Shown one piece after another: positions 1-64,000 of a DNA stretch of 64,000 nt. Numbering within the stretch: the stretch's first letter is position 1; every line of letters starts with the position of its first letter. The notes beneath the pieces are model-generated. The model saw only the letters and a program-made list of their open reading frames with translations. It ran no database searches and had not been told where the DNA came from. Source of the stretch: Panulirus ornatus (taxonomy: Eukaryota > Arthropoda > Malacostraca > Decapoda > Palinuridae); assembly GCF_036320965.1 (NCBI RefSeq), contig NC_092231.1, forward strand, positions 1,601,197-1,665,196, read 5' to 3'. The translations under genes were made by a program, and so were the position numbers.

Positions 1-45
1 AGTGGTCCCCATCATCCCCTCCTTGAGCCCGGCGGTATGACCCTT

Positions 46-235
46 TGGTATGATGACCTGTCCTTTGACCTGACCTGGGAGGATCAAGTCACAGACCAGA
101 CCTGCACACTTAAGGGTCCTACCGTTATGTATAAGGGTCGTACTATCATGTTTGAGGGTCGTACCGTCATGTTTAAAGTGTCGCAAAGTGTCGCACCTTC
201 AAGGGTCGTACCGTCATACTCCGGACCTTAACTCC
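46..235 (+). repeat. Foldback-like 21-bp-unit family, copy at left edge
   Basis: The copy starts with a core (TGATGACCTG, then CCTTTGACCTGACCTGG near 63-78) and is followed by about five diverged units of roughly 21 bp resembling GGTCGTACCGTCGTGCTC. The same core-plus-units pattern recurs across the window on both strands, so this is an interspersed family and not a gene. The 64-codon frame across it only reflects units close to a multiple of three. Units here are degenerate (GTACTATCATG, GTACCGTCATG). Confidence 0.75.
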
Positions 236-329
236 CAGCAGAAGAAATATGAAGGATCATGTAAGTCCTTAAAGTATCCTCATTCGTAGTTACCTTAAAG
301 TTTAGGGTCTGCACTTTCAACGGTGTGTT

Positions 330-346
330 GGGGGGGGCGGGGGGGA
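330..346. repeat. G-rich run
   Basis: A run of G broken by one C sits in a GGTTGG context. It could form a G-quadruplex on the plus strand, and it is also a likely sequencing-error spot. Nothing else is recognisable between about 240 and 760. Confidence 0.6.
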
Positions 347-764
347 GGTTGGCGAGAGGTAAGGCTTGCCTTTACTCCCCAGGCACGACGACGGGGGAGA
401 GAGAAGGGGGAGGGGAAGGGTAGGTCGTATAGCAGTATGAGCACCCCCCTGTGTGGCACAGTATCGTAAAGGCGACTCTTCCCTGCTGATAACCGGGACT
501 GTCAGCCATTACTGCAGAGTGCACGGGCCTTGATTGTAGGGGTCTGCCACGCTGGCTGCTGCAGATCCGGAGTAAATAAATTTTGAATGCTGGAGGATTA
601 GGGACTTCTGGTGGTGGCTTTGTGGTAGTGCCACTGGATCGGCTCCCGGATTGCTGCAACCACTGGGCCATATTGGCCTCAATGTCCCATAGTCTTTTTT
701 TATTTTTGATTTGTAGAGGGATCGGCGATTGATTGGTATGTGGTGGGTTATCGGGCGTCGTCTT

Positions 765-808
<44 letters not shown>
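765..808. repeat. (GA)n microsatellite
   Basis: About 22 uninterrupted GA units. Confidence 0.97.
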
Positions 809-811
<3 letters not shown>

Positions 812-1106
812 CTATTCAAGGTTGAGAGACAAGGCAACACTAGCGTAAAACTTTCCCCACACAGCAGTCATCAGACGGACAGCCTCTTGTATTTAATGCA
901 GTTGACGTTATTGAAATAAATGCTCGCTCTTGGAGGCCAACGGTAGTTTGTTAATTGACGGTAGTTTAGAATTGATAATAGGAGTTAATTGTGTTGTGGA
1001 GACTTGTTGTTTTGGTACGTTGTGTTGGCGTGTGGTAACCGCTGCCTGCCGCTGTTTTCTTATTGTGTATCGTGATGCTAAGTTCTCCCTTCCCCACCTT
1101 ACCCAT

Positions 1107-1108
<2 letters not shown>

Positions 1109-1170
<62 letters not shown>
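1109..1170. repeat. (CA)n microsatellite
   Basis: About 31 uninterrupted AC units. The His/Thr and Cys/Val open frames across it on both strands are artefacts of the dinucleotide. Confidence 0.98.
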
Positions 1171-1172
<2 letters not shown>

Positions 1173-1328
1173 TTCCCTCCACCCCCGCACCCTCAGCACA
1201 CTCCGCCACCACACCCTCCTTGGGATGCTGCTGGCCCGCCGCTGCCTCCGCTTCCACTATTTTTTTAAATATACATCAACCGTTCCTTCCTCGTTTTTTA
1301 TCACTGGAGTTTTTCCTCTTTCTCATTT

Positions 1329-1332
<4 letters not shown>

Positions 1333-1407
<75 letters not shown>
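1333..1407. repeat. (CT)n microsatellite
   Basis: About 37 uninterrupted CT units, 160 bp after the (CA)n tract. The stretch between them is also pyrimidine-rich. Confidence 0.98.
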
Positions 1408-1409
<2 letters not shown>

Positions 1410-1485
1410 GTGACGTGGCCTCCCCAGCTTGGTGCTCCCCAGGGGATGGGGCTGTGACGAGCGGCAGCGAATTTAGCAACTGCCT

Positions 1486-1511
1486 GGCCGGGCCGGGCCG
1501 GGCCGGGCCGA
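1486..1511. repeat. (GGGCC)n short tandem repeat
   Basis: Four to five GGGCC pentamers in a GC-rich pocket. They could form a quadruplex or a slipped hairpin. Confidence 0.85.
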
Positions 1512-2144
1512 GTTGGGGGTCGACCCGACGATGAGTCAACCCGTGCGGCCGTTACTGTCCTGCCTCACTCACCCACTCACTCATTCATTGCTGCTTCCCG
1601 TGCTCTGTCTCGTTATCGTCAGGTCTTCTTTTATTGCACGCTACCCGTTTTCAGTGAATGGCTGAGATTTACGTGGTATTCTGGGCCTATTTTTGCACCT
1701 TTATTTATAAGGGAGAAGACGGGGGACGGCCTGGTTCCTTTGTCTCTCATCTTAATTTTGGTTTCCTGGCGGCCTCCACCGCTCCCTCTTCGTCTGCTTG
1801 ATGCATATTTCTCTCCCTCTTTTTCAACCGTCTCTGATAATCCGTAACTATTTATTTTTGCACTATTGATATAATCTTTCTGAAGTATGTTCTCCTATTA
1901 TGATTCTTCACTGCCATGTTTGTGTTTGCTTTCAAGCGTTGGTGGGAATGTTACGGGGCGAATGATGTGTCGGTTCTGGTGTTATCCTGCTGGTGAGGGG
2001 AGGTGTATGGCTGGTACCACCACCACGTGCTCCTCAACCTCTTTGTTTCCCCAGCCAGCCAACAAGGCAAGATCCCGGCGCAGGGCCAGCCAGCCAACCA
2101 GCCGGCCTGGTCTGGCCTCCAGTGATCAATGGCACCCATGTTGG

Positions 2145-2145
<1 letters not shown>

Positions 2146-2195
<50 letters not shown>
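2146..2195. repeat. (CT)n microsatellite
   Basis: About 25 CT units. Confidence 0.97.
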
Positions 2196-2200
<5 letters not shown>

Positions 2201-2237
2201 GGCTGCTTAACCCATGGAGTGCGTCATTGTAGCTGTG

Positions 2238-2310
2238 GGATATGATGGCCAGACCTTTGACCTGACCTAACTTGTCGTACCGTCGTCTACAAGAGGTCAA
2301 ACCCCTTTTA
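2238..2310 (+). repeat. Foldback-like family remnant with DR1-like core
   Basis: GATATGATGG is followed by ACCTTTGACCTGACCT (2253-2268) and a single unit GTCGTACCGTCGTCTAC. This is the core plus one arm unit of the 21-bp-unit family. The reverse complement of the core holds spaced AGGTCA half-sites. Confidence 0.65.
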
Positions 2311-2389
2311 CTCTCCAGATTTTGAAAATTGGTCTTTTTTTTTAGCCTTGTTTTGAATTGGGTGATCCTGTGTTAAATTGTTGGAATGT

Positions 2390-2414
2390 TATATATATAT
2401 ATATATATATATAT
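2390..2414. repeat. (TA)n microsatellite
   Basis: About 12 TA units. Confidence 0.95.
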
Positions 2415-2444
2415 TAGAATAGTTACTGTTCTTCGGCAGTTAAC

Positions 2445-2770
2445 CTCGTCGTAGACCACGGGATCTCAGACCTTCTCATGTATCACTGTTCCTTCAGATT
2501 GCAGAGATATTGACAACCAGATATGTCATTTGGCTTTCCCACTTCCCTCCCTTACTATCCTGTTTCCCTTAATAGGTTAGGTTGAGGGATAAGACGAGTG
2601 CTCTCCATCAGGTAACCACGTCGGGGATCATCAGATCTGTCATCAGACCTTCCCATGTATCACTCCTCCATCACATAGACCATCAGTCTCCATTTATTAG
2701 CCTTGCCATGTACAGTCCCCAGGCAGACGACCTCGTCATGAACCATCAGGCGTCATGTTACACGTCTTTC
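2445..2770 (+). repeat. Three related segments of a dispersed repeat
   Basis: Segments near 2445, 2605 and 2725 share wording such as CCTCGTC, ACCATCAG, CAGACCTTCTCATG and TGTATCACT. Similar pieces occur near 38,905-38,965 (CAGGTCTTCTGTTGTCTGGC followed by CTTTCCCATG) and 35,858-35,880. This suggests a diverged interspersed or tandem repeat of about 100-160 bp. Boundaries are uncertain. Confidence 0.4.
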
Positions 2771-3424
2771 TCATGCACCTCCCCCGCCAGCCGTGGCCCT
2801 TCTCCCCCAGACATCATCATTGGCGCTTCCCCCGAGCGTCGGCCCATCGGGTCTGGCCAGCTGCTCCCGGACATTCCTCGTGTGCCTGAGGATGAAACGT
2901 TCTTGCGGTCTCGCCTCATTTGAGTCTTGTTAGTGAGGTGGGCGACGCCGTCCGCTGGTTCCTCTTGTGCTTGGTGCATGTGATGCGCTGGCTTCGTGAT
3001 CAATCTGACCACCTGTCCGTTGATGTAATGATGTTTATACTTCTGTGTTATGCCTTCGTATAGTTATCTACCGACGCCTGCTGTCTGCCTACCTGCGTCT
3101 GTCTGTCTGTATGAGTTTCAGTAATTTCTCTGAAACATTTCTTCCGCATTTGTCTCTCAAACTTCCCCACAGGTTAACCCCTCTTCTCTATCGTAATGTT
3201 GATGCCATAAGGAATTAGACACCACATGGACTCTATACATGTATAGTAAATAGTTATGTATGTATAAATATCTATAGCTATTGTGTGGTATGATATTGCT
3301 GCGCCGGAACACTGCTCTAAAAATATTGAGATTAAAAACGTGGATTCCTTCTATATCACACCCCCCTCACCATTGACTTCCACGACCAAGGTCAATGACA
3401 CTTGTTTACCGGAGACTGTAGGGG

Positions 3425-3660
3425 TTCTTGTAAGGCTAAAGACGTGGGTGTCGTTGAAGGGGAACGCCGTGAATGCTCTTGAAGGGGAACGACGTGGATG
3501 TTCTTGAAGGGGAACGACTTGTGTGTTCTTGAAGGGGAGCGACGTAGGTGTTTTTCAAGGGTAACAACGTAGGCGTTCTTGAAGGGGAGTAACATAGGTG
3601 TTCTTGAAGGGGAGCAACGCAGGTGTTCTTGAAGGGAATCGACGTGGGTATTCTTGAAGA
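3425..3660 (+). repeat. 25-bp minisatellite, about 9 units
   Basis: Direct units close to TTCTTGAAGGGGAACGACGT plus a five-base tail (GGATG, GGGTG) repeat every 25 bp, with a 26-bp first unit. Divergence is about 10-20 percent per unit. Because 25 is not a multiple of three, the frame rotates, yet both reverse frames stay open (about 90 codons) since the unit has no stop in any reverse frame. No sign of coding use. Confidence 0.92.
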
Positions 3661-4237
3661 ACAATTATATTTTCTACAAACGCCTAGCAGCACGATCACC
3701 TGTTCTCCCTGACACCCTGTGTTCTACCGTAGTGGCAGTACAGTTTTAAATGTCGACCACGTTTTCATTTTTCTTTATTCTGGCGAGCCAACTTCCTGTG
3801 GCGGACACAGTGAATGGCGCAGGGTCCGTACGTGGGAGGGGAGCCCGGGGCGCCATTCACCCGAGCTCCCCCCACTACCCCCATTATCCCTACTCACCAT
3901 AATTATCTCGACTGCTCTTGGGATGTCTGGACCGCCCTTGGGATATCAGGGATGCCCTTGGGATATCTACGATTCTTTTCTCGGATATCATGGCTGTTTT
4001 TTGGTGCCGCATTTGGGGCTGTCTCTTGTTCAGCCAGAGACGGAAGGGATGAATCTGCCCGACTCCCTTCATCCCCGGGGATAGAGTACATAGTGAAGGT
4101 CGTCTGTCCCTTCTCTTCTTGTCTTCCTGTCCTCACACTTCTGACCGGGGGGGGGGGATACAAGTGTACTTGTGGTGTCTAGGATCAAGGTCCTTAATTA
4201 AAGATGATGGTTATCTGGTATCTACGGCATCATTAGT

Positions 4238-4240
<3 letters not shown>

Positions 4241-4308
<68 letters not shown>
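4241..4308. repeat. (TA)n block left of the SINE-like element
   Basis: About 34 TA units directly next to the 3' end (minus-strand sense) of the SINE-like element at 4309-4551. Confidence 0.97.
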
Positions 4309-4312
<4 letters not shown>

Positions 4313-4548
4313 TCTTTTCTTTTAAACTATTCGCCATTTCCCGCGTTAGCGAGGTAGCGTTAAGAACACGGGACTGGGCATTTTTTGGAATATCCTCACC
4401 TGGCCCCCTCTGTTCCTTCTTTTGGAAAATTAAAAAAAAAAAAAATGAGAGGGGAGGATTTCCAACCCCCCGCTCCCTCCCCTTTTAGTCGCCTTCTACG
4501 ACACGCAGGGAATACGTTGGAAGTATTCTTAATCCCTTATCCCCAGGG

Positions 4549-4551
<3 letters not shown>
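4309..4551 (-). mobile_element. SINE-like element with LINE-type 3' tail
   Basis: Read on the minus strand, the element begins at the (TA)n boundary with ATCCCTGGGGATA. It passes a GTCGTAGAAGGCGACTAAAA segment that could act as a weak internal promoter, then a T-rich stretch. It ends in CGCTACCTCGCTAACGCGGG followed by AAATGGCGAATAG, A-rich sequence and (TA)n. The final module is nearly the same as the 3' end of the reverse-transcriptase element at 57,900-57,935, which is expected of a SINE mobilised by a partner LINE. It has no coding capacity. The sequence resembles a repeat I remember from decapod DNA, but the family name is unknown to me. Both flanks are (TA)n, so it either landed in a TA microsatellite or carries TA at its 3' end. 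Confidence 0.7.
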
Positions 4552-4636
<85 letters not shown>

Positions 4637-4648
4637 TGTGTGTGTGTT
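4552..4648. repeat. (TA)n followed by (GT)n
   Basis: About 41 TA units (to 4633) run into a short GCGTGTGTGTGTG tract. This is the right flank of the SINE-like element. Confidence 0.96.
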
Positions 4649-4865
4649 TGTCTCCCACGCGCACGCACGCACTTGTGGACATCTAAGAGGAACAGTTGCA
4701 GGAGAGTGCGTGTCGGAGAGAGAGTTTGCGGGGTCTATATCCTTCATGACATGTCACCGGAGTCTCTCATCTGAGGAGATGACGAGACCAACTGTCTTGT
4801 GATGACTATTAGAGTGGATGTCAGCTGTGTGGTACATGGATAAGGAAAGATTTGGCAACTTGTTC

Positions 4866-5035
4866 ACATCCTCCACGTATGACCAAAATCAGAATGTGCT
4901 TCTCAGATTTGGTCACCTTACCTAAGGAAGCGTAGAGAGGTAATAAAGAAAGTCAAGAGGAGGGCAACAAAGGTGGTACCAGAATTAGAGAAAACAGAGT
5001 CACAGAGGGAGGCTGTATATAGAAGTTTTTCTAAA
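4866..5035 (+). pseudogene. Fossil of LINE reverse transcriptase C-terminal part
   Basis: One plus-strand frame from about 4948 reads VKRRATKVVPEL, then EKTESQREAVYRS, and stops near 5040. The VxRRATKxVPEL motif followed by a QRE-like stretch is typical of the segment downstream of the palm in CR1/Jockey-type LINE proteins, as I remember them. Upstream, the frame is broken but still shows FGHLT and LRKR-like text in other frames. No fingers, palm or endonuclease is present, so this is a dead fragment. The downstream stretch to about 5,125 (GTATAAAACTCCCTTACCG, then short CA) may belong to the same insertion. Confidence 0.5.
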
Positions 5036-5584
5036 GTTGTATGATGTTGAAAATATACCAGAGATAGGACCCCATATGTGTATAAAACTCCCTTACCGTA
5101 CCGTATAGATAGGTAATCACACACACACGAGCATGGAACTCCCCCCCTCGCCACGCCTCACAAATAGTTAATTACACACTACTCATTTCATCACGTGCAA
5201 CTCTGGTGTAGTTCAGTCAGAGAGGCTCACTGGAACAGTACATTACACACGTGATATTAATTATTTCCGTGTGGGGTACACGTTGCTCTGGCACACACGT
5301 AGTTAATCATGGACTGGCTTTGTGTGTTTTCGCTCCTCTGCTCTCAGAACCCACCCTTGGGTCTGATACGGATGTTTGTAGAGGCGCTGTGTTAAGGCCT
5401 ATTTTTAGCGTATCTGGAATGGAGAGGCGCCGTGGAGGGGGGAAAAAAGAACAGCTCGGGGATTTACAAACACTGTATCCGGGAATGTCAAGTGTTTACT
5501 GAACCATATGTGTGTGTGTTTATATCTGGGATGCGGCAAGGAAGGGTTGCTTCATGGCCGAGGTTGGGCGGACGGCCAAATGTG

Positions 5585-5835
5585 TCGTACTGGTTGATAG
5601 TGTCGTGTTGGTGTATATGTTTGCGTCGTGTTAGTGTACATATATGTCATGTTGATGTTTAGGTTTGTCTTTTTGGTGTAAGTATCGTGTTGTTGTATGT
5701 ATGTCGCATTGATGTGTATGTATATATGTGTTGTGTTGTGAGTATGGCGTGTTGATGAATACAAGCGTTGTGTTAATTTGTGTGTGTCGTGTTGGTGTTC
5801 CTCATCTTGATATATGAATGTGGCGTGTTGGTGTA
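5585..5835 (+). repeat. Degenerate ~22-bp tandem repeat
   Basis: Units are variants of GTCGTGTTGGTGTATATG, about ten copies with variable length. They resemble the cleaner array at 8,505-8,660 (GTCATGTTGATGTATGAATT), so the two arrays are probably one family. Confidence 0.65.
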
Positions 5836-6184
5836 GAATTTATTTCAGCACAGCGGTGATGATATTGTGGTGTAAAGCTTCACCGTATATACTGTGTCAG
5901 GCGGGAGACATGGCCTTCTATCTGGTTTTATTTTCGCCTCGATGTAATTAACGGATTATTGTTGCCTTCCATCGGCCATGACGCGTATTGGTATTTGGAG
6001 GATCAGGGAAGATATTCTCTGGGAATTTTAGTTCGCTATCTAGATTACAAGATGACGTCACTGATGGATCAGAACTAAGCTGTGAGCACTGCTAGCGCGT
6101 CTCACCACATGGAGATGGTGATCTTAAATTGTTATGGGTGTGGTTGGAGATATGAACACACGGTAAAGCACCGGGTCTTCCTTT

Positions 6185-6455
6185 GTGAGGAAATAGAACC
6201 ATGTAGGGCCAGGCCCAGATAAACCCTGGTAGACAAGACACAACACCTTATTGTTGACGACGTACGTGAAATTCTGAGATTGTGTCCATTTTTTCCCCTT
6301 GTAGTGGATGAGTTTATTGTATAAGAAGACTGGTTAATGAGCTAACTAAGGACCATCTAATTATGGCCACTGGGGTCTGACAAACACCCTTTGTTAACTC
6401 TGTATTCCTCCCCCCTTGCCGCCCACAAGGGGGAGCAAGGGCGACACAGTGCGGT
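6185..6455 (-). repeat. Interspersed family P, copy 1
   Basis: CAACACCTTATTGTTGAC, GTGAAATT and TTGTGTCCA match the copy at 54,850-54,905, and the right end (GGGTCTGACAAACACCCTTT, then CCGCCCACA) matches the reverse complement of the copy at 62,146-62,220. With the copy at 21,940-22,190 this makes four in the window. It is non-coding and SINE-sized (about 270 bp). The 5' module (GGGCGG then AAAAGGATTA in the best copies) is the most conserved part. Confidence 0.65.
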
Positions 6456-6489
6456 AGTCGGTGTTGGGGAGGAAAAAGGTACTAGGGTA

Positions 6490-6612
6490 TGACACATGAG
6501 CACGACCCTTGGATAAGACGGGTTTGACCTAAGGGTCAGGTGTTCGGTCGTATCGCCTTGTTCAAGGGTCGCACCATCGTGATCAAGGGGTTGTCGATGA
6601 ATCTGTCAGAGA
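6490..6612. repeat. Foldback-like family copy
   Basis: A minus-oriented unit (GAGCACGACCCTTGG) is followed by the core GGTTTGACCTAAGGGTCAGG and plus-oriented units (GGTCGTATCGCCTTGTTCAA, GGTCGCACCATCGTGATCAA). Arms in opposite orientation around a core are the hallmark of this family. Confidence 0.75.
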
Positions 6613-7124
6613 AGTTGGTAGTTTTCAAGTGTAAAAGTTTGGTTCTGTATGTTGACGTATCTTCGTCCTGTGCTGCAGTAGGACTTGATGTTGTACTTCA
6701 TCCAACGGTCAAGTTTTCCAAGTAGATGGGACGTGTTCCAGGAAGGTGCCACCATGACTAACTCCGGCTGCTGTCGATAGCCGCAGCAGTAGTAGTAGCT
6801 GGAGCCTTACCCGTCTGGCTGGTCGTGATGGATGGAAACGTGGCGTCCCCTCCCTCCCTCCAAACACACACTAGCACGCCACCTTTAAGATTTTCACTAC
6901 TTTTTTTCCCGTCGTCTGAGAGGAGTCTGACTGGCGCGTTGGCCGTCACAATCCGTCCGTGAGGGTGTGATGGAGGGGAGGGGCGTCCCCGGGCTAGGTT
7001 GAGGGGCGAGGCAGGAGGAGGGGCTCCCCTAGCAGACGAGGAATGCAAGATTCCGGAAACGATTCTCGCCTCTCGTGTCTATCATCCAGAGCACCAGCGC
7101 TCAAGAGACCCCCTAATGGGTTTG

Positions 7125-7242
7125 ATCAGAGTTTTAAGGACCAGGTCAGGGGTCACGACGCCATCATCATACCAGTAGTCGTCCCGTCTTGCTCGAGGGT
7201 TGTACCGTCGCATCGTGCTCAAAGGGCTTCAGCACTGTGCTA
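7125..7242 (+). repeat. Foldback-like family copy
   Basis: A core remnant (AAGGACCAGGTCAGGGGTC, then GCCATCATCATACC) is followed by plus units (GTCGTCCCGTCTTGCTCGAG, GTTGTACCGTCG, ATCGTGCTCAAAGG). Between here and 8,060 I see no recognisable feature. Confidence 0.7.
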
Positions 7243-8067
7243 GACGCTTGATGACGGAAGCACCAAGTTGTGTGTGAAGGGTTGCTTGTCACACGTCTCA
7301 AGACATTCCTGGGGGCGAGAGGAACAGGCTGGAGAAGTGGGAGGTGGTAGTAATAAATGAGCGTTGGGACGCCGTAACTCTCGGTGGACGAGGCCTAGGG
7401 GAACCCACGCAAGCCGCCGGGGGAGGAGGTGGCTGCTGGGAAGGTGTTCCCAAGAGCGCCCGCCCGCAGGGTCTGGGCACGGCTGTGACTAAACATGGTA
7501 GTGATGAGAGACGAGGACACACGGTTATACTCTCTCGTACTAAGGTATATGTAGATGGTATCTGCTCGTATATCACAGCTTATGGTAGAGGAAGATGTTA
7601 GTTAGAGTGTAGCCTTGCATAGTAGGTAGCTACTCGTGCCTGAGACAGTCCTAACCCTGTCCATCCTCTATTCCAGTCCGTCACAGTTTTGACCCCGCCC
7701 TTCCCCTACTTCTACTGAAGACCTTTGTTTCTTCCATTTTGATAACATTGTTACTGATGAAAATTCCTTCCTAATTGTATTGGAAATTTTGTATTCAGAA
7801 AGTGAAACTGTGATTCAGAATTGTATAAAAATGTTGAGGTATAGGATCAGTGTTCTAGTTGCTCTCACCATCATAATCTTTTGGGTATTTTGAGCATTAC
7901 ATCCCTTAATCCAATGGACTTATTGATTAGTTTACCTGTTAATCCCTACATGTATTTACAACTAGGCATCAAAAGTGATGACTGTTGCATGACGTTGAGG
8001 TCAATTTAGTATCACTTTTGCATGACGCTAAGGCCTGTTCTTTACTCGAATGGTTTGTAAAGTATTC

Positions 8068-8135
8068 ATTTTTATCTTTTCTCTCCCTCAGGTACGTATG
8101 CAAATATCTCTGTGGAGAACCATATACCGGAGCCC
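8068..8135 (+). promoter_or_regulatory. Candidate recursive splice site 1 (ratchet point)
   Basis: A strong polypyrimidine tract (TTTTTATCTTTTCTCTCCCT from 8069) ends in CAG at 8089-8091 and is joined with no gap to GTACGTATG (8092-8100). The acceptor and a usable donor therefore share one junction. A second, better donor, CCC|GTAAGTACAG, begins at 8136 and would define a 44-nt RS-exon (8092-8135). The same CAG|GTACGTAT junction recurs at 27,834/27,835 and 56,849/56,850, always on the plus strand. Known recursive sites in flies and vertebrates have exactly this acceptor-donor juxtaposition, usually CAG|GTAAGT. The alternative is an ordinary 44-nt cassette exon: two of its frames are open but no protein motif is recognisable. 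Confidence 0.6.
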
Positions 8136-8504
8136 GTAAGTACAGTGTGACGCCCTTGAATGTTGTGTAGTACACCGTATGTGTGGGACACCACAGATAC
8201 TGGTTGACAGGTGTGTGTGTTTTTCTATTCCATTAGCTTAGCTTTATGCTGGACTGGTTGGAAGTAGAGGGAAGACTGATGATTAACTTTTGTGTTGCTA
8301 TCTCGTATTATTAAAGTGCAGGGATGTGTGTCCGTGGATGTTGCCCCGTCCATTCAGTAGTGTTTTCCATCATGAAATTGTAATTAAAAATAGATTGGGT
8401 TATTATTTAGGGAGGGTGATTACAATAGCTCTCTGTCGGTCATTAATTAGGCATCTACCATTACCATGTAGCAGACGATTGCATAGTGTTGTGTGCATGT
8501 GTTA

Positions 8505-8660
8505 CATGCTATGTTGATGTATGAATTATGTCATGTTGATGTATGAATTATGTCATGTTGATGTATGAATTATGTGTTGATTTATGAATTATGTCATATT
8601 GATGTATGTATTACATATGATAACGATATATGAATTAACGTAGTGTTGATGTATTGATTG
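8505..8660 (+). repeat. 22-bp tandem repeat
   Basis: Four clear units of TGTCATGTTGATGTATGAAT plus two bases, then decaying copies to 8660. The first three units are nearly identical. Related to the array at 5,585-5,835. Confidence 0.85.
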
Positions 8661-9134
8661 GTAATAGCAAACTAGAGATTTAAAATGAAGTTAACGACAA
8701 GACAACATAGTTACGGGTAGTGTCCAGGAGTCGTGGCCGTTGTGCTGTGCGTCATCCCTACGGTAGGGTCGGTCTGCCTCCGTGTATTCATAGTCACGTG
8801 GATCAGCAGTGTTGTCTGCTCTCGCGCTACCCTCCTCCAGTATTACCGCAACTGGAAATAATCAATATTGTTTTATATTTATGATTGGAATATTTTAAAC
8901 TTTCAGATTGAAAAATATGATTTTTCGTATTGTATAAGGATTTACTTTTAAATTTAAGGAAATTGATTGGATTTTTATTATATATTTCTCTGTACGGCAT
9001 TGTTATATGGAGTTAGGAAACTGTGTGTGTGTGTGGAGCTGGGCCCGGCCTGCCCTACGTGACTGGTCTTATATTACTGGAAGATAAAGCCGGCCGAGCT
9101 GTGCTGTGTGTGTGTGTGGAGACGTGCCCTGGAA

Positions 9135-9385
9135 CGTCTTAGCACGGTGGTACGACCCTCTAACACAAAAATTACGACCTGTGAGCACAACGGGACGCGA
9201 CCTTGAACGCGGCGGTGCGACCGTTGACGCTGACGCGTCGGTGCGACCGCCGGGCACGACATGACGTCACCCATGGTCTGATCCCATGGGGGTCAGCTGG
9301 CCCAAGGTCAGGCGGTCCTGTCCCGCGGGTCGTACCGTCTTGATGAAGGGTCGTACCGTCTTGCTTCCGTTGTCGTACTCAACAA
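9135..9385. repeat. Foldback-like family copy, large
   Basis: Left-arm units are minus-oriented (TTAGCACGGTGGTACGACC, GAGCACAACGGGACGCGACC, GAACGCGGCGGTGCGACC). A palindromic centre follows (GGTCTGATCCCATGGGGGTCAGC, broken as CATGGTCTGATCC and CATGGGGGTCAGC), then a right arm with plus units (GGGTCGTACCGTCTTGATGA, GGGTCGTACCGTCTTGCTTC). Its left arm is more GC-rich than in other copies. Confidence 0.8.
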
Positions 9386-9554
9386 GGTTCAGGTTGAATC
9401 ATTGGTCATCGATCCTGAGAACCTTCATGTGAATCAGGAGGTCCGTATGTACGAGCGTGATCACTGGGTAGTGAGTGTGTGTCTGCTCTGTAGCTGAGAG
9501 ATTCCTGCGTGTATGGAGTCCATTGATGCTTGGTGGAAGCTCGCATGACTCCTG

Positions 9555-9650
9555 GACGGTAGGTACCGTAAGTGATGGACGGTAGGTACCATGCGTAATG
9601 GACGGTATTTACTGTACAGTGAGTATTAGACGGTAGGTACTTGCCTTGGA
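9555..9650 (+). repeat. Short tandem repeat around GGACGGTAGGTAC
   Basis: Four imperfect copies of TGGACGGTAGGTACC with 24-30 bp spacing. Confidence 0.75.
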
Positions 9651-9929
9651 TGAGTAAGCTTGTGGTGACGAGGCAAGGTTGGGGTGGGGTGTTGGCCTTG
9701 AGGGAGTGTGTGTATGTATTGAGCGGGTGTTAGTTCGTTCGTGCGTGTGTTGCCTGCACGTGGTGGTGATGGGAGGGGAAACTGCAGTTCGGGTCTGAAC
9801 TCGTCAATATACAGCCGTAGTTCCATGTTAGCCGCGATCATTAGCCCTGGTCGTGTGCGGTCCGTGAATGCTATCAAGACGAGTGGGTGAGCGCGGTTTT
9901 TTTTTTTTTTTTCTTTTTAACGAAGCGAA

Positions 9930-9963
9930 AATGGGCGGGAGAGTCTGTGATTGGCTGACTCAG
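9930..9963 (+). promoter_or_regulatory. GC box / CCAAT / AP-1-like motif cluster
   Basis: Within 34 bp there is AATGGGCGGG (GC-box-like), GTGATTGG (reverse CCAAT) and GCTGACTCAG (AP-1/Maf type). These are consensus matches only, just 3' of a T-run. No transcript start or exon can be assigned. Confidence 0.2.
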
Positions 9964-10324
9964 ACGACGCAACCGACTTCCATCTTTTTCTTTTTTTTTA
10001 ACGTCATCTTGCATTTTTTACTTCAAATTTATAAAAATAGGATCGACTTGAGTAAACGGGTCATGTGTTTTTATATTTGTATTGTTTTTGGAGGCCTTTT
10101 CTTTTCTTTTGGATGAACTTGTTCGATGTGTGTTGTGGGTGGCCATGCACGTGGTGAGGCTGTCCATGCACGCGCGCTGTTCCTTCCGCGTGTTCCCTCC
10201 GTCCTCATCATGAGGGAGGGCGAGGTGCTGGCCCCGCCCTCCTGCCGGCACAAAGGATAGCCTGGCGCCTGCAACCCGGCCAACACTGTGACTGATCAAT
10301 ATTATCGACCTGCGTCATGCTTAT

Positions 10325-10545
10325 GTAAGAACCCCCTGAACACTACGGTACGACCCCTCAACACGACGGTACGACCCATGAAGACGACGGTACGACCTTT
10401 CTTTAATGACTGTTCAAGCCATGGGTGTGAGAGCATGACACTTGCCCAGAGCAGTAAGGGTCAGGCGAAAGGTTAAGCCATGATCCTCAAAGGTCGTACG
10501 GGTGTCGTGCTCAAGGAGGGTCGTACCATCATCCTCGAAGGTTTA
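10325..10545. repeat. Foldback-like family copy with opposed arms
   Basis: The left arm has three tandem minus units (GAACACTACGGTACGACCCC, CAACACGACGGTACGACCCA, GAAGACGACGGTACGACC). The middle holds GTAAGGGTCAGGCGAAAGGTT followed by AAGCCATGATCC. The right arm has plus units (GGTCGTACGGGTGTCGTGCT, GGTCGTACCATCATCCTCGA). This is the clearest view of the palindromic layout. No transposase is seen, and no target duplication could be fixed by eye. Confidence 0.82.
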
Positions 10546-11094
10546 AGACTCTGTTATCCAAAAGTAGTTTGACTCGACTGTTTCCATCTTAAGATAAGAA
10601 GTGACAGCCTCTCTGTATGATGGATGGGGTCCATTTTTTCTATTGACAGTTAAATTTTGAATTCTGAAAATAGACTGTTTTCCCCTGGACCATTCCTGAT
10701 GCACATCCGGTCCGTGGTTGAAGGATATGTGGTGAGCAGCAACATACCTGGGGGAGACTGTACGTGGTGGTTGTCCTTTGTCCTTGGTCGACTGGTGCAA
10801 GGCGTTCTCATCATCTCTCGGCTCCGGATGTAGAGTCTGAAGTTGTGTACATGATTGTACACTTTGGGAGGCTTTGATGTGTCATACTTCACACCAATGT
10901 GTGTGTGCGCGTGTTCACAGGGCCCTGGGTTAGTATGCGGTCCACCTGGTTCTGACGTTCACAGTAATATCATGTTATACACACGTTAAGTATCGTGTTG
11001 TGTTGGACGATCTCCGTACACGATTGTTCCTACAGCCGTGTCCCGGGTTTATTAACATGATTAAGGCTCTGATCAGAGGCCAGCCGTGATACAT

Positions 11095-11165
11095 CCCAAG
11101 GGTCGTTCCGTCGTGCTCAAGGGTCGTACCTGTCGGGCTCGGGGTAAACTTGGATCATAGTACCA
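11095..11165 (+). repeat. Foldback-like family remnant
   Basis: Two to three plus units (GGGTCGTTCCGTCGTGCTCA, GGGTCGTACCTGTCGGGCTC) without a clear core. Confidence 0.7.
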
Positions 11166-11240
11166 TCGCGTCCTTGTACACTTGCGAGGCCGTCACTGTA
11201 ACAATACTGGAGGATTGAAGGTTGAACAACTCTGGGGGAA

Positions 11241-11260
11241 AATATATATATATATATATA

Positions 11261-11323
<63 letters not shown>
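11241..11323. repeat. (TA)n microsatellite with a TTTTA break
   Basis: About 40 TA units interrupted once near 11,265. A candidate cruciform. Confidence 0.97.
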
Positions 11324-11327
<4 letters not shown>

Positions 11328-12139
11328 AACTTCATATTTGTAACTTCATATTTAAAACTTGATGTGGTTAGGTTAGGCATACTTGAGAGCCGTGTTTGAG
11401 GATGAGATGATAGTTTACGTATCTTAACGGTCGACATACCATAGTGTTTCCATAGTGTTGCTGGTGTTCGTCTGTACTGTTGTCTAACCGGTGCTGTTGT
11501 GCATCATTACAATCTACGTTACAGTTTTGTAAATTATAAAGAGTTGTGATTAAATGTAAATTGCTTCAACCATCTCCATGCTATGTGCCTGTCACCCACA
11601 CTACCACGGGAACTCCTAGGTCATCCAGACAGAGTATATTCTTGAATCTGGTTTAGAACACTTCGATTCGTATGACACAAGAGCTGTGCACGGTCCAGCG
11701 AGATGTGAGAATGGGATCGATGCAGGTGTGGGGGAGGAGAGGGAAGGGGGGTCGTGGGGAAGTCGTATACCCGGTGTCAATTAGTCATTGGCTCAGCTGT
11801 GGGAGGGAGGGAGGGTGTTCGGTCAGGAGATTCCGTGTGGTGGATCCATACCAAATATTACTTGCTGCAGCTGACGTTCCTGGAACAGATGCTCTGATCT
11901 GTTGCTTGGCGGGGAGGAGGAGATGGTGTTGGTGTGCCCGGGTGGTGAGTGACCAAGCAGGGGGAAGTAAACACAGCTGTTGTGGGTGTTGGGAGACGAG
12001 GGGAGGGTTGGTTGCTGTAGCTGGTTACGCAAGACCACTGCACGTGACAGTATTACATTCTGTAACTGACGGCTGTTTCTCTGTAACTCTCCTGTCCAAC
12101 GCTTTTCTTTCTCAGAACAACATCACTTTGGAAAAGTAG

Positions 12140-12370
12140 GGAGTTAGTGGTGGGCGCTACGCCGTGGTAGTGGGTTAGTGATGTTGGTAGGATTTAAGGC
12201 AGTGGTATGGGGTTTGGGTTAGTGGTGGGGTTTAAACCAGTGGTAGTTGGTTGGTGGTGGAGGTCATGGCAGTAGTAGGGGGTCAGTGATAGCGGTGGGG
12301 CTTAAGCCAGTGTAGGGGGATAGTGATTGTGGTAGGGCTTAAAGCAGTGGTGGTGGTGGGAAGTTACAAT
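12140..12370 (+). repeat. Degenerate ~43-bp minisatellite, G/T-rich
   Basis: Five to six copies built on GGGTTAGTGGTGGGGTTTAA and GCAGTGGTAG, each followed by AGGC or AAGCCAGT wording. Confidence 0.7.
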
Positions 12371-12669
12371 GGCGGGGCGTTGAGAGTCAGATGAGAGATG
12401 GTGGGGGGATATAATGTTGGAGTTGGGGTTCTCGTGGCAGTGGTATAGGAATTGATGTGGGTGTGTGGAGCCGGGACTGCGTCAGCACAAGTCGACGCTC
12501 AATGGAAGTACATAAAGAATGAGAATGGGTCTTGTGAAGCCATGATGGGTGTGGTGTTTCTAGCACCAGGTGTGCTGTCTGTGGCAGAATTAATATATGT
12601 GTTTCCGTATAGTGTGGCAGGACCCTGCCACACCTCGCCACGCCACACCCCGTCCTCACCACCACACCA

Positions 12670-13400
12670 TAAGTGGACTTAGGGTACACTGTTCACATCC
12701 CACGCCACCCCAGTTTCCTTGCCTTTGTTCTCCTTTTTCCGCCCTTTACACACACACACACTCTCTCTCTCTCTACCCCCGACTACTTCAGTCTTTCCCG
12801 TGTTGGGTCGTCCCCCAGGTTGTCATCAGTTACTCTGATCCCTCCCTTGTCCATTCATACCTGCTCTCCTCTCCTCTCTCATCTTCACCGCCCACATTTG
12901 TCACCCCTCTTCTGCTTCAGTCCCTCTCCCCTCCTATCACCTGCCCCTCGTGCCCACCCCCTCCCACTCTCATCTGCCCCTTGTACCCACCCAGCCGCCC
13001 TCCCCAACCCTTCACCCTGCTGCACCTTTGTTGGCATTGTCCCTCCTACTGCTCTCTATCCCCACCTCGCCAGCCTCTCCCCTCCTGCCCTCTTTGCCTC
13101 TCCTCTTAGTGCCTCTCCCCTCCTGCTTTCACTAACTCTCCCCGTCCCTTTCCTCCTGACATCACTCTATCTCCCTCTGCCCGCCTCCCCTCACTTCTCT
13201 GGCCACCCCACCTCCACCCTTGACCTTCACCCTCCCCTACCCTCTCTCTCTCCCTTGCATATTTGCTCTTGCCTCCCCTGTATTCCCCTCCATCCTCTAC
13301 TCCCCGTTTTTCGCCTTTTGCACCTGTTACTCGCCATTTCTTCCTATCTGAAACATCTTTTCTCCCTTTCTTTCTCTTTACCTCTCCAGTGCCCGTTCTT
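12670..13400. other. Polypyrimidine-rich block, about 700 bp
   Basis: The plus strand is nearly all C and T with scattered A, and G is rare. It contains a 302-codon open frame and a 170-codon frame, but these exist because TAA, TAG and TGA all need purines. The predicted products are Pro/Leu/Ser/His strings with no domain. The tract could form triplex (H-DNA). It also contains a short (CA)n(CT)n at 12,749-12,774. Confidence 0.75.
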
Positions 13401-13401
13401 C

Positions 13402-13462
13402 GTTGTGGAGTGTTCAGTAGAGTTCTTTCTCCGTTGCGGAGTGTTCAGTAGAGTCAGCTGTA
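13402..13462 (+). repeat. Two-copy direct repeat of ~31 bp
   Basis: CGTTGTGGAGTGTTCAGTAG and CGTTGCGGAGTGTTCAGTAG, each followed by AGT, lie about 31 bp apart. From here to about 14,290 nothing else is recognisable. Confidence 0.75.
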
Positions 13463-14289
13463 GCTACAGTCGTTACTGCACCCTGGGTACAGCTGAACAA
13501 GGAACTCCGGATCAACTCCCCGAGAGAACAGCCAGCAGCAGCCTGGCCCGCCTTTACACACGAAGCTGTACTTCTCCTTAGAGAGTCTCCAGCTGTGTAC
13601 CAAAAGCTGTTCAGGAAGAACACGTTAAAAGCAGCCGTGATTAATTTGTTCTACATTCTTTTCTCATCTTCAGTTTCGTTTTCACCTTGGGATGGCCATG
13701 ACTGGGTCCTCTTCTGCCCGTGTCACGTCGTCCACGAAAAGAAGAAAAAAAAAGGCAGTTGAGCAAAGGTTAGGAAATGAAATTGAAACCACCGAGAAGA
13801 AAAGACTGAAGACTTTTTTTGAAATCGTCAGATGATGGAACAAGAAAAGAACAAGAAATAGAAGAATCTATGATATTTTCTCCCTGTGATACAAGAGATG
13901 AATTGATGACAGGATCATAACATATCCTGTACATAGAGAGACAGGAAGGCTCCAACACGGAGGACAACAGTGTGGGTAATACACGAACATCAGTGACTCA
14001 ACCTGTGTGCAGTAAAGCAAGGGAACACACACAGGTTGATTACAGAGACAGATCTGATAGCACTCCTCTCATGATAAGATATCGTTAATCAGTCTTGCCT
14101 CGTCAGATTTCGAGGAAGCTGTCGATAAGAAATTGATTATGCGTTATGCTCGAAGTGTTGACTTGTTTTCGTTGGACGATGAGGTAATGCTGGAATATAG
14201 TGTCATTTGGTGGTAAATATTTGCTAGTTGTGATAGGTTTATGAATCGTCGACCGTGTTTTGGTTCGACATTTCAACATGGCTGCGGTA

Positions 14290-14372
14290 CTAACCCTTGA
14301 ATACGACTTTTACGACTTGGGTTATGATTCCGTGCTCTTTGACCCCGACCTCCTCTAGAGTCAGGTCAGAAG
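14290..14372 (-). repeat. Foldback-like family remnant
   Basis: Minus-type wording (ACCCTTGAATACGACTTTTA, CTTGGGTTATGATTCCG) followed by CTTTGACC and AGTCAGGTCAG. Heavily decayed. Confidence 0.5.
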
Positions 14373-14417
14373 CCATCCTGGCGGCGTCCCCAGGGGTGAC
14401 CGAGTGTCCTGTAGGCC

Positions 14418-14531
14418 GGGCCAGGAGGGTTGGGGAGGGATGGGTGGAGAGGGGATCATGTCTTCCACAGCTGGCGCCTGGCCACTGTGATAACATCTCA
14501 GAAGATCTGGAGTCAGAAAGAATGATAATGC

Positions 14532-14595
<64 letters not shown>

Positions 14596-14608
14596 GACCT
14601 CTTGAAGG
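14418..14608. repeat. Duplicated ~190-bp segment, copy A, with (CA)n
   Basis: About 118 bp of unique sequence from GGGCCAGGAGGGT to GATAATGCTATACAC differs from 36,990-37,106 at about three positions. It is followed in both places by (CA)n (here 14,534-14,593) and then CTCTTGAAGGTCT (CTCGTGAAGGTCT in the other copy). Same orientation, 22.6 kb apart. It could be a young interspersed element or a dispersed segmental copy. Confidence 0.88.
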
Positions 14609-15271
14609 TCTCGGTGGTTAAGGACGTATAGCAGGAGACCTAGTGGTGATGGAGTGAGTTACGACACGTTAAATGGCAATACGCGGGGAGGCAGTACCTG
14701 GCACATTAGCACAACACTTCTGCAGTAAAGATGATCGAGTTCACCATTCGAGGTTTACAGTCTCCGCTACTGAAAGCTGTGTCGCATCCCAGGGGGACTG
14801 TGCTTGTGTCCCTGATGATCCACACACACGTGTGTGACGTTGGCAGAAGCGAACAGTATTTCCTGCGCATCTTCGTTTATTGACATTTCATTTCGTGTGG
14901 CAGTCCTGTCGCCCGGGGCCGTTCATGAAAGCCATCTGAACAGATGGCAGTGAGGTGATCTGGTGGAGGTGCCGACATGTGTTCACTGGGGAAAATGTGT
15001 GTCGGAAGCAACGAATGAATACGTTATATGGAGGACGTGACTGAAATAGAAATGACCCTAACATGAGGGATGCGTCACAGATGTGGTGATAACACATGAC
15101 ATCATCCCTGGAGAACTTTAAACTTAAAAAAGGAAGACTTGAGGTCGTCCTCCAAGATGTGTGGAACCAGCCAGGCTGCCCAGAGGCGTAGATGGCGGTC
15201 TGCTGCACCACACAGCTTGATGGATAAGAGTTTCAACGGTGGCATAGTTGTAGAGCGAGTCCTAAAACCTG

Positions 15272-15276
<5 letters not shown>

Positions 15277-15351
<75 letters not shown>
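15277..15351. repeat. (TA)n microsatellite
   Basis: About 37 TA units. Confidence 0.97.
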
Positions 15352-15354
<3 letters not shown>

Positions 15355-15458
15355 GCTGATAACCACAAGGAAAAGTGAAACGCGATAAGTCCCTAAGTGC
15401 GATTTCGTGTGATAAGTTAATCCCAAGACTAGTTCACACTCATTAGTGTGACCTACTG

Positions 15459-15460
<2 letters not shown>

Positions 15461-15508
<48 letters not shown>

Positions 15509-15527
15509 CATATATATACACACACAC
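15461..15527. repeat. (TA)n plus short (CA)n
   Basis: About 22 TA units to 15,505, a short gap, then TATATATACACACACAC. Only 110 bp separate it from the previous TA block. Confidence 0.95.
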
Positions 15528-15863
15528 GGAGCCGTGGTTTAGAGTGACGTAGGGTTAGCTATATCTAGCGGTGGGTAACTTCATCTGTTGATCAACACTA
15601 CTGCTTATAGTGTTCTCATACCTGGACTGGTCTTTAAATTGCCCCCGCACGGCAGTTTAAGATGCAGGTAAATATCTCTGTTTATTTAGGTGAGGCTTAG
15701 AAGTGAGGTGGATGAAGATCATAAGGCAAGACTGGCAGCCTTACATGTATAGGTCTGGGCTCTCTGGTGACGCTCCTGCCTCGACGTGCACTGCGGGTGT
15801 TCTGGCTTATGGCACAGTCCATATGTTTCGGAAATATTGGTTCTTATATTGCTTTTAGGCATG

Positions 15864-15865
<2 letters not shown>

Positions 15866-15933
<68 letters not shown>
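15866..15933. repeat. (TA)n microsatellite
   Basis: About 33 TA units entered through ATGTATGTATA. Confidence 0.97.
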
Positions 15934-15935
<2 letters not shown>

Positions 15936-16189
15936 GGACTTGAGTATTATATATACAAAGAGCGGCTACCATGATTGTGAAGAGTGGCTGCCATGATGGT
16001 ATACGAGGATGTAGATTGACTACCATGAATGTATGTGGAGTTGGGGGAAACATGGCAGCATGAGCCACCATTCCGCGGTCCTGTGGATATAGGAAGTGTT
16101 TGGTCATCTCGCTAATTTGTAATTTAGCTTGAGGTAATTAGGGAGCCGGTGGAAGCAATTTTCATATTAGAGATAAGTTAATAATGTGA

Positions 16190-16420
16190 TTAATGGTTGG
16201 GTGAGGGAAATGGGACTGGGGCAGGCGGAAGAGTTATGGATTGGATGTAATGGAAGGGAACGGAGAGGAAACTGGTAAGGTGCAGTACTAGGTGGAAGGG
16301 AGGGAGGGATGTCACTAGTGGGCGTAGGTAAGGGAAAGGGATGATATTAGTGGAGGAAGGTGAGGGGAGGGGGAGGTATAAGCTGGGAAAGTTAAGGGGT
16401 GGAGGAAGGTATAGAAAACA
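16190..16420. other. Purine-rich block
   Basis: The plus strand is dominated by G and A (GGGAGGGAGGGA, GAGGAAGG). The minus strand has a 154-codon frame that is open because it is purine-poor; its product is low-complexity Pro/Ser/Leu and not a credible protein. Confidence 0.6.
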
Positions 16421-17454
16421 TGGGTATCTTGAGGTAGAATGATTGACAGTGTTTACTGAAGGGGATAGAGACTGTGAGGTGTGTACAGATACACAGCAGG
16501 TACCTGGTCTCCCCGTGTGGGTTGGGAGAACCGAGGTGGTGTACCCCAGGGAGGGAGGTGAGGTAAATGTATGGGGGATCAAGTAGGTGTTGGGGCCCAG
16601 CCCCTGTGCATGTAGACTACGGCAATACTTCTCACTGGGAGAAACATTCTTCATGGGAATACATGTCTTAAAGTTCCTCTGGTTCCCTGATCACTCTCCT
16701 GCCTGAGCCACTACATGCATGACGTCGGAGGCACCAGCTGTGACCTGTGTGACCTTCATCCCCACCATCACAACAATACTTTGTAAAATGACACAAATTT
16801 AAAGTGTTATATCTTAATAGTCTGGGAAGACGGAGGCAAGGTGACAGCCACGACTGATATTATATACACCTTGGCTGTACGAACACCTGTAAGGTCGTCA
16901 TCCTCTTTGAAAATTGTGTGTTTCTGCTGCTACCACGGTGGTCCACGAGCTTTCCTTCCACACTCACAGACAGACTCGTTAGGACTGTGTGGTTCGTTGC
17001 TCCTTGAATTCATTGGTATTCGGTTTTGTAATACGTGTAATCCAGAAGTTTTGGGGAGGAAGTGGAGAATTATCCATGTGTAAAAGAGGCACAGATGCTT
17101 TTCTTGTTTGTTGCATTAAGTTGTGACTTTTGTTTGCTATTTCTGGTGAAGGTTGAAGGGAGGGTATGATGATGGTTTTTCACGGACCGCCAGCTGGGAA
17201 GCTAGCTGACCTAATAAGCCTTGCGTGGGTAATTAGATCATCAGGCAGCAGCAGATAATGATCACAGTGGACCTGTTGGTTAATGGACCTGCCGCCGGAG
17301 GGGGCGCATTAGGCTGCCGGGAGAGGGGGTTCACCCTGCACTGCACTGCATCACGTTTTCATTTTGTTGTATATTCTTCTGAGAAGCTGCAAGTAACACA
17401 GTGAATTCCGGATGAATTAAAGAGTTTTGACACATGTGTCATCCAGTTGAATTA

Positions 17455-17642
17455 GACGGAACGACCCTTGGGTATGATGGCTTGACCACCATAACCATGG
17501 GTCGTAACGTCGTTTTTTAAGGTTTGTACCGTTATAGCCGAGGGTCATACCAGTGTTCAAGGGTCGTACCTTCTTATTCATGGGTCATACGTACGTTCTT
17601 AAGGGTCGTACTTTGTCTTCGGTGGTCGTTCCATTGTTTACA
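17455..17642 (+). repeat. Foldback-like family copy
   Basis: ACGACCCTTGGGTATGATGG (left arm into core) is followed by a run of about seven plus units (GGGTCGTAACGTCG, GGGTCGTACCTTCTTATTCA, GGGTCGTACTTTGTCTTCGG). Confidence 0.75.
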
Positions 17643-17808
17643 AGCGAAAGAAACATTTCAAAATGAATCTTATCGGAAGAAGGTCTTCTGCCACAGTTAA
17701 CTACTCGTAAAAGTGAAAATGCTTTCCCTTTTTTTTCCCCATTACGTGGAAAAAAAAGGTGAACTGTGAGTTAAAGTTTTGGTGTGGTGTGTGAGGCGAG
17801 GTGTGTGA

Positions 17809-17831
17809 GTGTGTGTGTGTGTGTGTGTGTG
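17809..17831. repeat. (GT)n microsatellite
   Basis: About 12 GT units. Confidence 0.9.
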
Positions 17832-17984
17832 AGGGGAGGGAGTCCACTGGATATTGGCGGGGGGATTTGTGGGTGACACCCCCCCCTCCCCGTCCACGGT
17901 GGTCCAGCACACTGGCACTCGGCCGTATGAAGGGACATGATCCATCACGGATTTATCAGGGGGGCCTCTGCCTGGATGACTGCT

Positions 17985-18165
17985 AGGATGAGCGGATGGA
18001 AGAGTGGATGGCTGCCCGGCTTAGCGTGGCATAGGGTGGGTGGATGCCTGCTTTGACTTCGGATGTCTGAATGGTTGGATGACTACCTGGCTTAGGGGTT
18101 ACAGTGGGTAGGTGGATGACTGCATGGCTTGGGGTGACTCTTGGATGGATGACTGCCTCACTTGA
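17985..18165 (+). repeat. Degenerate ~40-bp minisatellite
   Basis: Four to five copies built on GGATGACTGC plus TGGCTTAGGGT. Spacing is irregular. Confidence 0.65.
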
Positions 18166-18393
18166 GAAGGATTACTGCTCAGCTTGGACGGGTGGGTCGT
18201 GTTATCTCCACAGGTTCAGACTTCAGTTTATTTACCTTAGTGCGACCGTTTTCTGTGCGTTAACGTCCACATGTATTCTTGCATTCTTGAGGAAGCGACA
18301 AGAAGCAGCGACAAATGGTCGTATTTGCACAACTCCGCTGTCTTGTATTATGTACAGTGATCTTACAAGTATATTTGGCATCTATTAACGGTT

Positions 18394-18397
<4 letters not shown>

Positions 18398-18461
<64 letters not shown>
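18398..18461. repeat. (CA)n microsatellite
   Basis: About 32 CA units, directly abutting a foldback-like family copy. Confidence 0.97.
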
Positions 18462-18463
<2 letters not shown>

Positions 18464-18600
18464 TGAACACTATGTTACGACCTTTGAGCATAATGTTACA
18501 ACAGTTGGTTATGATGACCTGACCTTTGACCAGAGCCTTATGGCGTAGGTTGGGGGTTCAAAGCATCAAACCCACGGGCCTCGCTTTCATGCTCATGGGT
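18462..18600 (-). repeat. Foldback-like family copy with DR1-like core
   Basis: Minus units (CTTGAACACTATGTTACGAC, TTTGAGCATAATGTTACAAC) run into GGTTATGATGACCTGACCTT and TGACC (core 18,511-18,531). The right arm is lost. Confidence 0.7.
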
Positions 18601-19639
18601 TCTCCAGTCAGGTTCAATGGGTCTAGAAGTGTCTGATGGACAGCAGAATAGGTGGATATGGTGACGGTCAGAGTACATCAGATGCCAGTGACTGTAATCA
18701 CTAGGATGATGACGGATCTACAGGGTGCCGGGGACGAGTGTAACCATCATGGTAGACAGGTCGTCCAACGTCAATATGAGATCATTATAAGATATGACGA
18801 TGAAGCTTGGCACGGTGCATGCCAGGAAGGGTTCTGTGTAGCATGTAGGATGGTGGGGGGGAGTGAAGTACATACATGTCAGTACGTAGTGTGAGGGATG
18901 GATGACAGAAGACCTCATGATCCATGATGAGTTTATCTGCTGGAGGAGACTGCTCGGGCAAGACTTGATAACACAACAACTCATGATCTGTGACCGATTC
19001 GCATTTTTTCGGCTGCATGCGGCCAGGAATGTTACATTAAGCTGCCGGGAGAACGACATGGGAAATATACTATGTGTTGCCGGCGTGGCTCAGAAGGTGA
19101 TCAGGTTTTTGTTAATTACATTTCTGGTAAACAAGAAGTAGAGATAAACGGATAAAGGAAAGACGTGGGAGAAAGGCGAATGGTTTTTGTATGATGTTAA
19201 TATGGTATTATGATAGCGTGGCCTCCTTCTTACCAACCATTATTATATACGTTATTTGGTCCTGGGAAAATGTACAGTTTTATGTTGCCCAGTTTAAACG
19301 CTCGTATTATCGTTTTTTGAGTCCGTATTTGTGTTTGCCGTTCAGTACAGTATAATTCTGCGTTTTGATTGGTTGTAATCCTCTGAAGCTGAGGTGACAG
19401 GTGTAGCATGATTACATTTGATGTATGTAGATATGGGGAGGATAGGACGACAGTACGTACAGTGGTAGGCTGGACGGTTGGGCGTGTCTGCGGGTTTCGA
19501 ACGTGTACGTGTGTGGAGTGCTTCTGCTTGCGCGCCACACACAGACGATGATGACCCGTGTGGTACAGAGGAACCTGACGCAAGATATGCAATGGCATTG
19601 GTTCTGCATCTTGAGTGTATGTGATGGATAAGTGTGTGG

Positions 19640-19740
19640 GTACACCAGCCGCCCGATACAAGGACCTGGTGGTGTATCATTCGCTGGGTACAGGGACCAG
19701 GTGGTACATTACTGACCGGGTACAAGGACCAGGTGGGCCG
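19640..19740 (+). repeat. Three-copy ~37-bp repeat
   Basis: Copies of GGTACAAGGACCAGGTGG with TATCATT or ACATTACTGACC between them. The phrase TTACTGACCGGG also occurs in the 33-bp array at 31.1-31.4 kb, so the two may be related. From 18,700 to 21,200 nothing else is recognised. Confidence 0.55.
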
Positions 19741-20199
19741 GGCCGTCCTCCGGCTACTATGACCATGGGGGGCAGTAGAGTGGGTGTGGCATCAGGACGA
19801 TAGTGCGGGGCTCCGCTCCGTTTTAGGTACCCCCTGGACTCCCTACCCTCCCTCCCGGACTGGGCCTCATGGTTGGCCAGGCCAGGGCCAGGCCTGGCCA
19901 GTTCACGGCTGGTTGAGTGTCGGTGATAACCTGGTACATATATGGCCTTGATGACCTGATCCCGTACCCTCCCCCACCCTTCTTGTGGCTCCACACACCT
20001 CTCTCCCAAGTCTGTCTGTCTCCTCTCACCACCTCCTTGTGGCTCTACGTCTACCGAGTCAGTTTGTTCCCTCTCCCACCATGCTTCTGGCTCTCCACTC
20101 CTCACCACCGTGGCCATGGCTCCCCACCCTCACCGAAGGTGCCCCTGGCTGCTAGTGTGGAGGGTTTCCACTTCTCTGCCCGGGCCAGGGCTGGCTTTT

Positions 20200-20460
20200 T
20201 CCGCCTCGCTGGTTCTGGTTGGATTACTCCGTGGTAGCTCCTCCCTCCCCACGTGCCTCCTACACTCCATCTTTCTGTTGCCTGCTTCTTGCCTCTCCTC
20301 CCTCCTCCATCGAGTGCCTGTGTGTTTTTTTTTTCCCCATCCTCCTCTATCTCACCTTCCATCTTTCATTGCTTGCTTCTTGCCCCCTTTCTCCCTCCCT
20401 CTTGTGCCTGCTTCTTGCCCCTCCTCCTCCCTCTCTCCCTCTGTTGCGGCTCAAGCAGTG
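20200..20460. other. Polypyrimidine-rich block
   Basis: C/T-rich plus strand with three overlapping frames open for 78-122 codons, for the same compositional reason as at 12,670-13,400. No domain is visible. Confidence 0.6.
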
Positions 20461-21230
20461 CCTTCTCCAACTTGCTGATGATGGTATGAAAGTGTTGGAC
20501 CTCTGATGTTAGCACTATCGTCTGTAGTCCACTCAGTACGCCTTACGTAATGTTCACGTACGTTAAAGAATAGATTTTTTACTTCGTGAAAACTACTACT
20601 ATTTTAGTAAACATCAGGGGAAAGAATGGATAGAATAGGAAATTGTAATTTGAAAGATGGTCGCTAAAAGGAAAACGAATGAGAAATAAACGTAATCCTG
20701 AAAGCCACGATAAAGTACTTGTGAAAATGTAGTAGGATGATATGATGGGCCCAGTAGTGCCTGAGATTGTGGCCCTCTGGTGTGCCAGCATAACTAGCAA
20801 CTGGATGAAGACCCGAGGCAAGTTTTAATTAGTTGTTGGAGTAGACTCCGATTGATTTTCCGATGGAAAGGATGTTATATGGTCATGATGGTGTCGGAGG
20901 ACCGGACGCTGGCATAAATTCCTTCAACATTTACCTTCTGTAAACCTTGTGTGGGTAATGGCTTGTTTGTCTCTACGGCTTGGAACTACTCTTCGGTACG
21001 TACTCAAGTCGAACCGCTTCGCTGGAGATGGGGGCATTTTTTTTTCTTTATCGTGTGCAGGTCAGGTTATAGACGTACCAGTGGGTGGCTTACATGTGAT
21101 ATTTCCCAAATGTACGGCCCTGGAGGTGGCGTGTTTGCATGTGAGACCTTCCAGTAGCTCTTGTGTGGTTTACAGACCGTAAAGAATGACGTGGGAGGTG
21201 GCATTCTGCCGAGGGGCAGCACAAGGGCTC

Positions 21231-21231
<1 letters not shown>

Positions 21232-21269
<38 letters not shown>
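21232..21269. repeat. (CA)n microsatellite
   Basis: About 19 CA units. Confidence 0.96.
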
Positions 21270-21271
<2 letters not shown>

Positions 21272-21414
21272 CAGTCGTCAGTATCGCGTCTCTACTTCAC
21301 AACACTCTCCCTCTTGTGCAGCCTTGCATCATGATCATCATTACAAACCAGAGAACATGTGTTTTTTCTTCCCGTTGCTAAAAGCCGAGTTCCTTCTTCA
21401 TGGTTCCTCACAGA

Positions 21415-21535
21415 GGGCGTTAACCTCTCGAGCCAGACGAGGACGACCCTTTGGTTAGTTGGTTCTGGCCTTTGAGGTTGGATTTCAAGGGCCAGATTAA
21501 AGTTCTGGCTATCATAATCGTCTTGATGAAGGGGG
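21415..21535. repeat. Foldback-like family remnant
   Basis: GACGAGGACGACCCTTTGG, GGCCTTTGAGG, AAGGGCCAG and CATAATCGTCTTGATGAAGG keep the arm-core-arm order, strongly decayed, followed by a G10 run and a C12 run. Confidence 0.45.
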
Positions 21536-21939
21536 GGGGGGGTTGAATGTCTTTCTCTCAGCACCCCCCCCCCCCCACACCCACACACACACACACACAC
21601 GTTGAAATTATTAGCTTCAGAAGTGTCTTTATATTGTTGGCCCCTCAAGATTATTTCCCGATCTTGTGGGCTGAACTCCCCCCGAGCGAGTCTTTTCATC
21701 GTGGAACGGTTCGAAGCCATAATTTCCGTTGCCGATGTCTGAAACCCGCCAGTTCAGAGTGGGAAGGAGCCTGGCGGGATGGCTTGTGATCATATTGGCC
21801 AGGTTGATGTATATGTTTGGTGCGAGACAACACCGTCAGGCTGATGGCCAGCATTGCGTATCTTCGAGTCCATTTTATTGATAGTTACTTCTTGCCTCGC
21901 ATGAACTTTGATGGATTGATTTGCTCAGGTGTCCCCGGC

Positions 21940-22190
21940 AAGTTTATTGTGCCGCCCATGATCATCCTGTGAGCGGTAGCGCAAAAGGATGACAGAGGTC
22001 ACAAAGGGTCTTAGTCAGACCCTAGTGAGTTGAGGTTACATAAGATGTTACAATTCGTATTTTAGTACATAGATTACGTAGTTTCATAAGGTAAGTTTTA
22101 CTGACTACATGCAAAAAAGTGGATGCAAACTTAAACTTTCAGTTATCTTGTTATTAACAGTAAGGTGTGGTGATATTGATTGTATGTCGT
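21940..22190 (+). repeat. Interspersed family P, copy 2
   Basis: In plus orientation it reads GCCGCCCATGATCATCCTGT, GAGCGGTAGCGCAAAAGGAT, CACAAAGGGTCTTAGTCAGA, then ACATAAGATGTTACAATTCG and TACATAGATTACGTA. These blocks match, in the same order, the reverse complement of 54,790-55,085. It is about 250 bp and non-coding. GAGCGGTAGCGCAA weakly resembles a pol III box A, but no box B is evident. Confidence 0.75.
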
Positions 22191-22457
22191 GGTTTACTGG
22201 CCTCTCGTTGGTGCTACCTGTGGTTCTTCCTGTATGAAGTTGTGACTGTGCTTAACGATCCTGCATGGGTTATTCCCAGCCGACGGTCCCCCCACCCCCC
22301 TGCCATGTACATGACGTGACGACCCTCTGGCACGCGGGCGTGACGAGGGCCGGGTCACAGGCTGGGTCATGACCACACACTAGGGTGTGCTGGACGTTCA
22401 TGCTCGAGGTGTATACCTTGATGATCTCGGAAGTGAGTCCTCACTTGTGGCTTTATG

Positions 22458-22459
<2 letters not shown>

Positions 22460-22490
<31 letters not shown>
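22460..22490. repeat. (GA)n microsatellite
   Basis: About 15 GA units. Confidence 0.93.
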
Positions 22491-22492
<2 letters not shown>

Positions 22493-23369
22493 GACGAAGA
22501 GATGTTGCCAAAATGTAGGGCTAGCGCGTACTGCTTACCGCAGCAGGATCTGTAGTCAGGAAGCACGAGTCGTGTGAGTTACGTGGTGTCAGGTGTTGTG
22601 CGTGAGATAGATTGTGTATGTTTATGAAGTGAGTGAACACCCGCAAATCACCAGTGGTTGAGGGAGAAAGACAAGACAGCCACCAGGGCCACAGGGGTGA
22701 CGCTAGACAGCTACTGAAGTACTGCATCGCTGGAGAAAGAGAGACTGAAGTGTGATGTTCAGCTAGAGTTGATGGGTCTGTATCTGTCGTGAGAATTCAC
22801 ATGAAGGGGAGAGAGAGAATGGAGGGAAGGGGGCGGGGGTGGAAAGGGGTTGGGTGTCGGTCCGGGGTGTGCGTGTGAGGGTCATTCCTGCTGTCGTAGT
22901 CTTATCTTAATTGGTGCCAACAAGATGGAGTCGCGCTAGATAGGTCAGGTGGAGGGAGGGATTGGTTCCTGCTTCCCACCCCCTTGGATCCTTAACGCTG
23001 ATACCAGAGAGAGAGAGAGCCGTGTTTTTGCGTGCTTCTGTACGAGTGATTGTGTTCTTTTGTAAATTCATTTTTTTTTTTTTGTATAATTCCTCAGTAA
23101 GTAAGATGGGCAGTATATTGATCTGTTGGTATGGTATACTATATTCTTGTCTCGGATGTAGATATTTTCTGAAACTGACACAGAGGGAAACATACACCTC
23201 CCCCTTCGTACTCAGAGAGAGGCAGCAGTGGTCGTGTCAGGTGTTGTGTACATGCAGGCACGACACTTGCTGCTGGTGTCAACACAGCCCCCTGCTCCCT
23301 CCCTGCCTCCCTCGTCACGTCACCGTGACCTGTCGTCTCCTTGCAGCTTCTGCCTCGTGTTCTGAACCT

Positions 23370-23462
23370 CATCAGACGACCTTTACGACCCTCGCTGGAA
23401 TGGTGACTTTGACCTTTGATTTGGTTCTTGGAAGTCAGGTCAGGTCAGTCTACGCTAGGATG
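23370..23462. repeat. Foldback-like family remnant
   Basis: GACGACCTTTACGACCCTCG, GACTTTGACCTTTGA and GTCAGGTCAGGTCAG keep the arm and core wording. A long 225-codon frame (22,962-23,639) running through it is accidental and has no domain. Confidence 0.5.
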
Positions 23463-24116
23463 GCATGGTCTCGTCCAGGGGTGGCAGCACCGTGCTCACC
23501 CCGAACCTCGGGTCATCGACGTGAACCTGGGCGGGGTGGTGTGAGTGGCTGGTGTGAGCGGTTCATCAAGCATCTGGGCAGCATTGTTCTGTCTTCCTGT
23601 GGTACTATGTTCCCAGGCGGAATGTGGGGCGACCCATAATAAATTTACCCCCTTGGGGCAAAACTGAAAGTTGAATTGCGGTGGGTGCCAGGGGGTCTGT
23701 CTGTCTGTGTGTGGGGGTGGGGGGGGGGGGTGATCGCCACCTGTGGTGTGGTAGGGTGTCAGGTGGTGGTGTGTGGTGCAGCAGGTGGCCTGACGCCACT
23801 AACAAGGAGGTATGAGGGTCTCTGGTGTCTCGAGGGACACCAGAATGACTCCTGTGAATAATGAAGGCTGGGTTCCCTGCTTGATGGTGGGGGGGGGGGG
23901 GGTTACTCACACGGACGTTCTGGGTACTACACTCCCGTCCTTACTAACCCCCCCCCCCCCCCCTTCTCTCTCGGGCACGGCCGTATGACTCTGGAACATT
24001 AATAGTTCAGTTCAGTGTTATGCTCTAGTCTGGGGTGGATCTCGCCCGGTCTTCGGCTCCCACAGTTCAGTTCGATACCTTACCTTATGCAACAAGGTTT
24101 CCGAGGTCTGCACCCC

Positions 24117-24117
<1 letters not shown>

Positions 24118-24170
<53 letters not shown>
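24118..24170. repeat. (CA)n microsatellite
   Basis: About 26 CA units followed directly by the ~65-bp repeat. Confidence 0.96.
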
Positions 24171-24171
<1 letters not shown>

Positions 24172-24345
24172 CTGGGTCTGGGACCTTAGTTTACCTTACG
24201 TATGCCTTATGTTGGTTTGGCAGATCTTCTACCCTTACATGTGGGTCGGAGACTTGTATATATACCTTACGATGGTTTGTGAGGTCTTTAACGTTAAATC
24301 CGACAGTTTGTGTCGAACCAAACAGTCGCGTTGCTCCTCTGTTAA
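24171..24345 (+). repeat. ~65-bp tandem repeat family, two to three units
   Basis: Units read GCTGGGTCTGGGACCTTA, TTACCTTACGTATGCCTTA, GGTTTGGCAGATCTTCTACC. The family recurs at 40,889-40,993 (plus) and 46,278-46,443 (minus). Here it lies just upstream of a LINE C-terminal fossil. Confidence 0.8.
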
Positions 24346-24399
24346 GTCAAACTGTTGGAGGCTGCGTCTTGTAGGCCAACGTAACCACACCATCATGGC

Positions 24400-24790
24400 T
24401 GGTTTGACACACTTCGTAGGCATTTTTCCGGTGCCAGAACGATTGAAGTCACCAAGGCTGTACCGTGACACTGAGACGGACAAGGTGTGTCATCATTTAC
24501 ACTGGGACGCCGAGGAAGGCATGATCCCCAACCTGCTGAGCCCAAGACTGTTCACGACATTGCCTCCAGACATCAGGAACGTACAGTATGGGGTGCACAG
24601 CAGAGAGGATTTTAAGACTCGAGACTGAGTGTTTACAAAGTTTACCAGACCAGCCAGGCTGTGGGGGTTACGTGGGCCTGCGGACTGCGGCATGCAACAA
24701 CTTGGCCGACCGACGACTCAACTTGGCCAGCAGCTCGCGCCGTGAGGGTAGAGGACCGCAGTTGGTTGTGTGTGCCGGATGACCTCCAGA
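24400..24790 (+). pseudogene. Fossil of LINE ORF C-terminal end
   Basis: One plus-strand frame gives LLSPRLFTTLPPDIRN, then GVHSREDFKTR, and stops just after. A second frame continues with CLQSLPDQPGCGGYVGLRT and AACNNLADRRLN. The order LPxxIRN, FKxxLD, PDQPxxxGY, NxLxDQ is the usual extreme C-terminus of many arthropod LINE ORF2-type proteins, as I recall them. The frame change near 24,615-24,625 shows the copy is dead. A more decayed relative lies at 40,500-40,770. No reverse-transcriptase palm is present. Family level is uncertain. Confidence 0.55.
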
Positions 24791-24889
24791 TAGTGTGTTT
24801 ACAGCGGCTGTAAGCGATGAATTAATCACCTTTGGCTCCGGATGTTTGCAATTTTCTTTCGTTGTGTTATAACTCCTTTGCGGCCACTT

Positions 24890-25130
24890 CCCCCGCCGGC
24901 CCACCCTTTCATTTTGACCACTTCCCAGACGTCTCATCACGTTCCTTGCAGCCACTTCCTCTGCCGTGCCATTATTTCCTTGTGGCCACTTCACTCGTCA
25001 TACCACCAGTTCCTTGAGATCACTGCTTATGGCGTCCCACTGAGACCACTTCCTCTGCCGTCTGAGTGGTTCCTCGTGGCCACTTCCCCACCACCAAGTC
25101 CTCGTGACCACTTCCCCCACCGTCCCTGGC
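24890..25130 (+). repeat. Degenerate ~39-bp minisatellite
   Basis: Six copies built on GGCCACTTCCTCTGCCGT and TTCCTTG (GCGGCCACTTCCCCCGCC, GTGGCCACTTCACTCGTC, GACCACTTCCTCTGCCGTC). Confidence 0.75.
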
Positions 25131-25879
25131 AGGCCCCATCCAGTGTTTTTACCTACCTGGCCTGGTTGGACATGCCTTATGAAGGAAGCCATACCACCCG
25201 CCCGCCCTCCCACCTAGATCTCTCTACTCTGATTACAGAACCCTCGGAAAACGTTACTATTTTCAGCGTGTCAATCTGGGTTTATTCCCCTTGAAAATGT
25301 CGGTGTAAAGTGAGGCGAAGGATGTGTCGCGGGAGGGAGTGGGTGGGCACATGATAAACATTAATGAGGTCAGTAGGTTCGACCAGGACGTGGATGGGGT
25401 AAATGTTTATATTAGACGGACGCCTTGTTCCCCGCCAACTTCTGATATGCAGGGAGTGAACCACGACCGTGGGTGGACAGAAAAAATTGTAATACACACA
25501 CACACACGAATATATTGCAGTGACCGCGCACTTTTATAGAACATATAATGCACATCTTGAAAGCTGGATTCGAACTGCTACCATTTGTGTTGGAGCCAGT
25601 GGCGTTGACATGGAGGGTAAATTTATGTATAGATATAGCTATAGAGAGAGAATGAATTGCGTGTCAGTCAGTAGGTTGGCAATATGTGTCAGATGTTTCG
25701 TCCTGTACGATGGAAATCCAGTTGAGACGTCAGACTTGAGGTGGGCAGGTGTTTGTATGGCAGGCTACAGTCTGTGTGTATTGGCCACTGGTGTTGTTGT
25801 GGGGTCCGAATTGACGGGGTTATGCCTGCACCACCTGCCTGGTCCTCCCCCACACATACCTCGCATGCTTCACGGAAGC

Positions 25880-27130
25880 CATAATGATGCCACGCTGTTA
25901 CTGACCCCACGGTGTCACCCCTCCCCTCCCCTGTGGTGCCACGCTGTTACTGACCCCACGGTGGCACTCTCTTTCCAGTGATGGAACTATATTGTTGACC
26001 CAACGTTGCCACTCCCTCCTCTCCTGTGGGACACCGCCGCCTAGATCCTTATGACGCTTCTCTCAACTAGCGCTCATTACCTGCCTCTCTGACCCTCTCC
26101 TGGCCGTGTGTGACCTGTTCATACCATGTCCATCCTCTAGGGACTGTTCACCCTGCGGAGCTGTGTATATCTCCTGGGGCCATTTCCATCCCTCTGGCGC
26201 CATCTTTACTCCCTGGGGCTATGACCGATCCCCCGGGGGTCCTGCCTTTCATCTGCATCATGGCACAGTGCCATAAACCTGACCTTACACCCGGCACCAC
26301 CGCCCGGTCGCATGGTGTGTACGCCAGCTCCCTCAGGGCTGAGTACACGCCTCTCTTTCACCCCGCAGTGCCACACGTCTGCCCCTCGGTGCCACTAGTG
26401 CCGTCAGTCATATGCAGTGCCCCCCCCCTCAAAAAAAAAGGTATCCATTCGTACAGCCGATGGCCCAGGCACAGTGCCATGGGGTGTCTTTACACTCCTT
26501 GATGCCGCTATTTCCCTCCCTAGTGGCACTATGCTTTCTCGGCCAGTGCCACAGTACTGGTCATTCACCCCACAGTGCCACGTCTTGCAGCTTGACGGCA
26601 CCGTCCTTCATTACGTCCACGAGAAGTGGCAATCCCTTCCCCCTCCCTGGCACTGTGGCACTTCCACTGATAACATCAGCCATGGCACCAGGCCGCACCC
26701 TAACCACACACACACACACACACCTCCCTCCCTCCCCCTGAATAAGTAGGCCACGTTAGGTAGGTACTTAGCGTAAGATGGGGGTGGAGGCGATGGTGGC
26801 CTCTGCCTCCCCTCACCCACCGTGGTGTGATGAGGATAATATGCGAGACTCAACGCAATTGAAGAGTATGGGAAGGTGACGCTGGAAGGGGTGCCACCCT
26901 GGCAACAGGGTCTGGGGGTCTGTTGACGTGTTGGCACCCTGAGGTCCCCCCCCCCCCCATGTCCCCTATTGTCGTGACGCCACTGGATCATCCTATCACG
27001 TCACTCCTCCTCCTTCCACGCTGCCTTTCTCTAGCCTCCTGTAGGGCTGTCCATCCCACTCCGTGTCACTCTTAATGTTGCCACTACCACCACATCCCCA
27101 CCCTGTAATGCTGGCACCACCCTGAACCTT
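25880..27130. repeat. Degenerate satellite rich in GTGCCAC
   Basis: Over 1.2 kb the phrases AGTGCCAC, GGTGCCAC, GGCACTGTGGCAC and CCTGGGGC recur every 30-70 bp in both orientations, beginning with two copies of GCCACGCTGTTACTGACCCC (25,889 and 25,938). It is probably an old tandem satellite eroded past clean alignment. No coding sense. Confidence 0.55.
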
Positions 27131-27269
27131 TGTGCCACCAACCGACTCGTATTTCCTTCATGAGTGAGTGTGCGCAACACATAACCGCGTGGACCAGCAA
27201 AAATGAAAATCAATTCACGCCGAACAACAGGTAGCAGAGTGTCGCCCATTTTGCCCCCCCCCCCCCCTT

Positions 27270-27271
<2 letters not shown>

Positions 27272-27328
<57 letters not shown>
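27272..27328. repeat. (CT)n microsatellite after a C-run
   Basis: About 28 CT units, preceded by C14 and TTGTT. Confidence 0.96.
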
Positions 27329-27329
<1 letters not shown>

Positions 27330-27439
27330 CAGCTTGCCCGTCGCAAGGGTCATGACCTTGGTAGACCTCTCTGCCTTATCGCAACAACTGTTGCTCTGTT
27401 TGCTTTGCCTGTGTCACACATGTGCGAGTCATCCTGTGA

Positions 27440-27480
27440 GGCGCGCGCGCGCCTGTGTGTGTGTGTGTGTGTGTGTGTGT
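27440..27480. repeat. (GC)n-(GT)n alternating tract
   Basis: GGCGCGCGCGCGCC directly followed by about 14 GT units. Alternating purine-pyrimidine with a CG core is a strong Z-DNA candidate. Confidence 0.9.
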
Positions 27481-27554
27481 ATAGGGGACAAGGAGGTTAT
27501 CGGGTTCATAAATTTTTCACACACTTCCAGTACTACCGGTGCACGACACATGGG

Positions 27555-27697
27555 CACGATGGAACGACCCTTGAGAACAGAGACAACCCTCGAGTGATGG
27601 CCTGGCCCTTTCGCATGATCCTTAACCAGGGGCCGTCAGACCCCAGGGTTGCACTGTCGTCCTCAAGGGTCGTACTTTCCGCCTGCTGGGGTTAAGA
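27555..27697. repeat. Foldback-like family copy
   Basis: ATGGAACGACCCTTGAGAAC, ACCCTCGAGTGATGGCCTGG, GGGTTGCACTGTCGTCCTCA and GGGTCGTACTTTCCGCC preserve left arm, core and right arm. Confidence 0.65.
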
Positions 27698-27810
27698 GAT
27701 GACTTTAAGCGTCTGACGTCACGTAGCCACATTTCCGCCAGTCATACTGATTTATGTATATTAGTCATTGCACATTATCTTGTTTAATACATTTTTTATC
27801 GAATTTCTGT

Positions 27811-27893
27811 ACTAATGATCTGTTTTGTCCACAGGTACGTATCCCTTGGAATGTTTGCTCGGTGCTGGTGTGGTCTGGGGTGTGATCCCTCAG
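27811..27893 (+). promoter_or_regulatory. Candidate recursive splice site 2 (ratchet point)
   Basis: TACTAATGAT (branch point TACTAA, branch A at 27,815) is followed by CTGTTTTGTCCACAG (AG at 27,833-27,834) and, with no gap, GTACGTATCC (from 27,835). Branch-to-AG distance is 19 nt, near ideal. A second donor, CAG|GTAGGT, starts at 27,894 and gives a 59-nt RS-exon. This site has the best branch point of the three. Read as an exon, no frame gives a recognisable peptide, and a stop occurs in the GTA-CGT frame. A chance acceptor is the alternative, but the identical 8-mer after CAG at three sites argues against it. Confidence 0.65.
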
Positions 27894-28654
27894 GTAGGTC
27901 TTGTGATGGTTGGTTGAGCGAAATGTGTAGGCTGCCAGCCAGCCTCCTGGTCGACCAGATGAGCTAACTCAGCTCGTAAGGTGAAGGGGTAGAAGTAGAC
28001 CTCGTAAGACTACACTAGGTAAACTCTGGGCAGAGGTGGATGATGATCAGTCGTGAATAATTAGATGGTCTAATCAGGGGCGTTTGTGGTTTAGATCGGC
28101 GTGTGTACACATTGTCTTAATCTAAGGGCGTCCTGACCTTGATGCTTCAGAGGTCATGTGTGGTCATATACACATCACCCCTCCTCGGCTGGTGCTGTAC
28201 TCTGGTGATATAAGGACCGTGTGGTGAGTAGGTGGTGATGGGAGAGTGGTGAAGCATGTGGTTGGTGGCGAGGGGTGGACGGATGTACCTAGTAAGGAAT
28301 CGTCCAAGGCTGGCTGGCTGCCTGGTGATTACTGAGGCTTGGAGGAAGTGATCACGGCTCAGTGGTAACTGGTGATGTCAGTTGAAGACTGGTGTTCTGA
28401 GGTGTTGGTACGGGAGGGGAAGAGAGGTGAGGACTCTGGGACAGCAGACCTGTTGGGTGAGGGGAGGCTGGAGTGGTTGGCACTGGTGACCAGAGGATGG
28501 TAGACTGTGATGGTATGGTGGCCTGTGGAACGGACAGTGTGGGATGGGAACGTGTAGTGGTGGTGTGACGCAAGTGGCACTCGAGAAAATAATAATAGCG
28601 TGGCAAGTTGAGGGCCTGGTTTGAGTGGCACTGGAGATTATCTTCGACCTCTCT

Positions 28655-28802
28655 AGAGCGACCCTATGACCCTCAACATGACCCTTAAGGGTCAGGTCAA
28701 GAGAGCAGGCCGTCGCACCCGTATTCTCTCTGGATCGTATTTGGTGATCAAAGGCCGTACCGTCGTGGTCAGGGGTCGTTCCGTCGTACTGAAGGAGTTG
28801 GA
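28655..28802. repeat. Foldback-like family copy with palindromic centre
   Basis: Minus phrases (GACCCTATGACCCTCAACAT) meet TGACCCTTAAGGGTCA (28,679-28,694), a perfect palindrome, then GGTCAAGAGAGCAGGCCGTC and plus units (GGCCGTACCGTCGTGGTCAG, GGTCGTTCCGTCGTACTG). The central palindrome is well preserved. Confidence 0.8.
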
Positions 28803-29094
28803 TATACAAGCGGTGATGGTGAGGCGTTGGTACGTGTGAACTATTACTTCATCAGTACACATGGCGGGGTTACTGTTGCCGCAGGGGGTTGACACCTTTG
28901 TTTTGCAGGCTACAGATATGACTGTGAGACTGTTGATGATTATGAATAGCGGGGTGAAGGGTGGTAGCATGTTAAGGGGAGGGGATTTAAGGGAGACGGT
29001 TGGGTCGGATGGGAGGGTGCGCCAGAACGAGGCTCTCCATTGAGCAGTTGTTTATAGGGAAGGTTGGTGTTTAGTCTATGTACAGTGATGTAGT

Positions 29095-29095
<1 letters not shown>

Positions 29096-29130
<35 letters not shown>
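29096..29130. repeat. (CT)n microsatellite
   Basis: About 17 CT units. Confidence 0.94.
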
Positions 29131-29133
<3 letters not shown>

Positions 29134-29224
29134 AGCGTTAAGGCCAGAGCACCTTGCTTGAACATTGGTTCTGTGTGGTCTTTGTATCTATGTAACTCTG
29201 TAAGTCAAGTCTTTGTGTGTGTGC

Positions 29225-29225
<1 letters not shown>

Positions 29226-29312
<87 letters not shown>
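29226..29312. repeat. Compound (CT)n(CA)n microsatellite
   Basis: About 21 CT units pass directly into about 23 CA units. Confidence 0.97.
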
Positions 29313-29314
<2 letters not shown>

Positions 29315-30164
29315 ACAGGTCGTTATAGGCACGAGTGTGTGTGTGTGGGATGGGTGGGATGGTGTAGGCTGGAGTGATGCCTGCCAGTGTTGCCAAGTGT
29401 GGTACATACATACATGTGAAGTATTCAGATGCACTGGGCAAGGCCGCAGTTATATCAGTGGTCAGCTGGGTCACGAGGATCGTGGTCACCACCACTGCCT
29501 GCCTGTCGTTGCTGGTCATCTTCAGTGTGCTTGACACCACTGCTGATGCTTGCTTACATTTTACAAGGCAGAGCCTCCGTCTGCACCCTTCGATTCTTCC
29601 TCTAATTCGAGGATTTGAAAGAGATGCCAACAACACGCGTTTCCACTAAAGTCATCTGCATTTTTATGCAGAGAGAGAGAGAGTCTTCAGTGCTCGGATA
29701 CAGCCTAAGAACAATCACATGTCGGGGAATGTGTGTGTGTGTTTCGTATTCTCTTGCGTCTATAATGTGCACTGTGAGCTGCAATTTTCGCAGCTCTGGG
29801 CTTCTTAATACTGATCGTCGTGTTTGCAAATTGTTAGAAAGTTTCTAACGATTACGCCCACCAGAGTCGTATTGGGGGTGGGCCCGAGACGCCCATGGTA
29901 GAGTAAGGTGGTACATTAACATATTGGCAGGGAGGGACGCCCCACATGACACCCGAGGAGCTGCGTTCGGTAACAGAAAGTTGATTTTTTTTTTTTTTTG
30001 AGGGTGTGGCGGTATAGGGCGCGGGGTCAAGCCGCTGGTGAGAGCTTGGGTGGAAATGACTCTGTGAAACGATCGTTGGTCGTGCTCAATGCTGGTGGTG
30101 CTTGACCCGAAACAAGGCTGTGGGTACCACCGCCTGCATCACTGCTTCCATTGTCACCACCACC

Positions 30165-30285
30165 ACCACTGCAGCTGGTGGTGTGACCTGGGAACCACCG
30201 GACAGCTGGTGGGATGACATGTGCACCACCTGCAGCTGGTTAGGTAACCTGTGTACCACATCCAGCTGGTGGCATGACTTGTGGG
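30165..30285 (+). repeat. ~37-bp minisatellite, three to four units
   Basis: Copies of CAGCTGGTGGGATGAC with TGTGCACCACCTG (CAGCTGGTGGTGTGACCTGG, CAGCTGGTTAGGTAACCTGT, CAGCTGGTGGCATGACTTGT). Confidence 0.8.
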
Positions 30286-31137
30286 CGAGAGGATCGAGTC
30301 ACTGCGTCCACATCTCGTCGCCCCTCTCGACTCCTCCATCCTGTGATGTGCAAGTGTCACGGGGCTGAACACATGTGCACCAGAGACAATGTCTTGTATC
30401 AGTCTGTTGCTCATGTATGTTTACTGACCCATCATTTGATGTGCCCCATTTATTCCAAACATGGGGCCCACAGTCCTCATGTGTAATTTGACTTCTTGAC
30501 TCATTCTGTAATGACTTTGTATGAAATACATGAGGCCCTCAACATTAGTCTGTAACTGAGCAAATGATCCATCTGTATTTTCATGATTATATATGTACAA
30601 GTTTGAGTGCGTGTAATGTGTTAGTCAGACATAAGAAGGCTGGTAGATAAGGCTTGTAGATAAAGCTATTAACGAAACCGGGTCTTCCGTTGGTTGATGA
30701 AGGCGGCGAACTCTCTCTGCTCGAGTGGTGGTGATGGCCTCGTGGACCACGTAGGATACTTCACTCAAGGGTCGAGTCATGTGGCTCTTACTGCCGGGGT
30801 TGAGTGTTGAAATGTGTGGAGTGAAAGCGTCGTCGCCATATGCACGTTACGTTAGGTAGGAGACCTCCCTCAGCATCCGGGGTTTGTTGAACTGGTTCCC
30901 GGCGGGTGTAGTGAAGGTGGTGTTGGGTCAGACGGTTGTGGGTCGCCCCGGCTTGATCACCTTGACGATGCAGGAGACACATACACACACCGTGGCCGCG
31001 CCACCTGCTGCTGTCGCCAGACCTTGCCCACCGGCGGCATTGCAGGAGGGCATCTTGCTCCCCACAGACTGACCTGAGGGGCTACTCAGGAGACGGCGCC
31101 AGATAACGTTGCTGGCTGGGGAAATACAGAGGGGTAC

Positions 31138-31395
31138 TTGGTTACTGACCGGGACACTACAGGGGGGTACCTGGTTACTGGCCGGGACACTACAGAGGGG
31201 TACCAGGTTACTGACCGGGACACTACAGGGGGGTACCAGGTTACTGACCGGGACACTACAGGGGGGTACCAGGTTACTGACCGGGACACTACAGGGGGGT
31301 ACCAGGTTACTGACCGGGACACTACAGGGGGCTACCTGGTTACTGACCGGGACACTACAGGGGGGTACCAGGTTACTGACCGGGCCACTACAGAG
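31138..31395 (+). repeat. 33-bp minisatellite, about 8 units
   Basis: Direct units GGTTACTGACCGGGACACTA + CAGGGGGGTACCA recur every 33 bp with few differences (AGAGGGG, GGGCTACCT, GGCCACTACAG), so the array is young or recently homogenised. As 33 is a multiple of three and the unit lacks stops, frames of 78-182 codons open on both strands with 11-residue repeats (for example VSNLVPPCSVP on the minus strand). There are no spacers between units, so it is not a CRISPR. Confidence 0.95.
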
Positions 31396-32009
31396 CACTG
31401 ATGACAGGTTTGTGGAAATGGATGTGGGGACAGGAGACCAATTGTCAGGTGGAGTGGGCCTAGCCTGGTCCCCCATACCTTATTCGTCTCCCAGAGAGTC
31501 GTCGGAAGCTCTGACCTGGAGTTGTTGGCTCTCTCTGCTGAGTTATGAAATTCGATTTGGCAGAAGCTTCTAATTCTTAACCCAACTGAAGACTAAATAC
31601 ATTTTATATTTATGACTCCAGGTATTTGAAGACCGTCTCCGTGCCAAGGAGAGTGAACTAAGCCTATTCTTATGGCTTTGTTTATTAAATGAACGGTCGA
31701 GGAAGCATTTTGATATTCTCTTTGTTTGTAGGCCATAACAGGTGTCAGATATTTTGTTAGGGCTCTCAGAAACGTATTTATTACAGGTCTTGTGGTAATT
31801 TACTTCTCTATACTGTGGGACAGTATTAAGCTGTGTGTATGATGAGGCTTGTGTCGCGTCGAGGGAGTTGTTGGGTTGATGAATGCTAACCCAACCAAAT
31901 TTTAGTAATTTCTTAGCAGCTTGTAGCATGGAAGGCCCTGTATGATTAGTGTACTGTGTTGACGTAGATCTGCTAGTCTTACCGAGGCAGGTACAGTTGA
32001 TGTACCTAC

Positions 32010-32145
32010 CTTAAGTGCAGTGCTGGAGGCTGGTTGTACGTAACTAACTGTGCAGTGCTTGAGGCTCGTTGTACTTACTTTACTGGAAAATGCTGGAGGT
32101 TTGTTGTGCTTACTGTACAGTGCTGGAGGCTTATGATACTTATGT
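32010..32145 (+). repeat. ~42-bp minisatellite, four units
   Basis: Copies of CAGTGCTGGAGGCT plus TGTTGTACTTACT (GTGCAGTGCTTGAGGCTCGT, GGAAAATGCTGGAGGTTTGT). Confidence 0.8.
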
Positions 32146-32679
32146 AATGCCCTGGCGTTTCCCTGACTGTATCGTGTTAACAGTATTATAGTTTGCTCCT
32201 GCGTTCAGCTGTTTGAGTGAGGAACGAGTCTCCCTAACATCATACAACAGTGAGGTGGCGGGAGGGAGGGCACCATCAACTGTAGGTATTTGGCATGGTT
32301 CGTGCCGTCTCTTGGTTTGGCTACTGGCAAGCCTTTGCCTCACATGATCAGTGATGTTTTTGTGTTTTGGTCTGGCCCGGGTGACAACAAAATGGACAGC
32401 ACAAAATTTTGATATTTATTTCGTATGTTTATAACTACAGCAGGTTGGAACACACACACTACGTTTGTGTTAATGGATTATTGTCGTTGTTTGTTTTGCA
32501 TGTGACGAGTTTGAGGAGGGGGCGTGAGCTTTGATGTCTTGGGGATGTGATGCTTGAAGGACTGGGGATGTGTGGGACTTGGTGTGTCCATAGTGCTAGC
32601 TTGATGGCTGTAGTGGGAGTTTTGGCCAGTAAGAATGGCGGAAAACCATACTGGAGAGAGAAATGTAACCTCCGTACCT

Positions 32680-32750
32680 CTGAACACAATGGGACGACCC
32701 ACGAACACGGAATGTTACGACCCCTGAGCACGACTCGTGACTACTGGTCG
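32680..32750 (-). repeat. Foldback-like family remnant
   Basis: Three minus units: GAACACAATGGGACGACCCA, GAACACGGAATGTTACGACC, CTGAGCACGACTCGTG. Confidence 0.65.
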
Positions 32751-32828
32751 TGCCAGGAAAGCTAGGGGGAGGATAGTGCTCTCCCTGCATGGGTGCCTTA
32801 CCCACTACATGTGTTAGGATGGTGAGGT

Positions 32829-32845
32829 TGGGGGGGGGGGGGGGG
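32829..32845. repeat. Poly-G run
   Basis: About 16 G in a row. A second G-rich run with one A interruption lies at 33,276-33,298. No other feature is recognised between 32,850 and 33,940. Confidence 0.8.
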
Positions 32846-33944
32846 ATGACATTCACTGGGCGGACTGGGCCCTACTCTTGTCATTTCATCCGGCCGACCA
32901 GCCGGTGCGCTCCCTCCATCACCTACACATTACGTAAGACCTTCATTTTCTAGCCTGAGTAGCGAGCTACCTGTTTGTGTGTTTGTTTGTCAGTACCGGT
33001 CTGAACCTGGGTCAGGGGGAGGAGCTTATCCAGACTTTTTAGCCAGCCTTCCTGATGAGAATTCTCTTCCAATAACAAATTAACCTTGGCTTGATCTTGT
33101 GAGTGCTGGCTTCACGAGGGGGAAATGTTGAAGACGATTTCTGTGGAACAGTTATCTGATGCGTTTTGAAAACGAGCGTAACCAACATGAGAGGCGTCTG
33201 TAGAGTTGTTTCAGTTCAGATCTTCCATCTTGTAAACCCTGCCCGGCTATTCTGTAGTATTTATGTATGTCTTTGGGGGGGGGGGGGGAGGCGGGGGGTG
33301 ACGAGAGGCTGCTGGGCGTGGAACAGGTTGCAGGTTGGGGGTTGTGGGCCGGGCTGAACGCGAGAAGGGAGGGGCCACACCCATGTATGGGGAGAGTTGC
33401 CCAAGTGGCGTCCATCACACACTCTTAGGATAGTAAATAAGCAAGCGGGAGCTTTCAGAGACTTGCGTGGCAGGTAGCCATTAAGACCAGCACGAAAGTT
33501 GAGTAAGCAGCAGCCGCCAGCGAACCATACAATACATTTTTGGTCCTGCCCAAGCTGGAGGACCCGGTCGTGTCTCGCGACGTAAGCTTTAGCGTGCCAC
33601 TCCTGGTGCAGGGAGGTGGAGAAAGAGCCAGAGGTGACACCAAGAAGGGCGGAGGCGAAAAGTGTTGACAGGATACCAAGTGAGATGGAGGCGGGGTGGG
33701 TGTCTCAAGGCGGGACCAGGACTAAAGTTGATGTTGAATTTTGGATGCGACGGGGAAGCGACCGAGTGTCAGGGAGGGGGAGTAGTGGCAGGATATTGAG
33801 GGATGGATGGGAGTTATCGAAGTGGTGGTTCAGGAGGGAAACCTGCCCAGAATCTGGATGATTCACGGAAATGAAAGTTGTTGGCTGGTTTGTGGCCTCC
33901 AGACGTTCCTCATGAACCAGAGTTTTGCAAGGTACTTGCTCTAG

Positions 33945-33945
<1 letters not shown>

Positions 33946-34008
<63 letters not shown>
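33946..34008. repeat. (CA)n microsatellite
   Basis: About 31 CA units. From 34,010 to 35,200 nothing is recognised. Confidence 0.97.
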
Positions 34009-34010
<2 letters not shown>

Positions 34011-35204
34011 TGGCCAGGGTCGCTGCTTTGTTGTTGGAAACCAGATGTGAAAGGCAGACGTAAAGGAACTAATGGAATTTTACGTGTTGCTCCTTTAGAA
34101 AGTATTGATATAAGACGTCAGACATTGTGTAGGATGAAGCTGTGTAGAACTTGTGTCTGCCGGATTTCCAAAAGACATGCCACGCCCATCACAAAACATA
34201 CACTCTTACACACAAATGTACCTTTAACTCGCGTTCATATCAGCACTACGCCTCATCCCGCTGTAACCTCCTCTTCATCTCTAAAACCATCATAAAGAGG
34301 TCGGGAGGGGGTGAAGTGTTGGCGAGGCTTTCGTTGACCTCTGGTGTTGATTTCTTTAACTTTGATGTTCATAAGAAAGGAATTTGCCGGTTGACGAAGT
34401 TGGTAATAGAACAACAAGGGCAGCCGAGGGTCTGCTGGGTGGGAGCTGTTGTTGTGAGTGTTGTAGTCCAGACTCGGTCCGTGATGGGAACATGGAATCC
34501 ATCATGGTTGATGGAGACATGTAAGCTAAAGACGGTACTAGATATGGGTGCTTCCCATTCCCCGAGGTACCTCCCACCATCTTAACATTACAGTGCTGTG
34601 TAGTGTATTCTCCACACTGTTGCTCTGTTACCCTCCGACCACTGTATAGTTTATTATTAAGTTTCTCATCATTGTATTAGTATATATTCTCACACCTGTT
34701 TTGATACTCCTCGCTCTCGATGCAGAGGCAACCATTAATGTAGAGAGAATGTTGTGCTTAATGAGGGGTATGAATTGTGGAGAAAAGGTAACAGTTGGTG
34801 TGGAGGCCTTCACACCCTTGCATAAATCCGAGTCGTATTTCTCGGAAAAACACTACCCAAGTTGTGACCATTCGATCTAAGATGGCCGACGACGAGTTGA
34901 TAAATGGACTGAGATAAATGGGGTGTTGGGAAGAGTAGTTGTAATTCAGCTGACGAAGCTTTAATTTCTGGGAGAAAAGGGAAACAAAAACGATCGGGGC
35001 GTGGGTAACCGAGAGCTGTGGCCAGCAGGGAGGGTGGAAGTTTTTGGAGGCAGGGGTCATAGAGGGGCCTGAACCAGCGGGTTCCCATGACCATGTGCCT
35101 GGATGGGCGCTCCACAGGGGTCCCCTGGTATAGGGGCTTCGAGGGGCCTTATCGTAGTGTTGTGGAGGAAGGTAAGGTGCACTTACAAACGGACGTACTC
35201 TGTT

Positions 35205-35300
35205 AGTGTGTGGTTAGTATGTGGTGAGTAGCAGTGTTGTAAGTTTGTGTGAAGTAACAATGTGGTGAGTAGTAGTATGGTTCGTATGTGGCGAGTTCCA
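35205..35300 (+). repeat. Degenerate short tandem repeat
   Basis: Four copies of TATGTGGTGAGTAGCAGT-like wording with 20-35 bp spacing. Confidence 0.55.
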
Positions 35301-35494
35301 GTGACTGCAGACGAAGGTCGTCAACACCTGCTATACGTACCTTCGTGTTGGAGCAGAGAGTAAGGTACGTGAAGGTCGAGGGGATTACAGACGAGGTATG
35401 TAATCCCGTGTGTTCGACCACTGACGCTCCACTTCATACTTACTGTTTGTTGTACTGACTGCAGGGGAGCGTTGTTTGTATGGCAGTTTAGTAC

Positions 35495-35592
35495 TAGTCC
35501 CTTGAGCACGAGGCTGCACCGCCCTTGAGTACGACTTTACGAACCTTGGGCACGTTTACGACTCCTGAATACGACCGTGAAAACTCGACGAT
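35495..35592 (-). repeat. Foldback-like family remnant
   Basis: Minus units CCCTTGAGCACGAGGCTGCA, CCCTTGAGTACGACTTTACG, CTTGGGCACGTTTACGAC and CTGAATACGACCG in tandem. No core. Confidence 0.7.
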
Positions 35593-36989
35593 AAGCAGGA
35601 GGAGGGAACGTGGCTTGGTTGTGGTGAAGGTGTAGAGGTGAGCGGGGTGTATGATGAAGGCTGCTGGGACGTTGCCTCAGGCTAGGTTGGGGAGGCAGGT
35701 AGGCAGGCACTGGTGCTGCCCCCACTGACACTCTGTATCCTCTCGCTATCCCTGCTCTCCCACATACGTGTCCTCGTAACCTCCTCTCCCACATACTTGT
35801 CCTCGTAGCCTCATCTTCATAAGGTAGTCGTAATACTAGGCGACCATGATGGGCCATCATGTCTTCTGTTGTCTGTCCTTCCCCTGTGCTCCCACCCTCC
35901 CGTGTCCTCACCTGTCATTAGTAGACTGTATTGTCGTCCTACTTACCTCTGGACTTCCTGTGTCCTCCATCTCTCGTTCGTCTGTGTCGTCCCCTCCACA
36001 TTTCTCCTGCCTCTCTAGCTCATTATCTGTTCTTAACGCCAACGCTCGTGTGTCAGTTTTCGTGGGTGATGTGTGTGTGATCCATCGTGCCGGGGTGCTC
36101 GTCCTGTGCACCGTAGGCAACAAAGAGTGATTGCAGAGCTCTCGGTGGATCTTGTCCTGAACTACTTTTCCTTCGTGACTTGACCTGACCAGTCAGTCAT
36201 TCCTTTGTGCTCGGGCATAACTAAATACTTTGCTTTTACAAGATAGAGTAGGTCCAGTGAAATGCTAAGGCCACAGAACATTATCATTTGTCGTCGTTCC
36301 ACGAAAGAGGAATTGAGAGATGTGCGCTGTTTTGTAAGTGGAAAGCCTTAACGTAGGCGGCCTCAGTAACCAAGGCCTTGCGTGGGGCTGCCACATAGAA
36401 ACTGTGGATGTAAACAACGGAGGAGGTCCTGAGGAAACCGGAATTAGAGAAATTGGGTCTGTCCCCGGGAGGGACCGTGTGTCCCCGGTAGGGAACTAGG
36501 AGAAGTGGAGGAACACAGTTGTGACCAGTAGATACCGTCATGCTGATTGAAAGATAATGGAGTCACGTGAACTGAAATTTGAATGAAAATCATGTGATGC
36601 TACGTAGATGACAGGCGGGGGCGCTTGGGTGGGAATGCTGGCAGCGCATCAGGGGCACCTGTCGTGTTGGCTCATGAGGCAGAACATAACTATACAAGAT
36701 GGTCGTCATCCACCACGTCTGACCATGGCTGAAGGAAGGAAGGGATCTCCTGCAGACGTAATGACATGTGCTGCAGTGGTGCAGGACCCCTCGCTGGGAA
36801 GCTGATGTTTACCAGTCTCCTGCAATATCCTCGGTGTCCTCCGTGATACATTGACCCCCCCCCCCCCTCCGACCATTGTTTTTAGCCGGTCTTTGGGGTC
36901 TAATATTACAATAGTAACTCTCTCTCTCCCTCTCACGAAGTTGAAGATGAACTATTAAGGTGGCAGATTGCGCAAGAACTCCACTGCCT

Positions 36990-37103
36990 GGGCCAGGAGG
37001 GTGGGGGAGGGATGGGTGGAGAGGGGATCATGTCTTCCACAGCTGGCGCCTGGCCACTGTGATAACATCTCAGAAGATCTAGGGTCAGAAAGAATGATAA
37101 TGC

Positions 37104-37152
<49 letters not shown>

Positions 37153-37165
37153 CGTGAAGGTCTTT
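36990..37165. repeat. Duplicated ~190-bp segment, copy B, with (CA)n
   Basis: Near-identical to 14,418-14,608 (about three differences in 118 bp), again ending in (CA)n (37,105-37,150) and CTCGTGAAGGTCT. The shared block extends on both sides of the microsatellite, so the CA tract travelled with the segment. From 37,170 to 39,160 I recognise nothing else. Confidence 0.88.
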
Positions 37166-39169
37166 GACATGTGTGACCAAGTGGTAGTTTACAAGTTGAG
37201 GAGGAGTAATCAGTCAGTCATAATGTTAAATATGTGACTGTATAACTGCTGGGTATTGATTGTGAGGGCCCATTGTGTTAGAGCAGGGGTGAACCTTTTG
37301 TATTTGTAACATGGTAGCATGCGTTCTGGTGTGTTCCTTAAGGGTTAAGGTGAAGGGCAAGTAATCTTACTAAGGATATGTTCCTGGGGTTAAATGACGA
37401 TTGTTTTCTTCGAGATGTGGCCGCGGCCACGGTGGATACTCTGATGTGGCAGGGGCCTGGTGGACCCAGGTCAGCTTAATGGTTATCGTAAGTCCTGCTG
37501 GGATATCCTGCCATACAGCTGCAAGGGCTCTGCTGATCCCCCTCACCACCCTTTCCCTCCTCCAGAGTCTGAAGGACGTAAGCTTTGCTGCTGTACCCCA
37601 GAAGTTGTGTATATTTGTGTTCCTCCCCCTTGTCTTGCTCGCAGCCGCGGCTAGTAACGGTAGACTCATCGCTCCTTCTATATGGGGAGCTGTGTTGCAC
37701 AGGGTGTTGCTCCCCTCGTTCCCTGCAGTTCATCGTACCTGACATTGACAGCAACACACAGCGCAGCTGCCTCTAGGTGAGGTCAGTGGAAGGTTGCAGA
37801 TAGCAGTCTAGTTACTCAGTAGCTCTTTTAAGGTACGGGAATGTTCACTGGGGCACAACTTTTAACCCTGCCACAGTGTTACACAGAGATCGTCACATGC
37901 CGATTACAGGACGGAAATGACTTTTTTTTTCAGTAGTAGAGATGTGTCACAGGTCGAGCTGTGATGAATGATGTGGTCCGTCCAACGTCTTTTAACCGAA
38001 AATAACAAAGGAAGTCTGTTATTCTCTAAGATGATCGGTTGCATGTGAGAAAAGTTCAGGACGTGGGAAGGAAGATGAAGTGACTACACCTGAAGAAAAA
38101 TTGCAGTACATTGTATACCTGGTAGACTGTCATTTTTGAACAAGATTGCTCATAGATTGGTATCGTTAAGGTATTTGTCCAGCTGTGTTGGAAATTTATT
38201 GGTATTGCCGGAGCCTGTGAAGTGTAGAATGTGTTCTCATTAGAAAGTAGAGGAGAGAGACAGACAGAGGTGGTAATATACATTTAGAAAGTACGAAAAG
38301 GTCTCTTGGCCAGCTTGCATATAGAACACCAGTTAAATGTTCAAATAGAATAGACTAGTGGGTAGAGATGTGTGAAAATATCATTGTCAGAAGCCCGCGT
38401 CTGTTAGCTATAAATAAAACACAATGGAAGGACTCCTGAATGTCAAGAAAACATATTGAACATCATTATGAAATGTGGTGGAGGAACCAGTTTGAACATA
38501 AGAGACTCGCGTTACCGAACATCCGGGTAGATCAGACCCGCAAGGGAAGCAGCCTGCCATTTCTCGGTTGTCTCCAGGAGTAATCCAGTCTCTCCTGTCT
38601 GCCGTCGGTGCCCCCCATATGGAATTGTTTTTCTGCTCTCCCTCGGCACCGTTACCTCACTGTCCCTTATACCTTCTCCAGTGACCCTTCTCTAACAGTG
38701 TCCTCCCATGTAGTCTTCGCCCGCGTCAGTGCTACGTGGTTGTTTATAGATGTTCTGCCTGAGGGAGGGGTGGGGTGGGTGGGGGGAGCTTTCTGCTGCA
38801 CTTTCCTGTCTCCAGCTATAATATGGTGGGTGGGGAGGAGCCTTCTACTTTACTGTCCTGTCTCCATGTACAGATTAGAAATATAGGATACGATTACTGT
38901 CTTGCAGCGGATAACCTCTTCCCAGACCACCAGGTCTTCTGTTGTCTGGCTTTCCCATGCCATTCCTCACGTCGTGAAGTAATATCCAGTACACGAGTGG
39001 ATTTGCCGTTTTCTTATGAATGAAACATTGACCCAAGGTGATACTTGCTGTAGCTTTGAGAATACTTGTTTAATTTTCTTATTCGTTAGTTCGTGCTTTT
39101 GTGCAAGTTAAGTCGTGTGTATTATTACTGTTTGTGTGTTACAAATAGTAATGTGTGTTTCGTGTGTAG

Positions 39170-39294
39170 AAGCTGGACCAGCCAGCCTCTGTGGTGTGTG
39201 TTATGGGCACCGTTTGTGTTGGTCAGATGATGATGATGGATCGGGAGTGGAGGGTGTGAAGCTGCCGCCCCCGCTCCCTATAGCCCCGCCCGAG
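39170..39294 (+). other. Exon-like segment, weak candidate
   Basis: A 125-nt segment lies between TTTCGTGTGTAG and a consensus-like donor, GAG|GTATGTGG. One frame is open throughout and encodes a Cys-containing start, an acidic DDDDGSG stretch and a Pro-rich end (KLPPPLPIAPPE). The upstream tract is T/G-rich, so the acceptor is weak. I recognise no protein family. Most of it, including the donor, is copied again 358 bp downstream without the acceptor. It may be chance. Confidence 0.15.
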
Positions 39295-39543
39295 GTATGT
39301 GGGCTGCACCGCTGGTCGTGGGTATGCGCCTGACCTTTACAACACTACACACGAACTATGGTACTTAATGTTAGACTCGGTATTGGGTGTGGTAGCAGTA
39401 AACCTCCTACGTACATAGACTTGATGGGGTATTATGTTCGCACAGCATTTGGTCTGACCCGTAAGAGTTAGATCATCGTGCTCCAGGGTTGTGCCGTTGT
39501 GCTCCAGGGTCTTACCGTCGTGCTCCAGGGTCTTACCGTCTTA
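39186..39543 (+). repeat. Tandem duplication, copy 1 (358-bp period)
   Basis: From CCTCTGTGGTGTGTGTTATG on, the sequence is repeated at 39,544 with only one difference noticed in about 355 bp (GTGCCGTTGT versus GTGCCGTCGT). The copy ends inside 21-bp units of the foldback-like family (GTGCTCCAGGGTCTTACC), so unequal exchange between such units is the simplest origin. An assembly duplication is possible. Confidence 0.93.
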
Positions 39544-39900
39544 CCTCTGTGGTGTGTGTTATGGGCACCGTTTGTGTTGGTCAGATGATGATGATGGATC
39601 GGGAGTGGAGGGTGTGAAGCTGCCGCCCCCGCTCCCTATAGCCCCGCCCGAGGTATGTGGGCTGCACCGCTGGTCGTGGGTATGCGCCTGACCTTTACAA
39701 CACTACACACGAACTATGGTACTTAATGTTAGACTCGGTATTGGGTGTGGTAGCAGTAAACCTCCTACGTACATAGACTTGATGGGGTATTATGTTCGCA
39801 CAGCATTTGGTCTGACCCGTAAGAGTTAGATCATCGTGCTCCAGGGTTGTGCCGTCGTGCTCCAGGGTCTTACCGTCGTGCTCCAGGGTCTTACCGTCGT
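39544..39900 (+). repeat. Tandem duplication, copy 2
   Basis: Second copy of the 358-bp period. It begins right after the 21-bp units that end copy 1 and runs into a longer run of the same units. Confidence 0.93.
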
Positions 39901-39978
39901 GCTCCAGGGTCATGCCGTTGTGCTTCAGGGTCGTACCGTCGTGCTCCAGGGTCGTGCCGTCCTGTTTAAGGAGTTCCA
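39826..39978 (+). repeat. Clean 21-bp unit array
   Basis: Seven tandem units of GTGCTCCAGGGTCTTACCGT + C, the most homogeneous run of this family in the window. Read on the minus strand it gives the seven-residue peptide repeat DGTTLEH, which has no known function. From 40,000 to 40,350 nothing else is seen. Confidence 0.9.
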
Positions 39979-40349
39979 CTATAAGTATCAAAGAAAGTCA
40001 CTGACTTGAGTAGTATTTCTTTTTTTATGATTTGGATTAGTCATATCTTTAGATCAATAGGTAGTGGCATTACTTGCGCATGATCATGTATGCCTTTGGA
40101 GGGGATGCTTTGAAGGAGCGTGGTAAAGATATGTGATATCGCAGTATATATATCTATGATAGATGTAGTTCTACATTGAATAGAACGTGCAAGTCGGGTG
40201 TTAGCCAGGAGTTTACCTGGTCGTCATGTATGTGTAAACGCTTGCTGATGTTCAGAGATCTTTCATAACCAATATTTATGTGGTAAAGGAACTGAATTAT
40301 TGGGAACGACTGAAATATCTTTAGGCTGTACTCCCTGGGCCGAGACGAG

Positions 40350-40770
40350 AGAGGTATATCATCATTTATGCTTGGATAATCTTAAAAGGTATGGTTTCCA
40401 GCTGGCACTCGGAAATAACATCCTACTGGCACGACAGCCATGGAAGACTTAGTTAGATACTACCTCTGAAATGCAAAGCTTGATATGCACATAAAGAAAA
40501 AATCTTGAAACATCCGGGACCCAAGACTCAACACATTGCCTTCTGTCATCAGAACCCCCATAGGATGCACACTATGTAAGTCAGTGTTCACTGCACAAGT
40601 AGCTACAAAGTGTACCAGACCAGCCAGACTGTCAATGTTGTGTTAGTGTGAAGTCTGAGGCTTCCAACACCTTTGATCAACCTGCAACCAAACCCAACAG
40701 CCTGGGCTGTTAGTGGTAGAAGAGCACCAGGTGCTCACCAGGATAGCAGTGTGCTTGGGATGAGGCATGG
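40350..40770 (+). pseudogene. Second, more decayed LINE C-terminal remnant
   Basis: CCAAGACTCAACACATTGCC, CTGTCATCAGAACC, GGATGCACACTATG, GTACCAGACCAGCCAGACTG and CCAACACCTTTGATCAACC line up in order with 24,530-24,720. The reading frame is gone. It is followed 120 bp later by the ~65-bp tandem family, which lies upstream in the other copy. Confidence 0.5.
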
Positions 40771-40888
40771 GTTGTAAGTCTGCGGACATGTGAAAAAATG
40801 TGCGTGCCTGCCAGTCAACGTCCAGACCTTCCTGTTGTGAAGGCCGGACGCCGGTGCTTTGGTAAAGTGCTTACAGGAAGGAGACTTG

Positions 40889-40993
40889 GCTTACGTATAA
40901 CTTAGGATGGTTTGGGAGGTCTTCTACCCCCACAGCTGGGTCTGCGATCTTACCTTACGATTATTGGGGAGGTCTTCTACCCCCACAGCTGGT
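40889..40993 (+). repeat. ~65-bp tandem repeat family, two units
   Basis: Two copies of GGTCTTCTACCCCCACAGCT with GGGTCTGCGATCTTACCTTA between them. Confidence 0.85.
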
Positions 40994-41606
40994 ATAGTAG
41001 TAGCCCCTCCCCTTGTCATCGTGTTTAGTCGTGTTGTGTTCACGTCAATGCGTCAAGCGGCCAGATGACACTTGACCTGAGTCCCGCCCTTTACAGTCTT
41101 TCCTGTCACTTTCCACCGCTGATGTACGTTGGCGATGTAGGAAAGGAAACCTTGAAAGCTCGGTAAATGTCAGGGGTCGGTCAGCTCTCTTCACACCAGC
41201 TGGTAGATAAAGGAACGCCATGGGAAGACGCTTAAAAGAACGTTTTCCCTGGGGAACCAGATGATCCATGTTTAGAATACTGTGTGTGAACGTGCACTGT
41301 CTAACAGCAGCCTGGTATACTGGTCTTTCAAGGGGAAAGCTATGTCGCTTTGAAGAAAATCGTGGGAAATGTTGCCGTATGTAAGGCAGCGTTGTGCTCT
41401 AGGGTCAGGGATTGGTGATGGCTAGGCCAAACCGAGGGTCACGAATGGAACCAACCCTCATTATGAGAGAGTTGGCAACACCTCATAACCTCACAGTGAT
41501 CGAGCATACAATGAGTTGGAAGTTCGTGCTAGGAATATTTTTTTCCGCATATTTTATGGATGAAAATTGTAGAGTTTGTGGCGTCACCCGCCTGGGAAGA
41601 CGAGGA

Positions 41607-41639
<33 letters not shown>

Positions 41640-41642
41640 TGT
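41607..41642. repeat. (GT)n microsatellite
   Basis: About 17 GT units with one TA. Confidence 0.94.
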
Positions 41643-41884
41643 GGTGGGGGAGGGGGAGGTTAGAGGATGGGAAGTTTGTGTTGGGAGGGGTTGATGTGCA
41701 TCATGGCCGTGGGTGTGGAGAGGGATGGCCAGCCCCCGGGTAGTGTCAGGCTCTTCCATAATCACAGATAGACAACAGGTAACGTTTATCAGGGCGAGGT
41801 GTCCATCATGCGTGCACAACTGAATCTTGACTTACGAGTATTAACTTTTCTGCTGGAAGGTGTGGTGATTGAGGACAATGGTGA

Positions 41885-42012
41885 TAACCCTTGGGTATGA
41901 TAGTCTGATATCGGGGCAGACCCTTAAAATGGCCAGCCTGTCAGACCCAGGGGTCTCGCCGTCCTTGCACAGGGGTTATAATACCGTCGTGTCAAAGTTA
42001 TTGGTCATGCCC
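41885..42012. repeat. Foldback-like family copy
   Basis: ATAACCCTTGGGTATGATAG, GCAGACCCTTAAAATGG, TCAGACCCAGGGGTCTCGCC and GTTATAATACCGTCGTGTCA keep left end, centre and a right unit. Confidence 0.65.
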
Positions 42013-42672
42013 TCTGAATCCCAACTGGTGACCTCACGCCAGTCCTCTAACATGGCGTGGCAGCCTCAGCCGCACGTAGACCAATTTTTGTATGGTGCTT
42101 GTAAGATACCTGTCACTGGCTGGGTAGTTGCTGCCACCACTGTGGCAACCACAGCAGTATAACCTTGTGTGTGTGTGTGTCCAACTAGTCTTTATGCCTT
42201 TGGTTACCCTGGAGACGATACACTTTGCTTTATCATTTTCTTCTACTGCTTTTAAAGGGACTGCAATTTTTTTTGCTTGGACCTTGGGGTGTATGTGGTC
42301 TATGTAACTAAACGAGTAGTCATGTTTCCATCATGGGTAATTTGTGAGGCCCACAGCCCTCACAGCTCCGTATGGAGCGCAGCTGCATTTAATTAAATTC
42401 GTCCGAAGCTAAGTTCCAGTTGATTGTGCACGTCCTGACCACAAGGAATAGCACAGTACAGCTGAGGAGGACTGCTTCACGTTCCACGTGACCCCGGGAA
42501 CGTGAAGGGAAGAAAGACAACTTCGTGAGGCAGTAAGTGAGACGAGAGACCCCCTCCCCCACGGCAACACCACCAGCATGACGACGTGACGCCGGCCCAT
42601 GACGGCAGGACCATAGACAGTAGGGAGGTTCGGGTGTTGCAGGGTGCCCGTCTCCCCTACTGCAACGCTGCA

Positions 42673-42677
42673 ACACA

Positions 42678-42724
<47 letters not shown>
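42673..42724. repeat. (CA)n microsatellite
   Basis: About 25 CA units with one AT. Confidence 0.96.
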
Positions 42725-42727
<3 letters not shown>

Positions 42728-42774
42728 ACCTGATTATCCCTCGTGCCTACATCCACCTTGATTAACTCCCTGGT

Positions 42775-42842
42775 GAGGCCACGGTACGACCCAGCACCTG
42801 GTAACGTAGTGGTCAAGGGTCGCACATACGTACGTATATACT
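42775..42842. repeat. Foldback-like family remnant
   Basis: GCCACGGTACGACCCAGCAC and AACGTAGTGGTCAAGGGTCG, with CACATACGTACG: one unit in each direction. Confidence 0.5.
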
Positions 42843-43079
42843 CAGAGGGGTTAATAGTACTCCCTCTCGCTTGGAATACCACCAGCCCCTATCCACCCAC
42901 CCGCCCACCCTACTCGCAGCTGAAGAGGCCAGCTTGAGGTATGCACAACACCCCCACCCCCCTTCACCGCCACCAAGGGAAGGTCGAGCAACGACCTTAA
43001 AAGTTGCCAGTCGTCCCTGGAGCCTCACTGCTGGTGCTGCCTGCACTCCTGTTTCGAAAGTCGTCTTGTCCTCGATTTC

Positions 43080-43102
43080 CTTTTTTTTTTTTTTTTTTTT
43101 TT
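43080..43102. repeat. Poly-T run
   Basis: About 23 T. It could be the A-tail of a minus-strand retroposed sequence, but no body is recognisable. A G-rich block follows at 43,306-43,375. Nothing else is seen to 44,620. Confidence 0.8.
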
Positions 43103-44622
43103 CAATATACGAGAAGTAAATATTGCAGTCATGTGGAATTGTCGTGGTCCCTGACGGCCTGTCTTTTGTCGTGGTGAATATGGTTATAGCACTACTGACC
43201 GTGGGTTACGGGGAGGGGGTCGCTTGGATTACCTTCTCTCCTGGATTTGTTGCCTGTTAGTGTCTGGAGCGGGCATCATACTGTTACTGTCTGCCTTATT
43301 GGCTGGAGGAAGGGGGGGTGGGGTGTTGTGGAAGGTGGGGGGGGGGGTTAGCTGGTAGGTAGGTAGGTAGGTATTGGGTCGACGTCAGATCTCCAAACAG
43401 GTTATGTAAAGCCGGGCCCAGAGGCCATGACTGGGCAGTAAAAGTGTGCTCGCGCCTCGTTTTCTTTGGTAATATCTTGGAGAAAGGCGGGAGAAGGGAA
43501 GGGGTGGGGGAGAACGTCACAACTGCTGACACCCAAATGTTATTACACGTTTCATGTATGATTATAGAGGAAAGGAAAAGGGAAGTGAAGTAGAATTGGA
43601 AAACGTGAAAGGGCAGACGACGGTGACGTATTCTGGTAATTCTTTACTGACCTCTGGTTATATTGACGACAAGAAACACTTTCCACATGATTGTACAGCA
43701 TATTTTTCCCTTTCCCCCGCTGGTCGTAGAACGTGTCGGCTGTGTAATCGCTTATCAGGTGTTGTTGTCCGCTTCTCATTTCGTTCTTCACCTGTGAAAC
43801 TGTGTGGTCGATGTGAACCAGACGTGGCAGAGACGGTCCCATGTCGGGATCGCGGCCCGTGACCTCGACCTGCATCCAAGATGGCCGCTGATGCTAAAAA
43901 TAAAATGTTCTTCAAATAGACGTGACGTGACGTCTTCTGTTGTTATGCCTCATTTGGCTCGGATTTCGACTAACTGTAGAATTACGAGTTAACATATAAT
44001 GTAGATATTGTCTCGTGGTAGATTCATAGTTGTCAAAGTTTTGCCAGCGAGGAATGTTTTGTTTTCAAACGCGAGGAAAAAAACCATTGAAACCATTTGG
44101 AACAGTTGACCACCCGGCGTGGTATGGATGACCTGTACGTAGGTGGTCCATTATCAGAAGTGCTGGGTGATGGTGGCCGTGACCTCCATACAGGACTTGG
44201 CCTTGTTACTGAAAATAGAAATTTATTCAAACAAGACAGAACTTGTGTGTTTTATGGCAGAGTTGCCCCAGACTTGAACCATAACTGGATGAACATTCTC
44301 GTTCAACACTTTTGTATATATTTTTGATGTATTGTTTTGACTTCTCGATCTTGCAAATGTCCTATTTTACAAATGATCTTGAAGCAGTGTTGCCCTAACC
44401 CCCCCTCCCACACACAAAAAGAAATATAAAAGACGACCCCGCCCCATAAGATGGGGCCCATGTGCAGTCATGGATATCGGGTCATGAATGTCGGGTTCGT
44501 TTCCCCAACAGTCAGTCAGCGGTAATGCCTGGCGCATCGGAGGGCCACACGCGCAGCCTCCGTCGCCGCCGTCTGGCCCATCGTCACTGGTGTGTGTTTC
44601 ACTTCCTCTGCTGCGATGACGC

Positions 44623-44624
<2 letters not shown>

Positions 44625-44665
<41 letters not shown>
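44625..44665. repeat. (GT)n microsatellite
   Basis: About 20 GT units. Confidence 0.96.
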
Positions 44666-44666
<1 letters not shown>

Positions 44667-44974
44667 CGTGGCTGATCCAGCATGGGAGGATAAGGAAGCC
44701 TGCTGTTGACGAAAGTTTAGGTTCAGGTGTACATTGTGATCGTATTTACCAAGTAAGCAGGAAGAAAATGGACTTGGAAAATGCTATTTTAAGTCGCCCT
44801 ACTCAGCAGTAAACAGAAGTCTGTTCTGTATTTGCCTCCATGCACATCTTCGCCCATAATATGATGGAAATGCTTTAACTGTGCAACTGACAAAGATATG
44901 AAATAAAGATTTGAATTAATGATTATTTTCCGTAGAGTAATATCTTACTGCACATGAGGGTGTTGAAGATCCCG

Positions 44975-45058
44975 TTATTTAGGTCAATGCAGGTGTGGTT
45001 ATAAAGGTTAATGTAGGTGGGGTTGTTATGAAGGTTAATGTAGGTGGGGTTGTTATTA
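44975..45058 (+). repeat. ~30-bp tandem repeat, three units
   Basis: AAGGTTAATGTAGGTGGGGT + TGTTATG occurs twice cleanly, after a diverged first copy. From 45,060 to 46,270 nothing else is recognised. Confidence 0.85.
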
Positions 45059-46277
45059 ACCTCTCGCTATGACATATCCGTGTTACCATCATCATCATGG
45101 CGGAACACTTGAGATAGAGGCCGAGTGCTGGGTGTTGGTGCGCCGCCCTCAGGGGGGTTCAGGTCTCAGGCAGGCATTGCGGTAAGGTCAAGGGTCACGT
45201 TCCGCCAGCGTCAGAGCACAACACTTTTGAACTTGGTTACCAACATTTCCAACCCAGTACCGTTGGTACGGTACCGTCCTGTCCCAGACCCATCTGGTGC
45301 GTCTTCCTTCCTACTGACTTTCGATCACTCTCTCACTGTTACTAGTGGATGGATCACTTACTGTTGCTACATGCCGATCAGCTAACATCATTACTTGTCG
45401 ATATTCCACTTACAAGTTGGACGGTAAATGACCAATTTGTGGACGAACGTTCGACAAGACGGATGTATGTAAAACAGGCGAGTTCTGTTATCTGCTGTAA
45501 AAAGCCGTTAGCCATGTTAGTGTATCTGCAGCCTGGGTTAACCCTTTATGTCTGAGGCAGCAGCAGCTGCAGACACAAACTGCACCGTATCATTACATGC
45601 AGACGAGACCAAGAATACGAAGAACTCTCTTGTAAGAGACTTCTGACAAACCATTCTCTATCGAGACGATTCTTATTTTCGCTTAGCTGTTAGGCAGCTT
45701 AAGACAATGCTGTTTGGTAGAAACAAGTTTCCAAAGCATGCGGTACATGAGTATAAATCCTTCATCTCACGGAAACTTCAAAGAGTTTTTAGGAGTGGCA
45801 CATCCATATGACACCAGATCATAACATCTTCAGAGTGGATGGTGACCTACATTTTGCAGACCTTTTAAGATTGAGCCAGTGAAGACACTCGTGAAAGTAC
45901 TTGTACTTTTGAGCAGTGTTGAGTGTTAACATCAGCCTTCCTAGCGGGTGCAACCGTCAGGCTAGCAGAGTGATCATTCACAGCTCAGCTGGCGTTGACT
46001 CTGCCAAAAACGTTGGGCACGACTGAAAGCACTGTGGTTGTACTCCCAAGGGCTCCTCGCGGGAGAAATGTACTGTGTCATGATTTGTGTTCACAAGGTC
46101 CCGGAAGGCGTGAGTCCTAACTTGTAAGTGAGAGTAGTTCCCTTTTGGCATGACAGTTGCGGATTGATGTACGAAAATATTACCACCGAAATTCTAAGGT
46201 GCGTAAAATGGAGCAAGAGAAACTTGAATGTTGGTAGTTCGGAAGGGTTTAATGCATTGTTTGCTGTCATTAGAAAC

Positions 46278-46443
46278 AGGGTAAGTTAAGGTCCCAGACC
46301 CAGCTGTGGGGGTAGAATACTAACGAAACCATGGTAAGGTATACATAGGGTAAGGTGCCAGACCCAGCTGTGGGGGTAGAAGACCTCCCAAACCATCGTA
46401 AGGTATACGTAAGGTAAGGGAAGGTCCCAGACCCAGCTGTAGT
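46278..46443 (-). repeat. ~65-bp tandem repeat family, three units
   Basis: On the plus strand, AAGGTCCCAGACCCAGCTGT + GGGGGTAGAA is followed by ACCATGGTAAGGTATAC. It is the reverse complement of the units at 24.2 and 40.9 kb. The 100-codon minus frame over it is a repeat artefact. Confidence 0.85.
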
Positions 46444-47884
46444 GTAGACCTCTGATACCAGTGGTAAGGAGTATCCTGTGTTGATTCCACGTTTTGAGAA
46501 TGTGTAGACTGATTCTGCCGAAGGGGAGAGATGCTATAGTTGACATTCCGTTACCAGGAATGAAAATCAACGATAAACAGCCAGGCAATGACCAGGGAGG
46601 ATGACGATGGTTAGGAATGGCACCAACGCAGCTAACTGTTAAATGTAGTGAATTCCAAGGTAGACTTGACCATATGAAGGAAATCTCGCAGTAATGTAGT
46701 GGAGTGAGGCCGTTGTCACTTATGCTGTTCTATTTAATGTTTTCTCTGGGGCTTTTACCAACAGTGGTCCCACCTGCCTGGTCAGTTCATGTTTGTGGTG
46801 TTGTCTTAATTACCATAGAAACCTTTTGATGCTGGAACCTGGAAAAGAGCAGAAGCGAAAAGTCAAGCAAGTGCTATTCATCGGAGCTGCCTGGGCTTTT
46901 GAGGCTGTGTTTACCCAAGGGTCCGTGCTAGTAAACCTGGCCTCTCAGGGCTTGGTGGAGGGAGGCCGTGGACCCTCATGTGGTCCCAGCGAGGTGAGGC
47001 CTCTGGAAGGTGTCGTTCTTGTCACCTGGATCCTGGAAGCTACCGTGACGTTGGCCACTCCAGTAGTATCACCCGTGAGCTGCGAAGATTCGGACTCGCT
47101 TGTGATGAGAAATTCATCTGCCTCCCTCCCCCTCTCCCTCCATCCCCTCAAATACAAACATACACACACGCTTACGTGCGTACGCGCGCGCGCTGCACTG
47201 CAGATCTTGGCGATAGTATCTGGTGGCAGACCCAGGGGAGCGGGTGAGTGATGTATGATAATGGTAGTGAACCAGAGCAACCAGTGTGCTGGTATGTTAA
47301 ACAGCCATGTTTGTTCATCTCCTGCCTGACTTGCTGTAGCAGGTGCAACATTTTATTTTGATATCCCCGCTACGATGAATTAACCCCTTCTGTACGACGG
47401 AACACCTTTTTATACGATAACCGTAGTTGTACTCGTAATGTTGTTATCGCACCTGACTTCTGAAAAAGTTGTACGCGTGATATCTAATGTCACAGAACTA
47501 GTGGGTTTAAAGTCCTTGTCGTATTGAGTAGTTGTACTGGAAGGCTCGGCTTGACTTACTGGATGGATTAAGTCGTTACTCAGATTGATATTTTGAGTGG
47601 ATAAGTTGGATGGTATAAACACTACAATTACTTTTTTCCATTTAGTAATTGTTAAAGAGGGAAGACTTGTTTTAATTTCTCGTCGACATGTTGGGAGATG
47701 AGGATGCAACCCCCACCCATCCCGGAGTCCCCTGCTGCTGAGCCTCCAAGACAAGCGAGGAAGAATTGCAGGTGGCCCGCTGACCATTACCAGGATAAGT
47801 GTAACATGAGAGTGAGGTGGCAAGATGAGTGCATTCTTTGACTCTAACCTCGACTCGAGTGAGCTGACCTGCCAGCACCACTGC

Positions 47885-48140
47885 TGTGTGTGGTGCTCCG
47901 TACCATTACGCTCTGCAAATGTGGTGGTTTTCATAGTGGTAGGGGTCAGCGCCGCTACACAGTCTGTGGTGGTGATTGTGGTAGGGGCCCACACCGCGGC
48001 ACCGCTTGTGTGGTAATGGGGATGCACACCGCGGCACACCATTTGTGTAGTGGTGGTGGTGGTAGAGTCCACACCACTACACGCCACCTGTGTGGTGATT
48101 GGTGGTAGGGCTCCGCACCGCAGCGCACCACCTGTGTGGA
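47885..48140 (+). repeat. Degenerate ~50-60-bp minisatellite
   Basis: Four to five copies of GTGGTAGGG...CACACCGCGGCAC...CTTGTGTGGT wording. A 225-codon minus frame (47,410-48,087) crosses it and continues into AT-rich sequence. It has a Thr-rich start and no domain, so I do not call it a gene. Confidence 0.65.
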
Positions 48141-48149
48141 GCCGGCCTC

Positions 48150-50340
48150 AGCGTGCACATCCATAAGGGGCAGCAATTGAACGTCAAGGTTACGTCACTG
48201 CTAATCCTTTTCGGCCACATGTTTGCCCTCTCAATCCGATTAAACGTTCGGTAATGCGATCAGTCTGTTTTATGCATTAATACATACGTTCTATTGATCA
48301 TCCGGGAAATAACAAATGCTCTGTTTTTTGTTGTCTTCCGTTGGTATTAACAGAAATTGTAAATTGTTCGTTTTCATTCTGGTGAAAGTTGACAGTGGGG
48401 ATTTATGCCTATGAGTATTTTTGGGATTATATTTTTCATAGTAATTTTTATGTATCTTTTGGTTCAACATGTGATTAGTTAACGATTTTTAAAGTTTGGG
48501 GACGTAATTGGAATGAAACTGGGAAACTTTGAATGATGGGGGGTTGGGCGGCAGAACGTTTCACTTGACGCATCAGTAAAGACTGGATCATGCCAGCCGT
48601 ATGAGTAGCTCCTTCAGGTTGGTATCTTATTTTTAACTCCTCGAGCACGGTGTTGCCTAACGATACTACCACTTGGGTCTGATGGCTGGGAGTTTAACCC
48701 TAAGGATCAGGTAAGGAAAAAAAAAAAAAAAGCAAGGTCGTCGTACTTAGGGTTTGATAGACTAGACTGTGAACACGGAAGCTTGGTCACCTGTGACACA
48801 CTAATCTGCAGGGATTAGAAAAAAAAAAGCCCCCATAAATGTCGTAAAGAAACGCCATGTAGAGTACTATCTTTCTCCATTGGAGTCGGAACCACTAGCA
48901 GTCTGGTAATTAGATATGAACAGGATGTTCCCAGGGTTCTTAGTTCTCCTAGTTTTGTAGAGTCCGGAAGTTTCCTAATGAGGGTAATGTTAAGCCTAAG
49001 GCAAAGCGATGGACGATTGTGAACCCTCATTTAGGCAGAGAATCTTGGGTAGGGATGATTGGCAGAGAAGTTAGTTGGCAAAGATCCTACCCACACGGGG
49101 CCCCAACGAGTTTGGATTAGAATTAAACTCCCATATTGCACAAATAAAGTATTGAAATATTGGAGAACCGCCAGTGAACCGATATATTGCTAGTACCGTG
49201 CCTTGAATTGCAAAAGTAAACATTCAGAAGCATGTTGTTGAATAATTTATTGTATTTACAGTGGATCGTATTACGTAATAACTTTAATTTTAATTGTAGA
49301 TAGTTTTACTGAATTGTTTAACTAGAAAATGGTCTTATATATATTTGAGCTGCTGCAAATACTTTTAAAACATTATACATAAGTCTGGAATCTTGGGAGC
49401 GGCTCTATTTACATGTGCGAGGAGGATGTGGTGATAGAGGTGGGTGTGCCAGTGTCGCGAGGAGCAGTTGCCGGCCGGCCGGCCAGGCTGGCGGGCGGTT
49501 GAGGTTCGCGCCAAGTGTTTGAAAGTCACACCGCCACCCGCCCCGCCTGGCTGTCCCGGAGCTGCGCAGGGCACCGGGAGCCGAGCCTCTCACCGCTTTA
49601 TTTCTTGTTAAAGTGCTATTCTTGAAACACTGTACGTAAATACCTTTATCGTATGAATGTTGAATAATTGGTTTGAATGTAGAAAGTCTGATTTTAGAAA
49701 ATGGAAAATTTTAGAGATGAGGGAACTAGCGAAAAGGAGCAACTTATCCACTTACGTGTGTTGCCATATGGGTGGCGAAAATTTACGCTCTTTTATCACT
49801 CCATATTGTTGTGTTATGATTGAGATTTTTCACTGAAATCCCGTGTGAATATGATTATACACTTTTAACAGTTGACCATTTTGATGGCTATTACTACAGG
49901 AAGCTCCCATTATATTTTTTGATGACAGTTTGTTCTTCCTACCAGTACTGAAATAAGCATTCCCAAATTGATTGCTTATCATGCCACATCATGAGATAAT
50001 GTATTGAGGCGTGGATAGTCGCCTGTATGTTGGATGAAGTCTATTTTTAAAGCATTGTCGGAAATAAAATATATATTTACAGTGCAGTGGTTCTAGAAAT
50101 ATACAAGTTTATGTAGTCAGCTTATCGTGGCTGTCATATACATTTAGTTATGCGACATTCTGATATGTATAATTGGCTGGCCAGGTTGATTAGCTGCACT
50201 TGTGTATACATTACAGCAGCATTTAAGAAATTTAGTTCTGTAAATTTGTTTTTGCGAGGAAATGAGCATGAGCAGGTTCGACGTTTGGAGGTTAAGTAGG
50301 AGCGGCAGCAGCAACCAACCATACTCTGGAAATGCTAGGC
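48150..50340. other. Quiet AT-rich sequence
   Basis: I see no repeats, exons or elements here, apart from short A-runs at 48,718-48,731 and 48,820, and a GC pocket with GCCGGCCGGCCGGCC near 49,469-49,485. Confidence 0.5.
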
Positions 50341-50359
50341 CGAGCACCGCCCTCACCAG

Positions 50360-50415
50360 TGGTGGTGGTGGTGGTGGTGTGATGCATGGGTGGGTGGGTG
50401 GGTGGGTAGGTAGGG
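50360..50415. repeat. (GGT)n and (TGGG)n tract
   Basis: About seven GGT units, then after a short gap five TGGG units. G-quadruplex potential. The following 350 bp remain G/T-rich. Confidence 0.85.
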
Positions 50416-50759
50416 TGACCCGATCGTCGCGGTAACTGTCGCAAGTGGGAGGTGGGTTTGGGGTGGGGCAGTAGGATGTCGTTTAGGGTAGGGCGGTTAA
50501 GAGGTGCTGGTGTTGGCTAGCGGGTTGGTGATAGTGAGATTTAGGTAGTGGAGGGATGTGCAGTATGTTGGGTTGTGGTAGGTTTTGAGGTTAGTGGGGA
50601 AGGGATGTTTGCATGCATAAAGGCTGCTAGGATTGGGAAGATTTTGTGGCACATTCTTATGTAAGGGCAGGACCACATGAGTTTGCAGCGGGGGAGACGT
50701 GGCTGCTCTTACTCGAGAGGGCTGGGAAAGTTGAAGGGAGTGAATGATAGACAGATAAG

Positions 50760-52970
50760 ACATACTGACAGATAACGAGACATGAACGGCTTACATTTAA
50801 TGTGTGGGTTGTTTGCACACTATGCAGTTTGGAGGCCGGGTTTCTAAGGTACTTGTACCCGGACACTGCAAGATCACGTTGCAGTGTCACCTCGTATGGT
50901 AGGAGGGTAATGGATCTTGTGTTTAGTTGACTAGGTTCATTAGATTACAGTACTGAGCCTCCAGTATGCCACTTTGTCCTCGTGAGTAAGTTTAGCAATA
51001 AGATAAGTAAGGGTTTTAGCTTGAAGATATCCAGTGAATGAAATTTAGTGTTTATGGCACGTTAATTATGGTTGTATGAGGAAAAGTTACCGAACATCAG
51101 AATATGGGGGAACCACAGTAATGGCTTTCTGTCTTAAGGTGTTGCTTTAAACTTAGTGTGTTCTGGTAAGGGAGGTCGGGGTAGGGGGGATATTTTGGGA
51201 GAGGAGAGGGAGTGAATAGGATGGAGAGAGTGGCGGGTGTTGCAGGTGTTACGTCTCTTGTCGTGGTGAAGGTTGACGCCAGCGGCCCAGCCTCCCTCCC
51301 GCCGGTTAGGCTAGGCTGTGGCAGACAGTCTGCCTTACCCTTGCCTCCCCAGACAGACTTTCAGCTGGATTTTTCGTTGTTTTCTGATGATGCACCTACC
51401 TCAGCCACCACATCCTTTTTGTAGTGATTTTTGATGATATTTGCAGGTGGCGATTTTTTTTTCTATCTTTAGAATGTTCATTTACATTATCTTAAGCTCA
51501 TCAGTACGCGGTTGGACCCGTGAACAAAACAATATGATGTTTGTGTATGATGGGTCCGATTTGGATCTGTCTCTTTGTTGGATACTAAAGATTGATACAC
51601 GATTTACAACCGAGAATCTACTTAAACTCGCGGTTGCTAATGAACATAATAAAGATCTATACATCTTGTATGCACCTAGCAAGGTTTTTAAGACCTGTAT
51701 TACATTGGCACTTTCTGTTCGATCAAGATTTACTGCTAGTACTTGTGGTACTACCAGTTTTTTTTTTTTTTTTAAGCATAATTTCAACGTTTCTTGTGTT
51801 CACTTTTCGTACAGTTGGTCTTTTCGCCGATTGCAAATATTCTAAGCTTCAGACTCCGTTATTAAGAGGCACATTTTAAAATTTTTGTGCGGTTTACCAT
51901 CACAACCTAGATATCTAGTTTTCCATTGTTTAAGACGGGTAGAAACATAACTTCATGAGCGTAGGACTTGCAGGAGCCAGACCATGAAGTACTGTTGTAG
52001 GAATAGTAGTATTATGGTGTCTCTGGGCCCGTTGCAAGTTCTCCTAAAGTCATATTAGCACTATAAATACCTTCGAGTGTTTATTGACTCGCTAGACACT
52101 CACTTAAGCTTATATTATTATTCGTTTGGAGGCCTTCGTTGAGAGCCATTGTTTTAATGTATGCGAGCCCTGAGTTATATGTGAAGTATTAGTATTTTTT
52201 TTTATTGAATGGTACTACAACCGTATCGCTTCACATGTTTTTTTCCCTCATGGGCTCTGGAATTCTTTGATTTTTTTTTATATTTACATGGAACTTATAG
52301 ATTGAGCTTGGTAAATAGTTCTTTGAATTGCTTGATATAGAATTTCTCTTAAAGAGAGGTGGCAAGAATGGATGGAAAAGGTCGTGTTTCAGAAAATATT
52401 AATTGTTGCCTGTAGTGTTCCTCGACTAAAAACAAAAAGTTGAAAAAGGCTCATGTTAAGAGATGAACGCGGCCGCTACCACGAGCGCCTGCTCATGTTA
52501 GCAGGTGTGTGTGTGGTTGGTTCGTTCCTGGAGTGGTTTTGTGGTCATCAGGCCAGGCGCTGATCCGGTGTGTTGGATCTTACAGTTGACACCTACTTTA
52601 TGGCCTTATATATCACTCGTTTATATATTGTCCCATGCTATCATTATTCATTGTGGACTTTTGATACTTTCTCCGTGTAGATGCTGTGGGGTTTGTGTTA
52701 TAACTTCTGTTCTGTTTGGTCTCCGTATGTGTTGCAAGTTAACGTATTTTGGAGTTGGTAATACTGCTTTGAGAATTGTCCTTATTGTGTTCATTGAATC
52801 GGCAGCTGTTCAGTATAACTTCTGAAAGTTGATGAATATTGGAATTAATTGCATGAGTGAAAACGAGGCAGATAACATGGTTTTTTCCTATAACATTTCA
52901 TTCTTTCGTCAACGTGATGGAAAATAAGTATATTCATGACCGCACAAGATAAAGATACACCTTGGGTATC
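50760..52970. other. Quiet AT-rich sequence
   Basis: Only T-runs (51,758-51,774, 52,197, 52,270) stand out. Frames of 95-134 codons around 51,440-51,880 are T/A-rich, overlap each other on both strands and show no family motif. Confidence 0.5.
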
Positions 52971-53079
52971 GAGTGTCCATTACAGGGGAAAGTCATCACC
53001 GGCAGCGGTGGAGAGATGAGAGACCTGGCCAGTGTGAGATTATGAAAGAGAAATGTGAGCCTTCCTCAGCGTTATGTAG

Positions 53080-53400
53080 CCTCCTGCCTCCAACCCTACC
53101 TCACGCACATCACGGATGGCCCGCCTCTCACCATTCCACCCACGCCTCACGCCTCCTCTGCCAACACCACCACCCTTACCACAACAGCCACGACTGTCTC
53201 CCACTACCATCACCATTCCTACCAACGCTACCTCCTTTATCTCGACACCATTACCACAGCAACACTTCGTACCACCACCACCCAACACAACCGTCACACT
53301 TCCACCATTGTCTTGCAGCACCACTGCCACTCATTAAGCCTACAGTACCACAGCTCCATCCCAACACAGGACCAAGCCACATCTATCCCTAATCCCAGTT
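53080..53400. other. G-poor, C/A-rich strand block
   Basis: The plus strand is rich in CCACCAC, ACCAC and CTCC wording and poor in G, so three overlapping frames stay open for 73-139 codons with Thr/His/Pro-rich products. Probably an old ACC-type repeat. Confidence 0.55.
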
Positions 53401-53974
53401 TTGCCCGGTAACCTTGTCACCGTTGCCTCTTACCTCTGCTGTCTGCCAGTAATACCAGCCCTGCACGCCCCTCAGTCACTCACCAAACACAGCGGGTGAA
53501 GCAGATAATATTACACAGCTGGAATACCCAGAAAAGATTATCTCCAGGCTTCATAGGTAATTCCATGAAGGCTTAAGGCAGGCAGTACTCAACAGTGCTA
53601 GGATCTGAAGGCGCCATTAAACACGAAAGAAAACTAGGGGAATTTGGGGGTCTTTATGATCTTAATGTTCGGTACTTTCCAGGCCTGTAATTCTTATTGC
53701 TCCTCCTAACTGAGGCATTAAAGGAACCTCACTGGATATATACCTCCTTGAGGCCAGATTATGGAATTTATTATGATTACGGGATGCTGCCTCCAGTAGC
53801 CAGACTGATCAGAGGAGCAGCATCGCTGCTAAACGTAACCGTGAGGATAGAGAAGTGGCCGTAAGTCGTATGTAAGGAGTGTGTGTCTGTCTGTATACCT
53901 TTCTGGTATTTCCAGTGATATACATAGAAAAGTGTGGCATCATAGAGCACCATTCTGGCTTCATAGGGATGTTT

Positions 53975-54078
53975 GAACCTCTTGAGCACGACGGCACGAC
54001 CCCTGAACACTACGTTACAACCCCCGAGCACGGCAGTATGACCTCTAGCACGATGGGGTGACTAACCCTTGAGTTTAT
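53975..54078 (-). repeat. Foldback-like family copy
   Basis: Four tandem minus units (CTTGAGCACGACGGCACGAC, CTGAACACTACGTTACAAC, CCGAGCACGGCAGTATGACC, TCTAGCACGATGGGGTGAC). No core or right arm before the (TA)n tract. Confidence 0.8.
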
Positions 54079-54089
54079 TGGTACATTGC

Positions 54090-54092
<3 letters not shown>

Positions 54093-54155
<63 letters not shown>
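54093..54155. repeat. (TA)n microsatellite
   Basis: About 31 TA units. Confidence 0.97.
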
Positions 54156-54159
<4 letters not shown>

Positions 54160-54789
54160 TCAAGTTTAGGTAGAGTGGAAGGTTTAGGATTAAAACGGAA
54201 TCATGTATATATAGAGGCAGGTGTGAGAATAGTACACGAGCAAGGTAGTTGAGAAATGTCGAGGTGTGTGACGAGGTTATCTGCCTGAGGACAGTTATAG
54301 TATCCTACGTTCCTGATTTATATACATTGGTGGAGGCGTGATAGGGGCAGTGGTGTGGCCGAGGGGGGAGCAGTAGTTCCAGCTAACCACAATCATTGGT
54401 GACTGAGGATGAGGAGGATCTGTACCCGGACCTTTCTTGATCATGCTGGCTGGTGTGTGTGTGACGTCATGGCCCCAGAGTGCCACTGGTAAGTGCCACC
54501 CTCTGTCCCCTCCTCCCCTCCCACCCCCTGCGTGCCCGACCAGACCAGACCTCCTGGTAGGGTGCGGGCGGGTGAGGGGGAGGTTGTGTAATGTTGGGAG
54601 GTGACTGCCTGCCTGCCCGGGCCTTCCACAATGTCAGGAGGGACTGGTTCAGGACAGTGTTAGGAGGCCACCGGGGGTTCATGTCAGTGTAGGCTGTAGG
54701 TACTATTGGCGCTATGGTCTATCTGGAGGTGTTAATCGTGTGAATTGTAAAGATTGTGGTCAGAGATTTGTACACGTACTGGAACACTT

Positions 54790-55085
54790 TCTTACAATGT
54801 GAAAAACAGCAATTTAGGGATAGATCTAAACAGACCCTGTCGGAAATATCACCACACCTTATTGTTGATAAGATAACTGAAATTTTAAGTTTGTATCCAC
54901 TTTTTGCAAGGAGTCTGTAAAACTTACCATGTGAGAGTACGTAATCTATGTACTGAAATGCGAATTGTAACATCTTATGTAACATCAACCCACATGGGTC
55001 TGAGTAAGACCCTTTGTGACACCTGTAATCCTTTTGCTCTACCGCTCACAGGATGAGCATGGGCGGCATAATGGATTGTAGGGGT
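54790..55085 (-). repeat. Interspersed family P, copy 3 (longest)
   Basis: Plus-strand landmarks: CACCTTATTGTTGATAAGAT, GTATCCACTTTTTGCAAGGA, TACGTAATCTATGTACTGAA, TGTAACATCTTATGTAACAT, GACCCTTTGTGACACCTGTA, TACCGCTCACAGGATGAGCA. The right half matches 21,940-22,190 and the left half matches 6,230-6,300, linking the two other partial copies into one family of about 300 bp. Confidence 0.78.
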
Positions 55086-55108
55086 TACTGACACACATCA
55101 GATGGAAC

Positions 55109-55126
55109 GGGGGGGGGGGGGGGGGG
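55109..55126. repeat. Poly-G run
   Basis: Eighteen consecutive G, just outside family P copy 3. Confidence 0.9.
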
Positions 55127-55753
55127 TACTTGTTGCTTTCCTTTAAATTTGTTCATATTTCTTAAATACAGCCATATGTTTAGAGAGTTGATGTTCGGCT
55201 CCAGTAATGGGTGTAAAGTGAATAGGTTTTTCTCGTTGAAATATCAGGATTCTCTCTTCTCTTACCACACTTGCCCAAGAGTTTCTGACGTCTTGAGCCA
55301 TCACAGAACAGCCTCGTTAAGACCCGTTGGTGTTTTGCTGTTTGACTTCGTCTGTGCTCGTTATTCTTAGCTGTATAGTGAGGGACACGGGAGCGGGTGG
55401 GGATGGGGCGGAGGGTGAGAACAGGAACAGTACATGAAGGTGGGGTAGGGTCGTCTGATGACCTGTGGTGTTGGTACTGCTGCTGCTGTTGGCCAGGTGA
55501 AGCGGGGGAGGGAGTCTGGCTGGGACTGTCCCAGCCCTCATCCGCTCTCCCCTCCCCTTTCCCCCGTCCTGATAACAGCTACAGTCCCCCCCAGCCCTAC
55601 CCTGACCTCACTGGCCCTAACGATCCCACAGCTGGTAAAGTCCAAACTTCCATTGTTACACAAGCGAAGAATAGTCATAAAGTGCAGGGGGAGTATATTC
55701 CCGTGTTGGCCAGGACGGTTGTCACGTCCGGTGACACAGGTGTGTGTGGGGGA

Positions 55754-55758
<5 letters not shown>

Positions 55759-55822
<64 letters not shown>
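55759..55822. repeat. (CT)n microsatellite
   Basis: About 32 CT units followed by CCACAG, which by itself mimics a splice acceptor. Confidence 0.97.
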
Positions 55823-55824
<2 letters not shown>

Positions 55825-56109
55825 CAGAAAGTAACTGAAAAGACATGCCTGTTACCTCATCCTTGATTGGACTGATATGCCCAGAGAACATGGGTCCTGG
55901 TGAGTGCCTTGTACGTACATTGAGCAGTACTTGATAAGTCATGTGATGCCACCACCTCACCTATATATTGCAACTAGCCCATCTGTCGATCATTTTTGAT
56001 ATACATGACGTATTTTTTGTCTGGGCAATCGCATTAAGTTGAATATGGTTTTCTAGACCTATGGGTTTGGTTAGGTGTCAATTACCAGAAACAGAAAATG
56101 TGCATTTGT

Positions 56110-56430
56110 ATTTGTTTATATGATAAACCATCTGTGTGCTATTGTATAAACACTATTGTGAGGTTGTGGGAGGATGATAAACCATCTGTGTGTTATTGTT
56201 AGAAACACTATTATATTGTGAGGTTGGAGGATAATGATAGACCATCTGTGTGATATTGATAGACACTATTGTATTGTGAGGTTGGAGAGACACTATTATA
56301 TTGTGAGGTTGGAGGGTAATGATAAACCATCTGTGTGCTATTGTTAGACACTATTGCGAGGTTGGAGGGTAATGATAAACCATCTGTGTGCTATTGATAG
56401 AGACACTATTATATTGAGGTTGAAGGGTGT
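56110..56430 (+). repeat. ~60-bp minisatellite, five to six units
   Basis: Units contain GATAAACCATCTGTGTGCTA, GACACTATTATATTGTGAGG and TTGGAGGGTAAT. Some lack the first half (56,284-56,310), which shows deletion by slippage or exchange. Confidence 0.9.
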
Positions 56431-56634
56431 GTCGGGTAGTATGGGTCAAGCGGTTGGTTCCCGGCCGTGTGTACGTGGAGTAAGCTGGCAGGAAGGGAGA
56501 TAACCCGACCTTAAAATAGCCCAGGAACAGGTAGGCCTTCAGGGAAGAATTCCCCTTTAAACTTTGGCTCGGGTGGTGTAGCACTTTCTTACCTAAGGCC
56601 TTCCCTTTATTGGATGTTTACCTTGACCCCTGGA

Positions 56635-56738
56635 CGACGCACGGCGGTACGACCCTTCAGCACGACGGTCCGTACTCCGCCACCTTGGCCTACGATGGCG
56701 TAGGTGTCATGCTGGGAATTTGACCCCTAATGCAGGTG
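56635..56738. repeat. Foldback-like family copy
   Basis: GACGCACGGCGGTACGACCC, TTCAGCACGACGGTCCGTAC, then GGCCTACGATGGCGTAGGTG and GTCATGCTGGGAATTTGACC. Confidence 0.65.
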
Positions 56739-56821
56739 GGGCTTACCGCGCCGTGTGTGCAGGGAACTGAGGCAGGTCATGTGTTAGTGGCTGGGTCAGG
56801 CCTGTGTATACGTAACATGTG

Positions 56822-56908
56822 TCTAACAGGTGTTTTTCTTGTCTTTCAGGTACGTATTGATAAGCTGATGGCGTCGTTGGCTTGTTTCTTGGGAGTGGTC
56901 GGTGGCTG
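56822..56908 (+). promoter_or_regulatory. Candidate recursive splice site 3 (ratchet point)
   Basis: TCTAACAGG (branch A at 56,826) is followed by TGTTTTTCTTGTCTTTCAG (AG at 56,848-56,849) and, with no gap, GTACGTATTG (from 56,850). Branch-to-AG distance is 23 nt. A second donor, CTG|GTAAGTAATT, starts at 56,909, giving a 59-nt RS-exon, the same length as at site 2. In the GTA-CGT frame it reads VRIDKLMASLACFLGVVGGW with no stop, so a short hydrophobic coding exon cannot be excluded from this site alone. The shared CAG|GTACGTAT junction at three unrelated flanks favours recursive splicing. Confidence 0.65.
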
Positions 56909-56927
56909 GTAAGTAATTGACATAACC

Positions 56928-57045
56928 AGTTAGTCGGTTACCGGGTTCGACCGACTGACTTTCTGGTCATACAGTGACTCGTTAGTCATTCATTTAGTCA
57001 CTGTCAGTTAGTCAAATGCTGTCTGTAATTTACTGTCAGTCGGTG
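56928..57045. repeat. Imperfect hairpin and GTCAGT-type short repeats
   Basis: AGTTAGTCGGTTACCGGGTT pairs imperfectly with the following CGACCGACTGACT. AGTCA, GTTAGTC and GTGACTCG phrases then recur to 57,045. GGGTTCGACC resembles a pol III box B, but no tRNA fold is evident. Confidence 0.4.
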
Positions 57046-57058
57046 ACTCGAGACAATG

Positions 57059-57130
57059 GTGGCCATAGCATGACAGCTGTGGCCATGGTGTCATATCATA
57101 ACAGCTGTGGCCATGGTGTCATAGCATCCA
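57059..57130 (+). repeat. ~30-bp tandem repeat
   Basis: ACAGCTGTGGCCATGGTGTC + ATAGCAT/ATATCATA occurs about 2.5 times. Confidence 0.88.
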
Positions 57131-57836
57131 TACTTCATCAGGTGTGAGTAACTGGTAAGGTATGAAGAAGTATTTACATACCAGCAAAGAGACTGGTCGC
57201 TGGCTTTGACGTAGACAGTGTGGGTTACATAGCCTGTATTTAGCCATGTTCTCCGGGAACAGCCTAGCACCGCTGCTGTTTCCATCATGCCAGACGTTGG
57301 TCCAGACCAGGTCACAGCAGTGCCATCATTTGTATATAGGTATGTAGAAATGAATACCATCCCATCTATAGGAGACTATGGGAGACCAGTAGCTACATCT
57401 GTTTGAGGAACAGTTGTGTTGGTTGGTGTCTGTCGGGGGGGTTGTGAGGTTGTTCCATGTTGTTAAGGTGGTATGGCACCTCATCCATCCAGCTGACCTG
57501 ACCGGCGTAAGTTAGACCAGGCTCGGGTTTGACCTGGGACTGGTTGTTTACACTGACCTAGGTACTGTGGTGATGAGATATACTTGAGGAATTGAATGAG
57601 GTATATTTACATCTACACACACGCGCGGGTCGGTTGGTTCTTGATGTATTCTCGTCTTGCTTACTACAAGACGTCGCATTACTGTCAAGTTGTCACAGTC
57701 AACTGTTGAGGGTAACTGTTGAAGAATAGTTTCCCAGTGTGTACAGAACCTTCGCCTCCAATGGTAGTATTTGTTTTTTTTAATACCAAGATACATAACC
57801 GAGTAGCGAAAAATTTATACGCGCGTGTGTATATGA

Positions 57837-57850
<14 letters not shown>

Positions 57851-57888
<38 letters not shown>
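57851..57888. repeat. (TA)n at the 3' end of the LINE
   Basis: About 19 TA units next to T11 (57,889-57,899), which is the A-tail of the minus-strand element. The element therefore ends ...A11(TA)19, similar to the SINE-like element at 4.3 kb. Confidence 0.95.
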
Positions 57889-57897
<9 letters not shown>

Positions 57898-59172
57898 TTC
57901 CGCTGTCTCCCGCGTTTGCGAGGTAGCGCAAGGAAACAGACGAAAGAAATGGCCCAACCCACCCCCATACACATTTATATACATACGTCCACACACGCAA
58001 ATATACATACACAGCTTTCCATGGTTTACCCCAGACGCTTCACATGCCCTGATTCAATCCACTGACAGCACGTCAACCCCGGTATACCACATCGATCCAA
58101 TTCACTCTATTCCTTGCCCTCCTTTCACCCTCCTGCATGTTCAGGCTCCGATCACACAAAATCTTTTTCACTCCATCTTTCCACCTCCAATTTGGTCTCC
58201 CACTTCTCCTCGTTCCCTCCACCTCCGACACATATATCCTCTTGGTCAATCTTTCCTCACTCATTCTCTCCATGTGCCCAAACCATTTCAAAACACCCTC
58301 TTCTGCTCTCTCAACCACGCTCTTTTTATTTCCACACATCTCTCTTACCCTTACGTTACTTACTCGATCAAACCACCTCACACCACACATTGTCCTCAGA
58401 CATCTCATTTCCAGCACATCCATCCTCCTGCGCACAACTCTATCCATAGCCCACGCCTCGCAACCATACAACATTGTTGGAACCACTATTCCTTCAAACA
58501 TACCCATTTTTGCTTTCCGAGATAATGTTCTCGACTTCCACACATTCTTCAAGGCTCCCAGGATTTTCGCCCCCTCCCTCCCCCACCCTATGATCCACTT
58601 CCGCTTCCATGGTTCCATCCGCTGCCAGATTCACTCCCAGATATCTAAAACATTTTACTTCCTCCAGTTTTTCTCCATTTAAACTTTCCTCCCAATTGAC
58701 TTGACCCTCAACCCTACTGTACCTAATTACCTTGCTCTTATTCACATTTACTCTTAACTTTCTTCTTTCACACACTTTACCAAACTCAGTCACCAGCTTC
58801 TGCAGTTTCTCATATGAATCAGCCACCAGCGCTGTATCATCAGCGAACAACAACTGACTCACTTCCCAAGCTCTCTCATCCCCAACAGACTTCACACTTG
58901 CCTCTCTTTCCAAAACTCTTGCATTCACCTCCCTAACAACCCCATCCATAAACAAATTAAACAACCATGGAGACATCACACACCCCTGCCGCAAACCTAC
59001 ATTCACTGAGAACTAATCACTTTCCTCTTTTCCTATACGTACACATGCCTTACATCCTCGATAAAAACTTTTCACTGCTTCTAACAACTTGCCTCCCACA
59101 CCATATATTCTTAATACCTTCCACAGAGCATCTCTATCAACTCTTATCATATGCCTTCTCCAGATCCATATA
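57889..59172 (-). mobile_element. 5'-truncated non-LTR retrotransposon (LINE)
   Basis: The minus strand carries the downstream half of a reverse-transcriptase ORF (58,073-59,172), a 3' UTR of about 150 bp with ATGTATATTTGCGTGTGTGG, then the tail module TTGCGCTACCTCGCAAACGC and GGGAGACAGCGG, then A11 and (TA)n. The 5' end stops abruptly near 59,172 just before the conserved DLEKAYD block, so fingers and endonuclease are missing. This is typical of incomplete target-primed reverse transcription. The C-terminal YGCEAW and GRPNWRWKDGV-type motifs resemble the RTE/Jockey-like LINEs I recall from arthropods. The clade cannot be fixed by eye. The tail module is shared with the SINE-like element at 4.3 kb. 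Confidence 0.88.
58073..59172 (-). pseudogene. Reverse transcriptase, truncated and frame-broken
   Basis: Order along the minus strand: DLEKAYD (RT palm A region) at about 59,150; GLRQGCVMSPWLFNLFMDG (RT block with the SPWLFN motif) at about 58,960-59,000; LLFADDTALVAD with the catalytic FADD box at about 58,845; KCFRYLGVNL at about 58,650; then LYGCEAW, LEMRCLRTM, KWFGHMERM and GRPNWRWKDG down to 58,073. Breaks: a frame change just after DLEKAYD near 59,140; an in-frame TAG at 59,013-59,015; and another frame change in a G-rich run near 58,565-58,580 that splits the palm/thumb part from the C-terminal part. The catalytic aspartates are present but the gene cannot make a full enzyme. No endonuclease or N-terminal region remains. 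Confidence 0.88.
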
Positions 59173-59479
59173 ATGTAGGTTTGTTGTAAAGTCTGATTGC
59201 ATTGAATTCAACGCTTTTCCGATGCGTTTCCTATAGTTAGCAACGTGGGATAACCGTGGTTTATACGCCAGTAATGCTCAGGGCCTTGCGGGCATGGGTG
59301 ATCAGAAAGCCAGGATGACGTGTGCTCGAGCTGGTGTGGTCCGCTGTGAGAGCGTCATTCCGCAGGCCTGTGACTCACGGAGGCTCACAAAAAAGTAGTT
59401 TTGGGATGAGTGAAGGACCTTACCTGGCCAGGACGGTGTGGATACCCGCGTGACCCTGGAATGACATATATCTGCTTCT

Positions 59480-59562
59480 GCGTAGAACACGACAGAATGA
59501 CCTCTGCGGATGACCTTTGACCTCATTTGTAAGGGTTGGGTCAAAGGTCAGGCCGTAATATA
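59480..59562. repeat. Foldback-like family copy with two opposed DR1 motifs
   Basis: TGACCTTTGACCT (59,511-59,523) and GGGTCAAAGGTCA (59,538-59,550) lie in inverted orientation around a 14-bp loop. A minus unit (GAACACGACAGAATGACC) lies to the left. This is the best-preserved core in the window. Confidence 0.8.
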
Positions 59563-60070
59563 TTTGGAGGAAAAAAAAAACTTTGGTGGTGTGATTGAGA
59601 GGTACAGTCGAGGCAGAAAGTATGTGGTAGTCGTGATTGTGGTGATGGTGGTAGTTGAGTGTGGCGTGCCCCAAGAGAGAGTCAGTCAGAGCAGCAGCTG
59701 TGGCCAGACGAACCATATATAGGCTGGTCGGCTTTCATCCTCTCGTTTCAGCCTCCTGTAAGGTTCTCCTCCTACTTCTCCTCCTCTTTCATCCACTTCA
59801 CCCAAGGTTTCTAAAGACCTTCCTAAGCCTGGTGATGATGCTGAGTGTGACTGCTGGCTGCCTGTAGAGTGTCACTCAACATAACTGACGCGTTTGTTAT
59901 TGTAGAAATATGTAAAACATCGTAAGAAAACAGTGTTTTAGTTATACAGGTGTATTGTCTCCTCGCGCTACACCAAGCTCAGCATTTTTTATCTCTCATT
60001 GCAGAAGTGCTCTTGAAGGACCCAGCGGTGGTCCAGTGTTCTGCGTTCCATTTTGTTCATTTTATGACTG

Positions 60071-60220
60071 CTGGTGGTAGGGACATGCGGACCCCTTCCC
60101 CTCCTCCGCTGGTGGTAGGGACATGCGGACCCCTTCCCCTCCTCCGCTGGTGGTAGGGACATGCGGAACCCTTCCCCTCCTCCGCTGGTGGTAGGGACAT
60201 GCGGACCCCTTCCCCTCCCC
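60071..60220 (+). repeat. 38-bp minisatellite, four units
   Basis: CTGGTGGTAGGGACATGCGG + ACCCCTTCCCCTCCTCCG at 60,071, 60,109, 60,147 and 60,185, with one visible change (GGAACCC) and a divergent end. It is very homogeneous. The minus frame across it encodes a repeat containing CPYHQRR and has no known function. Confidence 0.95.
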
Positions 60221-61020
60221 TGTACGTGGCGACACAGATTCCTGGCTGGGATCAGGTCCTTGGTGACGGTGAAATCCTGCAGCAGCCGGAGACAAGGCCG
60301 CAGTGTCCGGCAGGGGTCTCTGAGGTCTGGTTCTCCTGGTGGCCCGCCTTCGATATCTGGGGCTCCGGCGGGATGCCTGGGCCCCACTGGTGTGACATGT
60401 CCCCTCACTCTAACTGGGTGGTGGTGGAGGGGGTTGGTTGGTGGAGGGAGTGTGCTGTGCTTTTACTGGAGGAGAGTTGGTTGTTTGCTGGGGGGACATG
60501 TCATGTATACTCCGTGTGGCAGGGGGTTGAGACCGGTAAGGGATATTCGGTGAGGTTGGGGGAGTGGCATATCCGTTGATGGAGTGAGGGGTGTCTAGTG
60601 AGATTTAAGAGGTGTCAGTGGGGGAAGAGGAGGGGTATGATGGGTGGGGACGGGGTGGGTGGGGGAGAATGGCATGTCACACGGGTCAGTGGACGTCTCG
60701 GTTGAGTACCGTACCTCACTGAAGGTATGGTAGGTAGGTCGAGGGAGGGAGGGAGTTGGAACTGTGGCCTGACATAGTAACAGTTACGTGGAGACGTTAG
60801 GCGACTTGTGAATGGAGAGGGGCTGAATGAGCGTCGGTTAAGAGCACCAGTTGGGGAGGTGATCACTGCTCGACTTACACTGGAGAGGTTAAGCGTTTGT
60901 TACAGTAAAAGGTTTATAACTCCGATGGTTCTTCAGGTAATTGAGGTGACAGTAACCAGCAAGGAAGAGAATCAACGATTTCGATATCACTTTTATCAGG
61001 CCGGGTTCAGCCGCTTCGGG

Positions 61021-61073
61021 CTATGAACCAACCGGCATCAGGGGTTTATCCTGTGATGCCAGTTGGTTTATAG
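61021..61073. repeat. Near-perfect hairpin
   Basis: AACCAACCGGCATCAGG (from 61,026) pairs with CCTGTGATGCCAGTTGGTT (to about 61,069) across a short loop. Outer bases CTATG and TATAG extend the stem to about 22 bp. It could be a small foldback element or a structured RNA stem. Confidence 0.7.
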
Positions 61074-61499
61074 TTCACTGTTGCTAAACCTGGCGACCAC
61101 AACTTTGATATCTAGATTCGAATATCCCTTCCTCACCGGCCATTGTTGCCTCAAGCTCCGCCAGGGTCATAAAACGACAGTAAAACTCCCGCCAGTGGTG
61201 GCCACTGAGAGGCTGACCTGGCCTGCCGCGGATCCTTACCACTATGCTCCTGCACAGAACTCGCTCAGCTCCGGTCCGGCACGGGAACTGAAGCTCAGCC
61301 GACGGCCTGCGTGCGCAGGTGCCGTGGGATCTGCACGGAGGCCGTCTGTGCCGCTGTTGCAGGAGAGCCGACGATGGTTGCCGTGCACGATGCCGTGGTT
61401 CCTGCTGTAGGCTGCATTAAGAATCGGAGTAAAGATGACTATCAAACAGATACTTAGATGCGGTAATTAGGAAAGCAGTGTTCTTAATAAAGACGAGAG

Positions 61500-61772
61500 A
61501 GCCGTGCTGGTTAAGACGACGTCTCGGCCCTCGAGCACGACGAAACACTGGACACGACCAACGACCAGGTCTATGACGTGATCCCTGTTGGTCAGGTGGA
61601 AGGGGAGGCCGTCATCATATCCAAAGGGTCGTGCTCTGGGGTCGTACCGCAATGCTGTAGTCTCCCCCGTCGTACAGAGTGATTCTGCCACAGAGGCGAG
61701 GTCGTGCTAAGGGGTCGTACCACGTCGCTGATAGGTGTTGTACCTTCGCACTGGGAGGGTTAACGGGAGTTT
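61500..61772. repeat. Foldback-like family copy, large
   Basis: Minus units (CTCGAGCACGACGAAACAC, GGACACGACCAACGACC), a degenerate core (GATCCCTGTTGGTCAGGTGG, GGCCGTCATCATATCCAAAG), then right-arm units (GGGTCGTGCTCTGGGGTCGT, GGGGTCGTACCACGTCGCTG). Confidence 0.75.
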
Positions 61773-62104
61773 CCATACTTGGGACGCCGGGCCGCACATA
61801 TTCATTCATTCATGGTGGTGCGGCTGGGGTGAGCTGCCTCCTGGCCGACTGACTGGTGTTGGCTGAGCTCTAACTAAACCTGCCTGGCCCCTCTTGCTTG
61901 GCTACCCCTCTCTCGCCCCCCTGTGGCCGTGCGCCTATTTCCTAGAATGCATGCTATCATCGTCGTAATATTGTGATGTATGTAACTTGACTGCATACGA
62001 TACATGTTGCATTCGGCCCTGACTGGCCACCGCATCATGCCGCTGGTGCCGTCGTACGCAGTCCTGGATCGCGGTAGTTCTGCGGAAGAGTGTTGGTTTT
62101 TGTC

Positions 62105-62235
62105 GCAGTAACAGCGGCTGGTTCATCCTGGCGGCCTCCTTGCGCATCCTGTGGGCGGCAGTTGGAAAAGGATTATATTATATACGGGGTTGTGAAAGAG
62201 TCTTTGTCAGACCCCAGCGGCAGGATTAAAGGTCT
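62105..62235 (+). repeat. Interspersed family P, copy 4 (partial)
   Basis: GCGCATCCTGTGGGCGGCAG, GGAAAAGGATTATATTATAT, AGAGTCTTTGTCAGACCCCA: the 5' module only. It is followed by a (GC)n(AC)n alternating tract at 62,237-62,262 (Z-DNA candidate). Confidence 0.65.
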
Positions 62236-62264
62236 CGCGCGCGCGCACACACGCACGCACACAC

Positions 62265-62368
62265 TTACCTAAGGGTCATAATGTCGGTTTGTGGTCGTAC
62301 CGTCTTGCTGCTGGAGGTTGTTTGGTACTCGAGGTCGTAACGTAGTGGTCGAGGGTCGTTACCGAGTA
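62265..62368 (+). repeat. Foldback-like family remnant
   Basis: Four plus units: AAGGGTCATAATGTCGG, TGGTCGTACCGTCTTGCTG, GAGGTCGTAACGTAGTGGTC, GAGGGTCGTTACCGAG. From 62,370 to 63,200 nothing else is recognised. Confidence 0.7.
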
Positions 62369-63200
62369 TATGTTATGGTACCCCAAGTGGTTTGTGAACA
62401 CGGCTTAATAGAAAAGCAAGGGAGACTTTTTATACATCAAGTAACAGTAATGTAGAAAAGGCTGGTATATGTAAATGTTTTTTTTTGCAGCCCTGTTCTC
62501 CTGCATCAGCTAATGCAAGACATGTGTACTTGACACTACTTTTAATGTTACTTTTCAGTATAACAATACAATCAAGACCTGAATTAGAAATAGGCGAAAT
62601 TATCCGTAAGTCGGAAGTGTTTTTACGTCGTTAGCTAGGATAAGACATGTAATAATGTATACATTGGCCAGACAGGTTAAACAGAAACGAGTAAATGCTT
62701 TGGCACAGTTATTCAGTACGCAGTGTTTATATTGCTTAACATTGACCAGAAAACTGTCACCCCATTCAAATCGCACCACTCATCGGGTAACTAAAACGCA
62801 TCATACAATCAAGACAGGATAACATGAGAGGGGTAGTTGAACACTCATCTCGCTACCCAGGACAACCACCCCCACATGACACCCTCCCTTAACCACAAGG
62901 CACCCCCCTTGCCTTCCCTTTGACGGGCAGGACAGTGTGTACTCTGGCACGGCGTTAACAGGAAGTAGTACAAGCCTGTGTTGCTTGTGTTGGGCTTTTG
63001 AAACTTTGTGGATTGTTTACCCCAGATGAGGCGGATGTCCTCCGTGGAACATTTTGTGTATTGTAAAATTTCAATAAATTGTCTGAACTCCGAATGAAGT
63101 GCGGTTGTCCCTTCGTAAAAAACGAACGCAGACAGTTGTGATTATTGGAACATGTATATATATACACCGGGGTAGAAATGGTGCTCGACACAGCTGTATG

Positions 63201-63204
<4 letters not shown>

Positions 63205-63263
<59 letters not shown>
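63205..63263. repeat. (TA)n microsatellite
   Basis: About 29 TA units entered through TGTATGTATGTATA. Confidence 0.97.
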
Positions 63264-63266
<3 letters not shown>

Positions 63267-63603
63267 GTAAATATAGTAAGGATATTATGCTTGCTTGTCA
63301 TAGAACAGAGAAACGTCAGACTCATCACAGAGAAACCGCCGCCATCACCACCAGCAGGAGTCGTTACGACACTGGCAGCGCTGGTCCTCGCCGGAAGTGA
63401 CGTACATTGTTAGGACAACACATCAATGCGGAGCAGAGAGGAAATTATGTAAATTATGTAAATGGTTTTGTTTGTGGCGTATCCTGTTGTGTTAGCCGAG
63501 ATTCCAGGCTGGAGTGCGAGTGTGTGTGTATACATACTTGACGTTGAGGCTGGACTGCTGCTGTGTTGGATCCTCGAGCAAAGCTTTACCATCAGATGCC
63601 AGG

Positions 63604-63614
63604 GGTTCGAACCC
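63604..63614 (+). promoter_or_regulatory. Pol III box B-like motif
   Basis: GGTTCGAACCC matches the box B consensus and sits after CATCAGATGCCAGG. No convincing box A or cloverleaf is found upstream, so this could be a decayed tRNA-derived SINE or chance. Confidence 0.25.
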
Positions 63615-64000
63615 AAGGGGGTCGGTCGAACCTCGTGTTCATGGGGTTAAACTCTGGAATGATTACGTCGTGCCAAACAGGTCGCCTGTTATCATTCCAG
63701 TCAGGCCTGACCAAGAAGTGAAAGTTGTAATTTTTGTGAAATGGGAATGTGTGGCACAGGGGAAACCTCAAAATTAGCATTCATGTGGAGTGCGGCACCG
63801 CCCCCTGGTTAGGAAATTTGATCAGATGAATATAAATGATTAGTTATGTTGTTGTTTACATTGTTTGTGGTGAGTGTGTCGCTGGAGGAAGAGGTTTGCT
63901 TATGTCTTTAGGTGTTGAATTACTCTCACTCCCAAACCGTCTGCTTCACACGTTCGTGGAAAATGTCTATTGAATAAATTATTCCTACCACAAATTACCG

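Follow-up and report, generated by a model that had tools for sequence, protein, structure and literature searches.

Vertebrate recursive splice sites with RS-exons combine an acceptor, an internal donor and a downstream donor, and are read by exon definition. In flies, the ratchet point opens a cryptic RS-exon, roughly 50 nt long and generally out of frame, and in insects and mammals alike the regenerated donor generally exceeds that of the RS-exon in strength (PMC8605326). Fly recursive segments have a mean length of 9.1 kb (PMC6110457). Large introns of fly, mosquito, bee, beetle and sea urchin contain more such sites than the complementary strand, and for large introns of vertebrates the same source reports no significant sense-strand accumulation (PMC2773006). 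Among the matches listed in literature searches, no title or beginning of an abstract deals with recursive splicing in crustaceans or with a GTACGT ratchet donor, and the abstract and passages of PMC13105047 do not contain GTACG.

The window analyzed here, the whole stretch of 64,000 nt from Panulirus ornatus, contains three plus-strand junctions in which a pyrimidine tract and CAG are followed immediately by the 8-mer GTACGTAT, at 8092, 27835 and 56850, precisely where a sequence-only reading had located them. On the evidence of sequence, recursive splicing is the best-supported reading of the three sites, and they are quite probably ratchet points within a very long plus-strand intron. A pyrimidine tract with NCAG/GT in long intron-like sequence is also the configuration of Drosophila ratchet points (PMC8605326), and an AG/GT that could act as both 3' and 5' splice site likens these junctions, by description, to dual-specific splice sites (PMC10809524). 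The features are as follows.

8072..8091, plus strand: site 1 acceptor, pyrimidine tract and CAG; score 12.26, pyrimidines at 14 of 15 positions
8092..8099, plus strand: site 1 regenerated donor GTACGTAT, putative ratchet point; composite rank 1, 10/11 against the U1-complementary 11-mer
8092..8135, plus strand: site 1 putative cryptic RS-exon, 44 nt; donor CCC/GTAAGTA at 8136, score 5.7, unremarkable
27810..27816, plus strand: site 2 candidate branch point, TACTAAT; its branch A lies 20 nt upstream of the junction, with no AG between
27815..27834, plus strand: site 2 acceptor; score 8.23
27835..27842, plus strand: site 2 regenerated donor GTACGTAT, putative ratchet point; composite rank 3
27835..27893, plus strand: site 2 putative cryptic RS-exon, 59 nt; donor CAG/GTAGGTC at 27894, score 10.37
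56821..56827, plus strand: site 3 candidate branch point, GTCTAAC; its branch A lies 24 nt upstream of the junction
56830..56849, plus strand: site 3 acceptor; score 10.86
56850..56857, plus strand: site 3 regenerated donor GTACGTAT, putative ratchet point; composite rank 2
56850..56908, plus strand: site 3 putative cryptic RS-exon, 59 nt; donor CTG/GTAAGTA at 56909, score 10.78
1..64000, plus strand: inferred interior of one plus-strand intron or transcription unit (skews, no Pfam domain above cut-off)

With generic splice scores (a metazoan matrix, from which the donor preferences of the host lineage may differ), the three junctions take ranks 1-3 among the 626 AG/GT sites of both strands, and a simple count likewise puts them at ranks 1-3 of 274 YAG/GT sites; neither ranking makes use of the 8-mer. 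At all three, an acceptor and a donor of consensus quality are juxtaposed, (Y)nNCAG/GTAAGT, with a single donor mismatch at each, the C at +4. Across the two strands, at least 10 of the 11 positions of the U1 complement are matched at just four sites, and the three junctions are among these. Unlike the situation described for vertebrates in PMC2773006, the three top-scoring sites all lie on one strand, the plus strand; the next best composite sites, with 17.17 on the plus strand and 17.08, the maximum, on the minus strand, are at the shuffle background (mean shuffle maximum 17.68 on the plus strand). The surprise from the composite score alone is moderate, given that three sites of at least 18 occur in 4 of 300 shuffles and the top score is reached in 2 of 300.

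The 8-mer itself was picked by eye after inspection of the sequence, so that its statistics are post hoc. It is present in eight copies on both strands of the window against 1.50 expected, a number that none of 100 shuffles reaches, and three of the four plus-strand copies (8092, 27835, 42830 and 56850) lie behind a strong acceptor. The single further plus-strand copy had already been recognized as devoid of an acceptor, although it starts at 42830 rather than at about 42,831. Together with the four minus-strand copies, it makes five away from the junctions, four of which have no preceding AG, with an acceptor score of 2.16 for the fifth (35340, minus strand); therefore the excess of the 8-mer has another cause too. 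These copies, along with the 4 of 300 shuffles that match the composite scores, are what can be said for a motif that is common in the genome or borne by a repeat, three copies of which would happen to follow acceptor-like tracts. Such an origin is nevertheless very improbable: local dinucleotide shuffles of the window yield on average 0.0025 occurrences of a strong acceptor followed by GTACGTAT, compared with the three observed; no GT-initial 8-mer of any kind follows three or more strong acceptors in any of 400 shuffles; and ranks 1-3 are reached without the 8-mer. Repeat-borne copies in particular can be rejected because the flanks of the three sites are unrelated, as previously noticed, with an ungapped identity of 17-36% over 100 nt. 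The sequence elements are thus present, in excess over chance. The branch-point candidates proposed earlier for sites 2 and 3 were also recovered (7 and 6, respectively, on a scale to 8); at site 3, an AG ends three nucleotides past the branch A and is probably too close for use. Site 1 has no good branch-point match, the best one scoring 5.

Downstream of every junction, at a distance of 44, 59 and 59 nt, there is a GTRRGT donor that the sequence-only reading overlooked (GTAAGT, GTAGGT and GTAAGT at sites 1, 2 and 3, respectively). Among plus-strand positions, the donors at sites 2 and 3 rank in the top 1.2% and 0.9%, and they are less striking relative to plus-strand AGGT sites (top 3.1% and 2.8%); the donor of site 1 is equalled or exceeded by 30% of the positions and 36% of the AGGT sites of this strand. 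The summed donor score is reached by 0.14% of random position triples. As in the vertebrate RS-exon sites, an acceptor, an internal donor and a downstream donor are all found here, and each site may open a cryptic RS-exon of 44-59 nt. The layout resembles the cryptic RS-exon of Drosophila ratchet points, with a second donor about 50 nt on and an exon length that is not a multiple of 3 (PMC8605326); none of the three lengths is divisible by 3. Stops are absent from all three frames of the putative RS-exon at site 1 and are found in one frame at site 2 and in two of three at site 3; taken singly, the three exons do not share a frame that is open in all.

The same segments could be ordinary short exons (44, 59 and 59 nt), alternative or constitutive, of a plus-strand gene, each starting with GTACGTAT by chance. 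Their acceptors are good, the donors at sites 2 and 3 match the junction donor in strength, and the three segments, joined in order, add up to 162 nt, over the whole of which one frame stays open. The segments of sites 3 and 2 also head the 45 open internal exon candidates on the plus strand: the former is the best on either strand (21.6), and the latter is listed second on the plus strand (18.6, level with 13674-13768), two minus-strand candidates (19.8 and 19.3) scoring higher. However, at least one open frame exists in 26% of random pieces of the window of the same lengths, and the 53 residues of the joined frame have no match in Pfam, PDB sequences or the protein collection, a comparison of little power with so short a query. 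The shared 8-mer falls in three different phases of the joined frame, and therefore coding cannot explain its identity and was discarded as its cause. On balance, ordinary exons are quite unlikely.

If the three sites are recursive, the regenerated donor would compete with the donor of the RS-exon. The regenerated donor scores 9.78 with the metazoan matrix, against 5.70, 10.37 and 10.78 for the RS-exon donors of sites 1-3, and its duplex with U1 has an energy of -9.8 kcal/mol, compared with -7.1, -11.8 and -10.7 kcal/mol. Accordingly scored, the regenerated donor is the stronger one at site 1 only, one site of three, although the donor preferences of this lineage may differ. At sites 2 and 3, this goes against the fly donor-strength rule: unlike in Drosophila, the RS-exon donor is not the weaker one at two of the three sites, and the donor at the junction is GTACGTAT three times instead of the GTAAGT consensus (PMC8605326). 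In flies, an exon donor at least as strong as the regenerated one favours inclusion (same source). Hence a variant of the ratchet-point explanation, possible if somewhat doubtful, in which splicing is recursive and one or more of the RS-exons are retained in some mRNAs, like the microexons of fly Ubx, perhaps as poison exons; the exon donors of sites 2 and 3, whose scores equal or surpass that of the regenerated donor, speak for it, and the frame shift caused by the 59-nt exons, with a stop in one frame at site 2 and in two at site 3, argues against it. Rather unlikely, and put forward speculatively, is a lineage in which GTACGTAT is a distinct ratchet donor, set apart from other donors (those of the RS-exons being GTAAGT or GTAGGT), such that a matching reader would favour it over a nominally stronger RS-exon donor, replacing the simple donor-strength competition of the fly; this reader would be either a U1 variant with complementarity at +4 or a protein that binds UACGUA in RNA.

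On the plus strand, T exceeds A in 31 of 32 bins and G exceeds C in 27 of 32, after masking of 5721 bases (six hand-picked regions, namely the reverse transcriptase, a C-rich stretch and four arrays, plus simple repeats), and the unmasked profile leans in the same direction. Skews of this kind, T over A and G over C, mark transcribed strands in vertebrates (PMC2927911). A Pfam scan that covered the window in its three plus-strand frames (15 translations, stops written as X) detects no domain above the cut-off, and coding exons on this strand were rejected on this basis; the sole match, DUF3309 (E = 0.0085, 16.6 bits versus a cut-off of 22.3), is taken as chance. Scanning through X-marked stops does work, as shown by the recovery of the minus-strand reverse transcriptase. 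On the minus strand, for which the scan covered 56001-64000 in three frames, one of them starting at 54001, there is a match to RVT_1, with DUF6451 and DUF3915 both below the cut-off; the reverse transcriptase piece has 1581 protein matches, and among the 120 of these listed, three bear a name (a fish, a Klebsiella record and a hypothetical protein), which indicates no particular lineage. Rfam yields 0 matches at the gathering score. The skews and the lack of a plus-strand Pfam domain fit the interior of a plus-strand intron, and we infer that the window lies within one such intron, which the three sites would share. The proposal of recursive splice sites in the sequence-only reading thus draws support from the ranks obtained without the 8-mer, the downstream donors, the skew and the Pfam result; the sites are probably more than bare zero-length junctions. 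The preference of the lineage for GTACGT, which that reading also put forward, is conjectural: the window carries no annotated introns against which to compare it, and the three downstream donors read GTAAGT, GTAGGT and GTAAGT.

In the proposed course of splicing, a short cryptic RS-exon would be defined by the acceptor together with the donor that lies 44-59 nt beyond it; the upstream exon would then be joined to the acceptor, regenerating a donor, exon/GTACGTAT; and the regenerated donor, not that of the RS-exon itself, would be used for the next splice, so that the RS-exon would leave with the next segment. The predicted recursive segments between the sites are 19,743 and 29,015 nt long, that is, 20-29 kb, or 2-3 times the fly mean of 9.1 kb (PMC6110457).

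Recursive splicing of this type is already known from flies, and the donor with C at +4 is possibly a variant. If the proposal is correct, genome sequence alone suffices to identify ratchet points that have RS-exon anatomy, and a giant intron is removed in steps of 20-30 kb. The same +4 C donor at three sites would then raise the question of how a regenerated donor prevails over a downstream donor whose pairing with U1 is better, a question that bears on the mechanism of choice in recursive splicing.

The three junctions of the form CAG|GTACGTAT claimed by the sequence-only reading (sites 1, 2 and 3, putative ratchet points for recursive splicing, at 8092, 27835 and 56850 on the plus strand) are present at exactly those bases. 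When all AG|GT sites are ranked by combined acceptor and donor scores from a generic metazoan matrix that was not fitted to the window, sites 1-3 take ranks 1, 2 and 3 among the 353 on the plus strand and outscore all 273 on the minus strand; an unweighted count of pyrimidines in 15 nt and matches to the U1 complement again puts them as the top three, of 274 YAG|GT sites. The composite scores by themselves are only moderately unusual, because the plus strand, in 300 rounds of local dinucleotide shuffling, gives a highest score of 17.68 on average, three sites scoring at least 18 in 4 rounds and the top score in 2. The feature beyond the reach of the shuffles is the identity of the three donors: GTACGTAT lies behind a strong acceptor on average 0.0025 times per shuffle, no GT-8-mer lies behind three strong acceptors in any of 400 shuffles, and the 8 copies of GTACGTAT on the two strands (1.50 expected) are equaled in none of 100 shuffles, figures that somewhat overstate the surprise because the motif was noticed before testing. 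Strong acceptors number 78 on the plus and 50 on the minus strand, and 42.8 on average in a plus-strand shuffle. Three of the four plus-strand copies of GTACGTAT follow a strong acceptor, again as claimed, and none of the other five, on either strand, does (four have no AG directly before them, and the acceptor in front of the fifth scores 2.16).

Copies of GTACGTAT away from strong acceptors
17594, minus strand
35340, minus strand
42830, plus strand
42833, minus strand
59042, minus strand

The two copies at 42.8 kb overlap each other. Copies of a repeat are ruled out as an explanation of the three sites, the flanks of which proved as unrelated as the sequence-only reading had held (17-36% identical).

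Compared with the complement of the U1 5' end, CAG|GTACGTAT agrees at 10 of 11 nt and differs only by its C at +4; only four GT sites on the two strands, sites 1-3 among them, have at least 10 matches. The sameness of the donors is thus mostly consensus, with the common +4 C as the odd part. A weaker composite, rank 5 on the plus strand, is found at 15668-15690, where TTTATTTAG|GTGAGG lies 22 nt beyond CAG|GTAAATAT, which also has 10 of 11 U1 matches.

A second donor, not mentioned in the earlier reading, lies downstream of every junction and delimits a putative RS-exon, that is, a short cryptic exon from the junction to the next donor.

Putative RS-exons
8092-8135, plus strand, site 1, donor CCC|GTAAGTA at 44 nt
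27835-27893, plus strand, site 2, donor CAG|GTAGGTC at 59 nt
56850-56908, plus strand, site 3, donor CTG|GTAAGTA at 59 nt

The +4 bases of these donors are A, G and A, respectively. By the best donor 25-110 nt ahead, site 2 is in the top 1.2% of plus-strand positions and 3.1% of plus-strand AGGT sites, site 3 in the top 0.9% and 2.8%, and site 1 is ordinary (30% and 36%); the summed score of the three is matched by 0.14% of random position triples. In a search for internal exons with an open frame, site 3 scores 21.6, the highest value of both strands, and site 2 (18.6) is second on the plus strand, level with 13674-13768 and below two minus-strand candidates (19.8 and 19.3); site 1 is absent, falling below the donor threshold of the search. 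According to PMC8605326 (in part), the cryptic RS-exons at fly ratchet points are about 50 nt long and, as a rule, skipped and out of frame. A less likely alternative is that the three are plain coding exons, which when joined would have a length divisible by 3, 162 nt, and one frame open throughout; however, at least one open frame occurs in 26% of random-piece draws, GTACGTAT falls in three different phases within that frame, and the 53 residues have no match in Pfam, PDB sequences or a protein collection, a search in which so short a query has little power.

No plus-strand frame of the window contains a Pfam domain above the cut-off, so that the entire window is probably intron, although exons without known domains would escape Pfam. 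Outside simple repeats and six hand-picked regions, which were masked, 31 of 32 bins have more T than A (overall skew 0.094) and 27 have more G than C (overall skew 0.111). In vertebrates, skews of this kind are described as marking transcribed strands (PMC2927911, in part). By analogy, the skew may be a sign of a transcribed plus strand in this lineage.

Repetitive elements in the window
58073-59012, minus strand, reverse transcriptase fragment (RVT_1, E 1.6e-18 on 58494-59012), which we take to be LINE-like
10333-10397, 21-bp minisatellite array
39476-39540, 21-bp minisatellite array
39834-39961, 21-bp minisatellite array

The reverse transcriptase fragment, with 1581 database relatives, is antisense to the inferred transcript. 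The two 39-kb arrays have one common unit and lie inside a 358-bp tandem duplication (39186-39898, 99% matches). The segments 14290-14658 and 36933-37237, each with an AC microsatellite, appear to be copies of a single dispersed repeat because their antisense translations are near-identical.

In large introns of fly, mosquito, bee, beetle and sea urchin, such sites are reported to be in excess on the sense strand, and no such excess is reported for vertebrates in the available text of the source (PMC2773006). Ratchet points are a known kind of site, and the three putative ones described here are new as far as searches of the open-access literature go; among the titles and abstract starts listed, none concerns ratchet points with a GTACGT donor, which is not proof of absence, and the +4 C ratchet donor may be a variant.

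In the scheme that we favor as likely, the short RS-exon would be recognized by exon definition, splicing to its acceptor would follow, and the regenerated GTACGTAT donor would be re-used for the next step, of 20-29 kb. Ratchet donors are usually stronger than RS-exon donors, and in flies weakening the former below the latter leads to retention of the RS-exon in mRNA, according to the available part of PMC8605326. In contrast to fly ratchet points, the regenerated donor is the stronger at site 1 only, both by matrix score (9.78 vs 5.70, 10.37 and 10.78 for the downstream donors of sites 1, 2 and 3) and by U1 pairing (-9.8 vs -7.1, -11.8 and -10.7 kcal/mol). Either the putative RS-exons are sometimes kept, or these measures understate the strength of +4 C donors in this lineage, or another factor favors such donors.
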